IMG/VR virus record: IMGVR_UViG_3300035666_000043
Coordinates: 1-44,687 of that record
DNA from: a virus
DNA: 44,687 bases
Strand: one strand, 5' to 3'
In this document: positions 1 through 44,687 of the stretch, piece by piece
How positions within the stretch are numbered: position 1 is the stretch's first letter
How the letters are laid out: each line of letters begins with the position of its first letter
The notes under the pieces: generated by a model
Databases searched by the model: none
What the model saw: only the letters and a program-made list of their open reading frames with translations
Told to the model about the DNA's origin: nothing
Made by a program: the position numbers and the translations under genes

Positions 1-127
1 GGTGGAGCCCGCCGCTCCCATGACCCGCGAGGAGTCAGTGGATGCGTGGGGCGAGTCCGTTGTCACCGCCGCCGAGCAGCAGGGCATCGACCTGCAGGAG
101 TGGTGCAACGACCTCTATTCCGGCAAG
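1..127. repeat. Left copy of contig-end overlap
   Basis: The first 127 bases are identical to the last 127 bases (44561-44687). The repeat lies inside the scaffold gene and keeps its reading frame across the join. A length of exactly 127 is a common maximum assembly word size, so it is best read as the signature of a closed circular or circularly permuted assembly. A true T7-like terminal repeat would normally be longer and lie outside a structural gene. Confidence 0.93.
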
Positions 128-631
128 GACACCAGCGAACGCCGCGGCAAGCTGGCGGCGGCACTGGGCCTGCCCGAGACACTGATCGCGCGCTACGAGG
201 CTGGCTCCCTGGCTGCTGTGGCCCCCAAGGAACAGGTGGCCGCAGGCCTGAGCGATGAGGACGCCGCGGCCATTCGTGCCGTGGTGGGCGGTGATGCCAA
301 GTTCGCTGAGCTCAGCCAGTGGGCCCTGGCAAATCTCACCGAGGCCGAGCTGTCCGACTACAACGAAGCGGTCAACACCGGCAACCCGGCAGCAGCCCGG
401 GCAGCAGTGCGCTGGCTGCAGGGCAGGGCCGCCACGGCGGACAAGGAGCCGGCCCTGGTGATGGCCAGCGGCGGCACGGCCAACCCGGCCCTCGACGTGT
501 TCGAGACCGAGGAGGAGGCGATGGAAGCCAAGCAGGTGCTCACCAGGGGCGGCAAGCAGCGGTATCTGGTGGACGAGAAGTATCGCCGCTACATCGACTC
601 GAAGTTTGCACGCAGTCCGATATTCCTGTAG
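2..631 (+). CDS. Capsid assembly scaffolding protein (gp9-like), 3' part
   Basis: This is the C-terminal 209 residues of the scaffold protein. The gene starts at 44232 and crosses the contig join, giving 319 residues in all. The protein is acidic, Ala/Glu-rich and has no obvious enzyme motif, as expected for a scaffold that assembles the procapsid and is then released. Its place directly between portal and major capsid gene is the T7 gene 8-9-10 order. The apparent start at base 2 is only a Val codon inside the reading frame. The product ends in a basic stretch, as scaffold tails that touch the capsid shell usually do. Confidence 0.85.
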   Translation: MEPAAPMTREESVDAWGESVVTAAEQQGIDLQEWCNDLYSGKDTSERRGKLAAALGLPETLIARYEAGSLAAVAPKEQVAAGLSDEDAAAIRAVVGGDAKFAELSQWALANLTEAELSDYNEAVNTGNPAAARAAVRWLQGRAATADKEPALVMASGGTANPALDVFETEEEAMEAKQVLTRGGKQRYLVDEKYRRYIDSKFARSPIFL

Positions 632-649
632 AAGGTGTGCATGAGTACG

Positions 650-665
650 TCTGCACTCACGCAGA
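650..665. promoter_or_regulatory. Palindrome TCTGCA-CTCA-CGCAGA (one mismatch)
   Basis: A variant of the 16-bp palindrome found at many gene starts in this genome, with C instead of T at the seventh base from the right. It lies 74 bases before the major capsid start, where T7 has its phi10 promoter. It could be a promoter part, an operator or an mRNA hairpin. Confidence 0.45.
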
Positions 666-738
666 GCACAGGCCGGCTTAGGCCGACACCCTGATCGCAA
701 ACCCGTCGAGATAGCAGAGGCTCACCGCACACATTGCA

Positions 739-1770
739 GTGACCGCTATTTCCCTGTCCCGCCTTGGGCAAATCAAAGGCACGGGCAGCAACTTTGATCT
801 TTTCCTCAAACTTGGGATGTCGGAGGTGCTAACCGCCTTCGACCGCAAAACCGTATTCACTGGTCGAGTCAAGGAGCGCTCCATCCGGGGCGGCCACAGC
901 GCTCGATTCAAGGTGACCGGCCGGCGCACCGCTGGGTATCACACCCCGGGCACGCCGATCACCAACGTTCCCACCGACGCCAACAACCCCAACCCCAGCA
1001 ACGCGCCTTCGGATCGCAACGAGGAGGTCATCAATCTCGATGGCCTGCTGGTGGCGCCCGATACGGTCTATGACCTTGACGACCTCATGGAGGACGTTCA
1101 ATACCGTCAGGACATGATGCACCAGCTGGGTGAGGCCCTGGCCCGCGAGAAGGATGCTCGCGTTGCGCGGGTGCTCTATGCCGCGGCCAAGCGCAGCACC
1201 GAGCCGCTGAGCAAGACCAGCAACGCCGGCCGCACCGGCACCGCCCGGACCCTCAGCGCCGGCTATGCCAATGCCTCGAAGCAGGCCAAGGGCGACGAGC
1301 TCGCTTCTGTGATTGGTGACATCAAAGTCGCCATGCAGAAGAAGGACGTGCCTGTTGATGACATGGTGGTGGTCGTCCCCCCGGACGAGTACGACTTCCT
1401 CAACGAAGGCAGCAAGGTGATCAACGCCGACTTCAACCAGGGTTCGGCCAACGGCACCTATGGCGGCGGCACCATCGCCCGGGTGAAGGGGCTTCCCGTT
1501 ATGTGGAGCAACCACGTCACTCAGGCGGCCTACACCAACACGACCTTCGATCGCAACACGGCCTATCAGCAGAACCTGAGCAAGTGCCGCGCCTTGATCT
1601 TCCACAAGGACGCGATGGGTGTACTGACCCTGCGCCGGCCCCAGCTGCAGATGACCGCCCCCGGCGGCGACTACAACGTGGTCTATCAATCGCAGCTGTT
1701 TGTTGCGCGGATGGCCATCGGCATGGGGATTCTCCGTGCTGAATGTGCCGCCGTGATCGAAGTGCCTTAG
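739..1770 (+). CDS. Major capsid protein (gp10-like)
   Basis: A protein of 343 residues, close to T7 gp10A (345), that forms the icosahedral shell. The N-terminal part (a G-T-G-S-N-F segment, then EVLTAF-RKT) and the GHSARF region match the HK97-fold capsid proteins of T7-like cyanophages. It follows the scaffold gene and is followed by a strong intrinsic terminator, as in T7. The GTG start at 739 is chosen because the first residues align with the usual capsid N-terminus; no clear ribosome site precedes it. A palindrome at 650-665 lies in the leader. Confidence 0.9.
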   Translation: MTAISLSRLGQIKGTGSNFDLFLKLGMSEVLTAFDRKTVFTGRVKERSIRGGHSARFKVTGRRTAGYHTPGTPITNVPTDANNPNPSNAPSDRNEEVINLDGLLVAPDTVYDLDDLMEDVQYRQDMMHQLGEALAREKDARVARVLYAAAKRSTEPLSKTSNAGRTGTARTLSAGYANASKQAKGDELASVIGDIKVAMQKKDVPVDDMVVVVPPDEYDFLNEGSKVINADFNQGSANGTYGGGTIARVKGLPVMWSNHVTQAAYTNTTFDRNTAYQQNLSKCRALIFHKDAMGVLTLRRPQLQMTAPGGDYNVVYQSQLFVARMAIGMGILRAECAAVIEVP

Positions 1771-1795
1771 GCTTCGCCCGGGAACGACGGAGTGC

Positions 1796-1822
1796 GCCCC
1801 ACTGTCACAGGTGGGGCTTTTT
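1796..1822 (+). terminator. Intrinsic terminator after the capsid gene
   Basis: Perfect 7-bp stem GCCCCAC/GTGGGGC (1796-1802 with 1811-1817), an 8-base loop, then TTTTT at 1818-1822. It corresponds in position to T7 T-phi, which follows gene 10 and lowers transcription of downstream tail genes. Confidence 0.85.
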
Positions 1823-1863
1823 CATGCCTGCCGATAGCATTGGTCCGCACCGCCGCAGAGCAG

Positions 1864-2505
1864 ATGGGCGCCGACAAGCAGAGCGCTACGCCTGGCCGCA
1901 GCACGCTGCTGGATGCGGTGAACATCCTGCTGGCCAATATCGGCGAGCAGCCCGTCAGCACCCTGGAAGATCAGCAGGTGCTGGAGGCCCGCAGTGCCGA
2001 GGACACGGTGCTGGAGTTTCACAAGGAAGGCCAGACCCGCGGCTGGAGCTGGAACACCGAGCGGGACTATCCCTTCGCCCGCAATGGCGGCGGCGAGATG
2101 GTGGTCCCCGCCAACGTGGTGAGCTGGCAGCCGGACCCATACCAGTTCCAGCACCGCTACCAGCTACGGGGACAGCGGGTCTACGACAAGTTGCGCCGGA
2201 CCTACCAGATTGAGGACGCCGAGCTGCGGGCAGACGTGATCTGGCTGCTGCCCTGGGACGAATGCCCCGAGGCCTACAACCGCTGGACCCTGGTCCGCGC
2301 CGCACGGGTGTTCAGCGCCCGCACGGTCGGCGACGTGGCCGGGGTGCAGTACACCCAGCTGGATGAGCAGCAAGCCTTGATCGAGCTGCTGCGGGTGGAG
2401 AACGCGCAGGAGGCGCCGAACATGATCACCGGCCGGCGCCGGTTCCCCACCTTCCAGCCGGCCGAGGGCCTCACTGACCGGCTGATGGGGGGTGTGTTCC
2501 TGTGA
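1864..2505 (+). CDS. Tail tubular protein A (gp11-like)
   Basis: About 213 residues (T7 gp11 has 196). The segment beginning TLLDAVNILLANIGE is the typical N-terminus of the podoviral gatekeeper that joins portal to nozzle. A longer frame from GTG at 1792 is open but would run through the terminator hairpin at 1796-1822, so ATG 1864 is preferred; TTG 1843 is another option. The stop overlaps the GTG start of tail tubular protein B (GTGA at 2502-2505), implying coupled translation. Confidence 0.85.
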   Translation: MGADKQSATPGRSTLLDAVNILLANIGEQPVSTLEDQQVLEARSAEDTVLEFHKEGQTRGWSWNTERDYPFARNGGGEMVVPANVVSWQPDPYQFQHRYQLRGQRVYDKLRRTYQIEDAELRADVIWLLPWDECPEAYNRWTLVRAARVFSARTVGDVAGVQYTQLDEQQALIELLRVENAQEAPNMITGRRRFPTFQPAEGLTDRLMGGVFL

Positions 2506-5024
2506 GCCTGGTCAGCTACATGGTGCCAAATCTGATCCAGGGGATCAGCCAGCAGCCGGATGCGTTGCGCGACCCCACCCAGGGGGAGATCCAGATCAAC
2601 GCCATGAGCTCCCTGGTGGATGGCCTGCGCAAACGCGAGGGCACCGAGGTGATCGCCAAGGTCTCCAACGGCCCACTGGGCAACTGCATGTTGCACCAGA
2701 TCCAGCGGGATGCCGGCGAGCAGTATCTGGTGGTGATCGCCAGGACATCCATCAAGGTGTTCGAGCTGCTCACCGGGGAGGAGCGGACCGTCACCGCACC
2801 CAACGGGTTCAGCTACCTGGCCGGCGGCGCCGATGCCCGGGTGGACCTGCGTGCGGCGACGATCGCCGATTACACCTTCATCTCCAACACCAAGCGGCTG
2901 CCAGCAATGAAGGCGGCGACCGCTCCGGCCGTTGCCCGCCCATCGCTGCATGAATGCCTGGTGTGGGTGAAGGCCGCCAACTACGGGCAGGCCTACACCG
3001 TCAACGTCAACGGCACCACGGCCACCGTCGAGACGGCCATCCAGCCCGTGGAGGTCAACGGCAGCACCATCACCGAGAACCGGATCTCTGCGGCCGAGAT
3101 CGCCACCCAGCTGCGCACTGCTCTGCTGAGCGTCTCCGGTGTGACGATCGCCAGGCGCGGGTCGGTGCTGTGGCTGCAAAGCGCCAGTCCGATTGCGATC
3201 GAGGCGACTGATGCCCGGGCGAACGCCGACATCACCGCGATCACCAACTCAGTGCAGAGCTTTGCCGAGCTGCCAACCATGGCCCCCAGGGGCTATCAGG
3301 TGAAGATCGACGGGGATCCCGGCAACCAGTTCGACAACTACTACGTGGAGTTCGTGCCCAGGCAGGGCGCTGGCGGGTTCGGCGAAGGGGCCTGGGAGGA
3401 GACGGTCGCGCCGGGCCTGCCGTACCAGATCGACCCGGCCACCATGCCCCAGGTGCTGGTGCGGCTGCCCAACCAGTCGTTCTGGTTTGGCCCGGCCGAT
3501 GGGCAGACGGTCAGCGGGGTGAAGATCCCCAAGTGGGGCGAGCGCACGGCCGGCGATCTGGAGACATCGCCAGACCCGTCATTCATCGGCCACCCCATTC
3601 AGGACGTGTTCGTGTTCAAGAACCGGATGGGATTCTTGGCGGACGAGAACATCATCCTTAGCAGAACACGGGACTTCTTTGAGTTCTTCCCAGAGACTGC
3701 GACCGCTGTCCTCGATTCCGATCCGATTGATCTGACGGCAACCAACCCACGGGTTGCGCTGTTGCGTTATGCGATCCCCTACCAAGATGAGCTGATCGTC
3801 TTTGCTGATCAGATCCAGTTTCGGTTTAACTCGTCCGGCGCCCCGCTCACCCCATCAACCGGGCAGATCACGCTGCTCACCCAGTACGACATCGACCCGA
3901 ACGTCCGCCCAATCCAAGTGGCTGGCTCGATTGTGTTCTGCCAGGCCGACGGCGAGTGGTCGCAGTTTCAGGAGTTCAGCATTCGCGGTGTTGGCACAAC
4001 ACTGGTGGCCGACGCTTCTGATCTCACCACGTATGTGAGCAGCTACATCCCCAGCCAGGTCACCAAGCTGGCATCGAACGACATCGGCTATTCGTGGTTT
4101 GCGATCTCAGAAAAGCCCGGCTATCGCAGCCGCATCTATGTATTCAAATACTTCAACCGCAGCACGGCAGAGGGCCTGCGGCGAGAGCAGAGCAGCTGGA
4201 GCTACTGGGATCTGAACGGTGCCACCAGGATCCTGCAGATCGTTTGTGTGCAGGAGGTTCTCTACATCCTTGCGCAATACGAAAGCAGCGTGTGGCTGGA
4301 GCGGATGTCGGTGACCGACAAGGCCAGCGAGCCAGGCGGCCGGCCCAGGCCACTGCTCGATCGGCTGATCAGCACCACCAACGACACGCCCGCCCTGCTG
4401 CGGGTGGAGGAGGGCACCTACGACAGGGACACGGACACCACTGCTTGGCAGCTGCCGTTCCCCGTCGAGGCCCGGACCCTGGCGGTGAAAACCCGGGTGT
4501 CCAGCCAGGGCGGCTCTGAGGTTGAGCGTGGCGGCGGGACGGTGCTGGGCGAGACCAGCAGCGGCCGGCGCATCACCGCCAGAGGGGACTGGCGCGGCAA
4601 GGCCATCTACTTCGGCGAGGCCTACCAGTTCCTCTACCGCTTCACCCGCTTCAAGCTCTACCGGGACGCAGGCGACGGCCGGGTGCCGGGGAATGTTGGC
4701 CGGGTGCAGATCCGCCATGCCCGCCTCCGCTACCACGGCAGCTTCTACTTCGAGGCCCACGTCATGGCCGAGCGCCGGGACGCCGCGGTCTACACGTACA
4801 CCGGCAAGACGCTGGATGTCCTGGGTTCGGTGGTGGGCGATGAGGTGTTCCCAGAGACCGAGCCCCGCCCCGCTCGATACCTCGATGGGGTGTTCACCAT
4901 CCCCATCCAGTCCCGGGGCGACAGCTGCATTGTCGAGCTACGCAGCGACAGCCCCGACCCGTGCCAGTTCACCACCTGCGAATGGGTGGGCCTGGCATTC
5001 AGCAAAGCGAAGGCCGTTCGATGA
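2502..5024 (+). CDS. Tail tubular protein B (gp12-like nozzle)
   Basis: 840 residues (T7 gp12 has 794). The N-terminal VSYMVPNLIQGISQQPD-type segment is diagnostic of T7-like nozzle proteins, which form the tail tip through which DNA and ejection proteins leave. It starts with GTG overlapping the upstream stop and ends in an ATGA overlap with the next gene. The rest is beta-rich, as expected for nozzle propellers. No frame breaks are seen. Confidence 0.92.
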   Translation: MSLVSYMVPNLIQGISQQPDALRDPTQGEIQINAMSSLVDGLRKREGTEVIAKVSNGPLGNCMLHQIQRDAGEQYLVVIARTSIKVFELLTGEERTVTAPNGFSYLAGGADARVDLRAATIADYTFISNTKRLPAMKAATAPAVARPSLHECLVWVKAANYGQAYTVNVNGTTATVETAIQPVEVNGSTITENRISAAEIATQLRTALLSVSGVTIARRGSVLWLQSASPIAIEATDARANADITAITNSVQSFAELPTMAPRGYQVKIDGDPGNQFDNYYVEFVPRQGAGGFGEGAWEETVAPGLPYQIDPATMPQVLVRLPNQSFWFGPADGQTVSGVKIPKWGERTAGDLETSPDPSFIGHPIQDVFVFKNRMGFLADENIILSRTRDFFEFFPETATAVLDSDPIDLTATNPRVALLRYAIPYQDELIVFADQIQFRFNSSGAPLTPSTGQITLLTQYDIDPNVRPIQVAGSIVFCQADGEWSQFQEFSIRGVGTTLVADASDLTTYVSSYIPSQVTKLASNDIGYSWFAISEKPGYRSRIYVFKYFNRSTAEGLRREQSSWSYWDLNGATRILQIVCVQEVLYILAQYESSVWLERMSVTDKASEPGGRPRPLLDRLISTTNDTPALLRVEEGTYDRDTDTTAWQLPFPVEARTLAVKTRVSSQGGSEVERGGGTVLGETSSGRRITARGDWRGKAIYFGEAYQFLYRFTRFKLYRDAGDGRVPGNVGRVQIRHARLRYHGSFYFEAHVMAERRDAAVYTYTGKTLDVLGSVVGDEVFPETEPRPARYLDGVFTIPIQSRGDSCIVELRSDSPDPCQFTTCEWVGLAFSKAKAVR

Positions 5025-5470
5025 AGTGGGCACCGCCGACAGAGGACCGGGTGACGCACATCGCTGCGCATCTGCGGAAGCGGGATGCGATGGAGGTGTT
5101 CTGCAGCCATGGGATGCAACCCGCAGAAGCGGTGATCACAAGCTGGAAAAACTCTCCTTGCTGTCGTTGCATAGAGGGAGATATTGGGGAACCAGTGGGC
5201 CTGTGTGGTGTGCTGTCTGACGGGTTGATCTGGATGCTCGCCACTGATGGGCTCCTGGCCACACCGTCCCATCGGCGACAGTTCGCCAGGGGTGCAAGGC
5301 AATGGGTTGATGGCCTGGTTGCTGACGGGGTTGGCCCGCTGCACAACTGGGCGCTGGCCAGCAACCGCACCGCCCTGCGGTGGCTGGAGTCGCTGGGGTT
5401 TGAGATCGACACGCCGGCGCCGATGGGTCCCTGCGGGCAGCTGTTCTGCTACTTCGAGAGGACGGTCTGA
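5021..5470 (+). CDS. Internal virion protein A-like (gp13-like, GNAT-like fold)
   Basis: 149 residues, close to T7 gp13 (138). The C-terminal part (ASNRTALRWLESLGFEI) has the pattern of GNAT acetyltransferase ends, as described for the gp13/DUF2833 group. Whether it is catalytic cannot be told. It occupies the gp13 slot between nozzle and gp14-like genes, with ATGA coupling upstream and TGATG coupling downstream. Likely a minor virion or morphogenesis protein. Confidence 0.75.
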   Translation: MKWAPPTEDRVTHIAAHLRKRDAMEVFCSHGMQPAEAVITSWKNSPCCRCIEGDIGEPVGLCGVLSDGLIWMLATDGLLATPSHRRQFARGARQWVDGLVADGVGPLHNWALASNRTALRWLESLGFEIDTPAPMGPCGQLFCYFERTV

Positions 5471-6291
5471 TGGTGGTCATCACCCCGGCTATCGCTGGTC
5501 TTGCGCTTGGCGGGCTAAACGCTGGCCTGGGGCTCTTTGGTGCTTCGCAGGAGCAGGCCGCCGCCGAGCAGGATTACGTCAACCAGGTGGCGCTGCAGAG
5601 CGCCAGCCAGCGGTTCGCTCAGTGGCAGGCAGCGTTCACCAAGCGCTACACCGACGCCAACCAGCAGTACCAGTATTGGCAATCGACGCTGGCCTACAAC
5701 CAGCAGCGGGCCTATGTGAACAGCCTGCGCAACTTCGAGTTGGGCAAGGCGATCTCTCAGGCCCAGGTGGTGGGCCAGACCCGTGCCGCAGCCGGCGCTG
5801 ACTTTGCTCTGCAGTCCGATGCGCTCAGCCAGCAATTCGCTGAGGCCTCGATGGCTGATGCGGTGGCCTACCAGCAGTATCAGGTGGCAGCACTCAAGGC
5901 CCGGGCATCGGTGAATGCCAGCGGGCAGGAGGGCAGCAGTATCGACCGGCTGATCAACGACTACGCCCGCCAGCAGGGCGATTACGCCGCGATCCAGCAG
6001 GTCAACCAGAAGCTGCGCAGCGGGCAATACAGCAGGGCGCAGACGGCACAGGTGACGCAATACCTGAGCCGGTACAACAGCCAGCAGTTCTATGAACAGC
6101 AGCCGTATCTGGAGCCGATGCGACCCTTCCAGCCGCTGCCGACGCTGCTGTCACCCGCAGCACCGACGATGACCGGAGTGGCCCCGAGCAGCGGGCCCGC
6201 AGTCCTTGGCGGTCTGTCCGGGGTGATGGGCGGCATCAATACCGGACTGGGCATCTACTCCCAGCTTTCCGACATTCAGGCAGGCAGATGA
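5470..6291 (+). CDS. Internal virion protein B-like (gp14-like)
   Basis: 273 residues (T7 gp14 has 196). A Gly/Ala-rich hydrophobic N-terminus (ITPAIAGLALGGLNAGLGLF) is followed by a long Gln/Ala-rich helical region and a Gly-rich end. In T7, gp14 is ejected first and inserts in the outer membrane. The identification rests on this layout and on gene order; the sequence itself is poorly conserved in the family. It overlaps the next gene by four bases. Confidence 0.75.
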   Translation: MVVITPAIAGLALGGLNAGLGLFGASQEQAAAEQDYVNQVALQSASQRFAQWQAAFTKRYTDANQQYQYWQSTLAYNQQRAYVNSLRNFELGKAISQAQVVGQTRAAAGADFALQSDALSQQFAEASMADAVAYQQYQVAALKARASVNASGQEGSSIDRLINDYARQQGDYAAIQQVNQKLRSGQYSRAQTAQVTQYLSRYNSQQFYEQQPYLEPMRPFQPLPTLLSPAAPTMTGVAPSSGPAVLGGLSGVMGGINTGLGIYSQLSDIQAGR

Positions 6292-9215
6292 ACAGAGAGC
6301 TACCGCTGAACCAGATCCGCCCCGAGGCGCAGCCGCTGAGCAGCTTCATTCAGCCTGCGCAGCGGCGGGTGGCAGAACCGGCCGGGCCGCTGGAGATCCC
6401 GCGGGTGGGGCAGATCAACGTGATCCAGCAGGGCAGCGGCGGCAGTGTGGCCGGTGCCAACAACTTTTCCCGCACCGCTGCAGCGCTGGCACCGTTCAAC
6501 CAGGAGCTCACCCGGCTGGCGGGCAATGGATTGACGCTGTACGCGCAGAGCGAGGTGGAGAAGGGTGTCAACGAGGCGATGCGTGCCGCGGCACTGGTCA
6601 ACAACCAGATGCAGCAGTCCGGCGCCGAGTACGCCGCCGAGACGCGCAAGCTGGCGCAAGCTGACCCGATCGCCGCCATGGCGATGGATACGATCAACCC
6701 CTTCCGGCAGGCCGGGCGCCAGCGGGCGCTGATGCAGGTGGCCACGCTGGAAGCGGGCAGCGCCATGGTGTCCGCCTACCGGGCCAACCCGGATCTGGTG
6801 CTGGAGCCCGCCGAGTCGGGAGTGCTGGGGGAGCTCAAGGCCACCACCACCAAGGGGCTGCTGCAGAAGTACGGCATCAGCGAGACATCGCCCGGCTTCC
6901 CCCAGTTCATTTCCCAGCTGAACCAGGGCGCCGATCGCGTCACCGAAATGCACTGGCGGGACCGCCAGGACTACCTCAAGAGCACCATCCCCGAGACAGC
7001 CGCCGCCGAGATCCTGGGGATCCACCGGATGACGGTGGAGACAGGCGTGCTGGAGATCCCGCTGCCTGACGGGGGCGTGATGACGTTCACGCGACCACGG
7101 CCCGACGAGAAGCTGCCCGAAGCAGAGCTTTATCGCAGATCGCTGGAGTGGGAGTCGGGAGTGGCTGCGTTCATGTCCGCCACGCTGGACCGGATCTCGG
7201 AGGAGATGGGGCTGCCGGGTGAAACAACCAACGCCAAGCGCGCAGCACTGCAGCGGCTGCTGGCTGTAGCGAACTCAAGCGGGGACACGACCCTCACCCA
7301 GCTGCTGCGGCGGCTCCCCGTGGGCCCACGCGATGCCCAGGGCAATCGCGCCCCGGCCGTGACGTTCTTCGCTCAGGAGTTCGTTGACAGTGACATGAAG
7401 TACGGGGAGCACCATTACAAGATGGAGCAGCGCAGGCAAGAGCAAATCTTGTCTGACTACAGCGACGACGTGGCGCAGCTCACCTACGGGATGCCGGACG
7501 GTGCGGACAGGCTCAAGAAGCTCGAAGAGCTGAGGGAGGCTGCGCTTAAGGCCAACCCCAATCTGTCCAGAACAGAGCTGATGGAAGCGGAGGTCGCCAC
7601 GTCCAAGACGGTTGATGCGGTGACGAACCTCGGCCGGTCTGTCGAGCCCGTCAGCAAGCTGCTGCTGGACATGGAGGGCCGCTATGGCACCGCATGGAAC
7701 CCGAACCAGGCCGATGCGGAGATGCAGGCAGCGCTGGCGCAGGCCCCGGACGACGAGAAGTCGGCCCTGTCGCGGCAGTACGCCGCCATCCGGGACCGGA
7801 AGAACAGGGAGGCGGCAGCACCCACCACCCCGCAGGTGAACGGCGTGATCAGCCGGGCCGTGGAGGCTGGGGTGCGGGCGGCGTACCCCGACAAGATCAA
7901 CGAGGCCAACTTGCGCGGCGCCGACCCCATGGAGGTGATCGCCGGCATCACCGACGCGAACGCCAAAGAGTCGATATTGAGGCAGTATTCCGCCTATCAA
8001 CCCCATGTGAACGCAGCGCTGGCGGCGGCAACCGGGGAGAAGGGCGCACCGCTCACCGTGGCGGAAGCGGTGAAGGTGGCGACGGACGCAATCGCTGGCT
8101 ACGGCAAGAGCGACCCCCGCCAGAAGAAATATCTGTTCCCCGGCGTGGATGGCCAGCCTGGCGTGGGCGGGTCCGGCGCTGCTCCGACACCAGCGGCTGA
8201 CCCGAGCAAACCGCAGCTGCCGCCTGGCACCAGGCCCGCCACCCAGCCCGTCTACCCCAGCGGCCAGCTGGACAACATCCCAGGCCGGCAGAGCAGGCTC
8301 CGCACCTGGCGGGACGCGCCGGTGCTGGATGCAGCATCGGCGATCACTGAAGGCAACCGGGTGGAGGCAGGCGGCGCCCCCAGCGCTGCGCTGCAGCGGT
8401 TCGCCCGCGAGGCCGGCACCACCCCAGGGGCCCTGCTGAACCGCCATCTGGACTTCTACCCCGGCATCAAGGCCACGCCGGATTTCCGGCAGAAGCTGCA
8501 ACGGGACGGGCGCCAATCCCAGGCGATCCAGAGCAACGCCCGCGCCAGCACCGCCAAGGCACGCCAGCCAGTGGCGCAGGGCTATGCGTCCCGGGCGACC
8601 AACTGGATGCTGAACATGCTCATGCCGCCAGCAGTGGCTGGACAACGGGCGCCAATGCGCTCTGCTGTGGGTCTAGCTGGAGGCAACACCGTGGCAATCA
8701 ACAGCAGTGGAGGGGGCCGTGGCGTAGGCGGGCTCCTGGCCCTGATCCGCAGCGGCGAGGGCGACTGGAACTCCGTCAACTTCGGCACTGTGAACAACAC
8801 CGGCAAGGGCATCGGCACGATCACCAATCGCTCAATCGGCTCGCTTGAGGCGATGCAGTCCCGCGGCCAAGTCTTTGCCATCGGCGCCTACCAATTCACG
8901 CCAGGTGTCTTGGCCAGGGCCCGCCGCGAAGCAGGCCTATCGCCCAACGCCCCCTTCTCCCCCGAGAACCAGAACAAGATGGCCATGGCGCTGCTCACCG
9001 GCACCAAGCGGCCAGCGCTGGCCGCCTACCTGACCGGCCGCAGCGACGACCTTGGCGCTGCCCACTGGGACGTCGCCCGCGAGTGGGCGGCTGTGCAGGC
9101 CCCCAATGGTCGCGGGGTCTACGACGGGGACAGCGCAGGCAACCGGGCCAGCATCCCGGCCGCCCGGGTGCGGCAAATGCTGATCGAAGCCCGCCGCGAA
9201 ATCACCGGAAGGTAA
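6288..9215 (+). CDS. Internal core protein (gp15-like) with C-terminal lysozyme-like domain
   Basis: 975 residues. Residues 1-800 are mostly helical and polar, as in the ejected core protein gp15 (747 in T7). Residues about 807-975 look like a lysozyme/lytic transglycosylase: LLALIRSGEGDWNSVN with a candidate catalytic Glu near residue 822, then FAIGAYQFTPGVL, which resembles the GAYQ/GKYQF helix of such domains. In T7 the muralytic domain is instead at the N-terminus of gp16. Here it probably opens peptidoglycan during DNA entry. A Pro/Ala-rich linker (residues 620-680) precedes it. Confidence 0.8.
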   Translation: MNRELPLNQIRPEAQPLSSFIQPAQRRVAEPAGPLEIPRVGQINVIQQGSGGSVAGANNFSRTAAALAPFNQELTRLAGNGLTLYAQSEVEKGVNEAMRAAALVNNQMQQSGAEYAAETRKLAQADPIAAMAMDTINPFRQAGRQRALMQVATLEAGSAMVSAYRANPDLVLEPAESGVLGELKATTTKGLLQKYGISETSPGFPQFISQLNQGADRVTEMHWRDRQDYLKSTIPETAAAEILGIHRMTVETGVLEIPLPDGGVMTFTRPRPDEKLPEAELYRRSLEWESGVAAFMSATLDRISEEMGLPGETTNAKRAALQRLLAVANSSGDTTLTQLLRRLPVGPRDAQGNRAPAVTFFAQEFVDSDMKYGEHHYKMEQRRQEQILSDYSDDVAQLTYGMPDGADRLKKLEELREAALKANPNLSRTELMEAEVATSKTVDAVTNLGRSVEPVSKLLLDMEGRYGTAWNPNQADAEMQAALAQAPDDEKSALSRQYAAIRDRKNREAAAPTTPQVNGVISRAVEAGVRAAYPDKINEANLRGADPMEVIAGITDANAKESILRQYSAYQPHVNAALAAATGEKGAPLTVAEAVKVATDAIAGYGKSDPRQKKYLFPGVDGQPGVGGSGAAPTPAADPSKPQLPPGTRPATQPVYPSGQLDNIPGRQSRLRTWRDAPVLDAASAITEGNRVEAGGAPSAALQRFAREAGTTPGALLNRHLDFYPGIKATPDFRQKLQRDGRQSQAIQSNARASTAKARQPVAQGYASRATNWMLNMLMPPAVAGQRAPMRSAVGLAGGNTVAINSSGGGRGVGGLLALIRSGEGDWNSVNFGTVNNTGKGIGTITNRSIGSLEAMQSRGQVFAIGAYQFTPGVLARARREAGLSPNAPFSPENQNKMAMALLTGTKRPALAAYLTGRSDDLGAAHWDVAREWAAVQAPNGRGVYDGDSAGNRASIPAARVRQMLIEARREITGR

Positions 9216-9218
9216 CCC

Positions 9219-12200
9219 ATGCCCCTACAACTCACCGGCTCCCCGCAGCCAGTCATCCCTGACCGGCCCGTTCCCAAGTACACCGACGACAATCGCCCCA
9301 TCGGTTCGCGGTCTGTCCTCAAGGGCCGGCCGGTGGTGTGGGCTGGGCCGGATTGGCGGTGGCAGTCCGATCGGTCCTTCGAGAAGCTCAAGAGCAGCGG
9401 CAAGCTCAACCGCTCCCCATGGAGCGACCCGATCGGGGCGATCAAGAACGAGATCAAGTGGCTGCAGAAGGGTGTTCAGGACACCAACCGCCGCAACCCG
9501 CAGGGCTTTGGCAAGAAGGCCACCCAGGCAGTGGTCGGCGCCATCCCGGGCCTGAACGTGATGAATGTGCTGCCTGTCGTGGCAGGGCAAACCGGCCGGA
9601 ACATCAACGCAGCCCTCACGGTGGGCGCCGCCGAGAACGCCGCCAAGCTCGCCATCGCCGCCACGCAGAAGGCACGCGGGCGCCTGGCCAACCCTGAATC
9701 CAGCCGCCCCGGCCGGTTCGTGGAACAGGTCGCATCCGCTGGCTACCAGCTGCTGGGTGCCACCCCGCCCGGGCAGCAGAACGAGTTTGAACGTGGCCTC
9801 GATGCCATGGGCCGCAGCGTTGGCGTGGGCATCGCCGGCACCGCTGCCGCCGCCAAGGTGATCCCCGCCATGGGCGCAGGCCTGGCCGGAAAAGTGTTCA
9901 CCGGCGGCCTGCGGCTGGGTGCTGGTGAAGCGCTGGCCACCATGGCGGACGACAACCGGGGCGGCAACCCGGTGAACATCGGCGAGGCGGTGACCGGCCG
10001 TGACCTGCCGTTGGCCGTTGACGTGGGCCAGGACGACTGGATCGTGTCGGGCCTCAAGTCGGTCATCCCCAACGCTGTCCCCGGCCTGCTGCTGTCCGGC
10101 ATAGGCGAGGGGATGAGCGGGTTCCGCGGCACCCGCCGGCTGCTGGCCAACCGCCGCACCGTCTCCGAGGTGACCGATGCACGGGCCAAGCTGCAGCAGG
10201 CGGGCATCACTGAGGCCGATCCGGCCACTGGCGCCACCACCTTCAAGGCCGGCGAGGCAACGCCCGACACCGGCACCCCAGCGTGGAAGCAGGCCGAGCA
10301 AGAGTTCATGGACCGCTACGGGCTGAACGAGCCCGAGCCGGATGCTCCTGCTGCAGGCCCCGCTTCAGCCGCCGAGCCACGGGCTGCTGCTGTCAACCTC
10401 GATGCCGAGCCGGCCAAGGCCGAAGGCACCCCGGCCAGCGGTGGCGAGCTGGAGGTGGAGGGGCTCGACATCGACCCGGCCGATCTTGTCTACGACCCCG
10501 AGCTGCCCGAGGCGGACGTGGTGTTCAATCTGGTGCGCGAGCTGGACGACGAGCAGCTGCAGATGCTGATCAGCCAGCCGGGCCCGGTGGTGGAGCGGCT
10601 GGATGAAATGCTCGCTGCCCGGGATGCTGCGCCGATCCGGCCTGAGCTGGCGCGAGACAACGTGATGGCCCCCGGCGGGAACATCGCCGAGCGCTTGGGG
10701 GCCGATGGTCAGCCACTCGCCTATGGGCAGACGCTGGAGGCCATGCCGATGGACACCCTTCGCGGCGTGGCGGCGCCGGACAACAACCCGGAGCTGGCGC
10801 AGCTGATCAGCGACACCACCGGCCGCGAGTTCGAGGAGTTCACCAAGGCCGACATCATCGAGGGGCTGGAGCTCTACCAGGAGCGCACCGGCCAGAGCCT
10901 GCTGGTGCGCGACTGGCAGCAGGGCAGTCGCAGGACCGACGAGATCGCCGCCGACCCGGAGCGCTTCCAGTTCAAGCAGGGCACCAACGAGGAGGGTGAG
11001 CAGCTGGGCAACAGCCTGGCCGGCGTGGACCGCTGGGACACCACCGCCGAAGGGGTGCTGGATGTGTGGACCGACCCGGCCGATGGCCGCACCTATGTGG
11101 TGAACGGCCACAACCGGCTGGCCCGGGCCAAGCAGCTGGGCGTGCCCACGTTGCGCACCAACGAACTGCAGGCGACCACGGCGCAAGAAGCCCGGGCGAT
11201 GGGGGCCCTCTCCAACATCAAGGCCGGCGCCGGCACGGTGTTCGATGCCGCCAAGTTCATGCGCGACAGCGGCATCACCGGGCCCGATCAGCTGCAGCAG
11301 ATGGGTGTGCCGATGAGCAGCGGTAACGCTGCCCGCGGCCTGGCGTTGGCGCAGCTGCCGGACAACATCTTCCAGGCCGCCGTGGATGGCCGGCTGTCCG
11401 TTGGCAAGGCGGCGGCGATTGGCGGCAGCGGCCTGGACGAGACGCAGATGCAATCGGCGTTCAAGGCCTTGGGCAACCAGGACATGAGCGACGCCAAGTT
11501 CAACGAAGTGGTGGCCCAGGTCCGCAGTGCCCCGGTCGTGCAGGGCCAGCAGGTGGACCTGTTCGGCAACACCGAGGCGATGTCGCTGATGGGGCAGAAG
11601 GCTGATCTGGTGGTGAAGATCCGCCAGGACCTGCTGCAGGACAAGCGCTTCTTCCGCACCGCCGCCAAGGGCGCCGATCGACTGGAGGAGACGGGCAGCA
11701 AGATCGACAGGGCCGGCAACAAGGCCATCGCTGCCGACACCGAGCGGATCCTGTCGGTGTTCGACCAGCTCAAGTACACCCCGGGGCCGGTGAGCGAGCT
11801 GCTGAACGACGGGGCCCGGCAGATCGCTGAGGGCGGCAAGGCCAAGGTGATCGCCGACCGGATTCGTGGCGACATCGCCGAGGCGGTGAAGCGGAGCATG
11901 GACGAGCAGCCGCTGCCCGCGGCGCAAGCCAAGACAGGAAGCCCGGGGCTAGACGCTTTTGCCGACGAAATGCGGCAGGCACGCGCATACGTGAAAGAAG
12001 AAATGGCCGCAGGCGAAGAGGAGATGGCTGTTGTGTCATACGGGCCGCTTGATTTCGAGTTCTGGGGAGATTCCCCAGTTGAAATCCACTTGAGAAGGTT
12101 TGACGACCTCGAAGGCGAGAGGCTGGCCCAGACAGGAGCGGCGGGGGGGCAGGCCTCCTCAATGAGCCCAAGGCAAAAGGCGATGGCGCTCAAGACCAGC

Positions 12201-13367
12201 TTTGACCAGGCGAGAACCGTGCTTGGGCCTGGCCGCTACATCCTGAACTCAGAAGTGCCGGCGACCAGGAAGATGCTGGCACGGCTGTACCGCGACGATC
12301 CAGATTTCGACTGGTTCAGCCGCGACACTGACGCTCCATCTGTTCCCTCCGGCGACAGCTACCCGGTCTTGACTGTGCGCGAGCAGCCGCTGCCCACTGC
12401 ACGCCCAGCCGGTGCTGCTGCAGAGGCTGCGTCCGAGGTGGTGGAGCTCACCCCCGAGCAGGGCTCGCTGGGCGGCCGGGCCGTCAGGCTGTATCGAGGC
12501 ACCAAGGACGGGGCAGAAGGCGCCGCAACAGTCGGCGACGGGCTGTTTATGACCCCTGATCGCTCAATCGCCGAAATGTACGCCGGGGACGGTGGACGGG
12601 TTTCCGAGCAGGACGTGGCCTTCCGCAACTTGCTGGAAACGGAGAACTGGGCAGAAGCCAAGCGGGTACTAGGCCTGCAGCAATCCGCAACGATGGATCA
12701 GTTGATTCGGGCCGCCAGGTCTGCGGGGCACGACGGGCTTTCTTTCAAAACCACCAACGGCAAGGAGTACATCCAGATTCCCCCGGATGGACAGGGGCCA
12801 CTCACCCCCGAGCAGCGCCAGGCCCTGCAGCTGGATGTGATCCGCAAGGCAGTGGACGAGGCCGAAGTGCGCCCGCCCGAAACACCCATCCCTGAGCTGC
12901 CCGATGGGCCCGCCCTCACCCCTGATGCAGTGCGGGCCGACATCGAGGCAGGCCGGATTGAACCCGGCAGCCCAGCGGCCCAGGCCCTGGCGGATGAGAT
13001 CCGATTGCAGGCCGAGTTCTTCGAGCAGGACGCTCAGATGCGGGCGATTGCCGAGGAAGGGTTCAAGGATGCGATCGACTACGAACTGATGACGTTCGAG
13101 GAGAAGAAGTTGCTGGGGCTGGCGGATGGGTATGACCCGGAGCCGGCGATGCCCCGAGCAGGCGAGGCAGCCGACGCTGGCGCGGACGCTGCCCTGGCCC
13201 CGGCACCGATCCGCCCCGAGCCGATGAAGCTGGCGGACAGCGACGAGCCGCCGGCCAAGCCCCGGCCGAAGAAGGCCGACCAGGCCACCCGCCAACAGAT
13301 CCAGGCCAACGAACAGCGGATGGCTGAGAACCGCCGCAAAATGCAAGACGAGGGCTGCTCGCTATGA
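9219..13367 (+). CDS. Large ejection protein with ParB-like and ADP-ribosyltransferase-like segments
   Basis: 1382 residues in the gp15/gp16 region, so probably packaged in the virion core and injected. The N-terminal 250 residues carry Gly/Ala-rich hydrophobic helices (AIPGLNVMNVLPVV, IPAMGAGLAGKVF). Residues about 600-645 (DVWTDP...YVVNGHNRLARAKQLG) match the ParB/sulfiredoxin-type core seen in phage polyvalent proteins. Residues about 1085-1190 (VRLYRGTKDG, GLFMTPDRSIAEMYAG, HDGLSFKTTNGKEYIQI) have the order of an ADP-ribosyltransferase: Arg strand, S/T-containing strand, Glu near the end. A coiled, Pro-rich tail follows. Enzyme activity is inferred only. Confidence 0.7.
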   Translation: MPLQLTGSPQPVIPDRPVPKYTDDNRPIGSRSVLKGRPVVWAGPDWRWQSDRSFEKLKSSGKLNRSPWSDPIGAIKNEIKWLQKGVQDTNRRNPQGFGKKATQAVVGAIPGLNVMNVLPVVAGQTGRNINAALTVGAAENAAKLAIAATQKARGRLANPESSRPGRFVEQVASAGYQLLGATPPGQQNEFERGLDAMGRSVGVGIAGTAAAAKVIPAMGAGLAGKVFTGGLRLGAGEALATMADDNRGGNPVNIGEAVTGRDLPLAVDVGQDDWIVSGLKSVIPNAVPGLLLSGIGEGMSGFRGTRRLLANRRTVSEVTDARAKLQQAGITEADPATGATTFKAGEATPDTGTPAWKQAEQEFMDRYGLNEPEPDAPAAGPASAAEPRAAAVNLDAEPAKAEGTPASGGELEVEGLDIDPADLVYDPELPEADVVFNLVRELDDEQLQMLISQPGPVVERLDEMLAARDAAPIRPELARDNVMAPGGNIAERLGADGQPLAYGQTLEAMPMDTLRGVAAPDNNPELAQLISDTTGREFEEFTKADIIEGLELYQERTGQSLLVRDWQQGSRRTDEIAADPERFQFKQGTNEEGEQLGNSLAGVDRWDTTAEGVLDVWTDPADGRTYVVNGHNRLARAKQLGVPTLRTNELQATTAQEARAMGALSNIKAGAGTVFDAAKFMRDSGITGPDQLQQMGVPMSSGNAARGLALAQLPDNIFQAAVDGRLSVGKAAAIGGSGLDETQMQSAFKALGNQDMSDAKFNEVVAQVRSAPVVQGQQVDLFGNTEAMSLMGQKADLVVKIRQDLLQDKRFFRTAAKGADRLEETGSKIDRAGNKAIAADTERILSVFDQLKYTPGPVSELLNDGARQIAEGGKAKVIADRIRGDIAEAVKRSMDEQPLPAAQAKTGSPGLDAFADEMRQARAYVKEEMAAGEEEMAVVSYGPLDFEFWGDSPVEIHLRRFDDLEGERLAQTGAAGGQASSMSPRQKAMALKTSFDQARTVLGPGRYILNSEVPATRKMLARLYRDDPDFDWFSRDTDAPSVPSGDSYPVLTVREQPLPTARPAGAAAEAASEVVELTPEQGSLGGRAVRLYRGTKDGAEGAATVGDGLFMTPDRSIAEMYAGDGGRVSEQDVAFRNLLETENWAEAKRVLGLQQSATMDQLIRAARSAGHDGLSFKTTNGKEYIQIPPDGQGPLTPEQRQALQLDVIRKAVDEAEVRPPETPIPELPDGPALTPDAVRADIEAGRIEPGSPAAQALADEIRLQAEFFEQDAQMRAIAEEGFKDAIDYELMTFEEKKLLGLADGYDPEPAMPRAGEAADAGADAALAPAPIRPEPMKLADSDEPPAKPRPKKADQATRQQIQANEQRMAENRRKMQDEGCSL

Positions 13368-16300
13368 CCAACTGCAACACCTACGACGACGACAACAAGA
13401 GGTTGCAGGAGGAGAACGACCGCCTGCGAAAAGAGCTCGACCAGTCCGAACGCGCACGCAAGGCCGGCGAGGCGTTCCTTCGCACCGAGGTGAAGAAGCA
13501 GTGGGTGATCCCCATGCAGGACGGTTCCCTGCGATCCGTCACTGATGCGGAGATCGACCGTGGACTTCAGGACTTCGCAAGCAAGCTCGAATCCGGCGAG
13601 CTCGATGCGATGGTCGATCGGGGCCTGGGCAACCGCGCCAAGCCAGTCGGTGCCGAGGGCCGGTTCATCAACTACGGCCGGCTGATCGACAACGCCAACA
13701 TCCAAAGCGCCGAGGATTACGCCACCCTCACCGAGGGGCTGATCGGCAACTGGAAGGAAGCAGCGCCTGAGGACTTCGCCTTCGTCACCCAGGTTTACGA
13801 CCGGGACCGGCTGCTGCGATCGGTGGCTGATGCTTACCGGGAGTACACCGACGCTGACACCATCGCCACCTCCATGGCCAACAACGTCGTGGGGTTTATG
13901 AACTTGGCGGAGAAGATGACCCGCCTGCGGTTCCTCTCCGACTACTCCAAGAACAGCTATCTCAAGGTGCTGGGCGAGATCGGCGACTGGATGGACAGCA
14001 CCAACGCCAAGGTGCCCAGTGGCCTGAGACAGCGAGCATTCGGCTCCTACAAGCTGGCGCTGATGGCTGAACGCCACGTCTCTGCCGCCAAGCGCAACAC
14101 CGGCCAGGCGCTGCGCAGCCTGCAGGAGAACTTCGACGCCCCCGACAACTTCAGGGTGGACATGGCTGAGGCCCAGAAAACGCTGGGCATGACCGCCAAG
14201 GACGTGGACGCAGACCAGCACATTGCCAAGGTGATCGAGGCGATCGACAGCGGCAACGCCGACGCCGTGCGCCAGCTCAAGATCGCTGGCACCGTCGATA
14301 CGCTCGACCCCAACTCCAAGCTGGGGAAGGGCTGGGCCAACACCCACATGCGCTTCGGCAACGCCATGGTGAAGGACAGCCAGCTGACGAACATCGGCAC
14401 CCAGGTACGCGCCAACTTTTTGGGCACCTGGCTGGCCAACACCCACGGCTTCGTCCACCAGGCATTCGAGAACATCGGCAACCTGACCCCGATCGGGACA
14501 CGGTTCAGCCGTGAAGCATTTGGCGAGGGCCTGCGGGTCGCGTGGAAAAGCGCGGCCTACAGCCACGATGCGCTGAAGCGGTCATGGCGCGAGCTGGCGG
14601 CCGACGCCTTCCTGCGAGGCGATGCCCCGTTCGGGGGGAACTTCGACACCTACGGGGCCAAGGTGAGCAACAACGACAAGCTGCTGGCCGATGTGCGGGG
14701 GGCCATGAATGAGCCATATCTGCCTGGCGGCCCGATGCGCCCGCAGAACTGGGCGCGGACGGTCCACAAGATCCATGCCGCCACCCGGCTGCTGGCCTAC
14801 GACAAGGCCCCGGCGCACATGAAAACCGAGGCAATCCTGCTGCCAGCGCTGCGGGCGATGAGCGCCACCGACAGCGTGCTTGGCTACGACGCCTTCCTGT
14901 TCAAGCTGAAGAACGACTTGGAGATCAAGGCCCGCCGCGACGGTGTGCAGCTGGGCCTGCTCGATCAAAAGACCCGCGACGAGTGGGTGCAGGGCCAGCT
15001 CGACAACGCCTTCTACCACGCAGCACCGACAGAGGCGAACGTCCTGGCCTTCCGCCGGCAGCACAAGCTGAAAGGGAGCGACATCAGCGACGACGAGATC
15101 AGGCAGATCATCACCGCCGAACGGGTGCGGAGCACCTACGAGCTCCCCACGATGGACACGTGGGAGCAGAAGGTGGCCATGGACTATTCCATGCGCAACC
15201 GGATGCAGAACACGCCAGGCGAACACGCCGATGCCCTGGCTCGGAAGGTGGACGAGGCGATGATGGCAGCCCGCCAGCACTGGGCCGTTGATTCGCTGGT
15301 GCCCTACTGGCGAGCGCCGTTCAACCAGTTCCTGTTCGACACCCGCCTCACCTTCGGGCCGCTCGGCGATACGGTCAAGCTCCTCTACTCCGATAACCCC
15401 ACCCAGGAGCAGATTGCCAGGGTGCAAGCCGGCTGGGTGATGACCGGCAGCCTGCTGGGCCTGTTCGCCGGCCTGGACATGATGGGGCTGATCGAGGGGA
15501 GCGGGCCGAGCAACTTCGACGCCCGCCGCTCCTGGCTGCTGGAGGGAAACAAGCCCAACAGCATCGCCGGGGTGCCTTACCTGGGCGGCCTGCCAATCCT
15601 GAACAGCATGTTCCTGTGGAAGGACACGGTGGACGCGCTCCGCAATGCCCGCCGGTCCAGCTTTGATCAGCAGGAAATGTTCTGGGGCCTGGTGCAGGTG
15701 ATGACCAGCCAGATCATCCGCCAAACCGGCTTCGGCCAGATCCAGCGGCTGGCGGACGCCATGCTCGACCCGGCGCAGAAGATGCCCCAGCTGATCGGCT
15801 GGCTAGGCCAGGGCCAGCTCCCCGGCAGCGGCGTGATGCGCGACCTGCAGCGGCTCACCGGCTACAACAGCGCGGACCTTTACAAGGACCGGAACCCACT
15901 GGGCACCGAGAAGTTCCTGGCCGGCGAGGACGACCCCTTCGTGAAGATCGAGCGGTTTCTGCGTGATGCGGCCTACAGCACCGTCCCCCTGCTGGGGCTG
16001 CCCACCGGGGCCCCCCGCAAGGAGCAGGACTTCCTGGGCCAGCCCATCCAGTTGGAGTTTGGCGCCGACTGGGCAGAGGCGATGAAGTCCCGCTTCCACC
16101 CGCGCATCTGGCCGCGGGCCAACCAGCGGGTCTACGCCGAGCTCGATGCGCAAGGCCAGCTGAGATTGCCGCAGCCGCTGCTTGCTCGCAGCCTCGACGG
16201 TGTGGCGATGTCGGCCGAGCTGCAGAAGCAGTACAACGACACCTTCGGCACCGTGAAGGGGGTGATCCCGCTGTCGGTGCGGATGGGGCAGGCCGCCAAG

Positions 16301-16804
16301 GCCATCACCGTGTCCATCACCTACGAGACAGAGGATGCCCTGACTGGCGCATCGCAGGAGAAGATGCAGGCGCGATACCCCGGCAGCGGCCTCACCACGG
16401 TCAAGGCGAGGGAAAGCGAGTCGTTCCAGCTCGCTCCGCTCCTCGACAAGCACGTGAAGGGCAAGACCATCGTGGAGGCCTTCACCTCGCTGTTCAGCGA
16501 TCCCGTCTACAAGACGATGCAGGATCTCGGTGGCACCACCTCCGACTTGGGGGTGCGGGATATGCCCCCTTCGGAGCGGCGCAAGCAGGCTGCATCCAAG
16601 ATGATCGAGGGCATCTACGCCTACTACGAGCAGCTCACCAAGGACCAGCTGAGGGCCTCTGACACGCCAGCGGCCAAGCAGTGGTGGGCGGTCTACCAGC
16701 GGATGGAGGACCAGCGCAACGCAAACGAGTTCGATCTGAAGCTGCCCGCCATGAAGAAAGCCCTGGACAAATACCAGCCTAAAGCTGCACAGCCGGCGCC
16801 CTGA
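13364..16804 (+). CDS. Large internal virion protein (gp16-like position)
   Basis: 1146 residues; ATG overlaps the preceding stop. Residues 8-40 form a charged coiled coil. The body is helical, with hydrophobic stretches around residues 690-720 (AGWVMTGSLLGLFAGLDMMGLI) and 735-755 that could enter the host membrane. It is the last gene before the tail fibre, the T7 gene 16 place, so a role in the trans-envelope ejection channel is likely. No lysozyme motif is seen in it; that domain is in the gp15-like protein. Shared names beyond 'internal virion protein D-like' are not supported. Confidence 0.7.
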   Translation: MTNCNTYDDDNKRLQEENDRLRKELDQSERARKAGEAFLRTEVKKQWVIPMQDGSLRSVTDAEIDRGLQDFASKLESGELDAMVDRGLGNRAKPVGAEGRFINYGRLIDNANIQSAEDYATLTEGLIGNWKEAAPEDFAFVTQVYDRDRLLRSVADAYREYTDADTIATSMANNVVGFMNLAEKMTRLRFLSDYSKNSYLKVLGEIGDWMDSTNAKVPSGLRQRAFGSYKLALMAERHVSAAKRNTGQALRSLQENFDAPDNFRVDMAEAQKTLGMTAKDVDADQHIAKVIEAIDSGNADAVRQLKIAGTVDTLDPNSKLGKGWANTHMRFGNAMVKDSQLTNIGTQVRANFLGTWLANTHGFVHQAFENIGNLTPIGTRFSREAFGEGLRVAWKSAAYSHDALKRSWRELAADAFLRGDAPFGGNFDTYGAKVSNNDKLLADVRGAMNEPYLPGGPMRPQNWARTVHKIHAATRLLAYDKAPAHMKTEAILLPALRAMSATDSVLGYDAFLFKLKNDLEIKARRDGVQLGLLDQKTRDEWVQGQLDNAFYHAAPTEANVLAFRRQHKLKGSDISDDEIRQIITAERVRSTYELPTMDTWEQKVAMDYSMRNRMQNTPGEHADALARKVDEAMMAARQHWAVDSLVPYWRAPFNQFLFDTRLTFGPLGDTVKLLYSDNPTQEQIARVQAGWVMTGSLLGLFAGLDMMGLIEGSGPSNFDARRSWLLEGNKPNSIAGVPYLGGLPILNSMFLWKDTVDALRNARRSSFDQQEMFWGLVQVMTSQIIRQTGFGQIQRLADAMLDPAQKMPQLIGWLGQGQLPGSGVMRDLQRLTGYNSADLYKDRNPLGTEKFLAGEDDPFVKIERFLRDAAYSTVPLLGLPTGAPRKEQDFLGQPIQLEFGADWAEAMKSRFHPRIWPRANQRVYAELDAQGQLRLPQPLLARSLDGVAMSAELQKQYNDTFGTVKGVIPLSVRMGQAAKAITVSITYETEDALTGASQEKMQARYPGSGLTTVKARESESFQLAPLLDKHVKGKTIVEAFTSLFSDPVYKTMQDLGGTTSDLGVRDMPPSERRKQAASKMIEGIYAYYEQLTKDQLRASDTPAAKQWWAVYQRMEDQRNANEFDLKLPAMKKALDKYQPKAAQPAP

Positions 16805-16832
16805 TAGCCCACGGCACCAGGAGGCGGCAAGA

Positions 16833-19800
16833 TTGGTCTGCAGCTGTGCAGATCAAGTGGCCCTCTCGCACGTCGTTTACCCGAGGACGGGCACCAACAG
16901 GACCTTTGCGGTTCCGTTCTCCTTCCTCAAGCGGGCCCACGTCCGGCTGTTCTACGGCTACGACCTGGCCGGCGACACGTTCGAGACGGAACTGCTCACG
17001 CCGGCCGGCTTCGAGTGGATCAACGACACCACGATCCGGCTTGCCGCCCCCATCCCAACCGGGCGGGAGCTGACCATCATTCGCCAAACCCCATCCGGGG
17101 CTCCTCAGGTGTCGTGGAACAACGGCACCCTGCGAGCAGAGGATCTGAACCTCTCAGAACTTCAAAGCCTCTACCTCGACCAGGAGCAGACCGACAGGCA
17201 GGACGCAATCAACGAGCAGGCCGCGGCAGCGCAGGAGACGGCCGACGCAGCGCAAGCCGCGGCCAACCAGGCAGTGATCACCGCCAACGCAGCCCTCAGC
17301 GCAGTAGAAGGCGAAGGCGGCGGCGGCAGCGGCCAGATTGTGCTGCCTGCGGCCCTCACCGCAGACGACAGCGGCGCCGGCATGGCGCCTGGATCCACCT
17401 ACGACGGCTCCAGCGCCAAGACCATCAGCCACAACTCTGTCGGCGCGCCGAGCACCACGGGCCAGGGCGCAGAGGGCACGTGGCCGATCTCGATCGAGGG
17501 CAACGCCGCCACCGCTGAGCGGTTGGTAACCCCGCTCCGCTTCACCCTGGGGGTGGTCGGCCGATCGCTGAACCCCGGCCAGCTTGCCGAGGTGCTGATA
17601 CCAGCGGCTGGCGTGCAGCTATCTGATTTCGTTGATCGGGCCTCGTACTCCAAGCCCCTGCCGGCGGCAGTGAAAACAGAGTTCCAATGCCAAGACGGCC
17701 AGGTGCTCGCGGTGTTCCGCAATGTGGGCACCGTCAACTCTTATGTCCCGTCCGGGGTGGTGTGCGTCGAGGTGGCCGAAAACACCGGGCCGATGCCTGA
17801 GGCACCGCCCGAACCGGAAGATCCCGGCAACCCTGTTGATCCCGATCCCGAAGATCCCGATCCCGAAGATCCCGATCCCGAAGATCCCGATCCCGAAGAT
17901 CCCGACCCAGACCCCCCTGGCGAGCCGGACATCAGCATCGTGCAACCTTTCCTTACCAGCCAGTCAACCACCGACGCCGGCTGGGTTGGCTCAGGCAACG
18001 CCGCCAACGGCCACAGCTTCTCCTGGCAGAACTCCAGCGCTGTCAGCGGCACCGCTGGCGCGATCGGCGGCACGTTTGCCCGTGCGACCGGGTTTGCCTA
18101 CTTCGCCGACACCTCCATCACCGCACTGGTGCGGACCAACACCATTCGGATGGCGGGCAGCTTCCGGCTGGCCAACAGCGATTTCGATGGCGCCTTCTAC
18201 CTGGGCTATTTCCCTCACGCATCCCTGACCGCCGGATCGCCGCCCGCCCAGTTCATTGGCATCGAGTTCGGCGAGCCGTCTGGCGATGCATCTAACCCAT
18301 TCCGCGGCGCGGCCCGCATCAACGGGACTGGCGGGGTGGCCTCGGCAGTGGTCAGCCTGGCCCAGAACGTCAACCACTCGTTCGACCTGACCTGGACTGG
18401 GAAGCCGGACGGGTCCGGCACCCTCGCCGGCACCCTCGCCGGCCAGGCGATCAACATCGCCGCAGGAGTAGGCACTGCGACCTTCACCGCCTTCGGCCTG
18501 CTGGTGGGCGGCAGCAGCACTGCAGCATCCGGCCAGAACACCGGCACATGCCTGTTCGATGATCTGCGGTACAGGAAGGGGACCGTGCTGCCTCCGGTGC
18601 CGGACCCCCCGGCGCCAACGGGCACGCCGCTGGCGCAGGTACTGGTCCCGACCAAAATCTTCAACGTCAAGAATCTGCCAGCTGATGTCAACGGTGGAGT
18701 GTCGGCCGTTGGCAACAACGTGAACAACGACACCGCTGCCGTCGAGGCGTGCATCGCAGCGGCCAGGGAATGGGCCGCCACCACGGGCGAGTGGACCCTG
18801 GCCTATTTCCCTCGTGGCCGCTACAGGGTGCAGCGCAGGATTGTTGTGACTGGCGGCGGCTATGCGATTGGCGGGGCTGGGGCCTACATGTCGTATGTCA
18901 TCGGCCACGATGTAGGCGACGCTCAAATATCGCCCGTCCTCGACATTATCGACTTCACCGGGCGGATCGAGTTCATCGACGTTCGGCACAACAGCGACCA
19001 GCTGCGCCTTGTGGTGCGCCAATCCTCCAGCGACAACTCCAAACCCTCCCGCATTCACTACGAACACTGCGTGTTCAACGGGTGGGGCAACGAGTTCGTC
19101 AACGTCAGCGACACCAGCCTTGGCTTTACAACCAATCGCGGGATGGCGTGGCAGATGCAGAACCTGAACGCCAACTCGACCTTTACGTCCTACGGCACCA
19201 ACAGCCAGCTCAAGGGGGTGTCGTTTGACAACTGCTCCAACGCTCGCGTCCTCCTGAGCCAGTACGGCAAGCAAGGGTGGGGGGCCCTGCGGATTCGCGG
19301 GGCAACAGCGCTGCGCAACGGCTTCTTTGGCGGCCTGAACGTGTACGGGCCGGTCAGGGTGGAGGACAACCAGAGCCTGGTATTCAGCGATGCGTACATG
19401 GAGCAGCTGCGCCCGCCTACCACCAGGGACCTCAAGCGGATGGCCAGCCCGCAATTCGTCCTGAGTGGCGTTGCTGGTGACACCCGAGAAGGTCGGGTAA
19501 CGGCCTGCCTCGGCGTGCTGGATAGCGCCTATGGCAACTCGTCACAACTCAACACCGACACCCAGAAGCTGCCTTACGAGATTTATTTCACGCTCAAGAA
19601 CTATCGGGGCCGGTTCTCGATTCTTGGCACGAAGCACAAGAACGCGCCGACACCTGGCAGCTCGATTTACGACCCGAACAAGACGCGATTCAAGACGGTG
19701 TGCGAGGGCTCGGCGCCGGTTTCCGTGCTGCTTGCCGCCAACACCTTTGAGCAGGGGGCGGGGCTGGCAGTGCCGGCGATTGAAGGCGGGGCGAACGTTG

Positions 19801-21326
19801 GCCGGCATGTGCTGGCGAACTGGAGCCAGGGCGCAACGGTGGCCGCCAGCCGGGTGGTCCCTGACGTGACCGATGGGAACACGCTCAACCTGGCTGGCCT
19901 GGCGCTGAAGGATCTGCGCGAACTCGGCCGGATGGACCTCCTGCTGAACTACCACATCAACAGCGCAACGTTCCCAGTCCCGACAAGCGGGCAGATCGCC
20001 ACGCCGCCACAGCTGCCGGTGCTGAACTGGACGAAGCGATCGGACTGGCTCGATGTCAAGAACCTGCCCCCCGGGGTCAATGGCGGGGTGTCGGCCGTTG
20101 GCAACGGCAACCCAGCCAACAAAGCGGTGGACACTGCCGCAATCCTTGCGGCCTGCAATGAGGTGCGGAAGGTCAACTCACAGTGGTCAACGGTCTACCT
20201 ACCCCCAGGCACCTACTGCCTGGCCGAAGAACTGTTCCCCTACCCCACGCCGATCACGGTCCAGGCCTCATTCACCGGCTCGATCACGGGCGACACGCTG
20301 ACCGTTACCGCTGTCGCCAGTGGCACGATCGCCAAGGGGCACGCGATCCACGGCAACGGGCTTGTGGAGGGGCCCCTGATCAAGAACGGGCCATCCGCTG
20401 GTGGTGTCGGCACCTACAAGCTCACGGTGGCCGTCCCTTCGCCGGTCAGCAGCAGGGCGATGCAGTCCGGCCCTGGCCTCTACACCTACTGGAACATGCG
20501 TGGCCATGGCCGCGACACCATCATCGAGTGGCACGGCAGCAACGGCGGGCGAATGTTCCGCTCTGATGGGACGCCTTACTCGACCGTGATCGGCATCACA
20601 TGGGATGGGCGGGGGATCGCTGCCCAGGGCTTCATGCACCGCAGCACCGTGATGCGCGAGTCGAAGTTCATGCACCAGTTCGAGCTGTTCAGGAACTTCA
20701 CGCAGAACGGCAGCGGCAGCGCATCACGGCCGAGTGCGCTCAGCGCCATGTTCCTGGAATCCTCCAGCTTCAGGGACTGCATCTTCATCAACTGCGGCAC
20801 CGGCCTCAGCGCCACCAACTACAACGACTACATGATCAACGTGGATGGCTGCCACTTCTACGACAACGCCGTGGGGGTGTTCACTGGCAACGGCCAGGCG
20901 CTGATCAGGAACTGCCGCTTCTACCGCAGCAGCACTGCGGACGTGGTGGAGCCGAACGACTCCAGAGCCAACTCCATCCGCCGCTGCAGCTCTGTTGGCT
21001 CCCGGCTGCTCTACGAGCGGAACTCGGCAATCCCGACCCCAACCTCCCGGATCACCTCGATCCAGGACGTCTACGTGTCCAACTGGACGAACACCAGCCA
21101 CGCGATCCTCAGCGCAGGCGTCGGGGCCAACTGCTACGACCCGATGATCATCTTCGATTGCGTGTTCGTGAACGGGCCGTCGGCCAACCCGCCCATCAAG
21201 CTGGACCGGCCGGTGCAGGTGCTCCATTCCGGCAACAGCTGGACCCACAACGGGGTCACCAACACCGGGGCCGCGGTGTTCGCCAACTTCACCGCCAATC
21301 TGGTGGCCGTGCCCGTGGTGACCTGA
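16833..21326 (+). CDS. Tail fibre/tailspike with gp17 N-terminus and two beta-helix modules
   Basis: 1497 residues. Residues 10-135 match the T7 gp17 N-terminal domain (VVYPRTGTNRTFAVPFSFL...) that docks on the tail. A coiled coil follows (residues about 110-155), then a DPDPE repeat linker (336-355), a lectin/concanavalin-like stretch (about 365-590) and two pectate-lyase-like right-handed beta-helix modules starting near 608 and 1072, each opening with VKNLP-x-x-VNGGVSAVGN. It probably binds, and may cut, host polysaccharide. TTG at 16833 is chosen because AGGAGG (16819-16824) precedes it by 8 bases. A palindrome sits at 16837-16852, just inside the gene. Confidence 0.9.
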   Translation: MVCSCADQVALSHVVYPRTGTNRTFAVPFSFLKRAHVRLFYGYDLAGDTFETELLTPAGFEWINDTTIRLAAPIPTGRELTIIRQTPSGAPQVSWNNGTLRAEDLNLSELQSLYLDQEQTDRQDAINEQAAAAQETADAAQAAANQAVITANAALSAVEGEGGGGSGQIVLPAALTADDSGAGMAPGSTYDGSSAKTISHNSVGAPSTTGQGAEGTWPISIEGNAATAERLVTPLRFTLGVVGRSLNPGQLAEVLIPAAGVQLSDFVDRASYSKPLPAAVKTEFQCQDGQVLAVFRNVGTVNSYVPSGVVCVEVAENTGPMPEAPPEPEDPGNPVDPDPEDPDPEDPDPEDPDPEDPDPDPPGEPDISIVQPFLTSQSTTDAGWVGSGNAANGHSFSWQNSSAVSGTAGAIGGTFARATGFAYFADTSITALVRTNTIRMAGSFRLANSDFDGAFYLGYFPHASLTAGSPPAQFIGIEFGEPSGDASNPFRGAARINGTGGVASAVVSLAQNVNHSFDLTWTGKPDGSGTLAGTLAGQAINIAAGVGTATFTAFGLLVGGSSTAASGQNTGTCLFDDLRYRKGTVLPPVPDPPAPTGTPLAQVLVPTKIFNVKNLPADVNGGVSAVGNNVNNDTAAVEACIAAAREWAATTGEWTLAYFPRGRYRVQRRIVVTGGGYAIGGAGAYMSYVIGHDVGDAQISPVLDIIDFTGRIEFIDVRHNSDQLRLVVRQSSSDNSKPSRIHYEHCVFNGWGNEFVNVSDTSLGFTTNRGMAWQMQNLNANSTFTSYGTNSQLKGVSFDNCSNARVLLSQYGKQGWGALRIRGATALRNGFFGGLNVYGPVRVEDNQSLVFSDAYMEQLRPPTTRDLKRMASPQFVLSGVAGDTREGRVTACLGVLDSAYGNSSQLNTDTQKLPYEIYFTLKNYRGRFSILGTKHKNAPTPGSSIYDPNKTRFKTVCEGSAPVSVLLAANTFEQGAGLAVPAIEGGANVGRHVLANWSQGATVAASRVVPDVTDGNTLNLAGLALKDLRELGRMDLLLNYHINSATFPVPTSGQIATPPQLPVLNWTKRSDWLDVKNLPPGVNGGVSAVGNGNPANKAVDTAAILAACNEVRKVNSQWSTVYLPPGTYCLAEELFPYPTPITVQASFTGSITGDTLTVTAVASGTIAKGHAIHGNGLVEGPLIKNGPSAGGVGTYKLTVAVPSPVSSRAMQSGPGLYTYWNMRGHGRDTIIEWHGSNGGRMFRSDGTPYSTVIGITWDGRGIAAQGFMHRSTVMRESKFMHQFELFRNFTQNGSGSASRPSALSAMFLESSSFRDCIFINCGTGLSATNYNDYMINVDGCHFYDNAVGVFTGNGQALIRNCRFYRSSTADVVEPNDSRANSIRRCSSVGSRLLYERNSAIPTPTSRITSIQDVYVSNWTNTSHAILSAGVGANCYDPMIIFDCVFVNGPSANPPIKLDRPVQVLHSGNSWTHNGVTNTGAAVFANFTANLVAVPVVT
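16837..16852. promoter_or_regulatory. Palindrome TCTGCA-GCTG-TGCAGA at tail-fibre start
   Basis: A perfect 16-bp copy of the recurring palindrome, two bases after the TTG start codon of the tail fibre. T7 has promoter phi17 just before its fibre gene. As RNA it would form a 6-bp hairpin next to the ribosome site. Confidence 0.55.
17838..17897 (+). repeat. Four tandem 15-bp repeats in tail fibre linker
   Basis: The unit GATCCCGATCCCGAA is repeated exactly four times and then decays. It encodes four DPDPE pentapeptides, an acidic, extended Pro-rich linker between the coiled-coil/adhesion part and the receptor-binding modules. Slippage by whole units would keep the frame and change linker length. 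Confidence 0.9.
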
Positions 21327-21339
21327 GCTCCTGCGGCTG

Positions 21340-21392
21340 CTGGCGAGGAGTCCTGCACCCCTGCAGAATGAGGGGAACGCATCACTCGCCAG
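21340..21392 (+). promoter_or_regulatory. Nested inverted repeat with recurring palindrome before accessory tail gene
   Basis: CTGGCGAG (21340-21347) pairs with CTCGCCAG (21385-21392), and inside lies CTGCA-CCCC-TGCAG (21353-21366), a copy of the recurring palindrome. The structure fills the gap between the tail fibre stop and the ATG at 21402. No U-tract follows, so it is more likely a regulatory or processing site than a terminator. Confidence 0.55.
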
Positions 21393-21401
21393 GCCCGCCC
21401 C

Positions 21402-21797
21402 ATGACCAATTCCGCGCAAGCGCCTGAGTATTTCGGGGTAACGCGGGTCATCGGGCCTGATGGTGGGCCACTGCCTGTTGCGATGACCGCTGGCGGCGGC
21501 TCCACCGGGCCATTGCCTGTTGAGCCCCTGGGCATCCCCAGCGTGGCCCGGCAGCTGGCAGCAGGGGCCGCCAGCGCCAACACCGCACTCACGTCAACGT
21601 GCAAACGGATGTCGATGCGTGCGGTCGGGGCTGACATTCGCTACATGATCGGCAGCGCCAGCCAGACGGCCACCACCACCAGCCACCTGATTGCGATGGG
21701 TGAGCGGCTGGACGTGGCGCTTCCGGCCACGCCGAACATCGCTGTCATCCGAGCCGGGGCCACCAGCGGAACGCTGGAGCTGTCGGAGCTGATCTAA
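21402..21797 (+). CDS. Small tail-associated structural protein
   Basis: 131 residues. The C-terminal half (KRMSMRAVGADIRYMIG, TSHLIAMGERLDVALPATPNIAVIRAG) is a pattern often seen in small virion proteins of phages infecting aquatic bacteria, usually placed with tail fibre genes; a beta-sandwich tail or decoration role is plausible. It overlaps the next gene at the A of TAATG. A nested hairpin lies upstream. Confidence 0.65.
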   Translation: MTNSAQAPEYFGVTRVIGPDGGPLPVAMTAGGGSTGPLPVEPLGIPSVARQLAAGAASANTALTSTCKRMSMRAVGADIRYMIGSASQTATTTSHLIAMGERLDVALPATPNIAVIRAGATSGTLELSELI

Positions 21798-23131
21798 TGA
21801 GGCTCAGCGCAACCCGCCTGGCTGCGATTGCCCATGCGCGGGGGTTTGGTGATCGGCTGTGGGATCTGGCGGGGATGCCGTCAATGAGTTTGCAGTTCGC
21901 CAGAACCCGCTCGCTGATTGATGTAGTCAGCGGCCAAAGCCTGATCACATTCTCCCGGCTGAGCGGCGCCACGACGATCAACAGCGCGGGGCAGGTTCAG
22001 GTTGTTGCAGCAGGTGTTCCCAGGATCACCCACGACCCGGTGACGCTGGAGTGTTTGGGGCTGCTTTTGGAGGAGCAGCGGGCCAACGCCGTCACCAATA
22101 ACACAATGGTTGGGGCGGTTGCTGGTACGCCGGGAACTCCGCCAACTGGCTGGAGTATTTTTGTTTCACCCACCGGACTGACGCGCGCAATCGTTGGCAG
22201 TGGAATCGTCAACGGCATCAACTACATTGATGTTCGCTTTAATGGAACTCCAAGTTCAACAAGTGAAATCACTGTGTATTTATCTCCTGCAGTAGCGACG
22301 GCAACCTTAGGTCAATCCTGGGCTGCCAGTACGTGGCTTTCATTAGTTGGCGGAAGCACCTCAAACATTGCAATAATTAGCCTCAGGAACTTTGAGCTTA
22401 ACTCCGGGGCGTATGTTCGTGAAACAGCAACTAACTTTGTTTCAAGTATTTCTTCTGCCTTTGTTAGAAGGCAAAATATTACAACTTCTTTTGGAGCCAG
22501 CGCTAATCAAATTCAATCAGCCCTCAGCATTAACGCTGCAGCAGGCGGTACACCAATAGACATTACTCTCCGCATCGGCCTGCCCCAGCTAGAGCTGGGT
22601 TCGGAGGCTACATCAGTAATCCCAACAGCCGGAACTTCTGTCGTGCGTGCTGATGATGTGGCGGTGATGACGGGGGTCAACTTTAGTAGCTGGTATCGGC
22701 AGGACGAGGGGACGGTGTTTGCGGAAGCTGCGTTAGCGCAGCCGAACTCTGGCGGAAATCAATTTGTTTTTCGTCCTAGCGACAATAGCTTTAACAATCA
22801 AATTGCACTAAATATACAGGGAGGTGGATTTTCTTCTATGGCAACCGCAACCGGCGGTGTATTTGACGGAACTGCAACAAGTGCTGGTCTTTTGTCTGCA
22901 AACACAGCAGCAAAGCTTGCTGGCGCTTATGCGGCAAACAACTTAGGCCTATCGTTAAACGGGGAGACAGTTGCAGTGGATACTTCGGCAACCATGCCAA
23001 CCGCGTTAACCCGCGCAGACATTGGCTCTGACCACATTGGTTTCAACCGTGTCAAAGCAGGCACCATCCGCCGCCTCGACTTCTGGCCCCGCCGCCTACC
23101 TAACTCCATCCTGCAGGAGCTGACCCGATGA
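21797..23131 (+). CDS. Accessory fibre / lectin-like protein
   Basis: 444 residues. The segment ITFSRLSGATTINSAGQVQ followed by VPRITHDPVTLECLGLLLEEQRAN is the head of a widespread phage module in fibre and capsid-decorating proteins, generally followed by a LamG/concanavalin-like carbohydrate-binding fold. The middle (22230-22560 and 22740-22960) is clearly richer in A and T than its neighbours and uses different codons (TTT, AAT, ATT), suggesting recent module exchange. It probably recognises the host surface. Confidence 0.65.
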   Translation: MRLSATRLAAIAHARGFGDRLWDLAGMPSMSLQFARTRSLIDVVSGQSLITFSRLSGATTINSAGQVQVVAAGVPRITHDPVTLECLGLLLEEQRANAVTNNTMVGAVAGTPGTPPTGWSIFVSPTGLTRAIVGSGIVNGINYIDVRFNGTPSSTSEITVYLSPAVATATLGQSWAASTWLSLVGGSTSNIAIISLRNFELNSGAYVRETATNFVSSISSAFVRRQNITTSFGASANQIQSALSINAAAGGTPIDITLRIGLPQLELGSEATSVIPTAGTSVVRADDVAVMTGVNFSSWYRQDEGTVFAEAALAQPNSGGNQFVFRPSDNSFNNQIALNIQGGGFSSMATATGGVFDGTATSAGLLSANTAAKLAGAYAANNLGLSLNGETVAVDTSATMPTALTRADIGSDHIGFNRVKAGTIRRLDFWPRRLPNSILQELTR

Positions 23132-23463
23132 GCTTCTACTGCTATAAGTTTGACTCCCGCCAGCAATTCCGCACGCTGGCCGCTGCAGAGGGGCTGATCA
23201 ACGCGGACGGGGATCTGATCGTGTCGTCACACACGTACGCTCTTGATGAGATCGGCACCATCTACGAGGGCGGCTCGTTCTCCCCAGAAGGTGCAGTAAT
23301 CACCCCGCCCGTTGCACTCACCGGCTGGCATGTGAACACCATTGCGCTGGCACCTGTGGCCTGGGATGCCTATCTGGTGATCGTGAACACCCCGGCCCGT
23401 GTGTTCCTTGGCTGCCCAACCCAGGCGCCAACCAGCGACATTCTGGAGGAACTGATGCAATGA
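23128..23463 (+). CDS. Hypothetical tail-region protein
   Basis: 111 residues with an ATG that overlaps the stop of the fibre-like gene (ATGA). It starts SFYCYKFDSRQQF and is beta-rich, with a middle segment ALTGWHVNTIALAPVAW, resembling small proteins encoded beside phage fibre genes. I cannot name a family. Position suggests a fibre-attached or chaperone role. Its end overlaps the next small gene by four bases. Confidence 0.6.
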   Translation: MSFYCYKFDSRQQFRTLAAAEGLINADGDLIVSSHTYALDEIGTIYEGGSFSPEGAVITPPVALTGWHVNTIALAPVAWDAYLVIVNTPARVFLGCPTQAPTSDILEELMQ

Positions 23464-23642
23464 ACGCCTATCTAAGAGCAGCCGAAAAGTTCCCCGGCAT
23501 CAGAGATCAAATCTTAGAGTGTGCAGGCAAGCGCCCGGAGTGGGCTGGCAAAGCTGCTGCACTGCAGAAACTCCGGGCCGGGGTGGAGAAACTAGCCCCA
23601 GGTAAACCTGAAAAGCCGGAGCGCGGCCGAGGCCGTGGCTGA
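23460..23642 (+). CDS. Hypothetical small basic protein
   Basis: 60 residues, Lys/Arg-rich with a C-terminal KPERGRGRG tail. No family is recognised. It is kept because it begins in an ATGA overlap with the preceding gene and its end overlaps the start of the next frame, which fits the coupled style of this operon. Confidence 0.5.
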   Translation: MNAYLRAAEKFPGIRDQILECAGKRPEWAGKAAALQKLRAGVEKLAPGKPEKPERGRGRG

Positions 23643-23793
23643 CCTGTTCTACCTGCTGCGGCTGGTGGCGGCCCTGGCGTTGATCGTGGGCAGCACCGGC
23701 TGGCTGATCATCAATCTGCCGGTCCACCCGATCATCGTCATGCTCGCCTGCGTCCCTGGTGCGTGGGCGCTGCTGGACTTGGTGCAGCCGTGA
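23635..23793 (+). CDS. Small two-helix membrane protein (holin candidate)
   Basis: 52 residues from GTG 23635. Two hydrophobic stretches are evident: LLRLVAALALIVGSTGWLII and HPIIVMLACVPGAWALL, separated by a short NLPV turn. Size, topology and position between fibre genes and the cell-wall enzyme gene fit a small holin, but there is no sequence signature. It overlaps the previous gene by eight bases. Confidence 0.5.
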   Translation: MADLFYLLRLVAALALIVGSTGWLIINLPVHPIIVMLACVPGAWALLDLVQP

Positions 23794-23818
23794 GACTTCG
23801 TTATTCTTCACGTATGCA

Positions 23819-24061
23819 GTGCAGCTGGCCGCAGCCGTGTTCGAGTCTCTAGCCGCCGCTGGGGTTGTGGCCACCGTAGGGGCCCTGTGGCGGCTATCTG
23901 TTGAACACGCCGGGATGCGCGTCAGCCTTGAGCGAGGCATCCAGCAAGTGGTTGATCAGCTCGCCAACCTGCGCATCGAGCTGCGCCGCGACATCGCCCG
24001 CGCCGAGGACGTGCTGGCCGATCACGAACACCGTCTCCGCAAACTGGAGGACCACGAATGA
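23819..24061 (+). CDS. Membrane-anchored coiled-coil protein (lysis region)
   Basis: About 80 residues from GTG 23819 (in-frame starts upstream would overlap the preceding gene). One N-terminal transmembrane helix (AAAVFESLAAAGVVATVGALW) is followed by a strongly amphipathic charged helix (VVDQLANLRIELRRDIARAEDVLADHEHRLRKLED). This build resembles i-spanins and XhlA-type holin partners. It overlaps the next gene by four bases (ATGA). Function is inferred from topology and place. Confidence 0.5.
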   Translation: MQLAAAVFESLAAAGVVATVGALWRLSVEHAGMRVSLERGIQQVVDQLANLRIELRRDIARAEDVLADHEHRLRKLEDHE

Positions 24062-24357
24062 ACCAGCCCATGCTCGCGCCTGCCGCCTTCGGCAGCTCAG
24101 TCGTTGCCGGTGTCGCGGCGATGCTCGTTTCCGGCTATCGGATCGTTGACTGCTTCCAGTTCCGCACCCACCAGGGCGCTTGCGACGAGGTGATTGCCGA
24201 CAACGCCCTGCCGCTGGTGGCCGGGGTCGCCGCCATCGCGGGCAGCTTCGGCGGGCTCTACACCTACAACCCCCGTCTCGGCCACCCCATCACCGGCCGC
24301 CGCCGGGAGGAGCAGCCACGCGACGACCACGGGCGCTTCACCCACAAGGAGCCCTGA
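24058..24357 (+). CDS. Membrane protein, holin candidate
   Basis: 99 residues with two transmembrane helices (about residues 12-27, SSVVAGVAAMLVSGY; and 50-66, ALPLVAGVAAIAGSFGG) and a charged C-terminal tail (RRREEQPRDDHGRFTHKEP), as in class II holins. It is the last + gene before the oppositely oriented L,D-transpeptidase. Which of the three small membrane genes is the true holin cannot be decided from sequence. Confidence 0.5.
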   Translation: MNQPMLAPAAFGSSVVAGVAAMLVSGYRIVDCFQFRTHQGACDEVIADNALPLVAGVAAIAGSFGGLYTYNPRLGHPITGRRREEQPRDDHGRFTHKEP

Positions 24358-24422
24358 GCGGCCTCAGTAGTCCCATCGGACCCTGGGGCGGCCTGCTCTC
24401 ACGCCAAGCCCCGCGACGAGCA

Positions 24423-25148
24423 TCAGGGCTCCTGAAAGACCCCCACGAACACGATGCCCTGCCGGTACAGCGGCAGCACCTTGTCCCGCAGGTCGATGTT
24501 GCGAAGCCGGATGCACCCCAGGGTGGGGTAGAGCTTCTGGGAGGGATACCAGGCCCCAGGCCATCCGCACGCTGTCCCGCCGCCGTGCAGCATGATCCCG
24601 GCGCGGTTGTTGCGGCTCTCCTGCCCCTCCAGCTCCTCCATGTCGAACGAATACCAGCCGTAGGCCTGCGCGGTGTCTGAGTGGAGCGGGGTGGGGTTCT
24701 GGCCGTAGTCCGCATAGACCTTGCCAAGCCTGTAGAGGCCTGGCGGGGTGTCGGTGTTGCGCTTCCTCCACTCGTTGTCACGGCCCTGCCCACGGGCCAG
24801 GCAGGGCACCTTCCACAGCAGATTGCCGGTGTGGTCGTAGGCCTCCATGTCCTCGTCCCGGTCATTGACCAGCAGGTAGCTGTCCCCTGGTTTGACCGGC
24901 GCCTTGATCTTCGGCCCGACCATCCCGGCCTCTTCGCTGCCGCGGGGGTCCAGCCCAGCCGGTGCCGCCGCCCCGCTGCGGTAATCAGCCGCCCACTCGG
25001 CGCTGTCGTGCAGCAGGCCGTGGTCCGCCTGGCGGATGTGGCGGCCCAGCTTGAGCACCGCATCCTGCTGATGCTCCAGCCCCTTGTAGTGCTCCCAGAA
25101 AGCCAGCCACTGCTTGTCGGTGAACGGCTTGTTGGTGGTGGGCATCAT
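24423..25148 (-). CDS. L,D-transpeptidase-like (YkuD) cell-wall enzyme
   Basis: 241 residues. The C-terminal domain has the YkuD layout: DTPPGLYRL, then HGGG with the candidate catalytic His, and TLGCIRLRN with the candidate catalytic Cys about 20 residues later. The usual S-H-G-C has Leu in place of the second His, so activity may be altered. It could act as a peptidoglycan peptidase or transpeptidase; it is the only candidate lysis enzyme outside the virion and lies next to holin candidates. The start is uncertain: ATG 25148 or 25145, or ATG 25187, which would overlap the small terminase gene further. Confidence 0.75.
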   Translation of the reverse strand: MMPTTNKPFTDKQWLAFWEHYKGLEHQQDAVLKLGRHIRQADHGLLHDSAEWAADYRSGAAAPAGLDPRGSEEAGMVGPKIKAPVKPGDSYLLVNDRDEDMEAYDHTGNLLWKVPCLARGQGRDNEWRKRNTDTPPGLYRLGKVYADYGQNPTPLHSDTAQAYGWYSFDMEELEGQESRNNRAGIMLHGGGTACGWPGAWYPSQKLYPTLGCIRLRNIDLRDKVLPLYRQGIVFVGVFQEP

Positions 25149-25449
25149 GGGAGCAGAACTCTGCACCCATGCAACCGTGGCCGACATCAACCTGCGAGAG
25201 CTCTACGACCGCGGGCACAAGAAGGTGGTCGAGGGCCTGGTCGAGAAGATCGAGAACGGCGCTGCGGATGACAGCGATCTGCGGCTGTTTGCGCAGCTGA
25301 TGAAGCAGAACAACATCAGCGCCGCACCGATCGAGGGCACCGCCACCGAAGCGATGCAGCGGATGGCCGCCAAGCTGCACACCTTCGGGTCGCTGGAGGA
25401 GAAGGCCAAGGTGGTGCCGATCCGCTCAGCCCCACCGGCTAGCGCTTGA
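25147..25449 (+). CDS. Terminase small subunit (gp18-like)
   Basis: 100 residues (T7 gp18 has 89). The helical core LYDRGHKKVVEGLVEKI-ENGAADDSDLRLFAQLMKQNNI matches the pattern of T7-type small terminases, which recognise concatemer DNA and recruit the large subunit. It stands alone on + between two - genes: its start abuts the divergent L,D-transpeptidase start, and its end overlaps the large terminase end by 11 bases tail to tail. A recurring palindrome copy is at 25161-25174. Confidence 0.72.
   Translation: MGAELCTHATVADINLRELYDRGHKKVVEGLVEKIENGAADDSDLRLFAQLMKQNNISAAPIEGTATEAMQRMAAKLHTFGSLEEKAKVVPIRSAPPASA
25161..25174. promoter_or_regulatory. Palindrome CTGCA-CCCA-TGCAA at divergent starts
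   Basis: A copy of the recurring palindrome (last base A instead of G). It is 13 bases upstream of the L,D-transpeptidase ATG on the minus strand and 14 bases inside the small terminase gene on the plus strand. Confidence 0.45.
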
Positions 25450-27202
25450 CCCCACCCACGGCGCCGCTGGTTTTGGGAATGATTCCCAGTGCCAGCGCGT
25501 CGAGCTTGGCGCCGGTCTCGTCAAACCAGGCCGCCAGGGAGGCCTCTACCAGATCCTCCTGGCGGCGTTTGGCCACTCGCTGCTGGTCCTGGGCCGCGGC
25601 CTCCACGAAGTGGGCTGCAGCGATCGCCAGGGCATCGATCCGGTCGTAGTAGAGCAGGCTGCCCCGGTCGGTGGTGATCCGGCTCAGCTGGTACATCAGC
25701 GAGCGCTGGTGACCGCTGTCCGGGTCCCGCTCGGCACCTTCCCAGTCCTTCTGGATCAGCTCAGTGTTCACCACCAGCCGGTGCTGCTGCACCAAGGGGG
25801 CGAGCACGTCGATGATCCGCCGCTCCTTCTGCCCAGCTGAGCGGGGGGCCTCCTCGATCGCGCAGGGGTAGATGCGCAACATCACCGGCTGCAGGATCTT
25901 GCTGAACATGCCATCGCCGAAGTTCGGCTCGGGGATGACGGCATTCACCTTCCAGCGCTTGGCGATGTTCGCCAGCAGCTCCAGTACATCGTCCTCGTAG
26001 CCGCGGGTGGTGCCGCCGGACTCCAGCACGAACAGGTTGCCGCTGAGCTCAGCCACCACCGCCCAGGCCAGTTCATCACTGCCGCGACCGGATGGGTCGA
26101 TCGCCAGCACGCTGCGCCACTTCTCCGATCTGGGCAGCCAGCCCTGCACCATCATCGGCTTGTGGTAGTAGCGGTCGGCGCCCAGCCCCACGCACGGCAG
26201 CTCGTTGATGCGCTGGTCAGACCCGGACGCCCAGCTCACCACCTCCGGCAGGGCCTTGCCATCCAGCGGCATCACGATCAGATCCCCCAGGCGGATGGGG
26301 AACTTGTCCAGCGTGCTCAGCCGGCAGTTGAGCATGTACTGCAGCTGCCAGCTGGCTTTGGTGCTGCCGGTCTCCCGTTGGATCAGCTCCTCGTCATCGA
26401 ACCGCTCCGGGTCAGTGGGACCGCCAATCAGGTGGGGGTTGGTCTCCACCTCCTCCACCATCAGCGGATCGAGGCAGCCGTCGTACACGTCGAAGGTGTC
26501 CGGCTTGGGGTAGCGGGCCGGCCACATCCGCATCTTGTAGCCGCGTTCCCGCACCAGCCGCCAGTACATGGAGGTTTCCAGGTGCGGCGTGCCGCGGAAG
26601 CTGATCTGCCGTGGCAGCGGCTGGCCAGCATCTGGCAACAGGATCGACTCGAACTCGGTGGTCGCTGCCCAGAGCCGTTCCTGCTTGAGCGGGGTGATCG
26701 AGTTGGTGAGGGTCTCGATGTCGTCCGGGATGATCATCGTGGCCCGCTTACCCGTCAGCGAGGGGCTCAAGATCCCGCACGCCCGCACCGATGGGGCACC
26801 GTCACCACCGATGATTGCGGGGCCCACATCGAACGCCAGCACGGACTGCCGCTGGTTTTCTTTGGGCTGAAGGCACTGCAGCAGGTCGATCTCCCGTATG
26901 CAGCGGGCCATGAAGGTGGTGATCTCTTCAGCCTTGGTTTCGGTGGCGCCAGGGATCAGGATCTTCTCCCCTTCCGGGTCGATCCGCAGCCGGTGGAGTG
27001 CCCGGGCGCCGCTGATGGTGCTCTTGGCGATGCCACGAAAGCCAACGGTCACGGTGCGGTTGGGGCCCACCTCGTCCCATTCGCAGATGCGCAGCTGCTG
27101 CTTGGTGGGTTCCTCAGCCAGCCCCAGCTCGCGGAGGATGTAGCAGAAGAAGTAGGCGAACCGGCCGATGCCCAGTTCAGGCGGGATGGGGTAGACGCTC
27201 AT
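25439..27202 (-). CDS. Terminase large subunit (gp19-like)
   Basis: 587 residues from ATG 27202 (T7 gp19 has 586). The ATPase half has a Walker A-like GFRGIAKST and Walker B-like TMIIPDDIET; the nuclease half has an RNase H-like first strand, LAIDPSGRGSDELAWAVV, and the late acidic YYDRIDALAIA. It drives DNA packaging through the portal. It is on the minus strand, opposite to the portal, the capsid genes and the small terminase. A hairpin covers the ribosome-binding region just upstream of the ATG. The frame can be extended to 27250 but that part is unlikely. Confidence 0.92.
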   Translation of the reverse strand: MSVYPIPPELGIGRFAYFFCYILRELGLAEEPTKQQLRICEWDEVGPNRTVTVGFRGIAKSTISGARALHRLRIDPEGEKILIPGATETKAEEITTFMARCIREIDLLQCLQPKENQRQSVLAFDVGPAIIGGDGAPSVRACGILSPSLTGKRATMIIPDDIETLTNSITPLKQERLWAATTEFESILLPDAGQPLPRQISFRGTPHLETSMYWRLVRERGYKMRMWPARYPKPDTFDVYDGCLDPLMVEEVETNPHLIGGPTDPERFDDEELIQRETGSTKASWQLQYMLNCRLSTLDKFPIRLGDLIVMPLDGKALPEVVSWASGSDQRINELPCVGLGADRYYHKPMMVQGWLPRSEKWRSVLAIDPSGRGSDELAWAVVAELSGNLFVLESGGTTRGYEDDVLELLANIAKRWKVNAVIPEPNFGDGMFSKILQPVMLRIYPCAIEEAPRSAGQKERRIIDVLAPLVQQHRLVVNTELIQKDWEGAERDPDSGHQRSLMYQLSRITTDRGSLLYYDRIDALAIAAAHFVEAAAQDQQRVAKRRQEDLVEASLAAWFDETGAKLDALALGIIPKTSGAVGGVKR

Positions 27203-27204
27203 AA

Positions 27205-27238
27205 GGGGAGCCCCCCTGCCAGAGCAGAAGGGCTCCCC
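27205..27238 (-). promoter_or_regulatory. Hairpin in large terminase leader
   Basis: A perfect 9-bp inverted repeat, GGGGAGCCC (27205-27213) and GGGCTCCCC (27230-27238), with a 16-base loop, ends only two bases from the terminase ATG. In the minus-strand RNA the purine-rich ribosome site (AGGGGGG) falls in the loop-stem border, so the hairpin could control translation. No U-tract is present. Confidence 0.55.
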
Positions 27239-27329
27239 CACCACAGCCACCCGGCGCCCCGCTTCTTAGGTACAGGGCACCGGACAGCGAGCCAACAGGA
27301 ACCACCCTGTCCGCTGGTCAAACCGAAGC

Positions 27330-27653
27330 TCAGGGCACGTAATCCAGATCGACCCACAGCCCTTCGTAAGCAAGGATCTTCTCTTCCAGCTCGTTCTTGG
27401 TGAAGTTGTCGGGGTTCACCGTTTCCCCCCAGGTGGTCTCCAGCAGTGTTGCCAACGCCGCCTTGGTGAGGGCCTCCAGCGCGGCGATGCGGGCCTGCAG
27501 CAGGCCCACGATCGGCGAGATGTGGGTGGTGATGCTCAGCGCCACAACCCGCTCCCAGATTTGCCAGAGGGGCACGACGGAGCCGGTGTAGAGGCTGAGG
27601 TTGGTGCGGACGCAGCTGTCCAGCCAGACATTCATCGAGCGGGCTTGAGACAT
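27330..27653 (-). CDS. Hypothetical protein between RepL-like gene and large terminase
   Basis: 107 residues from ATG 27653; a longer frame reaches 27773 but would overlap the upstream gene. It is largely helical (ISPIVGLLQARIAALEALTKAALATLLE) with an acidic C-terminus, LWVDLDYVP. I do not recognise a family. It probably shares a transcript with the RepL-like gene (28 bases upstream) and the large terminase (127 bases downstream). Confidence 0.6.
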   Translation of the reverse strand: MSQARSMNVWLDSCVRTNLSLYTGSVVPLWQIWERVVALSITTHISPIVGLLQARIAALEALTKAALATLLETTWGETVNPDNFTKNELEEKILAYEGLWVDLDYVP

Positions 27654-27681
27654 TGCTGCACCCGTGGAGTACAGGTGCAGG

Positions 27682-28092
27682 TTACCCAGCTGCTTCCAGT
27701 TCATCCAGCGTGGGGATGTGGGTGAGATCGTCCCATTGCTTGTAGAGGTGGCCGCGGCGTTGCGTTGAACCAACCCAGCCCAGTCGGGGGTTGATCAGGA
27801 AGTAGGCGTGGCGCGACCTGGGGTCGATCCCACGGGTCAGCAGGCCCTCGTCTTGAAGCCGCCGGATCGAGGCCGCGCATTGCGTCACCTTGAGGCCCAG
27901 GTCCTTGGCGAGGGCTGCAACGGTCACGTCAGCTCGGCCGCTCCTCCAGTTGACGCTGGCCATGACCATCCACAGCACCGTCCCATCCCGCGGCTGCAGC
28001 CGTTTCTCCCGGGTGGCGGTGCCGACAAGTTCGCTGATGGCTTCGATCCCAACCATGACGAAGTTCTCTTGGCCGTCTTCTTTAGGCTTCAT
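27682..28092 (-). CDS. RepL-like winged-helix protein (replication initiator or regulator)
   Basis: 136 residues. Residues about 40-92 form a winged helix-turn-helix (GTVLWMVMASVNWRSG, VTVAALAKDLGLKVTQCAASIRRLQDEGLL); the wing continues to YFLINPRLGWVGS and RGHLYKQWD, the pattern seen at the end of RepL-type plasmid initiators and related regulators. It is the first gene of the minus-strand block, facing a 0.9-kb non-coding region that starts with three CCTAGG sites 36-63 bases upstream. With no phage DNA polymerase present, a role in starting replication with host enzymes is plausible. A MarR-like regulator is the alternative. Confidence 0.55.
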   Translation of the reverse strand: MKPKEDGQENFVMVGIEAISELVGTATREKRLQPRDGTVLWMVMASVNWRSGRADVTVAALAKDLGLKVTQCAASIRRLQDEGLLTRGIDPRSRHAYFLINPRLGWVGSTQRRGHLYKQWDDLTHIPTLDELEAAG

Positions 28093-28127
28093 GTGCGTGC
28101 GGTTCCGGTTTCCGCAGGCGCCCCGTA

Positions 28128-28155
28128 CCTAGGAGGCGCACCTAGGAGTCCTAGG
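28128..28155. promoter_or_regulatory. Triple CCTAGG cluster upstream of RepL-like gene
   Basis: CCTAGG occurs at 28128, 28141 and 28150, within ACCTAGGAG/ACCTAGGAGTCCTAGGTG contexts. The same kind of cluster occurs at 31978 and 36005. Likely an operator for a dimeric DNA-binding protein. Confidence 0.55.
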
Positions 28156-28227
28156 TGTCAGACCTGATAGGCAAACACCCCCTTCTGGCTGGAACCCAGT
28201 TGGGGGAAGGGGTTTACTACCTGCCGA

Positions 28228-28243
28228 TTTCACTCTAGTGAAA
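28228..28243. promoter_or_regulatory. 16-bp palindrome TTTCACTCTAGTGAAA
   Basis: Arms TTTCACT and AGTGAAA are perfectly complementary around a 2-base centre. It lies in the divergent control region, 135 bases from the RepL-like start. It has the size and form of a repressor operator. Confidence 0.5.
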
Positions 28244-28262
28244 CTTAGCCCCTCTGCAGCTC

Positions 28263-28278
28263 TCTGCACCGCTGCAGA
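28263..28278. promoter_or_regulatory. Palindrome TCTGCA-CCGC-TGCAGA
   Basis: A perfect copy of the recurring palindrome in the divergent control region, with an extra CTGCAG at 28254-28259. Confidence 0.5.
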
Positions 28279-28871
28279 TCTGGCGTGCAGTCTGATCTCT
28301 TACTGGAGACCCAAAGCAGACTGACAAGCGGGCACGTAAAGACAGGGGGGGGAAGGAAAGTTTTCGCAGCAGCCAATCCCCTTCAACAGCCCCCAGCCAC
28401 ACGCTCCACCCCACCCCAACTCCAGCCGGGCTATCACCCTGCCACCCCCACCAAGTGATCGCCACCCACGCCCGCCTTCCGCCGGGGTGGGAGCACCACC
28501 CCGGTGCCAATCCCCCGCAATAGGGCCAGAGGGGCCTTGCCGGGGCTTGTAGCGCCCTCTGCTGCATCGATGGAGAGCAGGTGCCACCGCCATGGACCGG
28601 GGAGAACCGCAGTGGACCGTTTTGGGGTCGCGTGATCTGGTGGTGTCCCCTACGCGTGGCGCAGCCGCACCCCCCCCATAGGGGGCCCTTCGCTGCCCCT
28701 GTGGCGCCGAAACAGCTGAGCAGGGCATCGATGGTGCCCGCCTGCTGCTGCGCTGCATCCCAGGGTGAGAGATCCCAGTGGTGGCGGGGGACTGCTGCGG
28801 ATGCATGATCCGCTGTGTGGCAGTTGTGGGCGGAAGTGGGCCTGTTGTGGGTACTGGCCCCTCTCTTTTTT

Positions 28872-28900
28872 TTGAGAATGGTTCCCATTCCCATTCTTAT
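28872..28900 (+). promoter_or_regulatory. Sigma70-like early promoter with internal inverted repeat
   Basis: TTGAGA (28872-28877), a 17-base spacer and TCTTAT (28895-28900) give a fair host-type promoter about 85 bases before the first early gene. The spacer contains GAATGG-TTC-CCATTC (28876-28890), a perfect inverted repeat that could be a repressor site. Transcription by host polymerase from here would start the early operon. Confidence 0.45.
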
Positions 28901-28978
28901 TGTTACGAATTGTTGCCAAAGTACGCCTATTCCCTCCACTACCGCATCAACCACGCACCAACGGTCCACAATGAAGGT

Positions 28979-28992
28979 CTGCAGCAATGCAG
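28979..28992. promoter_or_regulatory. Palindrome CTGCA-GCAA-TGCAG over early gene start
   Basis: A copy of the recurring palindrome that contains the ATG of the first early gene (28987). Confidence 0.5.
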
Positions 28993-29250
28993 CACACCAC
29001 AACCACCCGACCAATGCCCACCACCACAACCGCACCGGCACTGCAGCCGGCGGCAGGTGAGCTGGAGCAGCTGTTGACCCACTGCCTGTCCGCTGCACAG
29101 CTGCACACCGGCTGCCACCGCACCATCACCGACCACGCACTCAGCTACTGGCTGCTGCGGCCCCTGGAGGCTGCTCAGCTGCTCACCGACTACCACCACG
29201 TCAGCCCGGCCCATCGAGGCGTGCTGCTGATCCGCTGGGGCCGGTCGTGA
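28987..29250 (+). CDS. Hypothetical early protein
   Basis: 87 residues. A Thr/Pro-rich start is followed by a helical region (GELEQLLTHCLSAAQL, HALSYWLLRPLEAAQLLTDYHHV) and ends in RGVLLIRWGRS. No family is recognised. It is the first gene of the plus-strand early operon, 87 bases after a sigma70-like promoter, and its stop overlaps the next GTG start. As the first gene expressed it might be a host-takeover factor, but that is only positional. An alternative start is ATG 29017. Confidence 0.5.
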   Translation: MQHTTTTRPMPTTTTAPALQPAAGELEQLLTHCLSAAQLHTGCHRTITDHALSYWLLRPLEAAQLLTDYHHVSPAHRGVLLIRWGRS

Positions 29251-29381
29251 GCCGTTCTCTGTTCGCTGTCCTGATGGCACTGGCAGGGATGGCAACAGCC
29301 GCGGCCCTGCCACCAGTGCCACAGCTGCCGGAGCTGTCCGGGCAGACCCGTCCAGCAACGCCGCACCACTGGCGCCGCTGA
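29247..29381 (+). CDS. Small protein with signal-peptide-like N-terminus
   Basis: 44 residues from GTG 29247, overlapping the upstream stop (GTGA). The first 20 residues (SRSLFAVLMALAGMATAAA) look like a signal peptide with an Ala-x-Ala end; the rest is short and Pro-rich. It may be exported or membrane-held. Evidence is limited to this hydrophobic start and the coupling, so it could be spurious. Confidence 0.4.
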   Translation: MSRSLFAVLMALAGMATAAALPPVPQLPELSGQTRPATPHHWRR

Positions 29382-29412
29382 CCACACCACCAACACACCA
29401 CCAACACCACCA

Positions 29413-29601
29413 ATGACAACCACCATCACCGCTCTGCTGATTGCTCTACTTCTGCTGCCCTTGCTGGTCCTGTTCTGGGCCACTGAGAGCAAACAGCAAC
29501 GAGCCCGCCGGATGCGGGGCTACGGGATGACACAGCAGGCAATCGCCGATCGGCTGGGCTGCAGCCGTACATCAGTGCGCCGGATGCTCGCCGCGGCCTG
29601 A
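29413..29601 (+). CDS. Membrane-anchored helix-turn-helix protein
   Basis: 62 residues. An N-terminal transmembrane helix (ALLIALLLLPLLVLFW) is followed by a basic linker and a resolvase/Hin-type helix-turn-helix (YGMTQQAIADRLGCSRTSVRRML). Such a small protein could tether phage DNA to the membrane or be a membrane-bound regulator. It follows an ACC-rich leader and its stop overlaps the ArdC-like start (TGATG). Confidence 0.6.
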   Translation: MTTTITALLIALLLLPLLVLFWATESKQQRARRMRGYGMTQQAIADRLGCSRTSVRRMLAAA

Positions 29602-30584
29602 TGAAACACCACCAACCACCAATGACCACCACAACAGCACGCAAGCGCAAGACATACGAAGGGCCCACCAGCGAAAAGATCCTTGTTTCCGATCTGGTGG
29701 CACTGATGGAATCCAGCGAGCTCCCGCCATGGCGCAGAGAGTGGGCTGGCCACCAGGGAGAGCACCGGAACCTGATCAGCGGTCACCAATACCGGGGGGC
29801 AAACCCAATCCTCCTCGAGCTCGGCGCAATGATGCGTGGCCACTCCATGCCCCTATGGGTTGGGGCGGCAGAAGCAAAAGGCCGCGGCTGGTGGCCGCGC
29901 AAGGGCTCGAAAGCGGTTCGCATTGTCCGGCCGCAACTGAACAAGCGGGAGGAGAAAGACGACAGCGGCCGGCCGGTTACCGGGCCTGATGGCACCACGC
30001 TGGTGTCGGCCTGGGTTTCGTTCAAGCCCGTAGCGGTTTTCAATGCCGCCGATCTGGTGGGCCACGACGACGAAACAGCGGCAACACTGGCCGATGCGAT
30101 CGCCGCGGCCCTGGGGCAGAACAGCAACGACAAGCCGCCAGCGGTTCGGCTACCTGCTGCTGAATCGGTGCTCAAGGCCTGGCCGGTGCAAACCAACTGG
30201 GGAGGGGTGAAGGCTCTCTACAGCCCGGCCCTGGATCAGATCGGGATGCCGGCCGCTGAAGCGTTCACCAGTCAGGAAGCATTGCTGGCGACGTGGGCCC
30301 ATGAACAGGCTCACAGCACCGGCCACCAGTCACGGCTCAATCGCGACATGGGCGGCAGCTTCGGCAGCAAGGCCTACGCCAAAGAGGAGCTCGTCGCTGA
30401 ACTGGCCGCAGTCCTGATCTGTTACCGGCTGCAGATCGGCTGCCGTCTTGAAAATCACGCCGCCTATCTCAAGGATTGGGCCCAGATCCTCAAAGAGGAG
30501 CCCAAATCACTCTTCAAGGTGCTGAGCCTGGCCCGCCAAGCGGCTGATCTGATCGCACCAGAAGCACCAGCAGAGGAGGCCTGA
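29601..30584 (+). CDS. ArdC-like antirestriction protein
   Basis: 327 residues. The N-terminal half matches the ArdC/TraC ssDNA-binding domain (SGHQYRGANPILLEL, MPLWVGAAEAKGRGWWPRKGSKAVRIV, AWVSFKPVAVFNAADL). The C-terminal half is zincin-like, with HEQAHSTGH as metal site and YAKEELVAELAAVLICYRL after it. ArdC proteins protect incoming DNA from restriction and are typical of conjugative plasmids; here the gene is early, in keeping with defence just after entry. The start may instead be ATG 29622, which has the same ACCACCA leader as the preceding gene. Confidence 0.85.
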   Translation: MKHHQPPMTTTTARKRKTYEGPTSEKILVSDLVALMESSELPPWRREWAGHQGEHRNLISGHQYRGANPILLELGAMMRGHSMPLWVGAAEAKGRGWWPRKGSKAVRIVRPQLNKREEKDDSGRPVTGPDGTTLVSAWVSFKPVAVFNAADLVGHDDETAATLADAIAAALGQNSNDKPPAVRLPAAESVLKAWPVQTNWGGVKALYSPALDQIGMPAAEAFTSQEALLATWAHEQAHSTGHQSRLNRDMGGSFGSKAYAKEELVAELAAVLICYRLQIGCRLENHAAYLKDWAQILKEEPKSLFKVLSLARQAADLIAPEAPAEEA

Positions 30585-30601
30585 TCGGCCGATCCCATCC
30601 C

Positions 30602-30619
30602 GGAGGGCTACGGCCCTCC
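30602..30619 (+). promoter_or_regulatory. Strong hairpin with UACG loop after ArdC-like gene
   Basis: GGAGGGC (30602-30608), loop TACG, GCCCTCC (30613-30619). The C(UACG)G loop is of the very stable UNCG class. No U-tract follows, so it may stabilise the 3' end of the upstream mRNA or be a processing signal rather than a classical terminator. Confidence 0.5.
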
Positions 30620-30676
30620 CTGCTGGGTTCACCAGCACACCACACCACCCGGAGACCACGCCATGGAGACGACCAA

Positions 30677-31204
30677 ATGAACGCTGCAGCCAAGGAGAGC
30701 GGCTGGGCCGGCTCTCAGAAGATCGCCGAGTTCTGGCAAAAGCCGAACGATGCCCTCAGCGAGCAGAAGGAAAGCCAGCGCCCCAAATATCTTGCTCCGG
30801 CTCCGCTCAGGCGGGGCTCTTTTAGATCCAACTTTGATGAATGCGATCACACCTACTTTGCGTTCAACCTTGCCACGATCTGGCTCCCTGACGCCAAAGA
30901 ACCTGAGATATTCTGGCGGATCAGCATGAAGCCCAGCAGGGAGGATGACCAGGGCAGGTATCTGTCGCCCGTTGTGTACGCCAGCAAGTTTCGCAGAACT
31001 ATCACCGAAGATGGCCGCGAACAGGCGGGGCTTGTGAAGAAAGGGTGGAGGGTATACAGGCGACACATCAACGGGGCGCAAACACTTAGCGGGGTAATTA
31101 TTGCCCTGTCATTGCTCACACTAAGGATGGAGAGTGACGGAGTTATATCCAAGGATCAAAGCGACCAACTCATTCATGACATTTGCGAGGATCTCGAAAA
31201 ATGA
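30677..31204 (+). CDS. Hypothetical protein
   Basis: 175 residues, less GC-rich than its neighbours in its second half. It starts at ATG 30677 with GGAG (30665-30668) at good spacing. A beta-rich middle (YFAFNLATIWLPD, EIFWRISMKPS) is followed by a hydrophobic helix, LSGVIIALSLLTLRM, and an acidic tail. No family is recognised. A 5-codon frame (30663-30680) ends on its start codon. The stop overlaps the next gene (ATGA). Confidence 0.6.
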   Translation: MNAAAKESGWAGSQKIAEFWQKPNDALSEQKESQRPKYLAPAPLRRGSFRSNFDECDHTYFAFNLATIWLPDAKEPEIFWRISMKPSREDDQGRYLSPVVYASKFRRTITEDGREQAGLVKKGWRVYRRHINGAQTLSGVIIALSLLTLRMESDGVISKDQSDQLIHDICEDLEK

Positions 31205-31386
31205 GCTTCACACCAATGGAGGCCCGGCTTATTGCTCAATTGCTGCGCCCCAGGGTCACAGCGCTGGCTGATCTGCTGGCCGCTCAGGTCCAGTGCCTGC
31301 CCCCTGGTGATTCCAGCTGGGCAGACACCGAGGATCAACTTGAAACCGCGCAGTCGATCCTCACCAAGGTGGAGGCGATCCGTTGA
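31201..31386 (+). CDS. Hypothetical small protein
   Basis: 61 residues with helical pattern (PMEARLIAQLLRPRVTALADLLAAQV, TEDQLETAQSILTKVEAI). The start is in an ATGA overlap with the upstream gene. A short alternative start lies at 31183. No family is recognised; a small helical hairpin is expected. Confidence 0.5.
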   Translation: MSFTPMEARLIAQLLRPRVTALADLLAAQVQCLPPGDSSWADTEDQLETAQSILTKVEAIR

Positions 31387-31529
31387 GACGTTTCCTGCGC
31401 CTGATCAGGCCGCTGCGTGTGCCGCTGCTGTTCGTGGTGATCCTCGCCGGCTGGCCCGTGGTGCTGCCCCTGGCATGGCTGGCGCTGATCACCTTTCTTC
31501 TGATCTTCATGGTGAGAGGGAGACGATGA
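31383..31529 (+). CDS. Small membrane protein
   Basis: 48 residues from TTG 31383. Basic N-terminus (RRFLRLIRPLR), then two hydrophobic stretches (VPLLFVVILAGWPVVL and LAWLALITFLLIFMV) and a basic end. Both ends overlap neighbours (TTGA and ATGA), which supports it as a real coupled gene. Function unknown. Confidence 0.5.
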   Translation: MRRFLRLIRPLRVPLLFVVILAGWPVVLPLAWLALITFLLIFMVRGRR

Positions 31530-31861
31530 CCGCCACCCCTGCAGACGTGGCAGCCATGCTGCGCGGCATCAGAACGCATCATCCGTGCCTCACTGCATCA
31601 GCAGTCGAGACCCTTTTGCACATCGCATTAGGAGCGGATTGCAGCGCTGAACTATCCGAGCGGACGGGTGTTGCCCGGCAGACCATTAATCGCAACATCG
31701 TCCATCTGATCGGCCGCGGCCGGGTTGGCAAGGCCCGCATTCGCTCCAATCTGGGGTTGGTCGAACGGTCAAAACACCCTGACCGCAACGGGTTTCGGCT
31801 GCAGCTGAGCCAGAACGGCCGCGAATTGATCGTTAGTACGTTTGGATCACTTGACCTATGA
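31526..31861 (+). CDS. Winged-helix transcription regulator-like protein
   Basis: 111 residues from ATG 31526, with GAGGGAG (31516-31522) as ribosome site. TASAVETLLHIALGADCSAELSERTGVARQTINRNIVHLIGRGRV is a clear winged helix of MarR-like type, followed by a wing (NGFRLQLSQNGREL). Probably a small dimeric DNA-binding regulator. It is related in design to the next gene (32004), possibly a paralogue. Confidence 0.6.
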   Translation: MTATPADVAAMLRGIRTHHPCLTASAVETLLHIALGADCSAELSERTGVARQTINRNIVHLIGRGRVGKARIRSNLGLVERSKHPDRNGFRLQLSQNGRELIVSTFGSLDL

Positions 31862-31977
31862 GATTGCGCCTTTTGGCAACCGTTGCGATCCCTAGCACAC
31901 GCTGTTGGCGGGAGTGGTCGCTATGGCTTGAGCGTCACGGTAATCGGTATCGGTTTTCTCTTCACCGATGCGAAACT

Positions 31978-32000
31978 CCTAGGAGTAGGCGTCACCTAGG
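31978..32000. promoter_or_regulatory. CCTAGG pair upstream of winged-helix gene
   Basis: A 12-bp perfect palindrome ACTCCTAGGAGT (31975-31986) and ACCTAGGT (31994-32001) end three bases before the ATG at 32004. This fits autoregulation by the product. The leader also has direct and inverted ATCGGT/ACCGAT repeats (31942-31970). Confidence 0.6.
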
Positions 32001-32003
32001 TCC

Positions 32004-32321
32004 ATGGATCTCCCTTCACTGGCCCTGGCTTTAGGCACTTTTGCCACTCAGGACCCAACCCGTTTTCCGCTGCACCACGCCCGGCTGTTTCTTGAGGTCG
32101 CCATGCATGAGCCCTGCACCTTTGAGCACCTGGAACAGGCCCTCAACCTGACCAACTCCAGCGTCTCCAGGTCGGTTGCTGCCCTCTCTGACCGCAACCG
32201 CCACGGAGACCGGGGTTATCGGCTCCTGATCCATGAACGCGATCCCGACGAGGGGCGGCGATTCCTGGTCAGGCTCAGCCCCAAGGGCCGGCTGCTTCTG
32301 CAGCAGCTGCAGCGGATCTGA
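32004..32321 (+). CDS. MarR-like winged-helix regulator
   Basis: 105 residues. HHARLFLEVAMHEPCTFEHLEQALNLTNSSVSRSVAALSDRN gives the helices of a MarR-type winged helix, and RGYRLLIHERDPDEGRRFLVRLSPKGRLLL is the wing and following helix. It lies directly behind a pair of CCTAGG palindromes and upstream of the integrase, where a lysogeny or early-late switch protein could sit. It is a good candidate for the CCTAGG-binding factor; this is inference. Confidence 0.7.
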   Translation: MDLPSLALALGTFATQDPTRFPLHHARLFLEVAMHEPCTFEHLEQALNLTNSSVSRSVAALSDRNRHGDRGYRLLIHERDPDEGRRFLVRLSPKGRLLLQQLQRI

Positions 32322-32354
32322 ATCACAACACCAACCACCACCAAAGGAACCACC

Positions 32355-33341
32355 ATGGCCGGATCAGTACGCCGCACCGCGGACGGCTGGATCGCTGATG
32401 TCTGCATCAACGGCAGTCGCCGCACCGCCAAACGCAAAACCAAGGCTGAGGCCCTCGAAGCGAAGCGCCAGTTGCTGGAGCTGCTGGTGGCACGCACCGC
32501 AGGCAAGCCCCAGGGGATCACCATCACCGACGCCCGGGAGCTCTCATTGCGGATCCGCTGGGCCGGTAAGGCCTTTCAGCGGACCGCCAGCATCTACAGC
32601 CAGGCAGCAGTGGATCACTTCGGCCCGCTGGCCCAGATGGACAGCATCACCGCCCCAGCGGTTGAAGAGTGGCGGCAGAGGCTGCTCCAGGGAGGCAACC
32701 GCCCTGGCACCGTCAATGCCAAGGTGTCGTGTCTGCGGGCGATGTTCTCCGATGCCGTGCTGCACGGCTATCTGGCAGCGATCCCGCCCCTGCCCAAGCA
32801 GCTCACCAACCGCAACGCCAAGAACCGCACGTTCTCCGATGCTGAAGCCGCGGCCTTCTGTGATCGATTCCGTAGTGCAGGCCATCCTGCCGCGGCCGAC
32901 CTTTTCGTTTTCCTGCTCGAATCCTGCTGCAGATGGGGCGAGGCAGAAAAGCTGAGGGGGGCTGATGTTGATCTTGAAAGGAGGCGGGTCAGCTTCTGGG
33001 AGACCAAGAACGGCCGGGCCAGATCCGTCCCACTCACCCGCCGGGCCCTCGATGCCCTGGCGCCCCATCTGCCAGCCGTCCCCAGTCACCGGGTCTGGCC
33101 GTACACGTACGGACAGTTCAAGTGGTTGTTTCAGGGCGCCAAGGATGCCCTGGGCATCGAAGATGAGGCGCTGACCATCCACTGCACCCGGCACACTTGC
33201 GCGAGCAGGCTGGCGACCAGTGGTGTCCCTCTTCACCAGTTGATGGCCTTCGGGGGCTGGACCAGCCTCCAGAGCGTGCAGCGTTACCTGCACCTGCACA
33301 CCGAGGCCCTGGCGTCCTGCGTGGCAGCGCTTGAGGGGTAA
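32355..33341 (+). CDS. int: Tyrosine recombinase (phage integrase)
   Basis: 328 residues. An N-terminal AP2-like arm-binding start (GSVRRTADGWIADVCINGSRRTAKRKTKAEA) and SAM-like core-binding region precede the catalytic domain with R193 (CRWGEAEKLR), K218 (TKNGRARSVPL), H276-x-x-R279 (HCTRHT), a GGW at the later His/Trp site and Y311 (QRYLHLH). All expected residues are present, so it should be active. An ACC-rich leader and AAAGGAACC precede its ATG. The hairpin- and tRNA-like region downstream is the natural candidate for attP. Integrases next to RNA polymerase genes are known from T7-like cyanophages. Confidence 0.93.
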   Translation: MAGSVRRTADGWIADVCINGSRRTAKRKTKAEALEAKRQLLELLVARTAGKPQGITITDARELSLRIRWAGKAFQRTASIYSQAAVDHFGPLAQMDSITAPAVEEWRQRLLQGGNRPGTVNAKVSCLRAMFSDAVLHGYLAAIPPLPKQLTNRNAKNRTFSDAEAAAFCDRFRSAGHPAAADLFVFLLESCCRWGEAEKLRGADVDLERRRVSFWETKNGRARSVPLTRRALDALAPHLPAVPSHRVWPYTYGQFKWLFQGAKDALGIEDEALTIHCTRHTCASRLATSGVPLHQLMAFGGWTSLQSVQRYLHLHTEALASCVAALEG

Positions 33342-33343
33342 CT

Positions 33344-33437
33344 GTGGATGCATCCACCGGAACGGCCGGGAGTGCAAACTGGGTGCGGATGGGTGCAGGA
33401 TTCTGCATCCTCCGCACCCTTCTCATTTGCTGAGAAG
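33344..33437. other. Cluster of palindromes and hairpins downstream of integrase
   Basis: GTGGATGCATCCAC (33344-33357) is a perfect 14-bp palindrome. A two-step hairpin follows: GGGTGCGGA (33381-33389) with TCCGCACCC (33411-33419), and GGGTGCA (33391-33397) with TGCATCC (33404-33410). A third, CTTCTCA/TGAGAAG, spans 33419-33437. No U-tract is seen. They could be integrase arm sites, or 3' end structures of the integrase mRNA. Confidence 0.5.
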
Positions 33438-33454
33438 CCTTGCTATGACTGGTC

Positions 33455-33515
33455 GGGGGTCTAGCTATCTGGTGAAAGCAGCGGACTCATAATCCGTTTT
33501 CCAATTCTGCACCCC
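33455..33515 (+). other. tRNA-like sequence (5' half of a CAT-anticodon tRNA), attP candidate
   Basis: GGGGGTC, TA, a D-arm (GCT/AGC around ATCTGGTGAA) and an anticodon arm GCGGA-CTCATAA-TCCGT (33481-33497) follow tRNA spacing exactly, with anticodon CAT. The T-arm is absent: only eight bases separate the variable region from ACCCC (33511-33515), which pairs with GGGGT (33456-33460). It is not a normal tRNA gene. It may be phage homology to a host tRNA used for integration, or a tRNA mimic. Confidence 0.4.
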
Positions 33516-33547
33516 TGCAAATATCTGGCCTGAACTGCAGTCAGGCC
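33507..33547. promoter_or_regulatory. Recurring palindrome plus hairpin upstream of RNA polymerase gene
   Basis: CTGCA-CCCC-TGCAA (33507-33520) is a copy of the recurring palindrome. Directly after it, GGCCTGA (33527-33533) and TCAGGCC (33541-33547) form a 7-bp hairpin with ACTGCAG as loop. A further variant, CTGCA-CCC-TGCG, overlaps the start of the RNA polymerase gene at 33614. Confidence 0.5.
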
Positions 33548-33609
33548 CTCCCTAACCAACTCTGCGGGGGTGGAGTGTAATAAGTGCATCGTGATACCGA
33601 TGCTGCACC

Positions 33610-36009
33610 TTGTCTGCACCCTGCGATTCCTACACACCACAGGAACAGCGTCAGCAGCAGATCGAAGCGGGGGCCCATGAGGCCGCTGCAAACCGCTCAC
33701 GCATCGAAAGGTCCAAGCTCAGACAGAAGGAAAGGGAGAGCGTCACCGAGTACGGACGGGCGCTGTTTCGGGCCCACGGCGAGCGTGTGGCGCTGGCCCT
33801 GGAGCACCGGCTGGGGATGGCGATCAACCGGGATGAGGTGGCTGGCCCGTATCACGCCGGCATGGGGCTGCTGTTTCAGCTGGGGGATAAGGGCCCCAGG
33901 TCGATCGCTGGTGTTGCCCTGGGGGTGGTGCTGGACCGGATCAGCAAGCCATCGAGCCACCGGGCCATGGCGTCAGCGATCGGCACCGCAATCGAGGCAG
34001 AGATCAGGGTGCTGGCCGTGGAGGATCGCGGGCAGGACCTGCTGCGCATCAGCCGCAGGCGGTTCGGCAAGCGACTGGCAGCGAAGAAGGCCCTCAAGCA
34101 GCTCCATATAGAGGTGGAGCCGTGGACCGCGACCGAGCGCTTCCACGTCGGCGCCTTCCTGCTGGACATCATCATCACGGAGACCGAGCTGCTCAGGACA
34201 AGACAGCCACCCGGTCGCCGCGGCCTGCAACTGGATCCGGCGCCGGTAATCGCGGACATCATCGCCGCCCATCCGCCCACGCCTGGCTTCTTTCGCAAGC
34301 TGCCGATGCTCACCCCACCCAGGCCCTGGGCCGGGATGACAGGCGGCGGGCACCTGAGCAACACCGAGCCACTGGTGCGCAGCCGCAAGGGGCACCCGAC
34401 CGATTACCTCACCACTGAGGCCCTCCAGCCGGCGCTGAAGGTGGTGAACACCCTGCAGGAGCAGGAGCTCCAGCTGTGCCCGTGGATGGTGGCGAACCAG
34501 CGCATCGCGTGGGATGCCAACTTGCGCGGCCTCTTCCCGATCCTGCGCGATCCGATCGAGCCACCACCCAGGCCAGTTGAGCTGGTGGGGAAGGAGGAGA
34601 TGTACCGCTGGCACCGGCTTAACGATGCCTTCCATCGTGACCGAATCGAGGGCCGGCACGCCCGCAACCAGATCGAGGCATCAATTCGCCAGGCCGAGCA
34701 GCTGGCAGGCGAGCCGATCTGGTTCAGCTGGTGCATGGACATCCGGGGCCGGGCCTACACCGCAAACCGGATGACCACCCACCAGGGCCCGGACCATGAG
34801 AAGGCTCAGATCCTGATCGCCAATGCCAAGCCCTGCGACGAGCAAGCGGCTGAGTGGATCCTCAAGGCAGGAGCGATCCACTGGGGCATCAAAGGCAGCT
34901 GGGCGGAACGGCTGCAGTTCGGCCGGGACAACTTCGAGCGGATGCTGGCGGCAGCAGAGGAACCGCTGGACCGGGTGCATCTATGGCGTGATGCCAAGGA
35001 GCCGTGGCAATTCCTGGCCTGCTGCCGGGCGCTGCAGCAGTGGGTGGAGGACCCCAACCAGCCCATCCATCAGCCGGTGCGGCTGGATCAGACCAGCTCA
35101 GGACCGGGGATCATCGGCGCCCTGCTGCGAGATCGAGGGCTGGCCCGCGCCTGCAATCTGATCGGCACCACCTGGCACGACCTCTACACCGAGCTGGCCC
35201 AGGAGGTGACGCTGCTGCTGCGCTCCGATCTGGAAGCCGGCGATGCCAAGGAGCAGCGGCTGGCGGGCTGGTGGTTGGAGCGAGGCATCAGCCGGGCTAT
35301 GGCCAAGGTGCCGGTGATGTCCACCCTGTACGGGGCGCAGCTGCTGGGAGTGACCGAGCAGCTGGTGGCCCTGCTCGATGAGGCCGAAGGGGCGGTCCCG
35401 CTTTCGGTGCTGGAGCGGGACCGGCTGATCCCGTCCCGCTACCTGGCGCGGAAGTTCTCCCTGTGCGTTGGCGCCCGGCTGGGTGGCGCCGTGGCCTTCC
35501 AGGGCTGGCTGCGGGCTCTGGTGCGCTTGACCGCCGGCAAGAACCTGCCGCTGCAGTGGACCACGCCGATGGGATTCCCGATCCGGCTGGGGCGGGAGCT
35601 CACCGCCAGCAGCGGGGTGAAGTCGTTGCTCCATGGCACCCGCCGCTGGCAGACCGTGCTCGATGCGCCACCGCCGGGGAAGCTCAGCGCCGTGGAGACC
35701 GGCCGGGCCATCACCGCCAACCTCATTCACAGCTTCGATGCCGCCTTGGTGTGGGCAATGGTCTGCGATGGTGCAGAAAAAGGGGTAACCACGCTGCCCA
35801 ACCACGACTGTTTTGCCGTGCCGCCCTGCGATGCCGAATGGCTGCACAGCTCGTTGCTCTGGCGGACTGGGGAGCTCTACCGGCCGGACTGGCTGGCTGA
35901 GATCAGGGCCGAAGTGAAGGCCAGGACTGGGCTCAAGGTGCCAGCACCGCCGATGGTGGGGACGCTGGAGGTTGGGCAGATCGGCCGCAACCCGTATTTG
36001 TTCTCCTAG
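33610..36009 (+). CDS. T7-like single-subunit DNA-dependent RNA polymerase (gp1-like)
   Basis: 799 residues (T7 RNAP has 883). Motif A is VRLDQTSSG with D493; motif B is RAMAKVPVMSTLYG with K566 and Y574; motif C is HDCF with H732 and D733. These correspond to T7 D537, K631, Y639 and D812, so the catalytic set is complete. It should transcribe the middle and late genes. TTG 33610 is the first start after an in-frame stop and no clear ribosome site is seen, suggesting weak translation. Its gene follows the integrase and candidate attP. Confidence 0.95.
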   Translation: MSAPCDSYTPQEQRQQQIEAGAHEAAANRSRIERSKLRQKERESVTEYGRALFRAHGERVALALEHRLGMAINRDEVAGPYHAGMGLLFQLGDKGPRSIAGVALGVVLDRISKPSSHRAMASAIGTAIEAEIRVLAVEDRGQDLLRISRRRFGKRLAAKKALKQLHIEVEPWTATERFHVGAFLLDIIITETELLRTRQPPGRRGLQLDPAPVIADIIAAHPPTPGFFRKLPMLTPPRPWAGMTGGGHLSNTEPLVRSRKGHPTDYLTTEALQPALKVVNTLQEQELQLCPWMVANQRIAWDANLRGLFPILRDPIEPPPRPVELVGKEEMYRWHRLNDAFHRDRIEGRHARNQIEASIRQAEQLAGEPIWFSWCMDIRGRAYTANRMTTHQGPDHEKAQILIANAKPCDEQAAEWILKAGAIHWGIKGSWAERLQFGRDNFERMLAAAEEPLDRVHLWRDAKEPWQFLACCRALQQWVEDPNQPIHQPVRLDQTSSGPGIIGALLRDRGLARACNLIGTTWHDLYTELAQEVTLLLRSDLEAGDAKEQRLAGWWLERGISRAMAKVPVMSTLYGAQLLGVTEQLVALLDEAEGAVPLSVLERDRLIPSRYLARKFSLCVGARLGGAVAFQGWLRALVRLTAGKNLPLQWTTPMGFPIRLGRELTASSGVKSLLHGTRRWQTVLDAPPPGKLSAVETGRAITANLIHSFDAALVWAMVCDGAEKGVTTLPNHDCFAVPPCDAEWLHSSLLWRTGELYRPDWLAEIRAEVKARTGLKVPAPPMVGTLEVGQIGRNPYLFS

Positions 36010-36034
36010 GAGTATTGCCTAGGTGGCTCCTAGG
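36005..36034. promoter_or_regulatory. Triple CCTAGG cluster upstream of SSB gene
   Basis: CCTAGG at 36005, 36018 and 36029, beginning over the RNA polymerase stop codon. The last copy reads CCTAGGTGCCATG, almost the same as CCTAGGTCCATG before the 32004 gene. Confidence 0.55.
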
Positions 36035-36055
36035 TGCCATGATGCGGCAGCAACT

Positions 36056-36069
36056 CTGCATAGATGCAG
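36056..36069. promoter_or_regulatory. Palindrome CTGCA-TAGA-TGCAG before SSB
   Basis: A copy of the recurring palindrome, 6 bases before ATG 36075. T7 has promoter phi2.5 just before its SSB gene. Confidence 0.5.
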
Positions 36070-36074
36070 CACAA

Positions 36075-36695
36075 ATGGCGCGGGAAACGATGGTCGCCCC
36101 CATGGGTGATCTCATGTGGGCGAAGGTCTTGACTCCTGGCATCCAGAACGCTGGGAAGGAGGACGAGAAGGAGGCTTACAGCGTCGAGCTGTTAATGCCG
36201 AAGGGCGATCCTGAGGCCGAAGCATTCGTTAAGAGGCTGAAGTTGTTGTTCGTAGCTGAACACGGCAACACATCGCGCCCTGGCCAGAACGGGCTTCCCT
36301 TTAAGACTTACCGCGACGACAAGGGCGACGAAACCGACCTCTGGAAGTTCAGCTTCAACAGAAAGACTGCGACCTGCAAAGGCACGCCGCTGCCGCCGCC
36401 CGTGGTGCAGGACGCCAAAGGCAAGCCGTGGCCAGTGGACACCCTGATTGGCAACGGAAGCACCGGCAAGATCGCCTTCACCCACTACGGCTGGGATAGT
36501 CCAGAAGGCGGCAAAGGCATCAGCCTGCAGCTGGAGGCTGTGCGAGTGATCAGCTTCCAGCCCTATGTCCCGCCCGACCACGCCGCGGCCTTCGGTGATG
36601 CCGAAGAGGGCTTCTCTCTGCCCGAGCAGAAGGCCGAAGAGGGCGACCCGTTTGGCTTTGGGGGTGACCCGAGCGACGACTCCATTCCCTTCTGA
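36075..36695 (+). CDS. Single-stranded DNA-binding protein (gp2.5-like)
   Basis: 206 residues from ATG 36075; ATG 36090 and ATG 36039 are alternatives. The core (MWAKVLTPG, EAYSVELLMPKGDPEAEAFVKRL, KIAFTHYGWDSPEGGKGISLQLEAVRVISF) fits the OB-fold phage SSB group. The C-terminus is acidic and ends DDSIPF, like the DDDIPF tip of bacterial SSB that docks host replication and repair proteins. It follows the RNA polymerase gene behind two kinds of regulatory palindrome and overlaps the resolvase start (TGATG). Confidence 0.75.
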   Translation: MARETMVAPMGDLMWAKVLTPGIQNAGKEDEKEAYSVELLMPKGDPEAEAFVKRLKLLFVAEHGNTSRPGQNGLPFKTYRDDKGDETDLWKFSFNRKTATCKGTPLPPPVVQDAKGKPWPVDTLIGNGSTGKIAFTHYGWDSPEGGKGISLQLEAVRVISFQPYVPPDHAAAFGDAEEGFSLPEQKAEEGDPFGFGGDPSDDSIPF

Positions 36696-37084
36696 TGAGC
36701 ACACGATCAGCCGACTTCGAGCTGCCGCTGCCATTGCAGCCCAAGGAGCGACCGCGCTTCTCCGGCCATGCGTACAACTCCAAGAAGTACGCCGACTGGA
36801 TGGAGCAATGCCGGGCCATTCTCGGCGAGTGGTGGACAGTCCCGCCACTGCAGAAGGGTCAGCTGGTCGCTGTTTACTTCCTCTTCCGGGGGCCAGGGTA
36901 CAGCGATCTGGACAACTTGTGCGGGGCTGTGATGGATGCGGGCAACGGCATCCTCTGGACTGATGACCGGGTAACGGTTATCAGGCGAATTGATGCTCAA
37001 TGGGAGCAGGCTCCCATAAAGAAGCAATCCATTCTGTTGAAGGTTATTTGGGATGAGCAACCACAAGTATCCACCGCTAAGTGA
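36695..37084 (+). CDS. RusA-like Holliday junction resolvase
   Basis: 129 residues (E. coli RusA has 120). PLQPKERPRF near the N-terminus and YSDLDNLCGAVMDAGNGILWTDDRVTVI carry the RusA signature: D71, D73 and D90/D91 as metal ligands and N74. It should cut branched DNA from recombination or before packaging, the task of gp3 endonuclease I in T7. The start overlaps the SSB stop, and the end overlaps the next gene by 32 bases. Confidence 0.88.
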   Translation: MSTRSADFELPLPLQPKERPRFSGHAYNSKKYADWMEQCRAILGEWWTVPPLQKGQLVAVYFLFRGPGYSDLDNLCGAVMDAGNGILWTDDRVTVIRRIDAQWEQAPIKKQSILLKVIWDEQPQVSTAK

Positions 37085-37235
37085 GCAGATGTGCGGCAAC
37101 TGCCGCTATCACAAGTACTTGAAGTGCCGCCGTTACGCGCCCCGCCCCGCAGGGATCACTGAGGAGGCTTGCTGGCCTGTTACGGACAAGAGCCAGTGGT
37201 GCGGCGAGTGGGCCCCCAGGGAGGCAAGCGAATGA
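37053..37235 (+). CDS. Small cysteine-rich (zinc-binding-like) protein
   Basis: 60 residues with CGNC (14-17) and further Cys at 25, 40 and 50, a pattern suited to one zinc ion or knuckle. Small proteins of this type are common in phage replication regions; their function is not known. It overlaps RusA by 32 bases and the next gene by four (ATGA). Confidence 0.55.
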   Translation: MSNHKYPPLSEQMCGNCRYHKYLKCRRYAPRPAGITEEACWPVTDKSQWCGEWAPREASE

Positions 37236-37789
37236 AGTGCAAGCACTGCGGCCACCATCACACCATTGTCTGCGATGTGGACAAAAAAGAGGAGGGGATC
37301 CTGCGCTATCGCCGCTGTCTTTGCTGCAGCCAGCGGTTCACCACCATGGAGCGGGTGAGCGACTACAGCCATGCCCAGGGCGGCTATGTAGACATCGAGC
37401 CTGCGGCACAAGAGCAGGAGCCGGTGCCAGCGCCGGCCAAAGCCACCCGCATCAAGCGGTTCATCCCGGACGAGGTGCCCGACGAGTTCGGTGTCACCGA
37501 CGAGGCAGCCCCGCTGCTGCTGCAGTGGTGGAGCGAGAGCCGCCGCAGCAAGCACGCCAGCAAGGCCACATGGACCGAAGCTGCCTGGCTCTCCAGCGTC
37601 AAGCGGGTGGGCAAGCTGCCCCCGGCCCGCCAGCTGGCCCTCTGCTCTGCAGGGGTGGAGAACGGCTGGATGGCGCTCAAGGAGGAGTACCTGGGCAAGG
37701 CACCCATGGAGCTCTCAGTGGTCGGCCGCCGGCCCATGCCGAAGGATCCGGCCATGCTCGCCGCGCTGGAGGAGCCATGGCCGGCCTGA
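37232..37789 (+). CDS. Protein with NrdR-type zinc ribbon
   Basis: 185 residues. Residues 1-42 (C3, C6, C29, C32 and RYRRCLCCSQRFTTMERV) closely match the zinc ribbon of NrdR, the ribonucleotide reductase repressor, but the ATP-cone that should follow is missing. Instead a Pro/Ala linker leads to a helical region (LLLQWWSESRRSKHASKATWTEAAWLSSVKRV). It is therefore not NrdR; a DNA-binding role is likely. The start is fixed by an ATGA overlap. Confidence 0.65.
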   Translation: MKCKHCGHHHTIVCDVDKKEEGILRYRRCLCCSQRFTTMERVSDYSHAQGGYVDIEPAAQEQEPVPAPAKATRIKRFIPDEVPDEFGVTDEAAPLLLQWWSESRRSKHASKATWTEAAWLSSVKRVGKLPPARQLALCSAGVENGWMALKEEYLGKAPMELSVVGRRPMPKDPAMLAALEEPWPA

Positions 37790-38301
37790 CACCCGAGACC
37801 TTTATGGCAGTGGCTGAAATGGTGGCCGGTCACCTGCGGCTGAAGGAGGCTGACCGCTGGTCACCCCACGTCTGCCGCCTCAAGCTGCACAGCTTCACCG
37901 CTGAGTTCCCAGAGGTGAACGATCCACAGCTGATGTGGGCGGCAGAGAAGTGGATTCAAGGCACCGATCCGCAGGCCTTCCATCGCTTCCCGGTGTGGGC
38001 TGAGCTGATGGCGCCGCTGTACCGGACAGAGGGCGGGCTGGCGAATCGCAGTTGGGGGCCAAAGGAGGAGCTGCCGAAGTTCGTGCAGTTCAAGCCGGCC
38101 CAGCTGGCACTGATGCCCCAGCAGCCCAGGTCCATCCACGCCGCGCCTGATCCGGCCAACACCGGGGCCTATGCACTGGTGCAGAGCAGTCAGCGGCCGG
38201 CGCTGCCACCTGCTGACGAGGCCCAGGGCCTCACCGATGCGCAGTGGCAGCTCTACCTGGAGCGCATCAGCCGCGCACAGGAAGCGGAGCCGGCGCCATG
38301 A
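37777..38301 (+). CDS. Hypothetical replication-region protein
   Basis: 174 residues from ATG 37777, with GGAGGAG (37768-37774) as ribosome site. Aromatic, helical N-terminal region (FTAEFPEVNDPQLMWAAEKWIQG, FHRFPVWAELMAPLY) and a Pro-rich tail. The design recalls proteins encoded beside phage replication loaders, but no motif proves it. It starts inside the end of the zinc-ribbon gene. Confidence 0.6.
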   Translation: MAGLTPETFMAVAEMVAGHLRLKEADRWSPHVCRLKLHSFTAEFPEVNDPQLMWAAEKWIQGTDPQAFHRFPVWAELMAPLYRTEGGLANRSWGPKEELPKFVQFKPAQLALMPQQPRSIHAAPDPANTGAYALVQSSQRPALPPADEAQGLTDAQWQLYLERISRAQEAEPAP

Positions 38302-38516
38302 ACAAGCTGATCGACAGCACTGCACTGCAAGAGATCCTCGAAAAGGGCCTGCTGCAGGGCTATTGGTCGATCGACCAGTTCAACCGCACCAGCAAGAAAG
38401 GGGAGCCAGTGCTGCCCACGCCGGGCTTCCTTTCGGAACACCCGCAGTTCTTTGACAAATCCCATCGCGATCTGGCGGCTTACGACCAGGGCGCGGGAAA
38501 GAGGGATTGGTTTTGA
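38298..38516 (+). CDS. Hypothetical small protein
   Basis: 72 residues; ATGA overlap with the upstream gene sets the start. It contains QGYWSIDQFNRTSKKGEPV and ends AGKRDWF. No family is recognised. Confidence 0.55.
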   Translation: MNKLIDSTALQEILEKGLLQGYWSIDQFNRTSKKGEPVLPTPGFLSEHPQFFDKSHRDLAAYDQGAGKRDWF

Positions 38517-38540
38517 TTGCACCACTACAGGAGGCCACCA

Positions 38541-38978
38541 ATGACTAGCCACGAAAATCTGCTTGCCCAGATCGATACATTGCTTGACGGCATTGATCGC
38601 GATGAATGCCATCCTGATGGCGGATGGTGGCAAACCAGCGACGGCTCCAAGTTTGGCCGCATCAAGCTGCGGGAATTGAAGGAATTGATTTCTACCAGCC
38701 TTCCGGCTGCCCGGGCCGAGCCGGAGGGGGTGACGGATAAAGAAAAGTGGTATCCCGGCTTTGCTGACTGGCTGGAGCGGGAAATGCCAGAGGGCGCGGT
38801 GATAGGCGATCCGTTGTGGTGGGCTTCAAAGATTGCTGACTATCTGCAACGCTTCGCCCGCCCCACCATCGAGCCGGTGCCCTCACCAGAAATAGTTGAG
38901 ATGGTCAACAAGCTGCATCAAATCAATAACCCCACCACGCACTGCCGGTGCCCGGTGCCCGGTGCGGAGGTCGAGTAA
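38541..38978 (+). CDS. Hypothetical protein
   Basis: 145 residues from ATG 38541, with AGGAGG (38529-38534) as ribosome site. A helical N-terminus (ENLLAQIDTLLDGIDRDE) precedes a mixed middle with several Trp and a CRC-containing end. Less GC-rich than its neighbours. Family not recognised. Confidence 0.55.
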   Translation: MTSHENLLAQIDTLLDGIDRDECHPDGGWWQTSDGSKFGRIKLRELKELISTSLPAARAEPEGVTDKEKWYPGFADWLEREMPEGAVIGDPLWWASKIADYLQRFARPTIEPVPSPEIVEMVNKLHQINNPTTHCRCPVPGAEVE

Positions 38979-39157
38979 TGGCGAGGTACCGAGTCTCCGT
39001 CGATCTTGAGTACAGAGACATATCAATGATTCTCACTCACTTGTATCAGTCATCACGCGATGGCTGGTACTACGGGAATCGAACTCATTTTTGCAATCGG
39101 AGAGACAGGCTGATCGAATTACTGGAATCCAAGCTGCCCCAGGAGCCCCAACCATGA
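38978..39157 (+). CDS. Hypothetical small protein
   Basis: 59 residues, starting on the last base of the upstream TAA (TAATG). Beta/helix pattern with several Tyr (YRVSVDLEYRDISMIL); lower GC than most genes here. No family is recognised. Confidence 0.5.
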   Translation: MARYRVSVDLEYRDISMILTHLYQSSRDGWYYGNRTHFCNRRDRLIELLESKLPQEPQP

Positions 39158-39387
39158 CCACCCCAGCCTCACCCCTGTCCCCCGCCGCGCAGGCGATTCG
39201 GGATGCGTACAAATCTGGCGGCCTGGAGGCCGGGCTGATCGCTGCAGCGGATCAGGTGGTGCCCCTTGAGTTAATGCTCCCTGAACAGGCGCCCATGGAA
39301 CGTCATATTAGGCAGGATGAGCGCAGCAAAATCCGCCGCCAGCTCCTCGCCCTCGCCGCCGAGCTGCGGCAGGAGGGGCAGGCATGA
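39154..39387 (+). CDS. Hypothetical small helical protein
   Basis: 77 residues from ATG 39154 (ATGA overlap). Helical, ending LALAAELRQEGQA. The last 33 bases are copied almost exactly at 39661-39693, suggesting a past duplication or module insertion. Function unknown. Confidence 0.5.
   Translation: MTTPASPLSPAAQAIRDAYKSGGLEAGLIAAADQVVPLELMLPEQAPMERHIRQDERSKIRRQLLALAAELRQEGQA
39355..39387 (+). repeat. Direct repeat, copy 1
   Basis: 33 bases that differ at two positions from 39661-39693. Both copies encode AAELRQEGQA and a stop codon that overlaps the next start. Confidence 0.85.
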
Positions 39388-39638
39388 ACAACTACATCCA
39401 TCTTCTTGTTTCCGTGATTCACCCTGCTTACGGCATGACGATTAGTCGTTATTGCCTAGGCATTTCACTAGATGATTCACGGATGCGAACTTTTGATATA
39501 GACCTATGGGCGGAACCTGAAATGCGTCAGCTGATCCTGTCTCTGCTATGGAAAGAGTGGCTCAGTGATGGATGCACGGTCGTCGGCTGTGAAGAGATCA
39601 GCGGTGCCGTGCAGTGGGAGGACGTTCACCGTGTCTAA
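39384..39638 (+). CDS. Hypothetical small protein between direct repeats
   Basis: 84 residues, ATGA-coupled to the previous gene. Beta-rich (NNYIHLLVSVIHPAYGMTISRYCLGISLDDS), with a Trp-containing helical end. Clearly lower GC than the surroundings. It is flanked by two 33-base direct repeats, so it may be an inserted cargo gene. It contains one isolated CCTAGG (39455). Function unknown. Confidence 0.5.
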   Translation: MNNYIHLLVSVIHPAYGMTISRYCLGISLDDSRMRTFDIDLWAEPEMRQLILSLLWKEWLSDGCTVVGCEEISGAVQWEDVHRV

Positions 39639-39693
39639 CTGGCAAATAACCCCACCCACCGCCGCCGAGCTGCGACAGGAGGGGCAGGCGTGA
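39631..39693 (+). pseudogene. Gene remnant ending in duplicated AAELRQEGQA
   Basis: A 20-codon frame from GTG 39631 whose second half repeats the C-terminus of the 39154 gene. It is probably the leftover of a duplicated or interrupted gene, kept because its stop couples to the next GTG start. Confidence 0.4.
39661..39693 (+). repeat. Direct repeat, copy 2
   Basis: Second copy of the 33-base repeat at 39355-39387, with A for G and G for A at two positions. Confidence 0.85.
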
Positions 39694-39914
39694 CCTGGCC
39701 CGTTGACTACGAAATCGGCCAGCCGGTGCGCGTCCACTTCCAAGGTGGATGGCGCAGTGGCCAGGTGGTATCCACCCGCACCCGCAGCTGCATGGTCCTG
39801 TTGGTGCGCGGCGGCAATCAGCAGACCATCAACATTCACGACCCTCGCAACATCAAGCCATGCCCAGAGAAAACGACCAGCTCGACATCGAACGATCAGC
39901 TGTCCTTCGGCTGA
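39690..39914 (+). CDS. Hypothetical SH3-like small protein
   Basis: 74 residues from GTG 39690 (GTGA overlap). The pattern IGQPVRVHFQGGWRSGQVVSTRTRSCMVLLVRGGNQQTINIHDPRNI resembles a small Tudor/KOW/SH3-like barrel. Function unknown. It overlaps the next gene by 55 bases. Confidence 0.5.
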   Translation: MTWPVDYEIGQPVRVHFQGGWRSGQVVSTRTRSCMVLLVRGGNQQTINIHDPRNIKPCPEKTTSSTSNDQLSFG

Positions 39915-40024
39915 GAGCAGACGCTGTTAAGCGTGTGCAGAAATCCCGGGAGAGCTACTCGGCTCGTTACTGGGATGGCTACCTGCGGGCTATTGACCAC
40001 ATCCTCGAAATGGAGAATGAGTAA
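39860..40024 (+). CDS. Hypothetical small basic helical protein
   Basis: 54 residues from ATG 39860, inside the end of the previous gene in another frame. One long helix is predicted (SAVLRLRADAVKRVQKSRESYSARYWDGYLRAIDHILEM). It is accepted because its stop (TAATG) couples to the next gene and its composition is protein-like. Confidence 0.45.
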   Translation: MPRENDQLDIERSAVLRLRADAVKRVQKSRESYSARYWDGYLRAIDHILEMENE

Positions 40025-40251
40025 TGGGCTGGAGTGAACCCAAGCGCTACGACTTCGAGGGGCCCATGCCCTCCATCGGCCCCGGTCTCAGCCGCCCCAA
40101 GCCCAAGGAGTCGGCCAGGCTGTACCGGCTGCGGGTCAAGTTGCCCGGCAGCCCGCAGATGATCATCACGATCCCTGCCCCGACCCGTGGGAAGGCAATC
40201 ATGTATTGCAAGAACCGTTGGCCTGGGTGTGATGCGGAGACGATGGAATGA
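40024..40251 (+). CDS. Hypothetical small protein
   Basis: 75 residues with a basic, Pro-rich start and a beta segment (LYRLRVKLPGSPQMIITIPAPTRGKAIMYCKNRWPG). This beta-then-helix end resembles small phage proteins that carry a single-domain alpha/beta fold. Family not named. Coupled at both ends. Confidence 0.5.
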   Translation: MGWSEPKRYDFEGPMPSIGPGLSRPKPKESARLYRLRVKLPGSPQMIITIPAPTRGKAIMYCKNRWPGCDAETME

Positions 40252-40637
40252 ATCGAAGCCCCGTGAATTACGACGAGCCTGCTGGCGAGTGCCGCAAGTC
40301 GGCCGAGTCTGCCATTAAGCCACGGCTTGAACTGCTGCCTAGCGCAGCGCTGGAACAGATTGCCGAAGTGTTGACCTATGGCGCCGCAAAATACGAAGCC
40401 AACAACTGGTGCCGCGGCGCTCGCTGGGGGCGATACTTTGCCGCCCTGCTTCGGCACGTCTTTGCCTGGTGGCGCGGCCAGGATCGAGATCCAGAAACTG
40501 GCATGAGCCATCTGGCCCACGCCGGCTGCTGCCTGCTGTTTTTGATGGAGTACCAGCGCAATGGGTGGGGCACAGACGATCGGTTTCATGGGCCAGACCA
40601 GGAGCCGTTCCAGAAGCTGGATGGGGCGGTCGAATGA
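40248..40637 (+). CDS. dATP/dGTP diphosphohydrolase-like protein (DUF5664/MazZ type)
   Basis: 129 residues. KPRLELLPSAALEQIAEVLTYGAAKYEANNW, then YFAALLRHVFAWWRGQDRDPETGMSHLAHAGCCLLFLMEY, is the signature of the phage nucleotide-hydrolase-like family named after dATP/dGTP diphosphohydrolases; the E-x-x-x and H-x-x-H/D residues would bind metal and substrate. It may clean or balance nucleotide pools. No purZ- or datZ-like gene is present, so a base-Z genome is not suggested. It is coupled to genes on both sides. Confidence 0.75.
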   Translation: MNRSPVNYDEPAGECRKSAESAIKPRLELLPSAALEQIAEVLTYGAAKYEANNWCRGARWGRYFAALLRHVFAWWRGQDRDPETGMSHLAHAGCCLLFLMEYQRNGWGTDDRFHGPDQEPFQKLDGAVE

Positions 40638-40879
40638 AAGCCGTCACGCTTGACCTGGGTGGCGGCATGACAGCCAGCTGCCATCGCGGCGGGCCAACGG
40701 GCCGCTACTTCGTGGGATACCGCAAAGGCACCAGCGCACTGTTCCCCGACGCGCAACAGCTGCGCCGGTTTCTTGCGCTGCCGCCCGGTACGCCCAGCCG
40801 CCAATCCTTTGATGCGTGGGCCGAGGCCCTCGATTCACCACCCGCCACCGAGCCGCCAGCAAATGAAAGCCCTGATTGA
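40634..40879 (+). CDS. Hypothetical small protein
   Basis: 81 residues from ATG 40634 (ATGA overlap). A short beta start (KAVTLDLGGGMTASCHR) and Pro-rich acidic end. It overlaps the exonuclease gene by 17 bases. No family is recognised. Confidence 0.5.
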   Translation: MKAVTLDLGGGMTASCHRGGPTGRYFVGYRKGTSALFPDAQQLRRFLALPPGTPSRQSFDAWAEALDSPPATEPPANESPD

Positions 40880-41621
40880 CACCGAGGTCTATTTATTCCG
40901 CGCCGCTGCAGCGTGCGAGATGGAAGCGGAGTGGGCGCCTGATGACTGGACCTACATCTGCCGTCATGGCGATGCGCAGGCCCTGTTTCAGGACTCGATT
41001 GCCGAGATCCTCGACACCCTCCAGGGCCTTCAGCCGGTGCTGGTGTTCTCTGCTGGCGTGTCGTTCCGCTATGGCGTGTGGCCCACCTACAAGGCCAACC
41101 GCAAAAAGACCCGCAAGCCGGCTGGCTACAGCAAGTTGCGCGAGTGGGTCCGCAAGGCCGCCCCGGCCCGTGGGTGGGAGGTGGTCGAGCTCCCCGACGT
41201 GGAAGGTGACGACGTGCTGGGCATCCTCTACGAGGAAGGCGACGTGATCTGCTCTATCGACAAGGACATGCTCACCATCCCCGGCTACCACCTGCGCAAC
41301 GGGGAGATTATCGAGGTGTCCAGGGCCCAGGCCGACCGCAACTTCTACACCCAGGTGCTGGTTGGCGATGCCACCGACAACTACCCCGGCTGCCCTGGCT
41401 ATGGGCCGGTCACGGCTGAAAAGAAGCTCGCCGGGTGGGAGAAAGAGGTTGATCTGTGGCGGGAAGTGGTGAACGCCTACGTGCTCAAGGGGCCATTCCC
41501 TGACCGCGAGAGAGCTGAGCGCCACGCCATCACCCAGGCCCGCTGCGCACGCATCCTCCGCTCCGGTGAATACGACCTGGCGACCAACACTGTCCGGCTG
41601 TGGGAGCCCCCGGTAACCTGA
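40863..41621 (+). CDS. 5'-3' exonuclease (gp6-like, FEN family)
   Basis: 252 residues (T7 gp6 has 300). The N-terminus MKALIDTEVYLFRAA carries the first metal Asp; DVEGDDVLG and ICSIDKDMLTI give the middle acidic cluster; VGDATDNYPGCPGYGPVTAEK is the Asp pair plus H3TH DNA-binding motif. In T7-like phages this enzyme removes RNA primers, degrades host DNA and acts in recombination. In T7 it follows the DNA polymerase gene; here no polymerase gene is present. Confidence 0.92.
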   Translation: MKALIDTEVYLFRAAAACEMEAEWAPDDWTYICRHGDAQALFQDSIAEILDTLQGLQPVLVFSAGVSFRYGVWPTYKANRKKTRKPAGYSKLREWVRKAAPARGWEVVELPDVEGDDVLGILYEEGDVICSIDKDMLTIPGYHLRNGEIIEVSRAQADRNFYTQVLVGDATDNYPGCPGYGPVTAEKKLAGWEKEVDLWREVVNAYVLKGPFPDRERAERHAITQARCARILRSGEYDLATNTVRLWEPPVT

Positions 41622-41627
41622 GGTTGT

Positions 41628-41641
41628 CTGCACGGATGCAG
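41628..41641. promoter_or_regulatory. Palindrome CTGCA-CGGA-TGCAG at gene start
   Basis: A copy of the recurring palindrome; its last base is the G of the GTG start at 41641. It sits between the replication block and the virion block, where a late promoter is expected. Confidence 0.5.
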
Positions 41642-41808
41642 TGTTTCCGCTGGTCACCGATGAACTGATCGCCAAGCTCGATGCAGCCTTCGGCCGCAAA
41701 CCCGATCGCTCGATGTCCCACCGGGAAATCGATCACTGGATTGGCGAGCAGACCGTTCTGGATTGCATCAAGCGTTGGCACGCCGAACAGCAAGGGGGGC
41801 TGGGCTGA
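41641..41808 (+). CDS. Hypothetical small protein ahead of virion genes
   Basis: 55 residues from GTG 41641: MFPLVTDELIAKLDAAFGRKP, then a helical acidic middle (SHREIDHWIGEQTVLDCIKRW). Its stop overlaps the next ATG (TGATG). Similar short frames often precede the portal region in aquatic podoviruses. Function unknown. Confidence 0.5.
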   Translation: MFPLVTDELIAKLDAAFGRKPDRSMSHREIDHWIGEQTVLDCIKRWHAEQQGGLG

Positions 41809-42209
41809 TGTGCGTTGGCGGTTCGGCCCCCAGGGCCACGATCACCGTGCCGAATTACGAGCGGTACGACCGGATGGCAGATCGACAGATCGAAATGATC
41901 GAGTCGATCCAGAACACCAAGACGCTGGCCAAACAGCAGAAGCTCAACCGTGCTGTCGGCAAACAGCAGGATGCCCTCACTGAGCTGCTGGCTGCCGAGG
42001 AGGCCCGGGCTAATGCCACCGCCGCCGATGCGCAGCGGATGGCAGCGCTGATCGGTACGCCGCCACCTGAGCCGACCGCGAAGGCGCCAGTGCTTGGCGA
42101 CAACCGCCAAGGCATGACGCGCCCAGAAGGGAAGCGCAGCCTGCGGATTGACCGCCGAGCCCGCTCTGCCAGTGCTGCGGGCGCTGGCCTCAACATCGCC
42201 AGGTACTGA
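41808..42209 (+). CDS. Coiled-coil protein, MCVG...GLNI family member 1
   Basis: 133 residues from ATG 41808. It begins MCVGGS, has a long helical middle (IEMIESIQNTKTLAKQQKLNRAVGKQQDALTELLAAEEA) and ends SLRIDRRA...GLNIARY. The next gene has the same kind of ends. Such proteins lie upstream of portal genes in several aquatic podoviruses and are probably virion components; function is unproven. Confidence 0.6.
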   Translation: MCVGGSAPRATITVPNYERYDRMADRQIEMIESIQNTKTLAKQQKLNRAVGKQQDALTELLAAEEARANATAADAQRMAALIGTPPPEPTAKAPVLGDNRQGMTRPEGKRSLRIDRRARSASAAGAGLNIARY

Positions 42210-42211
42210 CC

Positions 42212-42589
42212 ATGTGCGTCGGATCCAGCCCCAGCCAGCCCAAGGTCAAAAAGGTGGGCCCCAGCAAGAAGGAGCTCAGGCAGCAGAAGCAGGAGAACCG
42301 CGAGCTGCGGGCGGACATGCGTGACACGCAGAAGGAGTTTCGCCAGCAGCTGCAGGAACAGATCGACGCCGCAAATGCCGCCGCGGCCGAGGCTGCTGCC
42401 CAGGCTGCTGCTGCTGCTGCGGAGATCGCCAACACCCAGCCGGTCTATTCGGTCGAGACCACTGAGGGCGACAAGCCCACGACCGTCACCCAGCCAATCC
42501 AGCCCCAGCTGCCGACGCGCCGCACCACTGGCGGCCTCACCATCGGCGGCCGACGCGCACCGGCCACTGGCTTGAACATCGGCCGATGA
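42212..42589 (+). CDS. Coiled-coil protein, MCVG...GLNI family member 2
   Basis: 125 residues. It begins MCVGSS, has a strong charged and Ala-rich coiled coil (residues 18-70), and ends TGGLTIGGRRAPATGLNIGR. Shared ends with the previous protein suggest paralogy and a common partner, perhaps the portal or head interior. The stop overlaps the portal start. Confidence 0.6.
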   Translation: MCVGSSPSQPKVKKVGPSKKELRQQKQENRELRADMRDTQKEFRQQLQEQIDAANAAAAEAAAQAAAAAAEIANTQPVYSVETTEGDKPTTVTQPIQPQLPTRRTTGGLTIGGRRAPATGLNIGR

Positions 42590-44235
42590 GCGCAGAAGCC
42601 CGCTACAAGAAGCTCGAACCCGCCCGCAACCACTGGATTGACCGGGGCCGGGAAGCGGCAACGCTGACGCTGCCGTGGCTGCTGCCGTTCGATGGCGAGC
42701 CGGAACCCCAGGCGCTGGAGAAGATCAGCCACCCGTGGGATGGCATCGGCCAGCGGGGGGTGCACAACATCGCCAGCCGGCTGCTGCTGGCCCTGCTGCC
42801 ACCGACCGAAAACTTCTTTCGGTTCGTGCATGACGACATGGAGTTCGCCCGCCAGCAGGCCCAGGCCGCTGCAATGGGGATGGCCCCCGAACAGATCGCT
42901 GAGCTCAAGACCCAGATCGACAAGACGCTGGGGCTGATGGAACGCGCAGTGCTGCGCAGCATCGAGACCAGCAACGACCGCACAGCGCTGCATGAGGCCC
43001 TGCTGCACCTGATCGTGGCGGGCAACTGCATGCCCTACCTGCCGGAGAGCGGCGGCTGCAAGGTGTTCAACCTCTACCGCTATGTCCTGCGGCGTGACCC
43101 GATGGGCAAGCCGGTGGAGGCGATCGCCTGCGAGCGGATCCCGGCCGACGAGCTGCCCGAGAAGGCCCGGGCCATCCTCGATAAGGTTGACCCGCTGGAG
43201 CCTCTCACCGAAAAGCGGTACGACAACACCCTGGCGTGGCGAGACGAGGACGAGATTGAGCGGACAGTCAAGGTTTACACCCACATCCGCTGGGAGAAGG
43301 ACAAGTGCCGGTGGCATCAGGAGCTCAAGGGGCACCGCATCGAGGGCAGTGAGGGCAGCTCTGCCCGCGACGTGGCCCCTTGGATTCCGCTGCGAATGTT
43401 CCGCATCGATGCAGAGGACTACAGCCCCGGCTATGTCGAAGCGGCGTGCATGGCGGATCTGCAGACAGCCAACGCCCTCACCCGGGCCGTGACCGAGGGT
43501 GCGCTGGTGTCGGCCATGGTGAAGTTCCTGGCCAAGCCCGGCGCAGCTGTCACCGCCAAGCAGTTCAACGAGGCCGCCAATGGCGCCTGCCTCACCGGCA
43601 ACCCGGAGGACATCACCGCTGTTCAGGTGGGCAAAGGCAGCGATCTGGCTGTGGCCGAGCAGCGGCTGCAGCGGGTGCAGGCCCGGCTGGCTACCGCCTT
43701 CATGCTCACCGACGTGCGGGACTCCGAGCGCACCACCGCCGAGGAGGTGCGGCTGCAGGCCCAGCAGATCGAGAACTCACTGGGCGCGGTCTACAGCATC
43801 CTCACCACTGAGTTCCAGTACCCCTACATCAGCCGGAAGCTGCATCTGCTCACCAAGGCTGGCGGGCTGCCGTCGCTGCCGGATGAGTCGATCAAGCCGG
43901 TGGTGAGTGTGGGCCTGGCGGCAGTGGGCCGGGGCAACGACCTGGAGCGCCACGCCCGCTTCATGCAGATCCTGCAGCAGACGATCACCCCCGAAGGCAC
44001 GCTGCAGTACGTGATGCCCGCCGAGCTGATCTCAAGGCTGGCTGCTGCCATGGGCATCGACACCGTGGGCCTGGTCAAGACCCAGCAGCAGATCGAGCAG
44101 GAGCAGGCCGCAGCACAGCAGCAGGCACAGCAGCAGGCCTTGCTGCAGTCATCCATGGCTGACCCGCAGAAGCTGGCCAACGCTGCAGCCACTGCACAGG
44201 AAATGAGCCAACCCACTGAGGAGCAACCCCAATGA
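42586..44235 (+). CDS. Portal protein (head-tail connector, gp8-like)
   Basis: 549 residues (T7 gp8 has 536). The N-terminal YKKLEPARNHWIDRGREAATLTLPWLLP and WDGIGQRGVHNIASRLLLALLPPTENFF are typical of T7-like portals; the C-terminal part has RDSERTTAEEVRLQAQQIENSLGAVYSIL and a Gln/Ala-rich helical tail. It forms the dodecameric gate for packaging and ejection. It is coupled by ATGA to genes on both sides. Confidence 0.95.
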   Translation: MSAEARYKKLEPARNHWIDRGREAATLTLPWLLPFDGEPEPQALEKISHPWDGIGQRGVHNIASRLLLALLPPTENFFRFVHDDMEFARQQAQAAAMGMAPEQIAELKTQIDKTLGLMERAVLRSIETSNDRTALHEALLHLIVAGNCMPYLPESGGCKVFNLYRYVLRRDPMGKPVEAIACERIPADELPEKARAILDKVDPLEPLTEKRYDNTLAWRDEDEIERTVKVYTHIRWEKDKCRWHQELKGHRIEGSEGSSARDVAPWIPLRMFRIDAEDYSPGYVEAACMADLQTANALTRAVTEGALVSAMVKFLAKPGAAVTAKQFNEAANGACLTGNPEDITAVQVGKGSDLAVAEQRLQRVQARLATAFMLTDVRDSERTTAEEVRLQAQQIENSLGAVYSILTTEFQYPYISRKLHLLTKAGGLPSLPDESIKPVVSVGLAAVGRGNDLERHARFMQILQQTITPEGTLQYVMPAELISRLAAAMGIDTVGLVKTQQQIEQEQAAAQQQAQQQALLQSSMADPQKLANAAATAQEMSQPTEEQPQ

Positions 44236-44687
44236 CCACCACCCCGATCCAGCCCACCCCCGACCAGATGGCCCTGGCCGGGCCTGGCTACGACAAGGAC
44301 GCCCTGGCCGGGTTCCTGCAGGAGATCGCCGAGGAGGATGCGGCCCTGGCCGCCGGCACGCTGGAGCCGCCAGCTCCTGTTGCTACCCCCGACTTCCAGA
44401 CCCTCAGCGTCGAGGGGGATGAGGTGGAGGCCGAGGCCGAAGGTGGAGCCGAGCTCCTCGCCGGCAAATACGAAACGAAGGAGCAGCTGGAGAAGGCCTA
44501 CCTGGAGCTCCAGAAGAAGCTGGGGCAGCGAGCAGAGGAGAAGCCAGCAGATGCCGCCCCGGTGGAGCCCGCCGCTCCCATGACCCGCGAGGAGTCAGTG
44601 GATGCGTGGGGCGAGTCCGTTGTCACCGCCGCCGAGCAGCAGGGCATCGACCTGCAGGAGTGGTGCAACGACCTCTATTCCGGCAAG
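44232..44687 (+). CDS. Capsid assembly scaffolding protein (gp9-like), 5' part
   Basis: The first 152 codons of the scaffold gene; the frame is open at the contig end and continues from base 128, giving 319 residues. It starts at ATG 44232, overlapping the portal stop. The N-terminus is acidic with LAGKYETKEQLEKAYLELQKKLG, a segment typical of T7-like scaffold proteins. It is the same gene as the one annotated at 2-631; the repeat of 127 bases means 110 codons precede base 2. Confidence 0.88.
   Translation, partial: MTTTPIQPTPDQMALAGPGYDKDALAGFLQEIAEEDAALAAGTLEPPAPVATPDFQTLSVEGDEVEAEAEGGAELLAGKYETKEQLEKAYLELQKKLGQRAEEKPADAAPVEPAAPMTREESVDAWGESVVTAAEQQGIDLQEWCNDLYSGK
44561..44687. repeat. Right copy of contig-end overlap
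   Basis: Identical to bases 1-127. Joining the two copies restores one scaffold gene and gives a circle of 44,560 bp. Confidence 0.93.

Follow-up and report, generated by a model that had tools for sequence, protein, structure and literature searches.

A palindrome, TCTGCA-N4-TGCAGA, recurs at module starts throughout a phage genome of 44,687 bases (the whole stretch of DNA that was analysed, hereafter the window). We propose, with a probability of roughly 0.7, that it forms a ~22-bp operator through which a phage winged-helix dimer, most likely the MarR-fold protein that we call regulator B, silences the lytic genome in the prophage. A more specific version, in which the prophage is silenced by a genome-wide regulon of MarR-type palindromic operators combining operators at initiation with roadblocks, and including a paired block between a host tRNA promoter and the phage RNA polymerase (RNAP) gene, is put forward tentatively, at somewhat less than even odds.

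How integrase-bearing T7-like phages could hold lysogeny is an unsettled question; MarR-type control has been proposed in reports, without a named operator in the literature examined. The genome described here offers a defined DNA site, a candidate protein, a natural specificity series (CTGC/CTAC) and a genome-wide target list, all of which can be tested in vitro, and it suggests how an integrated phage may keep the host tRNA promoter from activating the phage RNA polymerase.

The phage genome and its relatives

The window is an entire IMG/VR virus record with a 127-bp end repeat, and its map is probably circular and complete. Its genes specify T7-like head, tail and portal proteins, SSB, an exonuclease, a single-subunit RNA polymerase and a tyrosine integrase, and from its sequence the window appears to belong to a temperate T7-like phage of freshwater Synechococcus/Cyanobium, presumably able to form lysogens. 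The closest cultured relative is Synechococcus phage S-SRP02, with an RNA polymerase 46% identical to that of the window, and in six environmental relatives the RNA polymerase is 82-84% identical; a megablast search with positions 33000-44000 of the window against phage records gave no match. Two genes are central to what follows:

32355..33341, + strand: tyrosine integrase (phrog_1, 1.2e-50)
33610..36009, + strand: single-subunit phage RNA polymerase (phrog_414, 5.9e-123), the proposed main target

Distribution and conservation of the palindrome

An earlier note on this DNA had estimated that well below one copy of the core would be expected by chance, and had proposed comparisons with shuffled genomes and with relatives. 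The estimate was borne out: allowing up to one mismatch, the window contains 12 matches to TCTGCA-N4-TGCAGA against 0.17 expected, and the largest number in any shuffled genome was 2. With up to two mismatches there are 19 matches against 2.8 expected, and third-order Markov sequences contained 0-2 copies. Among dyads with 6-base palindromic arms and spacers of 0-16, this one is the commonest in the window (12 occurrences versus 8 for the next). The nine sites listed in the note are all present, at most one base from where it had placed them. We added two sites, 1844-1859 and 33561-33576, because they are conserved in relatives. Judged by sequence and position, the set comprises about eleven candidate operator copies at module starts:

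650..665, + strand: candidate operator TCTGCACTCACGCAGA, upstream of the major capsid gene (739-1770); 1 mismatch
1844..1859, + strand: weak candidate operator TCCGCACCGCCGCAGA, directly before the tail tube A start; 2 mismatches
16837..16852, + strand: candidate operator, exact, overlapping the tail fibre gene start
21352..21367, + strand: candidate operator CCTGCACCCCTGCAGA, between the fibre gene and the next gene (21402-21797); 1 mismatch
25160..25175, no strand assigned: site TCTGCACCCATGCAAC, in the 28 bp that separate a leftward YkuD-like gene (24423-25148) from a rightward DNA_Packaging_2-like gene (25177-25449); 2 mismatches
28263..28278, no strand assigned: candidate operator, exact, in the early control region between leftward wHTH/TerL genes and rightward early genes
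28978..28993, + strand: candidate operator TCTGCAGCAATGCAGC, overlapping the ATG (28987) of an 87-aa early ORF; 1 mismatch
33506..33521, no strand assigned: candidate operator 1 TCTGCACCCCTGCAAA, 9 bp after the attP core and upstream of the RNAP gene; 1 mismatch
33561..33576, no strand assigned: candidate operator 2 TCTGCGGGGGTGGAGT, with a degenerate right half, before the RNA polymerase gene
36055..36070, + strand: candidate operator TCTGCATAGATGCAGC, 11 bp after a -10 and 4 bp before the SSB ATG (36075); 1 mismatch
41627..41642, + strand: candidate operator TCTGCACGGATGCAGT, after the exonuclease gene, overlapping the GTG start (41641) of a 55-codon ORF; 1 mismatch

Matches inside genes (16211, 23553, 35762, 37646, 38170 and 43400) are probably coding coincidences; the one at 35762 encodes the conserved "VCDG" of the RNA polymerase. 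A chance or coding origin was accepted for in-gene matches such as this one and rejected for the intergenic set.

The proposed comparison with relatives also came out in favour of a real element. The palindrome is found at the same genes in the six close relatives, and phages with an RNA polymerase of only ~40% identity retain it with altered central bases. In these distant relatives, sites precede the RNAP, capsid and tail tube A genes, follow the exonuclease gene, and occupy the gap from RNAP to SSB; positions before fibre genes are likewise among the places kept in relatives. Before the capsid gene, the six close relatives have the very same 16-mer (TCTGCACTCACGCAGA), and a palindrome is also found there in S-SRP02 and others. 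The weak site at 1844..1859 has a terminator-like hairpin ahead of it and a TANNAT hexamer 3 bases upstream, and relatives carry stronger copies at the matching tail tube A position.

Sites of host origin can be borrowed by phage control regions, and the palindrome might in principle be the target of a host DNA-binding protein or a host-wide repeat element. However, exact copies number only four in 13 Cyanobium-group host genomes (~35 Mb); of these, two are on phage contigs and two in stretches without any phage gene of our query set. The half-site also changes with the phage lineage, and we regard a host origin as extremely improbable. A search for one dominant palindrome in the phages LUZ100, P-SSP7 and HTVC019P found none at the sensitivity used.

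The palindrome has the form of a symmetric DNA operator

Across all relatives, many of which are fragments and whose orthologous sites are not independent, TGCA-N4-TGCA has 137 non-redundant occurrences, compared with 0-70 when the spacer has another length. Five bases out from either arm, A or T is found in 199 of 274 cases (background 37%, p 6e-33), and this preference is seen with spacer 4 only. The half-site centres are 10 bp apart, i.e. one helical turn. All the sites within one genome have the same arms, while the outer arm bases lack covariation (complementary in 0.49 versus 0.45 expected, and in 0.29 versus 0.27), and no strong one-sided, promoter-like extension is present across the eleven window sites. 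MarR operators are characterized by just such an arrangement: an inverted repeat, half-sites spaced by about one turn, and flanks that are symmetric. On this basis the palindrome behaves as a symmetric DNA operator, in the form expected for a winged-helix dimer, and of the roles that the earlier note had considered (operator, promoter for the phage polymerase, mRNA hairpin) it is the first that the data support.

The placement does recall T7, with sites before the polymerase, SSB, capsid and fibre genes, as if the palindrome were the promoter of the phage single-subunit RNA polymerase preceding each module; phage promoters precede the RNAP and capsid genes in LUZ100 as well. A TANNNT hexamer is also enriched upstream of the palindrome, at 26 of 129 sites from all site classes (which are not independent) against 1.9 at random positions. 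Yet its distance from the palindrome varies from 3 to 16, and both the motif and its A/T flanks are symmetric, whereas a T7-type promoter has an asymmetric core in fixed orientation; the mapped LUZ100 promoters are long, asymmetric and non-palindromic. The specificity-loop region of the polymerase differs strongly among phages that have the motif in common, one site serves divergent genes, and at the SSB gene the motif comes after a host-type promoter (see below). We therefore consider a phage promoter unlikely. The likeness to the promoter of the Syn5 RNA polymerase that had been pointed out, ATTGGGCACCCGTAA (PMC3950665), is confined to general features: both are short and at least partly dyad-symmetric, and Syn5 too is a cyanopodovirus, but spacing and arms differ and the two have no asymmetric sequence in common.

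Several copies lie 0-4 bases before a start codon or overlap one, as an mRNA hairpin with a 6-bp stem and a 4-base loop controlling processing or translation might do. The arms show no excess covariation of the kind expected of an RNA stem-loop, their outer positions varying independently, and they are shared across all sites of a genome; the A/T flank preference and the single fixed spacer suit protein-DNA contact, and some sites are far from start codons or between divergent genes. A hairpin function is thus very unlikely.

Regulator B is the best candidate binder

Two genes for MarR-like proteins lie in tandem directly upstream of the integrase, an arrangement found in nearly all relatives where this stretch is available:

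31526..31861, + strand: regulator A, second MarR-like protein, in tandem with B
32004..32321, + strand: regulator B, MarR-fold protein of 105 aa (phrog_9665, 1.9e-22), the proposed binder

The AlphaFold2 structure predicted for B (pLDDT 92) has a MarR fold with a wing and a recognition helix, NSSVSRSVAAL, at residues 51-61. It resembles MarR structures in the PDB, and the Pfam MarR_2 score is just under the cut-off.

A change of B residue 52 from Ser or Gly to Ala (N-A at 51-52, otherwise mostly N-S) accompanies a change of the half-site from CTGC to CTAC. CTGC pairs, mixed pairs and CTAC pairs number 98, 13 and 0 in 21 genomes, versus 22, 23 and 15 in the 10 N-A genomes (p 8e-5; 0.013 when matched for GC, with few independent events and with GC content and ancestry partly confounded). 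The co-variation is seen at the correct spacing only, and leaves the spacing and the places of the sites unchanged. The N-A/CTAC change arose at least twice, since the genomes L055-L057 nest within the main group on the polymerase tree, giving two separate origins.

P-SSP7 has a homologue 43% identical to B. According to the available part of the report on P-SSP7 pMarR/gp0.7 (PMC9692554), that protein binds DNA downstream of the transcription start with several footprints, and the contacts predicted there (S62, A63, S66) and the essential R67 correspond, in our own alignment, to B residues 51, 52, 55 and 56. We conclude that B is the best candidate for binding the palindrome, which it would most likely do as a dimer.

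The operator could also be real and be bound by another protein, either regulator A or the leftward winged-helix protein encoded at 27682-28092, both of which are conserved and lie beside control regions. But the recognition helix of A, like the loop region of the polymerase, varies widely among phages without any change of the motif. In S37-C6, which is fully sequenced, the leftward protein was not found although TCTAC-N6-GTAGA sites are present, and the gene for this protein starts at clusters of another motif, CCTAGG; B, for its part, adjoins the integrase almost throughout. Either of these two proteins is quite unlikely to be the binder.

In the window, the B gene has no TCTGCA site (up to two mismatches) immediately beside it. 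That B regulates itself through TCTGCA was considered and rejected: what seem to be sites ahead of B in relatives apparently belong to a small conserved ORF.

Candidate operators downstream of the SSB promoter and behind the putative attP

The promoter of the SSB operon was recognized as follows:

36014..36053, + strand: host-type sigma-70 promoter region of the SSB operon, TTGCCT-N17-CATGAT, from comparison across relatives

In the gap between RNAP and SSB, 24 of 31 phages carry TTGnnn-N17-YAnnnT, where shuffles give 0.9; the pattern is confined to spacer 17. A consensus scan of positions 33000-44687 of the window found no strict sigma-70 site, and the assignment is therefore based on the comparison across relatives. 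In most phages where a palindrome is found in this gap, it begins 8-12 bases after the -10, and so would cover the early transcribed region. At the capsid, tail-tube and post-exonuclease sites a TANNNT hexamer is often present upstream; no sigma-70 -35 was found at these sites, any host promoter there being hypothetical.

The pair of candidate operators before the RNAP gene lies just behind a putative attachment site:

33455..33496, + strand: putative attP core, matching the 5' half of tRNA-Met(CAT), sharing, by eye, 40/42 bases with a tRNA-Met gene of the Cyanobium group; the integrase gene is upstream

Operator 2 is 55 bp from operator 1, with its strong half toward operator 1. Relatives that have a tRNA-Leu-like half in place of tRNA-Met still have the operator. 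If the phage integrated at the attP core, the operators and then the phage RNAP gene would come to lie directly downstream of the host tRNA promoter; to judge from the map, the pair, standing between that promoter and the RNAP gene, would be well placed against read-through.

The proposed mechanism combines these elements. The operator of ~22 bp would consist of two TCTGCA half-sites with A/T preferred ~10 bp either side of the centre. Regulator B, bound to about eleven copies at the early, polymerase, replication, capsid, tail, fibre and lysis/packaging modules, would keep the lytic genome silent in the prophage. At the SSB operon B may block initiation by the host polymerase, since the operator starts 8-12 bases after the -10; at the other modules it might serve as a roadblock or control promoters yet to be mapped. 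Once the phage has integrated, transcription from the host tRNA-Met promoter would be halted at the pair behind attP before it reaches the phage RNA polymerase gene. Since repressing the polymerase alone would be enough for lysogeny, the sites at late genes need another reason.

Comparison with known systems

Boeckman et al. reportedly described, in 2022, MarR-like regulators of lysogeny in temperate T7-like phages. MarR control of the RNAP gene is already known as a proposal for such phages: in LUZ100, MarR repression of this gene was suggested, with sites flanking the RNAP promoter (PMC10134795). The window and the LUZ100-type phages have in common the order MarR, integrase, RNAP. In contrast to the LUZ100 type, which has one MarR-like gene, the window has two in tandem, and its defined palindrome (16 bp, or 22 bp with the flanks) is found at nearly every module and not at the RNAP promoter alone. 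What is new here is the defined operator, its genome-wide placement, the natural shift of specificity and the position behind attP. For P-SSP7 pMarR/gp0.7 the target tested was the host RNase E promoter, from which expression was raised, and operators in the phage genome are not described in the available part of that report (PMC9692554).

The stoperators of Cluster A mycobacteriophages (L5, TipsytheTRex; PMC9283540) resemble the window sites in being many, dispersed over a temperate phage genome and located in short intergenic gaps. However, each stoperator is an asymmetric 13-mer aligned with the direction of transcription, and its binding protein is a monomer with a Stoperator domain (PMC9283540), whereas the window site is a palindromic, symmetric 16-mer, a candidate for a MarR-type dimer. 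Being symmetric, it is not a member of the stoperator kind, though it would work somewhat alike.

Clusters of CCTAGG are found at three places in the window: 28128-28155 (start of the leftward winged-helix gene), 31978-32000 (just before B) and 36005-36034 (the SSB promoter). Such clusters also occur at comparable places in S-SRP02 and relatives. Judged from the sequence, they look like a second operator, possibly that of the leftward protein.

Clusters of CCTAGG at gene starts and a promoter

CCTAGG occurs in clusters, where copies frequently take the form ACTCCTAGGAGT or CACCTAGG. The clusters and the features discussed with them are:

28128-28155, CCTAGG cluster at the start of the leftward winged-helix gene
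31978-32000, CCTAGG cluster immediately 5' of the gene for regulator B, a MarR-like protein
36005-36034, CCTAGG cluster around the SSB promoter's -35/-10
27682-28092 (-), conserved winged-helix protein, weak RepL/MarR similarity
36014-36053, conserved host-type promoter of the SSB operon, TTGnnn-N17-YAnnnT
33455-33496, attP-like copy of a tRNA-Met 5' half

Clusters lie at comparable places in the Synechococcus phage S-SRP02 and in relatives, and they probably represent a second operator system. The leftward winged-helix gene, whose start adjoins a cluster, may encode a third regulator. The SSB promoter is kept even in some relatives without a clear TCTGCA palindrome there.

In the temperate T7-like phage LUZ100, CTATCCAC is repeated at 356-606 and about 3940-4030, close to P1 and P2, which are early host promoters, and also upstream of the RNAP gene; this repeat is a possible MarR operator of LUZ100.

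Other features

At the place of the attP-like copy, some relatives carry a tRNA-Leu-like half instead. Between regulators A and B (31862-32003), relatives have an apparent small conserved ORF (C-terminal ...LHRCQTPRSR...) that overlaps a TCTGCA-like stretch. A terminator-like hairpin with a T run (1771-1843) directly 3' of the capsid gene occupies the same position as the T7 terminator behind gene 10, and 29601-30584 encodes an antirestriction-like protein (phrog_7245).

Follow-up and report, generated by a model that had tools for sequence, protein, structure and literature searches.

The window, the whole stretch of 44,687 bases analysed here, is a T7-like phage genome in full; the phage carries an integrase and belongs to the S-SRP02 lineage. 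It is a virus of freshwater cyanobacteria, and its host was most likely a picocyanobacterium. DNA polymerase A and gp4 are firmly absent from it. The whole lineage lacks DNA polymerase A; the window's branch lacks gp4 as well, and there a pair of genes occupies the place of gp4 and never occurs alongside it. We infer that this pair functions in replication, and the best reading is an exchange of the T7 replisome for a lambda/SPP1-style initiator-loader module that would load the host helicase and Pol III.

Genome completeness and missing replication genes

The two ends of the window are identical over 127 bases (1-127 and 44561-44687), leaving 44,560 unique bases. Such identity is the usual sign of a circular assembly and bears out the claim of an earlier note, made from the letters alone, that the contig closes on itself. 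T7-type head, tail-tube, nozzle and terminase genes are present, which are features of Autographiviridae, together with the following:

1-127, no strand: left copy of the terminal identity, the basis for closure
33610-36009, plus strand: T7-type single-subunit RNA polymerase (RNAP), the lineage marker (PF00940, 1.3e-43; phrog_414, 6e-123; placed by tree)
36075-36695, plus strand: gp2.5-type single-stranded DNA-binding protein (SSB), ending in DDSIPF, a C-terminal tip like that of host SSB (phrog_112)
36695-37084, plus strand: RusA-like Holliday junction resolvase (PF05866, 2.9e-8)
40248-40637, plus strand: dATP/dGTP pyrophosphohydrolase-like protein, found only in the window and one other locus, L009 (phrog_801, 1e-40)
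40863-41621, plus strand: gp6-type 5'-3' exonuclease (PF02739, 1.7e-12; phrog_107, 1e-56)

The profile searches for polymerase, primase and DnaB that the earlier note had proposed were run with Pfam and PHROG, and of the families DNA polymerase A, DnaB_C, primase and Toprim none was matched in the window. Locally built gp4 and S-CBP42 polymerase models, run against every ORF of the window, returned nothing significant. In whole-record searches with PF00476, no phage record of the clade was matched and the T7-like controls S-CBP42 and YIMV22061 were positive; PF03796 was found in the controls and four relatives, and in none of the window, S-SRP02 and S38-C3. These results uphold the claim that no gene here has DNA polymerase A or DnaB/primase features.

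It had also been claimed that every gene above 300 residues was accounted for by virion or packaging proteins, ArdC, integrase and RNA polymerase, which holds except for four large ORFs that fall in no named family (975, 1146, 1382 and 444 aa). The 1382-aa ORF matches phrog_21, the 444-aa ORF lies in the tail region, and the other two are placed in the internal-virion block. Pfam, PHROGs and a PDB search gave the 1146-aa and 975-aa ORFs no function, as would be expected if either concealed a phage polymerase or helicase of very divergent sequence. This is highly unlikely, however, given that in all relatives both ORFs lie between the gp14-like and tail-fibre genes, where T7-like phages encode internal virion proteins, and that a search for paired polymerase motifs found none, with one chance Walker-A-like string.

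Loss in assembly of a segment carrying gp4 and gp5 is extremely unlikely. Closure does rely on an overlap of k-mer length, but the stretch from SSB to exonuclease, where gp4 would be expected, is unbroken and without gp4 in 69 loci, and the genome of the cultured S-SRP02 also has neither gp4 nor polymerase. Comparison with related genomes, likewise suggested earlier, showed both genes to be missing from 25 records, each 37 kb or longer (S-SRP02 and 24 others), and the absence is therefore not an assembly gap. For the lineage a lost segment is ruled out, cultured and independent relatives being equally devoid of both genes.

A gene pair in the place of gp4

In the RNAP tree the window falls inside the S-SRP02 clade, with the pair present and gp4 absent. 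The lineage consists of two branches, neither with a polymerase: one carries gp4 (82 loci) and the other the gene pair (103 loci), and no locus carries both. In the discovery set, 69 loci had the pair without gp4 and six had gp4 without the pair. Among contigs unused in discovery, all 34 with the pair lacked gp4, and about 76 with gp4 all lacked both the pair and a polymerase. No earlier report of this replacement was found in the open-access papers searched. The suggestion of a distinct branch of Autographiviridae holds as to distinctness; the branch is not new, as S-SRP02 and the MedDCM G9 phages are members.

S-SRP02 (MW822601) shares with the window its gene order, integrase, SSB, RusA, the first gene of the pair and the gp6 exonuclease, and similarly has no polymerase and no gp4; identity is 46% for RNAP and 61% for the second gene of the pair. 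Unlike the window, it yielded no homologues of ArdC or the dNTP pyrophosphohydrolase, has a C39 peptidase in the position of the window's YkuD-fold protein, and carries a KilA-N gene after the integrase. A beta clamp proposed for S-SRP02 (ORF14) was unconvincing, with a PF02767 E-value of only 0.0065. The S-SRP02 homologue of the window's gp6-type exonuclease is annotated 'DNA polymerase I' and was used as such in a tree (PMC8790148), and for this reason the missing polymerase had been overlooked in the literature.

The MedDCM fosmid phages S38-C3 (Stopalavirus), S37-C6 (Oinezvirus) and S31-C1 (Nohivirus) share the window's RNAP lineage and virion module and, like it, lack DNA polymerase A. 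Of the three, S38-C3 carries the pair, and the other two retain gp4 together with just a short Zn-ribbon protein. Polymerase-less T7-like cyanophages were already known before the window's branch: the MPP-C phages (P-SCSP1) have no DNA polymerase gene and keep gp4 (PMC9860041), which the window does not, and the P-SCSP1 RNAP lies outside the window's lineage in the tree. They are a published exception to the generalisation in the earlier note that gp4 and gp5 are almost never missing from T7-like phages (PMC9860041), and with the listed MedDCM members they indicate that neither gene is required for classification in Autographiviridae.

Candidate roles of the pair and mode of replication

The conserved pair (37232-38301), key to the interpretation, had been missed in the earlier reading. 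It and the other genes that bear on initiation are:

27685-28092, minus strand: winged-helix protein, a second candidate initiator, or TerS, or a regulator (phrog_678, E 0.056)
37232-37789, plus strand: putative replication initiator, with an N-terminal NrdR-type Zn ribbon and a C-terminal helical domain weakly related to lambda-O-like initiators
37777-38301, plus strand: putative helicase loader, overlapping the preceding gene by 13 bases, its model like those of G39P and replisome organizers
38298-38516, plus strand: conserved 72-aa protein, following the pair in 65 of 90 loci

The C-terminal domain of the initiator candidate matches phrog_678 ('replication initiation O-like') weakly, always at about positions 216-312 of the profile in the members shown individually. 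By hhalign this domain scored 23.5, against 11.1 ± 2.5 for shuffled sequences (highest of 100 shuffles, 20.1). A PDB search with the C-terminal half of the model brought no clear match, and strong identity is limited to the zinc ribbon, which occurs alone in gp4-bearing relatives and stands at the N-terminus; a winged-helix origin-binding domain of the O-like type is absent. No origin iterons were found in 27-33.7 kb or 36.6-42.6 kb of the window. The window's GC skew reaches its lowest point near 33 kb, more strongly than in any of 500 block shuffles; it was not used to place the origin because S-SRP02, S38-C3 and S31-C1 disagree with the window.

For the loader candidate, the core of the model has a pLDDT of about 96. 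Its compact matches in the viral library (rmsd under 5) with function-stating names were all to G39P N-terminal domains or a 'replisome organizer', a count that leaves out its own homologue and comes from matches with E-values of 2.5-9.7. Evidence from sequence for the function of the pair is weak here too: Pfam matched nothing, PF11417 (G39P type) matched loader candidates in 0 of 41 records, and hhalign found no relation to lambda P (probability 0.4%). A PDB fold search gave no match, which weighs neither way.

Lambda O and P are likewise encoded by consecutive, overlapping genes for an initiator and a loader, and the window's pair would work like lambda O/P and SPP1 G38P/G39P, with a small helical loader and use of the host replisome. 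It differs in having an NrdR Zn ribbon where the lambda O/SPP1 type has a winged helix, in a loader unrelated in sequence by the tests run, and in the lack of detected iterons. SPP1 supplies its own DnaB-type helicase, G40P.

The pair probably recruits the host DNA-copying machine. The first protein would mark the phage origin, the second would load the host DnaB helicase there, and host DnaG and Pol III would then copy the genome. The SSB, with its host-type tip, would coat phage single-stranded DNA and remain able to dock repair and replisome proteins of the host. The processing of joints and RNA primers would fall to RusA and the exonuclease, and transcription would remain T7-like. Host SSBs end in EEEVPF, DEEVPF or DEEIPF, a tip shared by pair-branch SSBs (EEVPF/DEIPF); tips ending in P[F/W] occur in 64 of 68 SSBs of the pair branch, 22 of 56 of the gp4 branch and none of three T7-like controls. 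The host-type tip, RusA and exonuclease had all been recognised in the earlier note, whose proposal of host replisome use also remains the best inference, with the pair now the proposed replication genes.

Alternatively, the pair might be non-replicative, the Zn-ribbon protein acting in transcriptional regulation and the protein next to it in host takeover, with initiation by host DnaA or primed by transcription and the host replisome sufficing. The NrdR ribbon at the N-terminus would fit such a role, and MPP-C is also polymerase-less with no known initiator (PMC9860041). We consider this unlikely, as the pair strictly excludes gp4 at the same place, the C-terminus of the first protein is O-like and the model of the second is loader-like.

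The RepL-like winged-helix protein, named earlier as a phage replication part, is an improbable main initiator of the plasmid style. Its gene faces a gene-poor stretch of about 900 bases and 11 of 30 homologues have weak RepL matches (best 4e-5), but generic wHTH matches are equally strong, and the gene lies upstream of TerL and could encode TerS. Homologues also occur in gp4-bearing members (L077); a wHTH protein that both branches possess therefore does not account for the missing gp4.

An initiator and loader pair in a polymerase-less, gp4-less lineage whose genome is copied by the host replisome is thus, in our judgement, quite probable as a complete explanation. We lean somewhat less strongly towards the fuller history in which the lineage lost its polymerase and then swapped gp4 for a pair of new architecture, with an SSB that mimics the host tip and copying by the host replisome; going by sequence, that architecture may combine an NrdR zinc-ribbon initiator with a loader without detectable sequence relatives.

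Lifestyle and implications

Two features bear on lifestyle:

32355-33341, plus strand: tyrosine integrase (PF00589, 3e-20)
33455-33497, plus strand: tRNA-Met(CAT)-like attP, with a 17-bp core (33480-33496) that matches Synechococcaceae tRNA-Met genes

The core was present in 10 of 61 genomes of the family, and all eight loci checked were tRNA-Met. A 22-base attP pattern was found in none of 42 genomes of one genus, and 299 genomes of the order held no close RNAP match in clear chromosome. The integrase and attP suggest lysogeny; of the plasmid- or prophage-like nature proposed earlier, the plasmid state is unsupported and lysogeny only implied.

The textbook example of a phage that brings a minimal replisome of its own is T7. 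If, as it appears, replication has passed to the host in a clade whose virion and transcription are still those of T7, the replisome is a swappable module. The S-SRP02 annotation that hid the polymerase absence is now corrected, and this lineage escapes podovirus surveys that rely on the DNA polymerase gene. With two candidate genes, the question raised for MPP-C of how replication proceeds in a T7-like phage that has no polymerase becomes directly testable, and a cultured phage-host pair exists in Synechococcus SR-C1 and S-SRP02, a lytic phage with a burst of about 50 virions (PMC8790148).

Gene plan and absence of DNA polymerase and gp4

The genome, an IMG/VR virus record with a G+C of 64%, closes to 44,560 bases, because the first 127 bases of the window are identical to its last 127, and Pfam and PHROG scans revealed a standard T7 plan.

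Gene plan of the window from Pfam and PHROG scans
42586-44235, portal
across the join, scaffold
739-1770, capsid
1792-5024, tail tube and nozzle
5470-16804, internal virion block
16833-21326, tail fibre
25439-27202, minus strand, T7-type terminase
29601-30584, ArdC
32004-32321, MarR-like
32355-33341, integrase
33610-36009, RNA polymerase
about 40863 to 41621, gp6-type exonuclease
also in the plan: SSB, RusA and an NrdR-ribbon protein

A dATP/dGTP pyrophosphohydrolase-like gene (40248-40637) was found elsewhere only in L009 among the clade loci examined. A YkuD-type L,D-transpeptidase-fold protein (24423-25148, minus strand) occupies the place of a C39 peptidase in the cultured relative S-SRP02 and of 'LytF' in the fosmid phage S38-C3; these are likely interchangeable lysis genes. 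The tail fibre gene contains a perfect tandem repeat at 17838-17912 (15-base unit, GATCCCGATCCCGAA), and two small genes carry at their ends a near-identical 34-base direct repeat (39354-39387 and 39660-39693), which suggests local duplication.

No window gene matched DNA polymerase A, DnaB/gp4 (the T7-type primase-helicase), primase or Toprim in the Pfam and PHROG scans, and direct searches with models of polymerase and gp4 from T7-like cyanophages gave nothing significant in the window, bearing out the earlier note's claim that both functions are missing. Related genomes agree with that claim: by tblastn the RNA polymerase is closest to that of S-SRP02, at 46% identity, and to those of three MedDCM fosmid phages, and S-SRP02, which produces virions, about 50 per burst (PMC8790148), has the same gene order and likewise lacks polymerase and gp4. 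The polymerase gap in S-SRP02 was overlooked because its 246-aa exonuclease was named 'DNA polymerase' and placed in a concatenated tree (PMC8790148); this ORF34 (L001:22389-23129), annotated 'DNA polymerase I', corresponds to the gp6-type 5'-3' exonuclease of the window. For S-SRP02 ORF14 (L001:10903-11607) the annotation reads DNA polymerase III beta subunit, but with so weak a Pfam match (E 0.0065) a phage clamp is unproven.

Whole-record searches detected DNA_pol_A in none of the clade phage records, among them 25 records from the pair-bearing branch with a length of 37 kb or more, and the controls S-CBP42 and YIMV22061 were positive in the same searches; polymerases of three bacterial assemblies in the searched list were chromosomal or on other contigs only. 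The missing polymerase and gp4 are not an artefact. DNA_pol_A was also absent from the record of the MPP-C phage P-SCSP1m, in agreement with its publication (PMC9860041).

Exclusive replacement of gp4 by a gene pair

Iterated HMM searches of 90 loci showed that RusA and the exonuclease flank a conserved pair of genes, represented in the window by 37232-37789 and 37777-38301, which overlap by 13 bases. An initial DnaB_C search identified gp4 in only four relatives (S37-C6, S31-C1, L077 and the MED656 assembly of L097), and a local gp4 model added L087 and L090. When the count was limited to the 75 loci holding the whole SSB-exonuclease stretch, 69 carried the pair without gp4, six carried gp4 without either pair member, and none was mixed. 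Among contigs new to the analysis, all 34 with the pair had both members and no gp4, and the 79 gp4-bearing loci (about 76 of them new) lacked both pair and polymerase; near-duplicates are included in these counts, and many of the contigs are partial. The pair replaces gp4 exclusively. The six gp4 members formed one fully supported group within a fully supported clade in the RNA polymerase tree, whose deepest splits were unresolved; one exchange therefore suffices.

The first protein of the pair begins with an NrdR-type zinc ribbon (PF22811, 2e-8; NrdR structures). Six of 46 members matched phrog_678 ('replication initiation O-like'; best E 0.001) through the C-terminal helical part, and in singly scanned members the match always fell on the same profile end (about 216-312). 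When this part was aligned by hhalign with the C-terminal ends of two proteins annotated as O-like, the score was 23.5, compared with 11.1 +/- 2.5 for shuffled columns. The second protein has 46 diverse homologues, which share invariant W, F, P and R residues, and no Pfam or PHROG family was found for it. Its AlphaFold model (mean pLDDT 87.6, core about 96) had no match in a PDB search; in a viral library, at rmsd <5 and with its own S38-C3 homologue excluded, all function-stating names were G39P N-terminal or 'replisome organizer' (E 2.5 to 9.7). It is a fair inference that the protein works like a helicase loader; neither PF11417 nor the lambda P profile matches it, and the inference does not extend to membership of the G39P or lambda P family.

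Host and lifestyle

A picocyanobacterial host is likely, because related contigs occur within Cyanobium and Synechococcaceae assemblies and S-SRP02 infects Synechococcus. The gap between integrase and RNA polymerase contains a tRNA-Met-like stretch, whose 17-base core was present in 10 of 61 genomes from the family of a Cyanobium assembly (tRNA-Met genes at 8/8 loci checked); L003 and L097 have complete tRNA-Met genes at this place. Integration is therefore possible, yet unproven, as 299 genomes yielded no close integrated copy, and nothing supported the plasmid state suggested earlier.

In L060, L082 and L096, an attP-like stretch about 140 bases past the integrase resembles a tRNA-Leu(TAA) anticodon arm, not tRNA-Met, which suggests that integrases of the lineage have different tRNA targets. 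TGCAYCC occurs 29 times in the genome, with a cluster of six copies beside attP in the window's integrase-RNA polymerase gap (33346-33615); these are candidates for regulator boxes, iterons or arm sites of the integrase. Long contigs of chromosome scale in genomes of the picocyanobacteria order also carry distant homologues of the T7-like RNA polymerase, with extended open frames, for example G107:C1:748650-750455, G151:C1:2046697-2048151, G066:C1:1109412-1110638 and G202:C1:673940-675493 (loci L115, L116, L118 and L119); these homologues may be remains of prophages, parts of mobile elements or domesticated genes.

Proposed replication through the host replisome

The ribbon/O-like protein would bind the origin and recruit the loader through its C-terminus, the loader would bring host DnaB, and host primase and Pol III would come next. 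No replication origin was located in the window. The RepL-like winged-helix protein (27685-28092), present in both branches, could act as an accessory initiator or as a regulator, or be the small terminase.

The tip of bacterial SSB is a docking point for replication and repair proteins. The host-type tip that had been noticed on the window's SSB held up: this T7 gp2.5-type protein ends in DDSIPF, and the main SSBs of five host-order genomes end in EEEVPF, DEEVPF or DEEIPF. The phage tip is conserved, with P and F/W behind acidic residues (e.g., EEEVPF, DEEIPF, TEEVPW) ending 64 of 68 distinct SSBs in the pair branch; the same ending occurs in 22 of 56 from the gp4 branch and 0 of 3 from other T7-like phages. 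The phage SSB tip copies that of the host, in keeping with a role inside a host replisome.

T7-like cyanophages without a polymerase are already known from MPP-C, which keeps gp4. We found no earlier report in the open-access literature of what is new here: polymerase absence throughout a second group, published isolate included, the loss of gp4 as well, its replacement by the gene pair, and the tip of the SSB.
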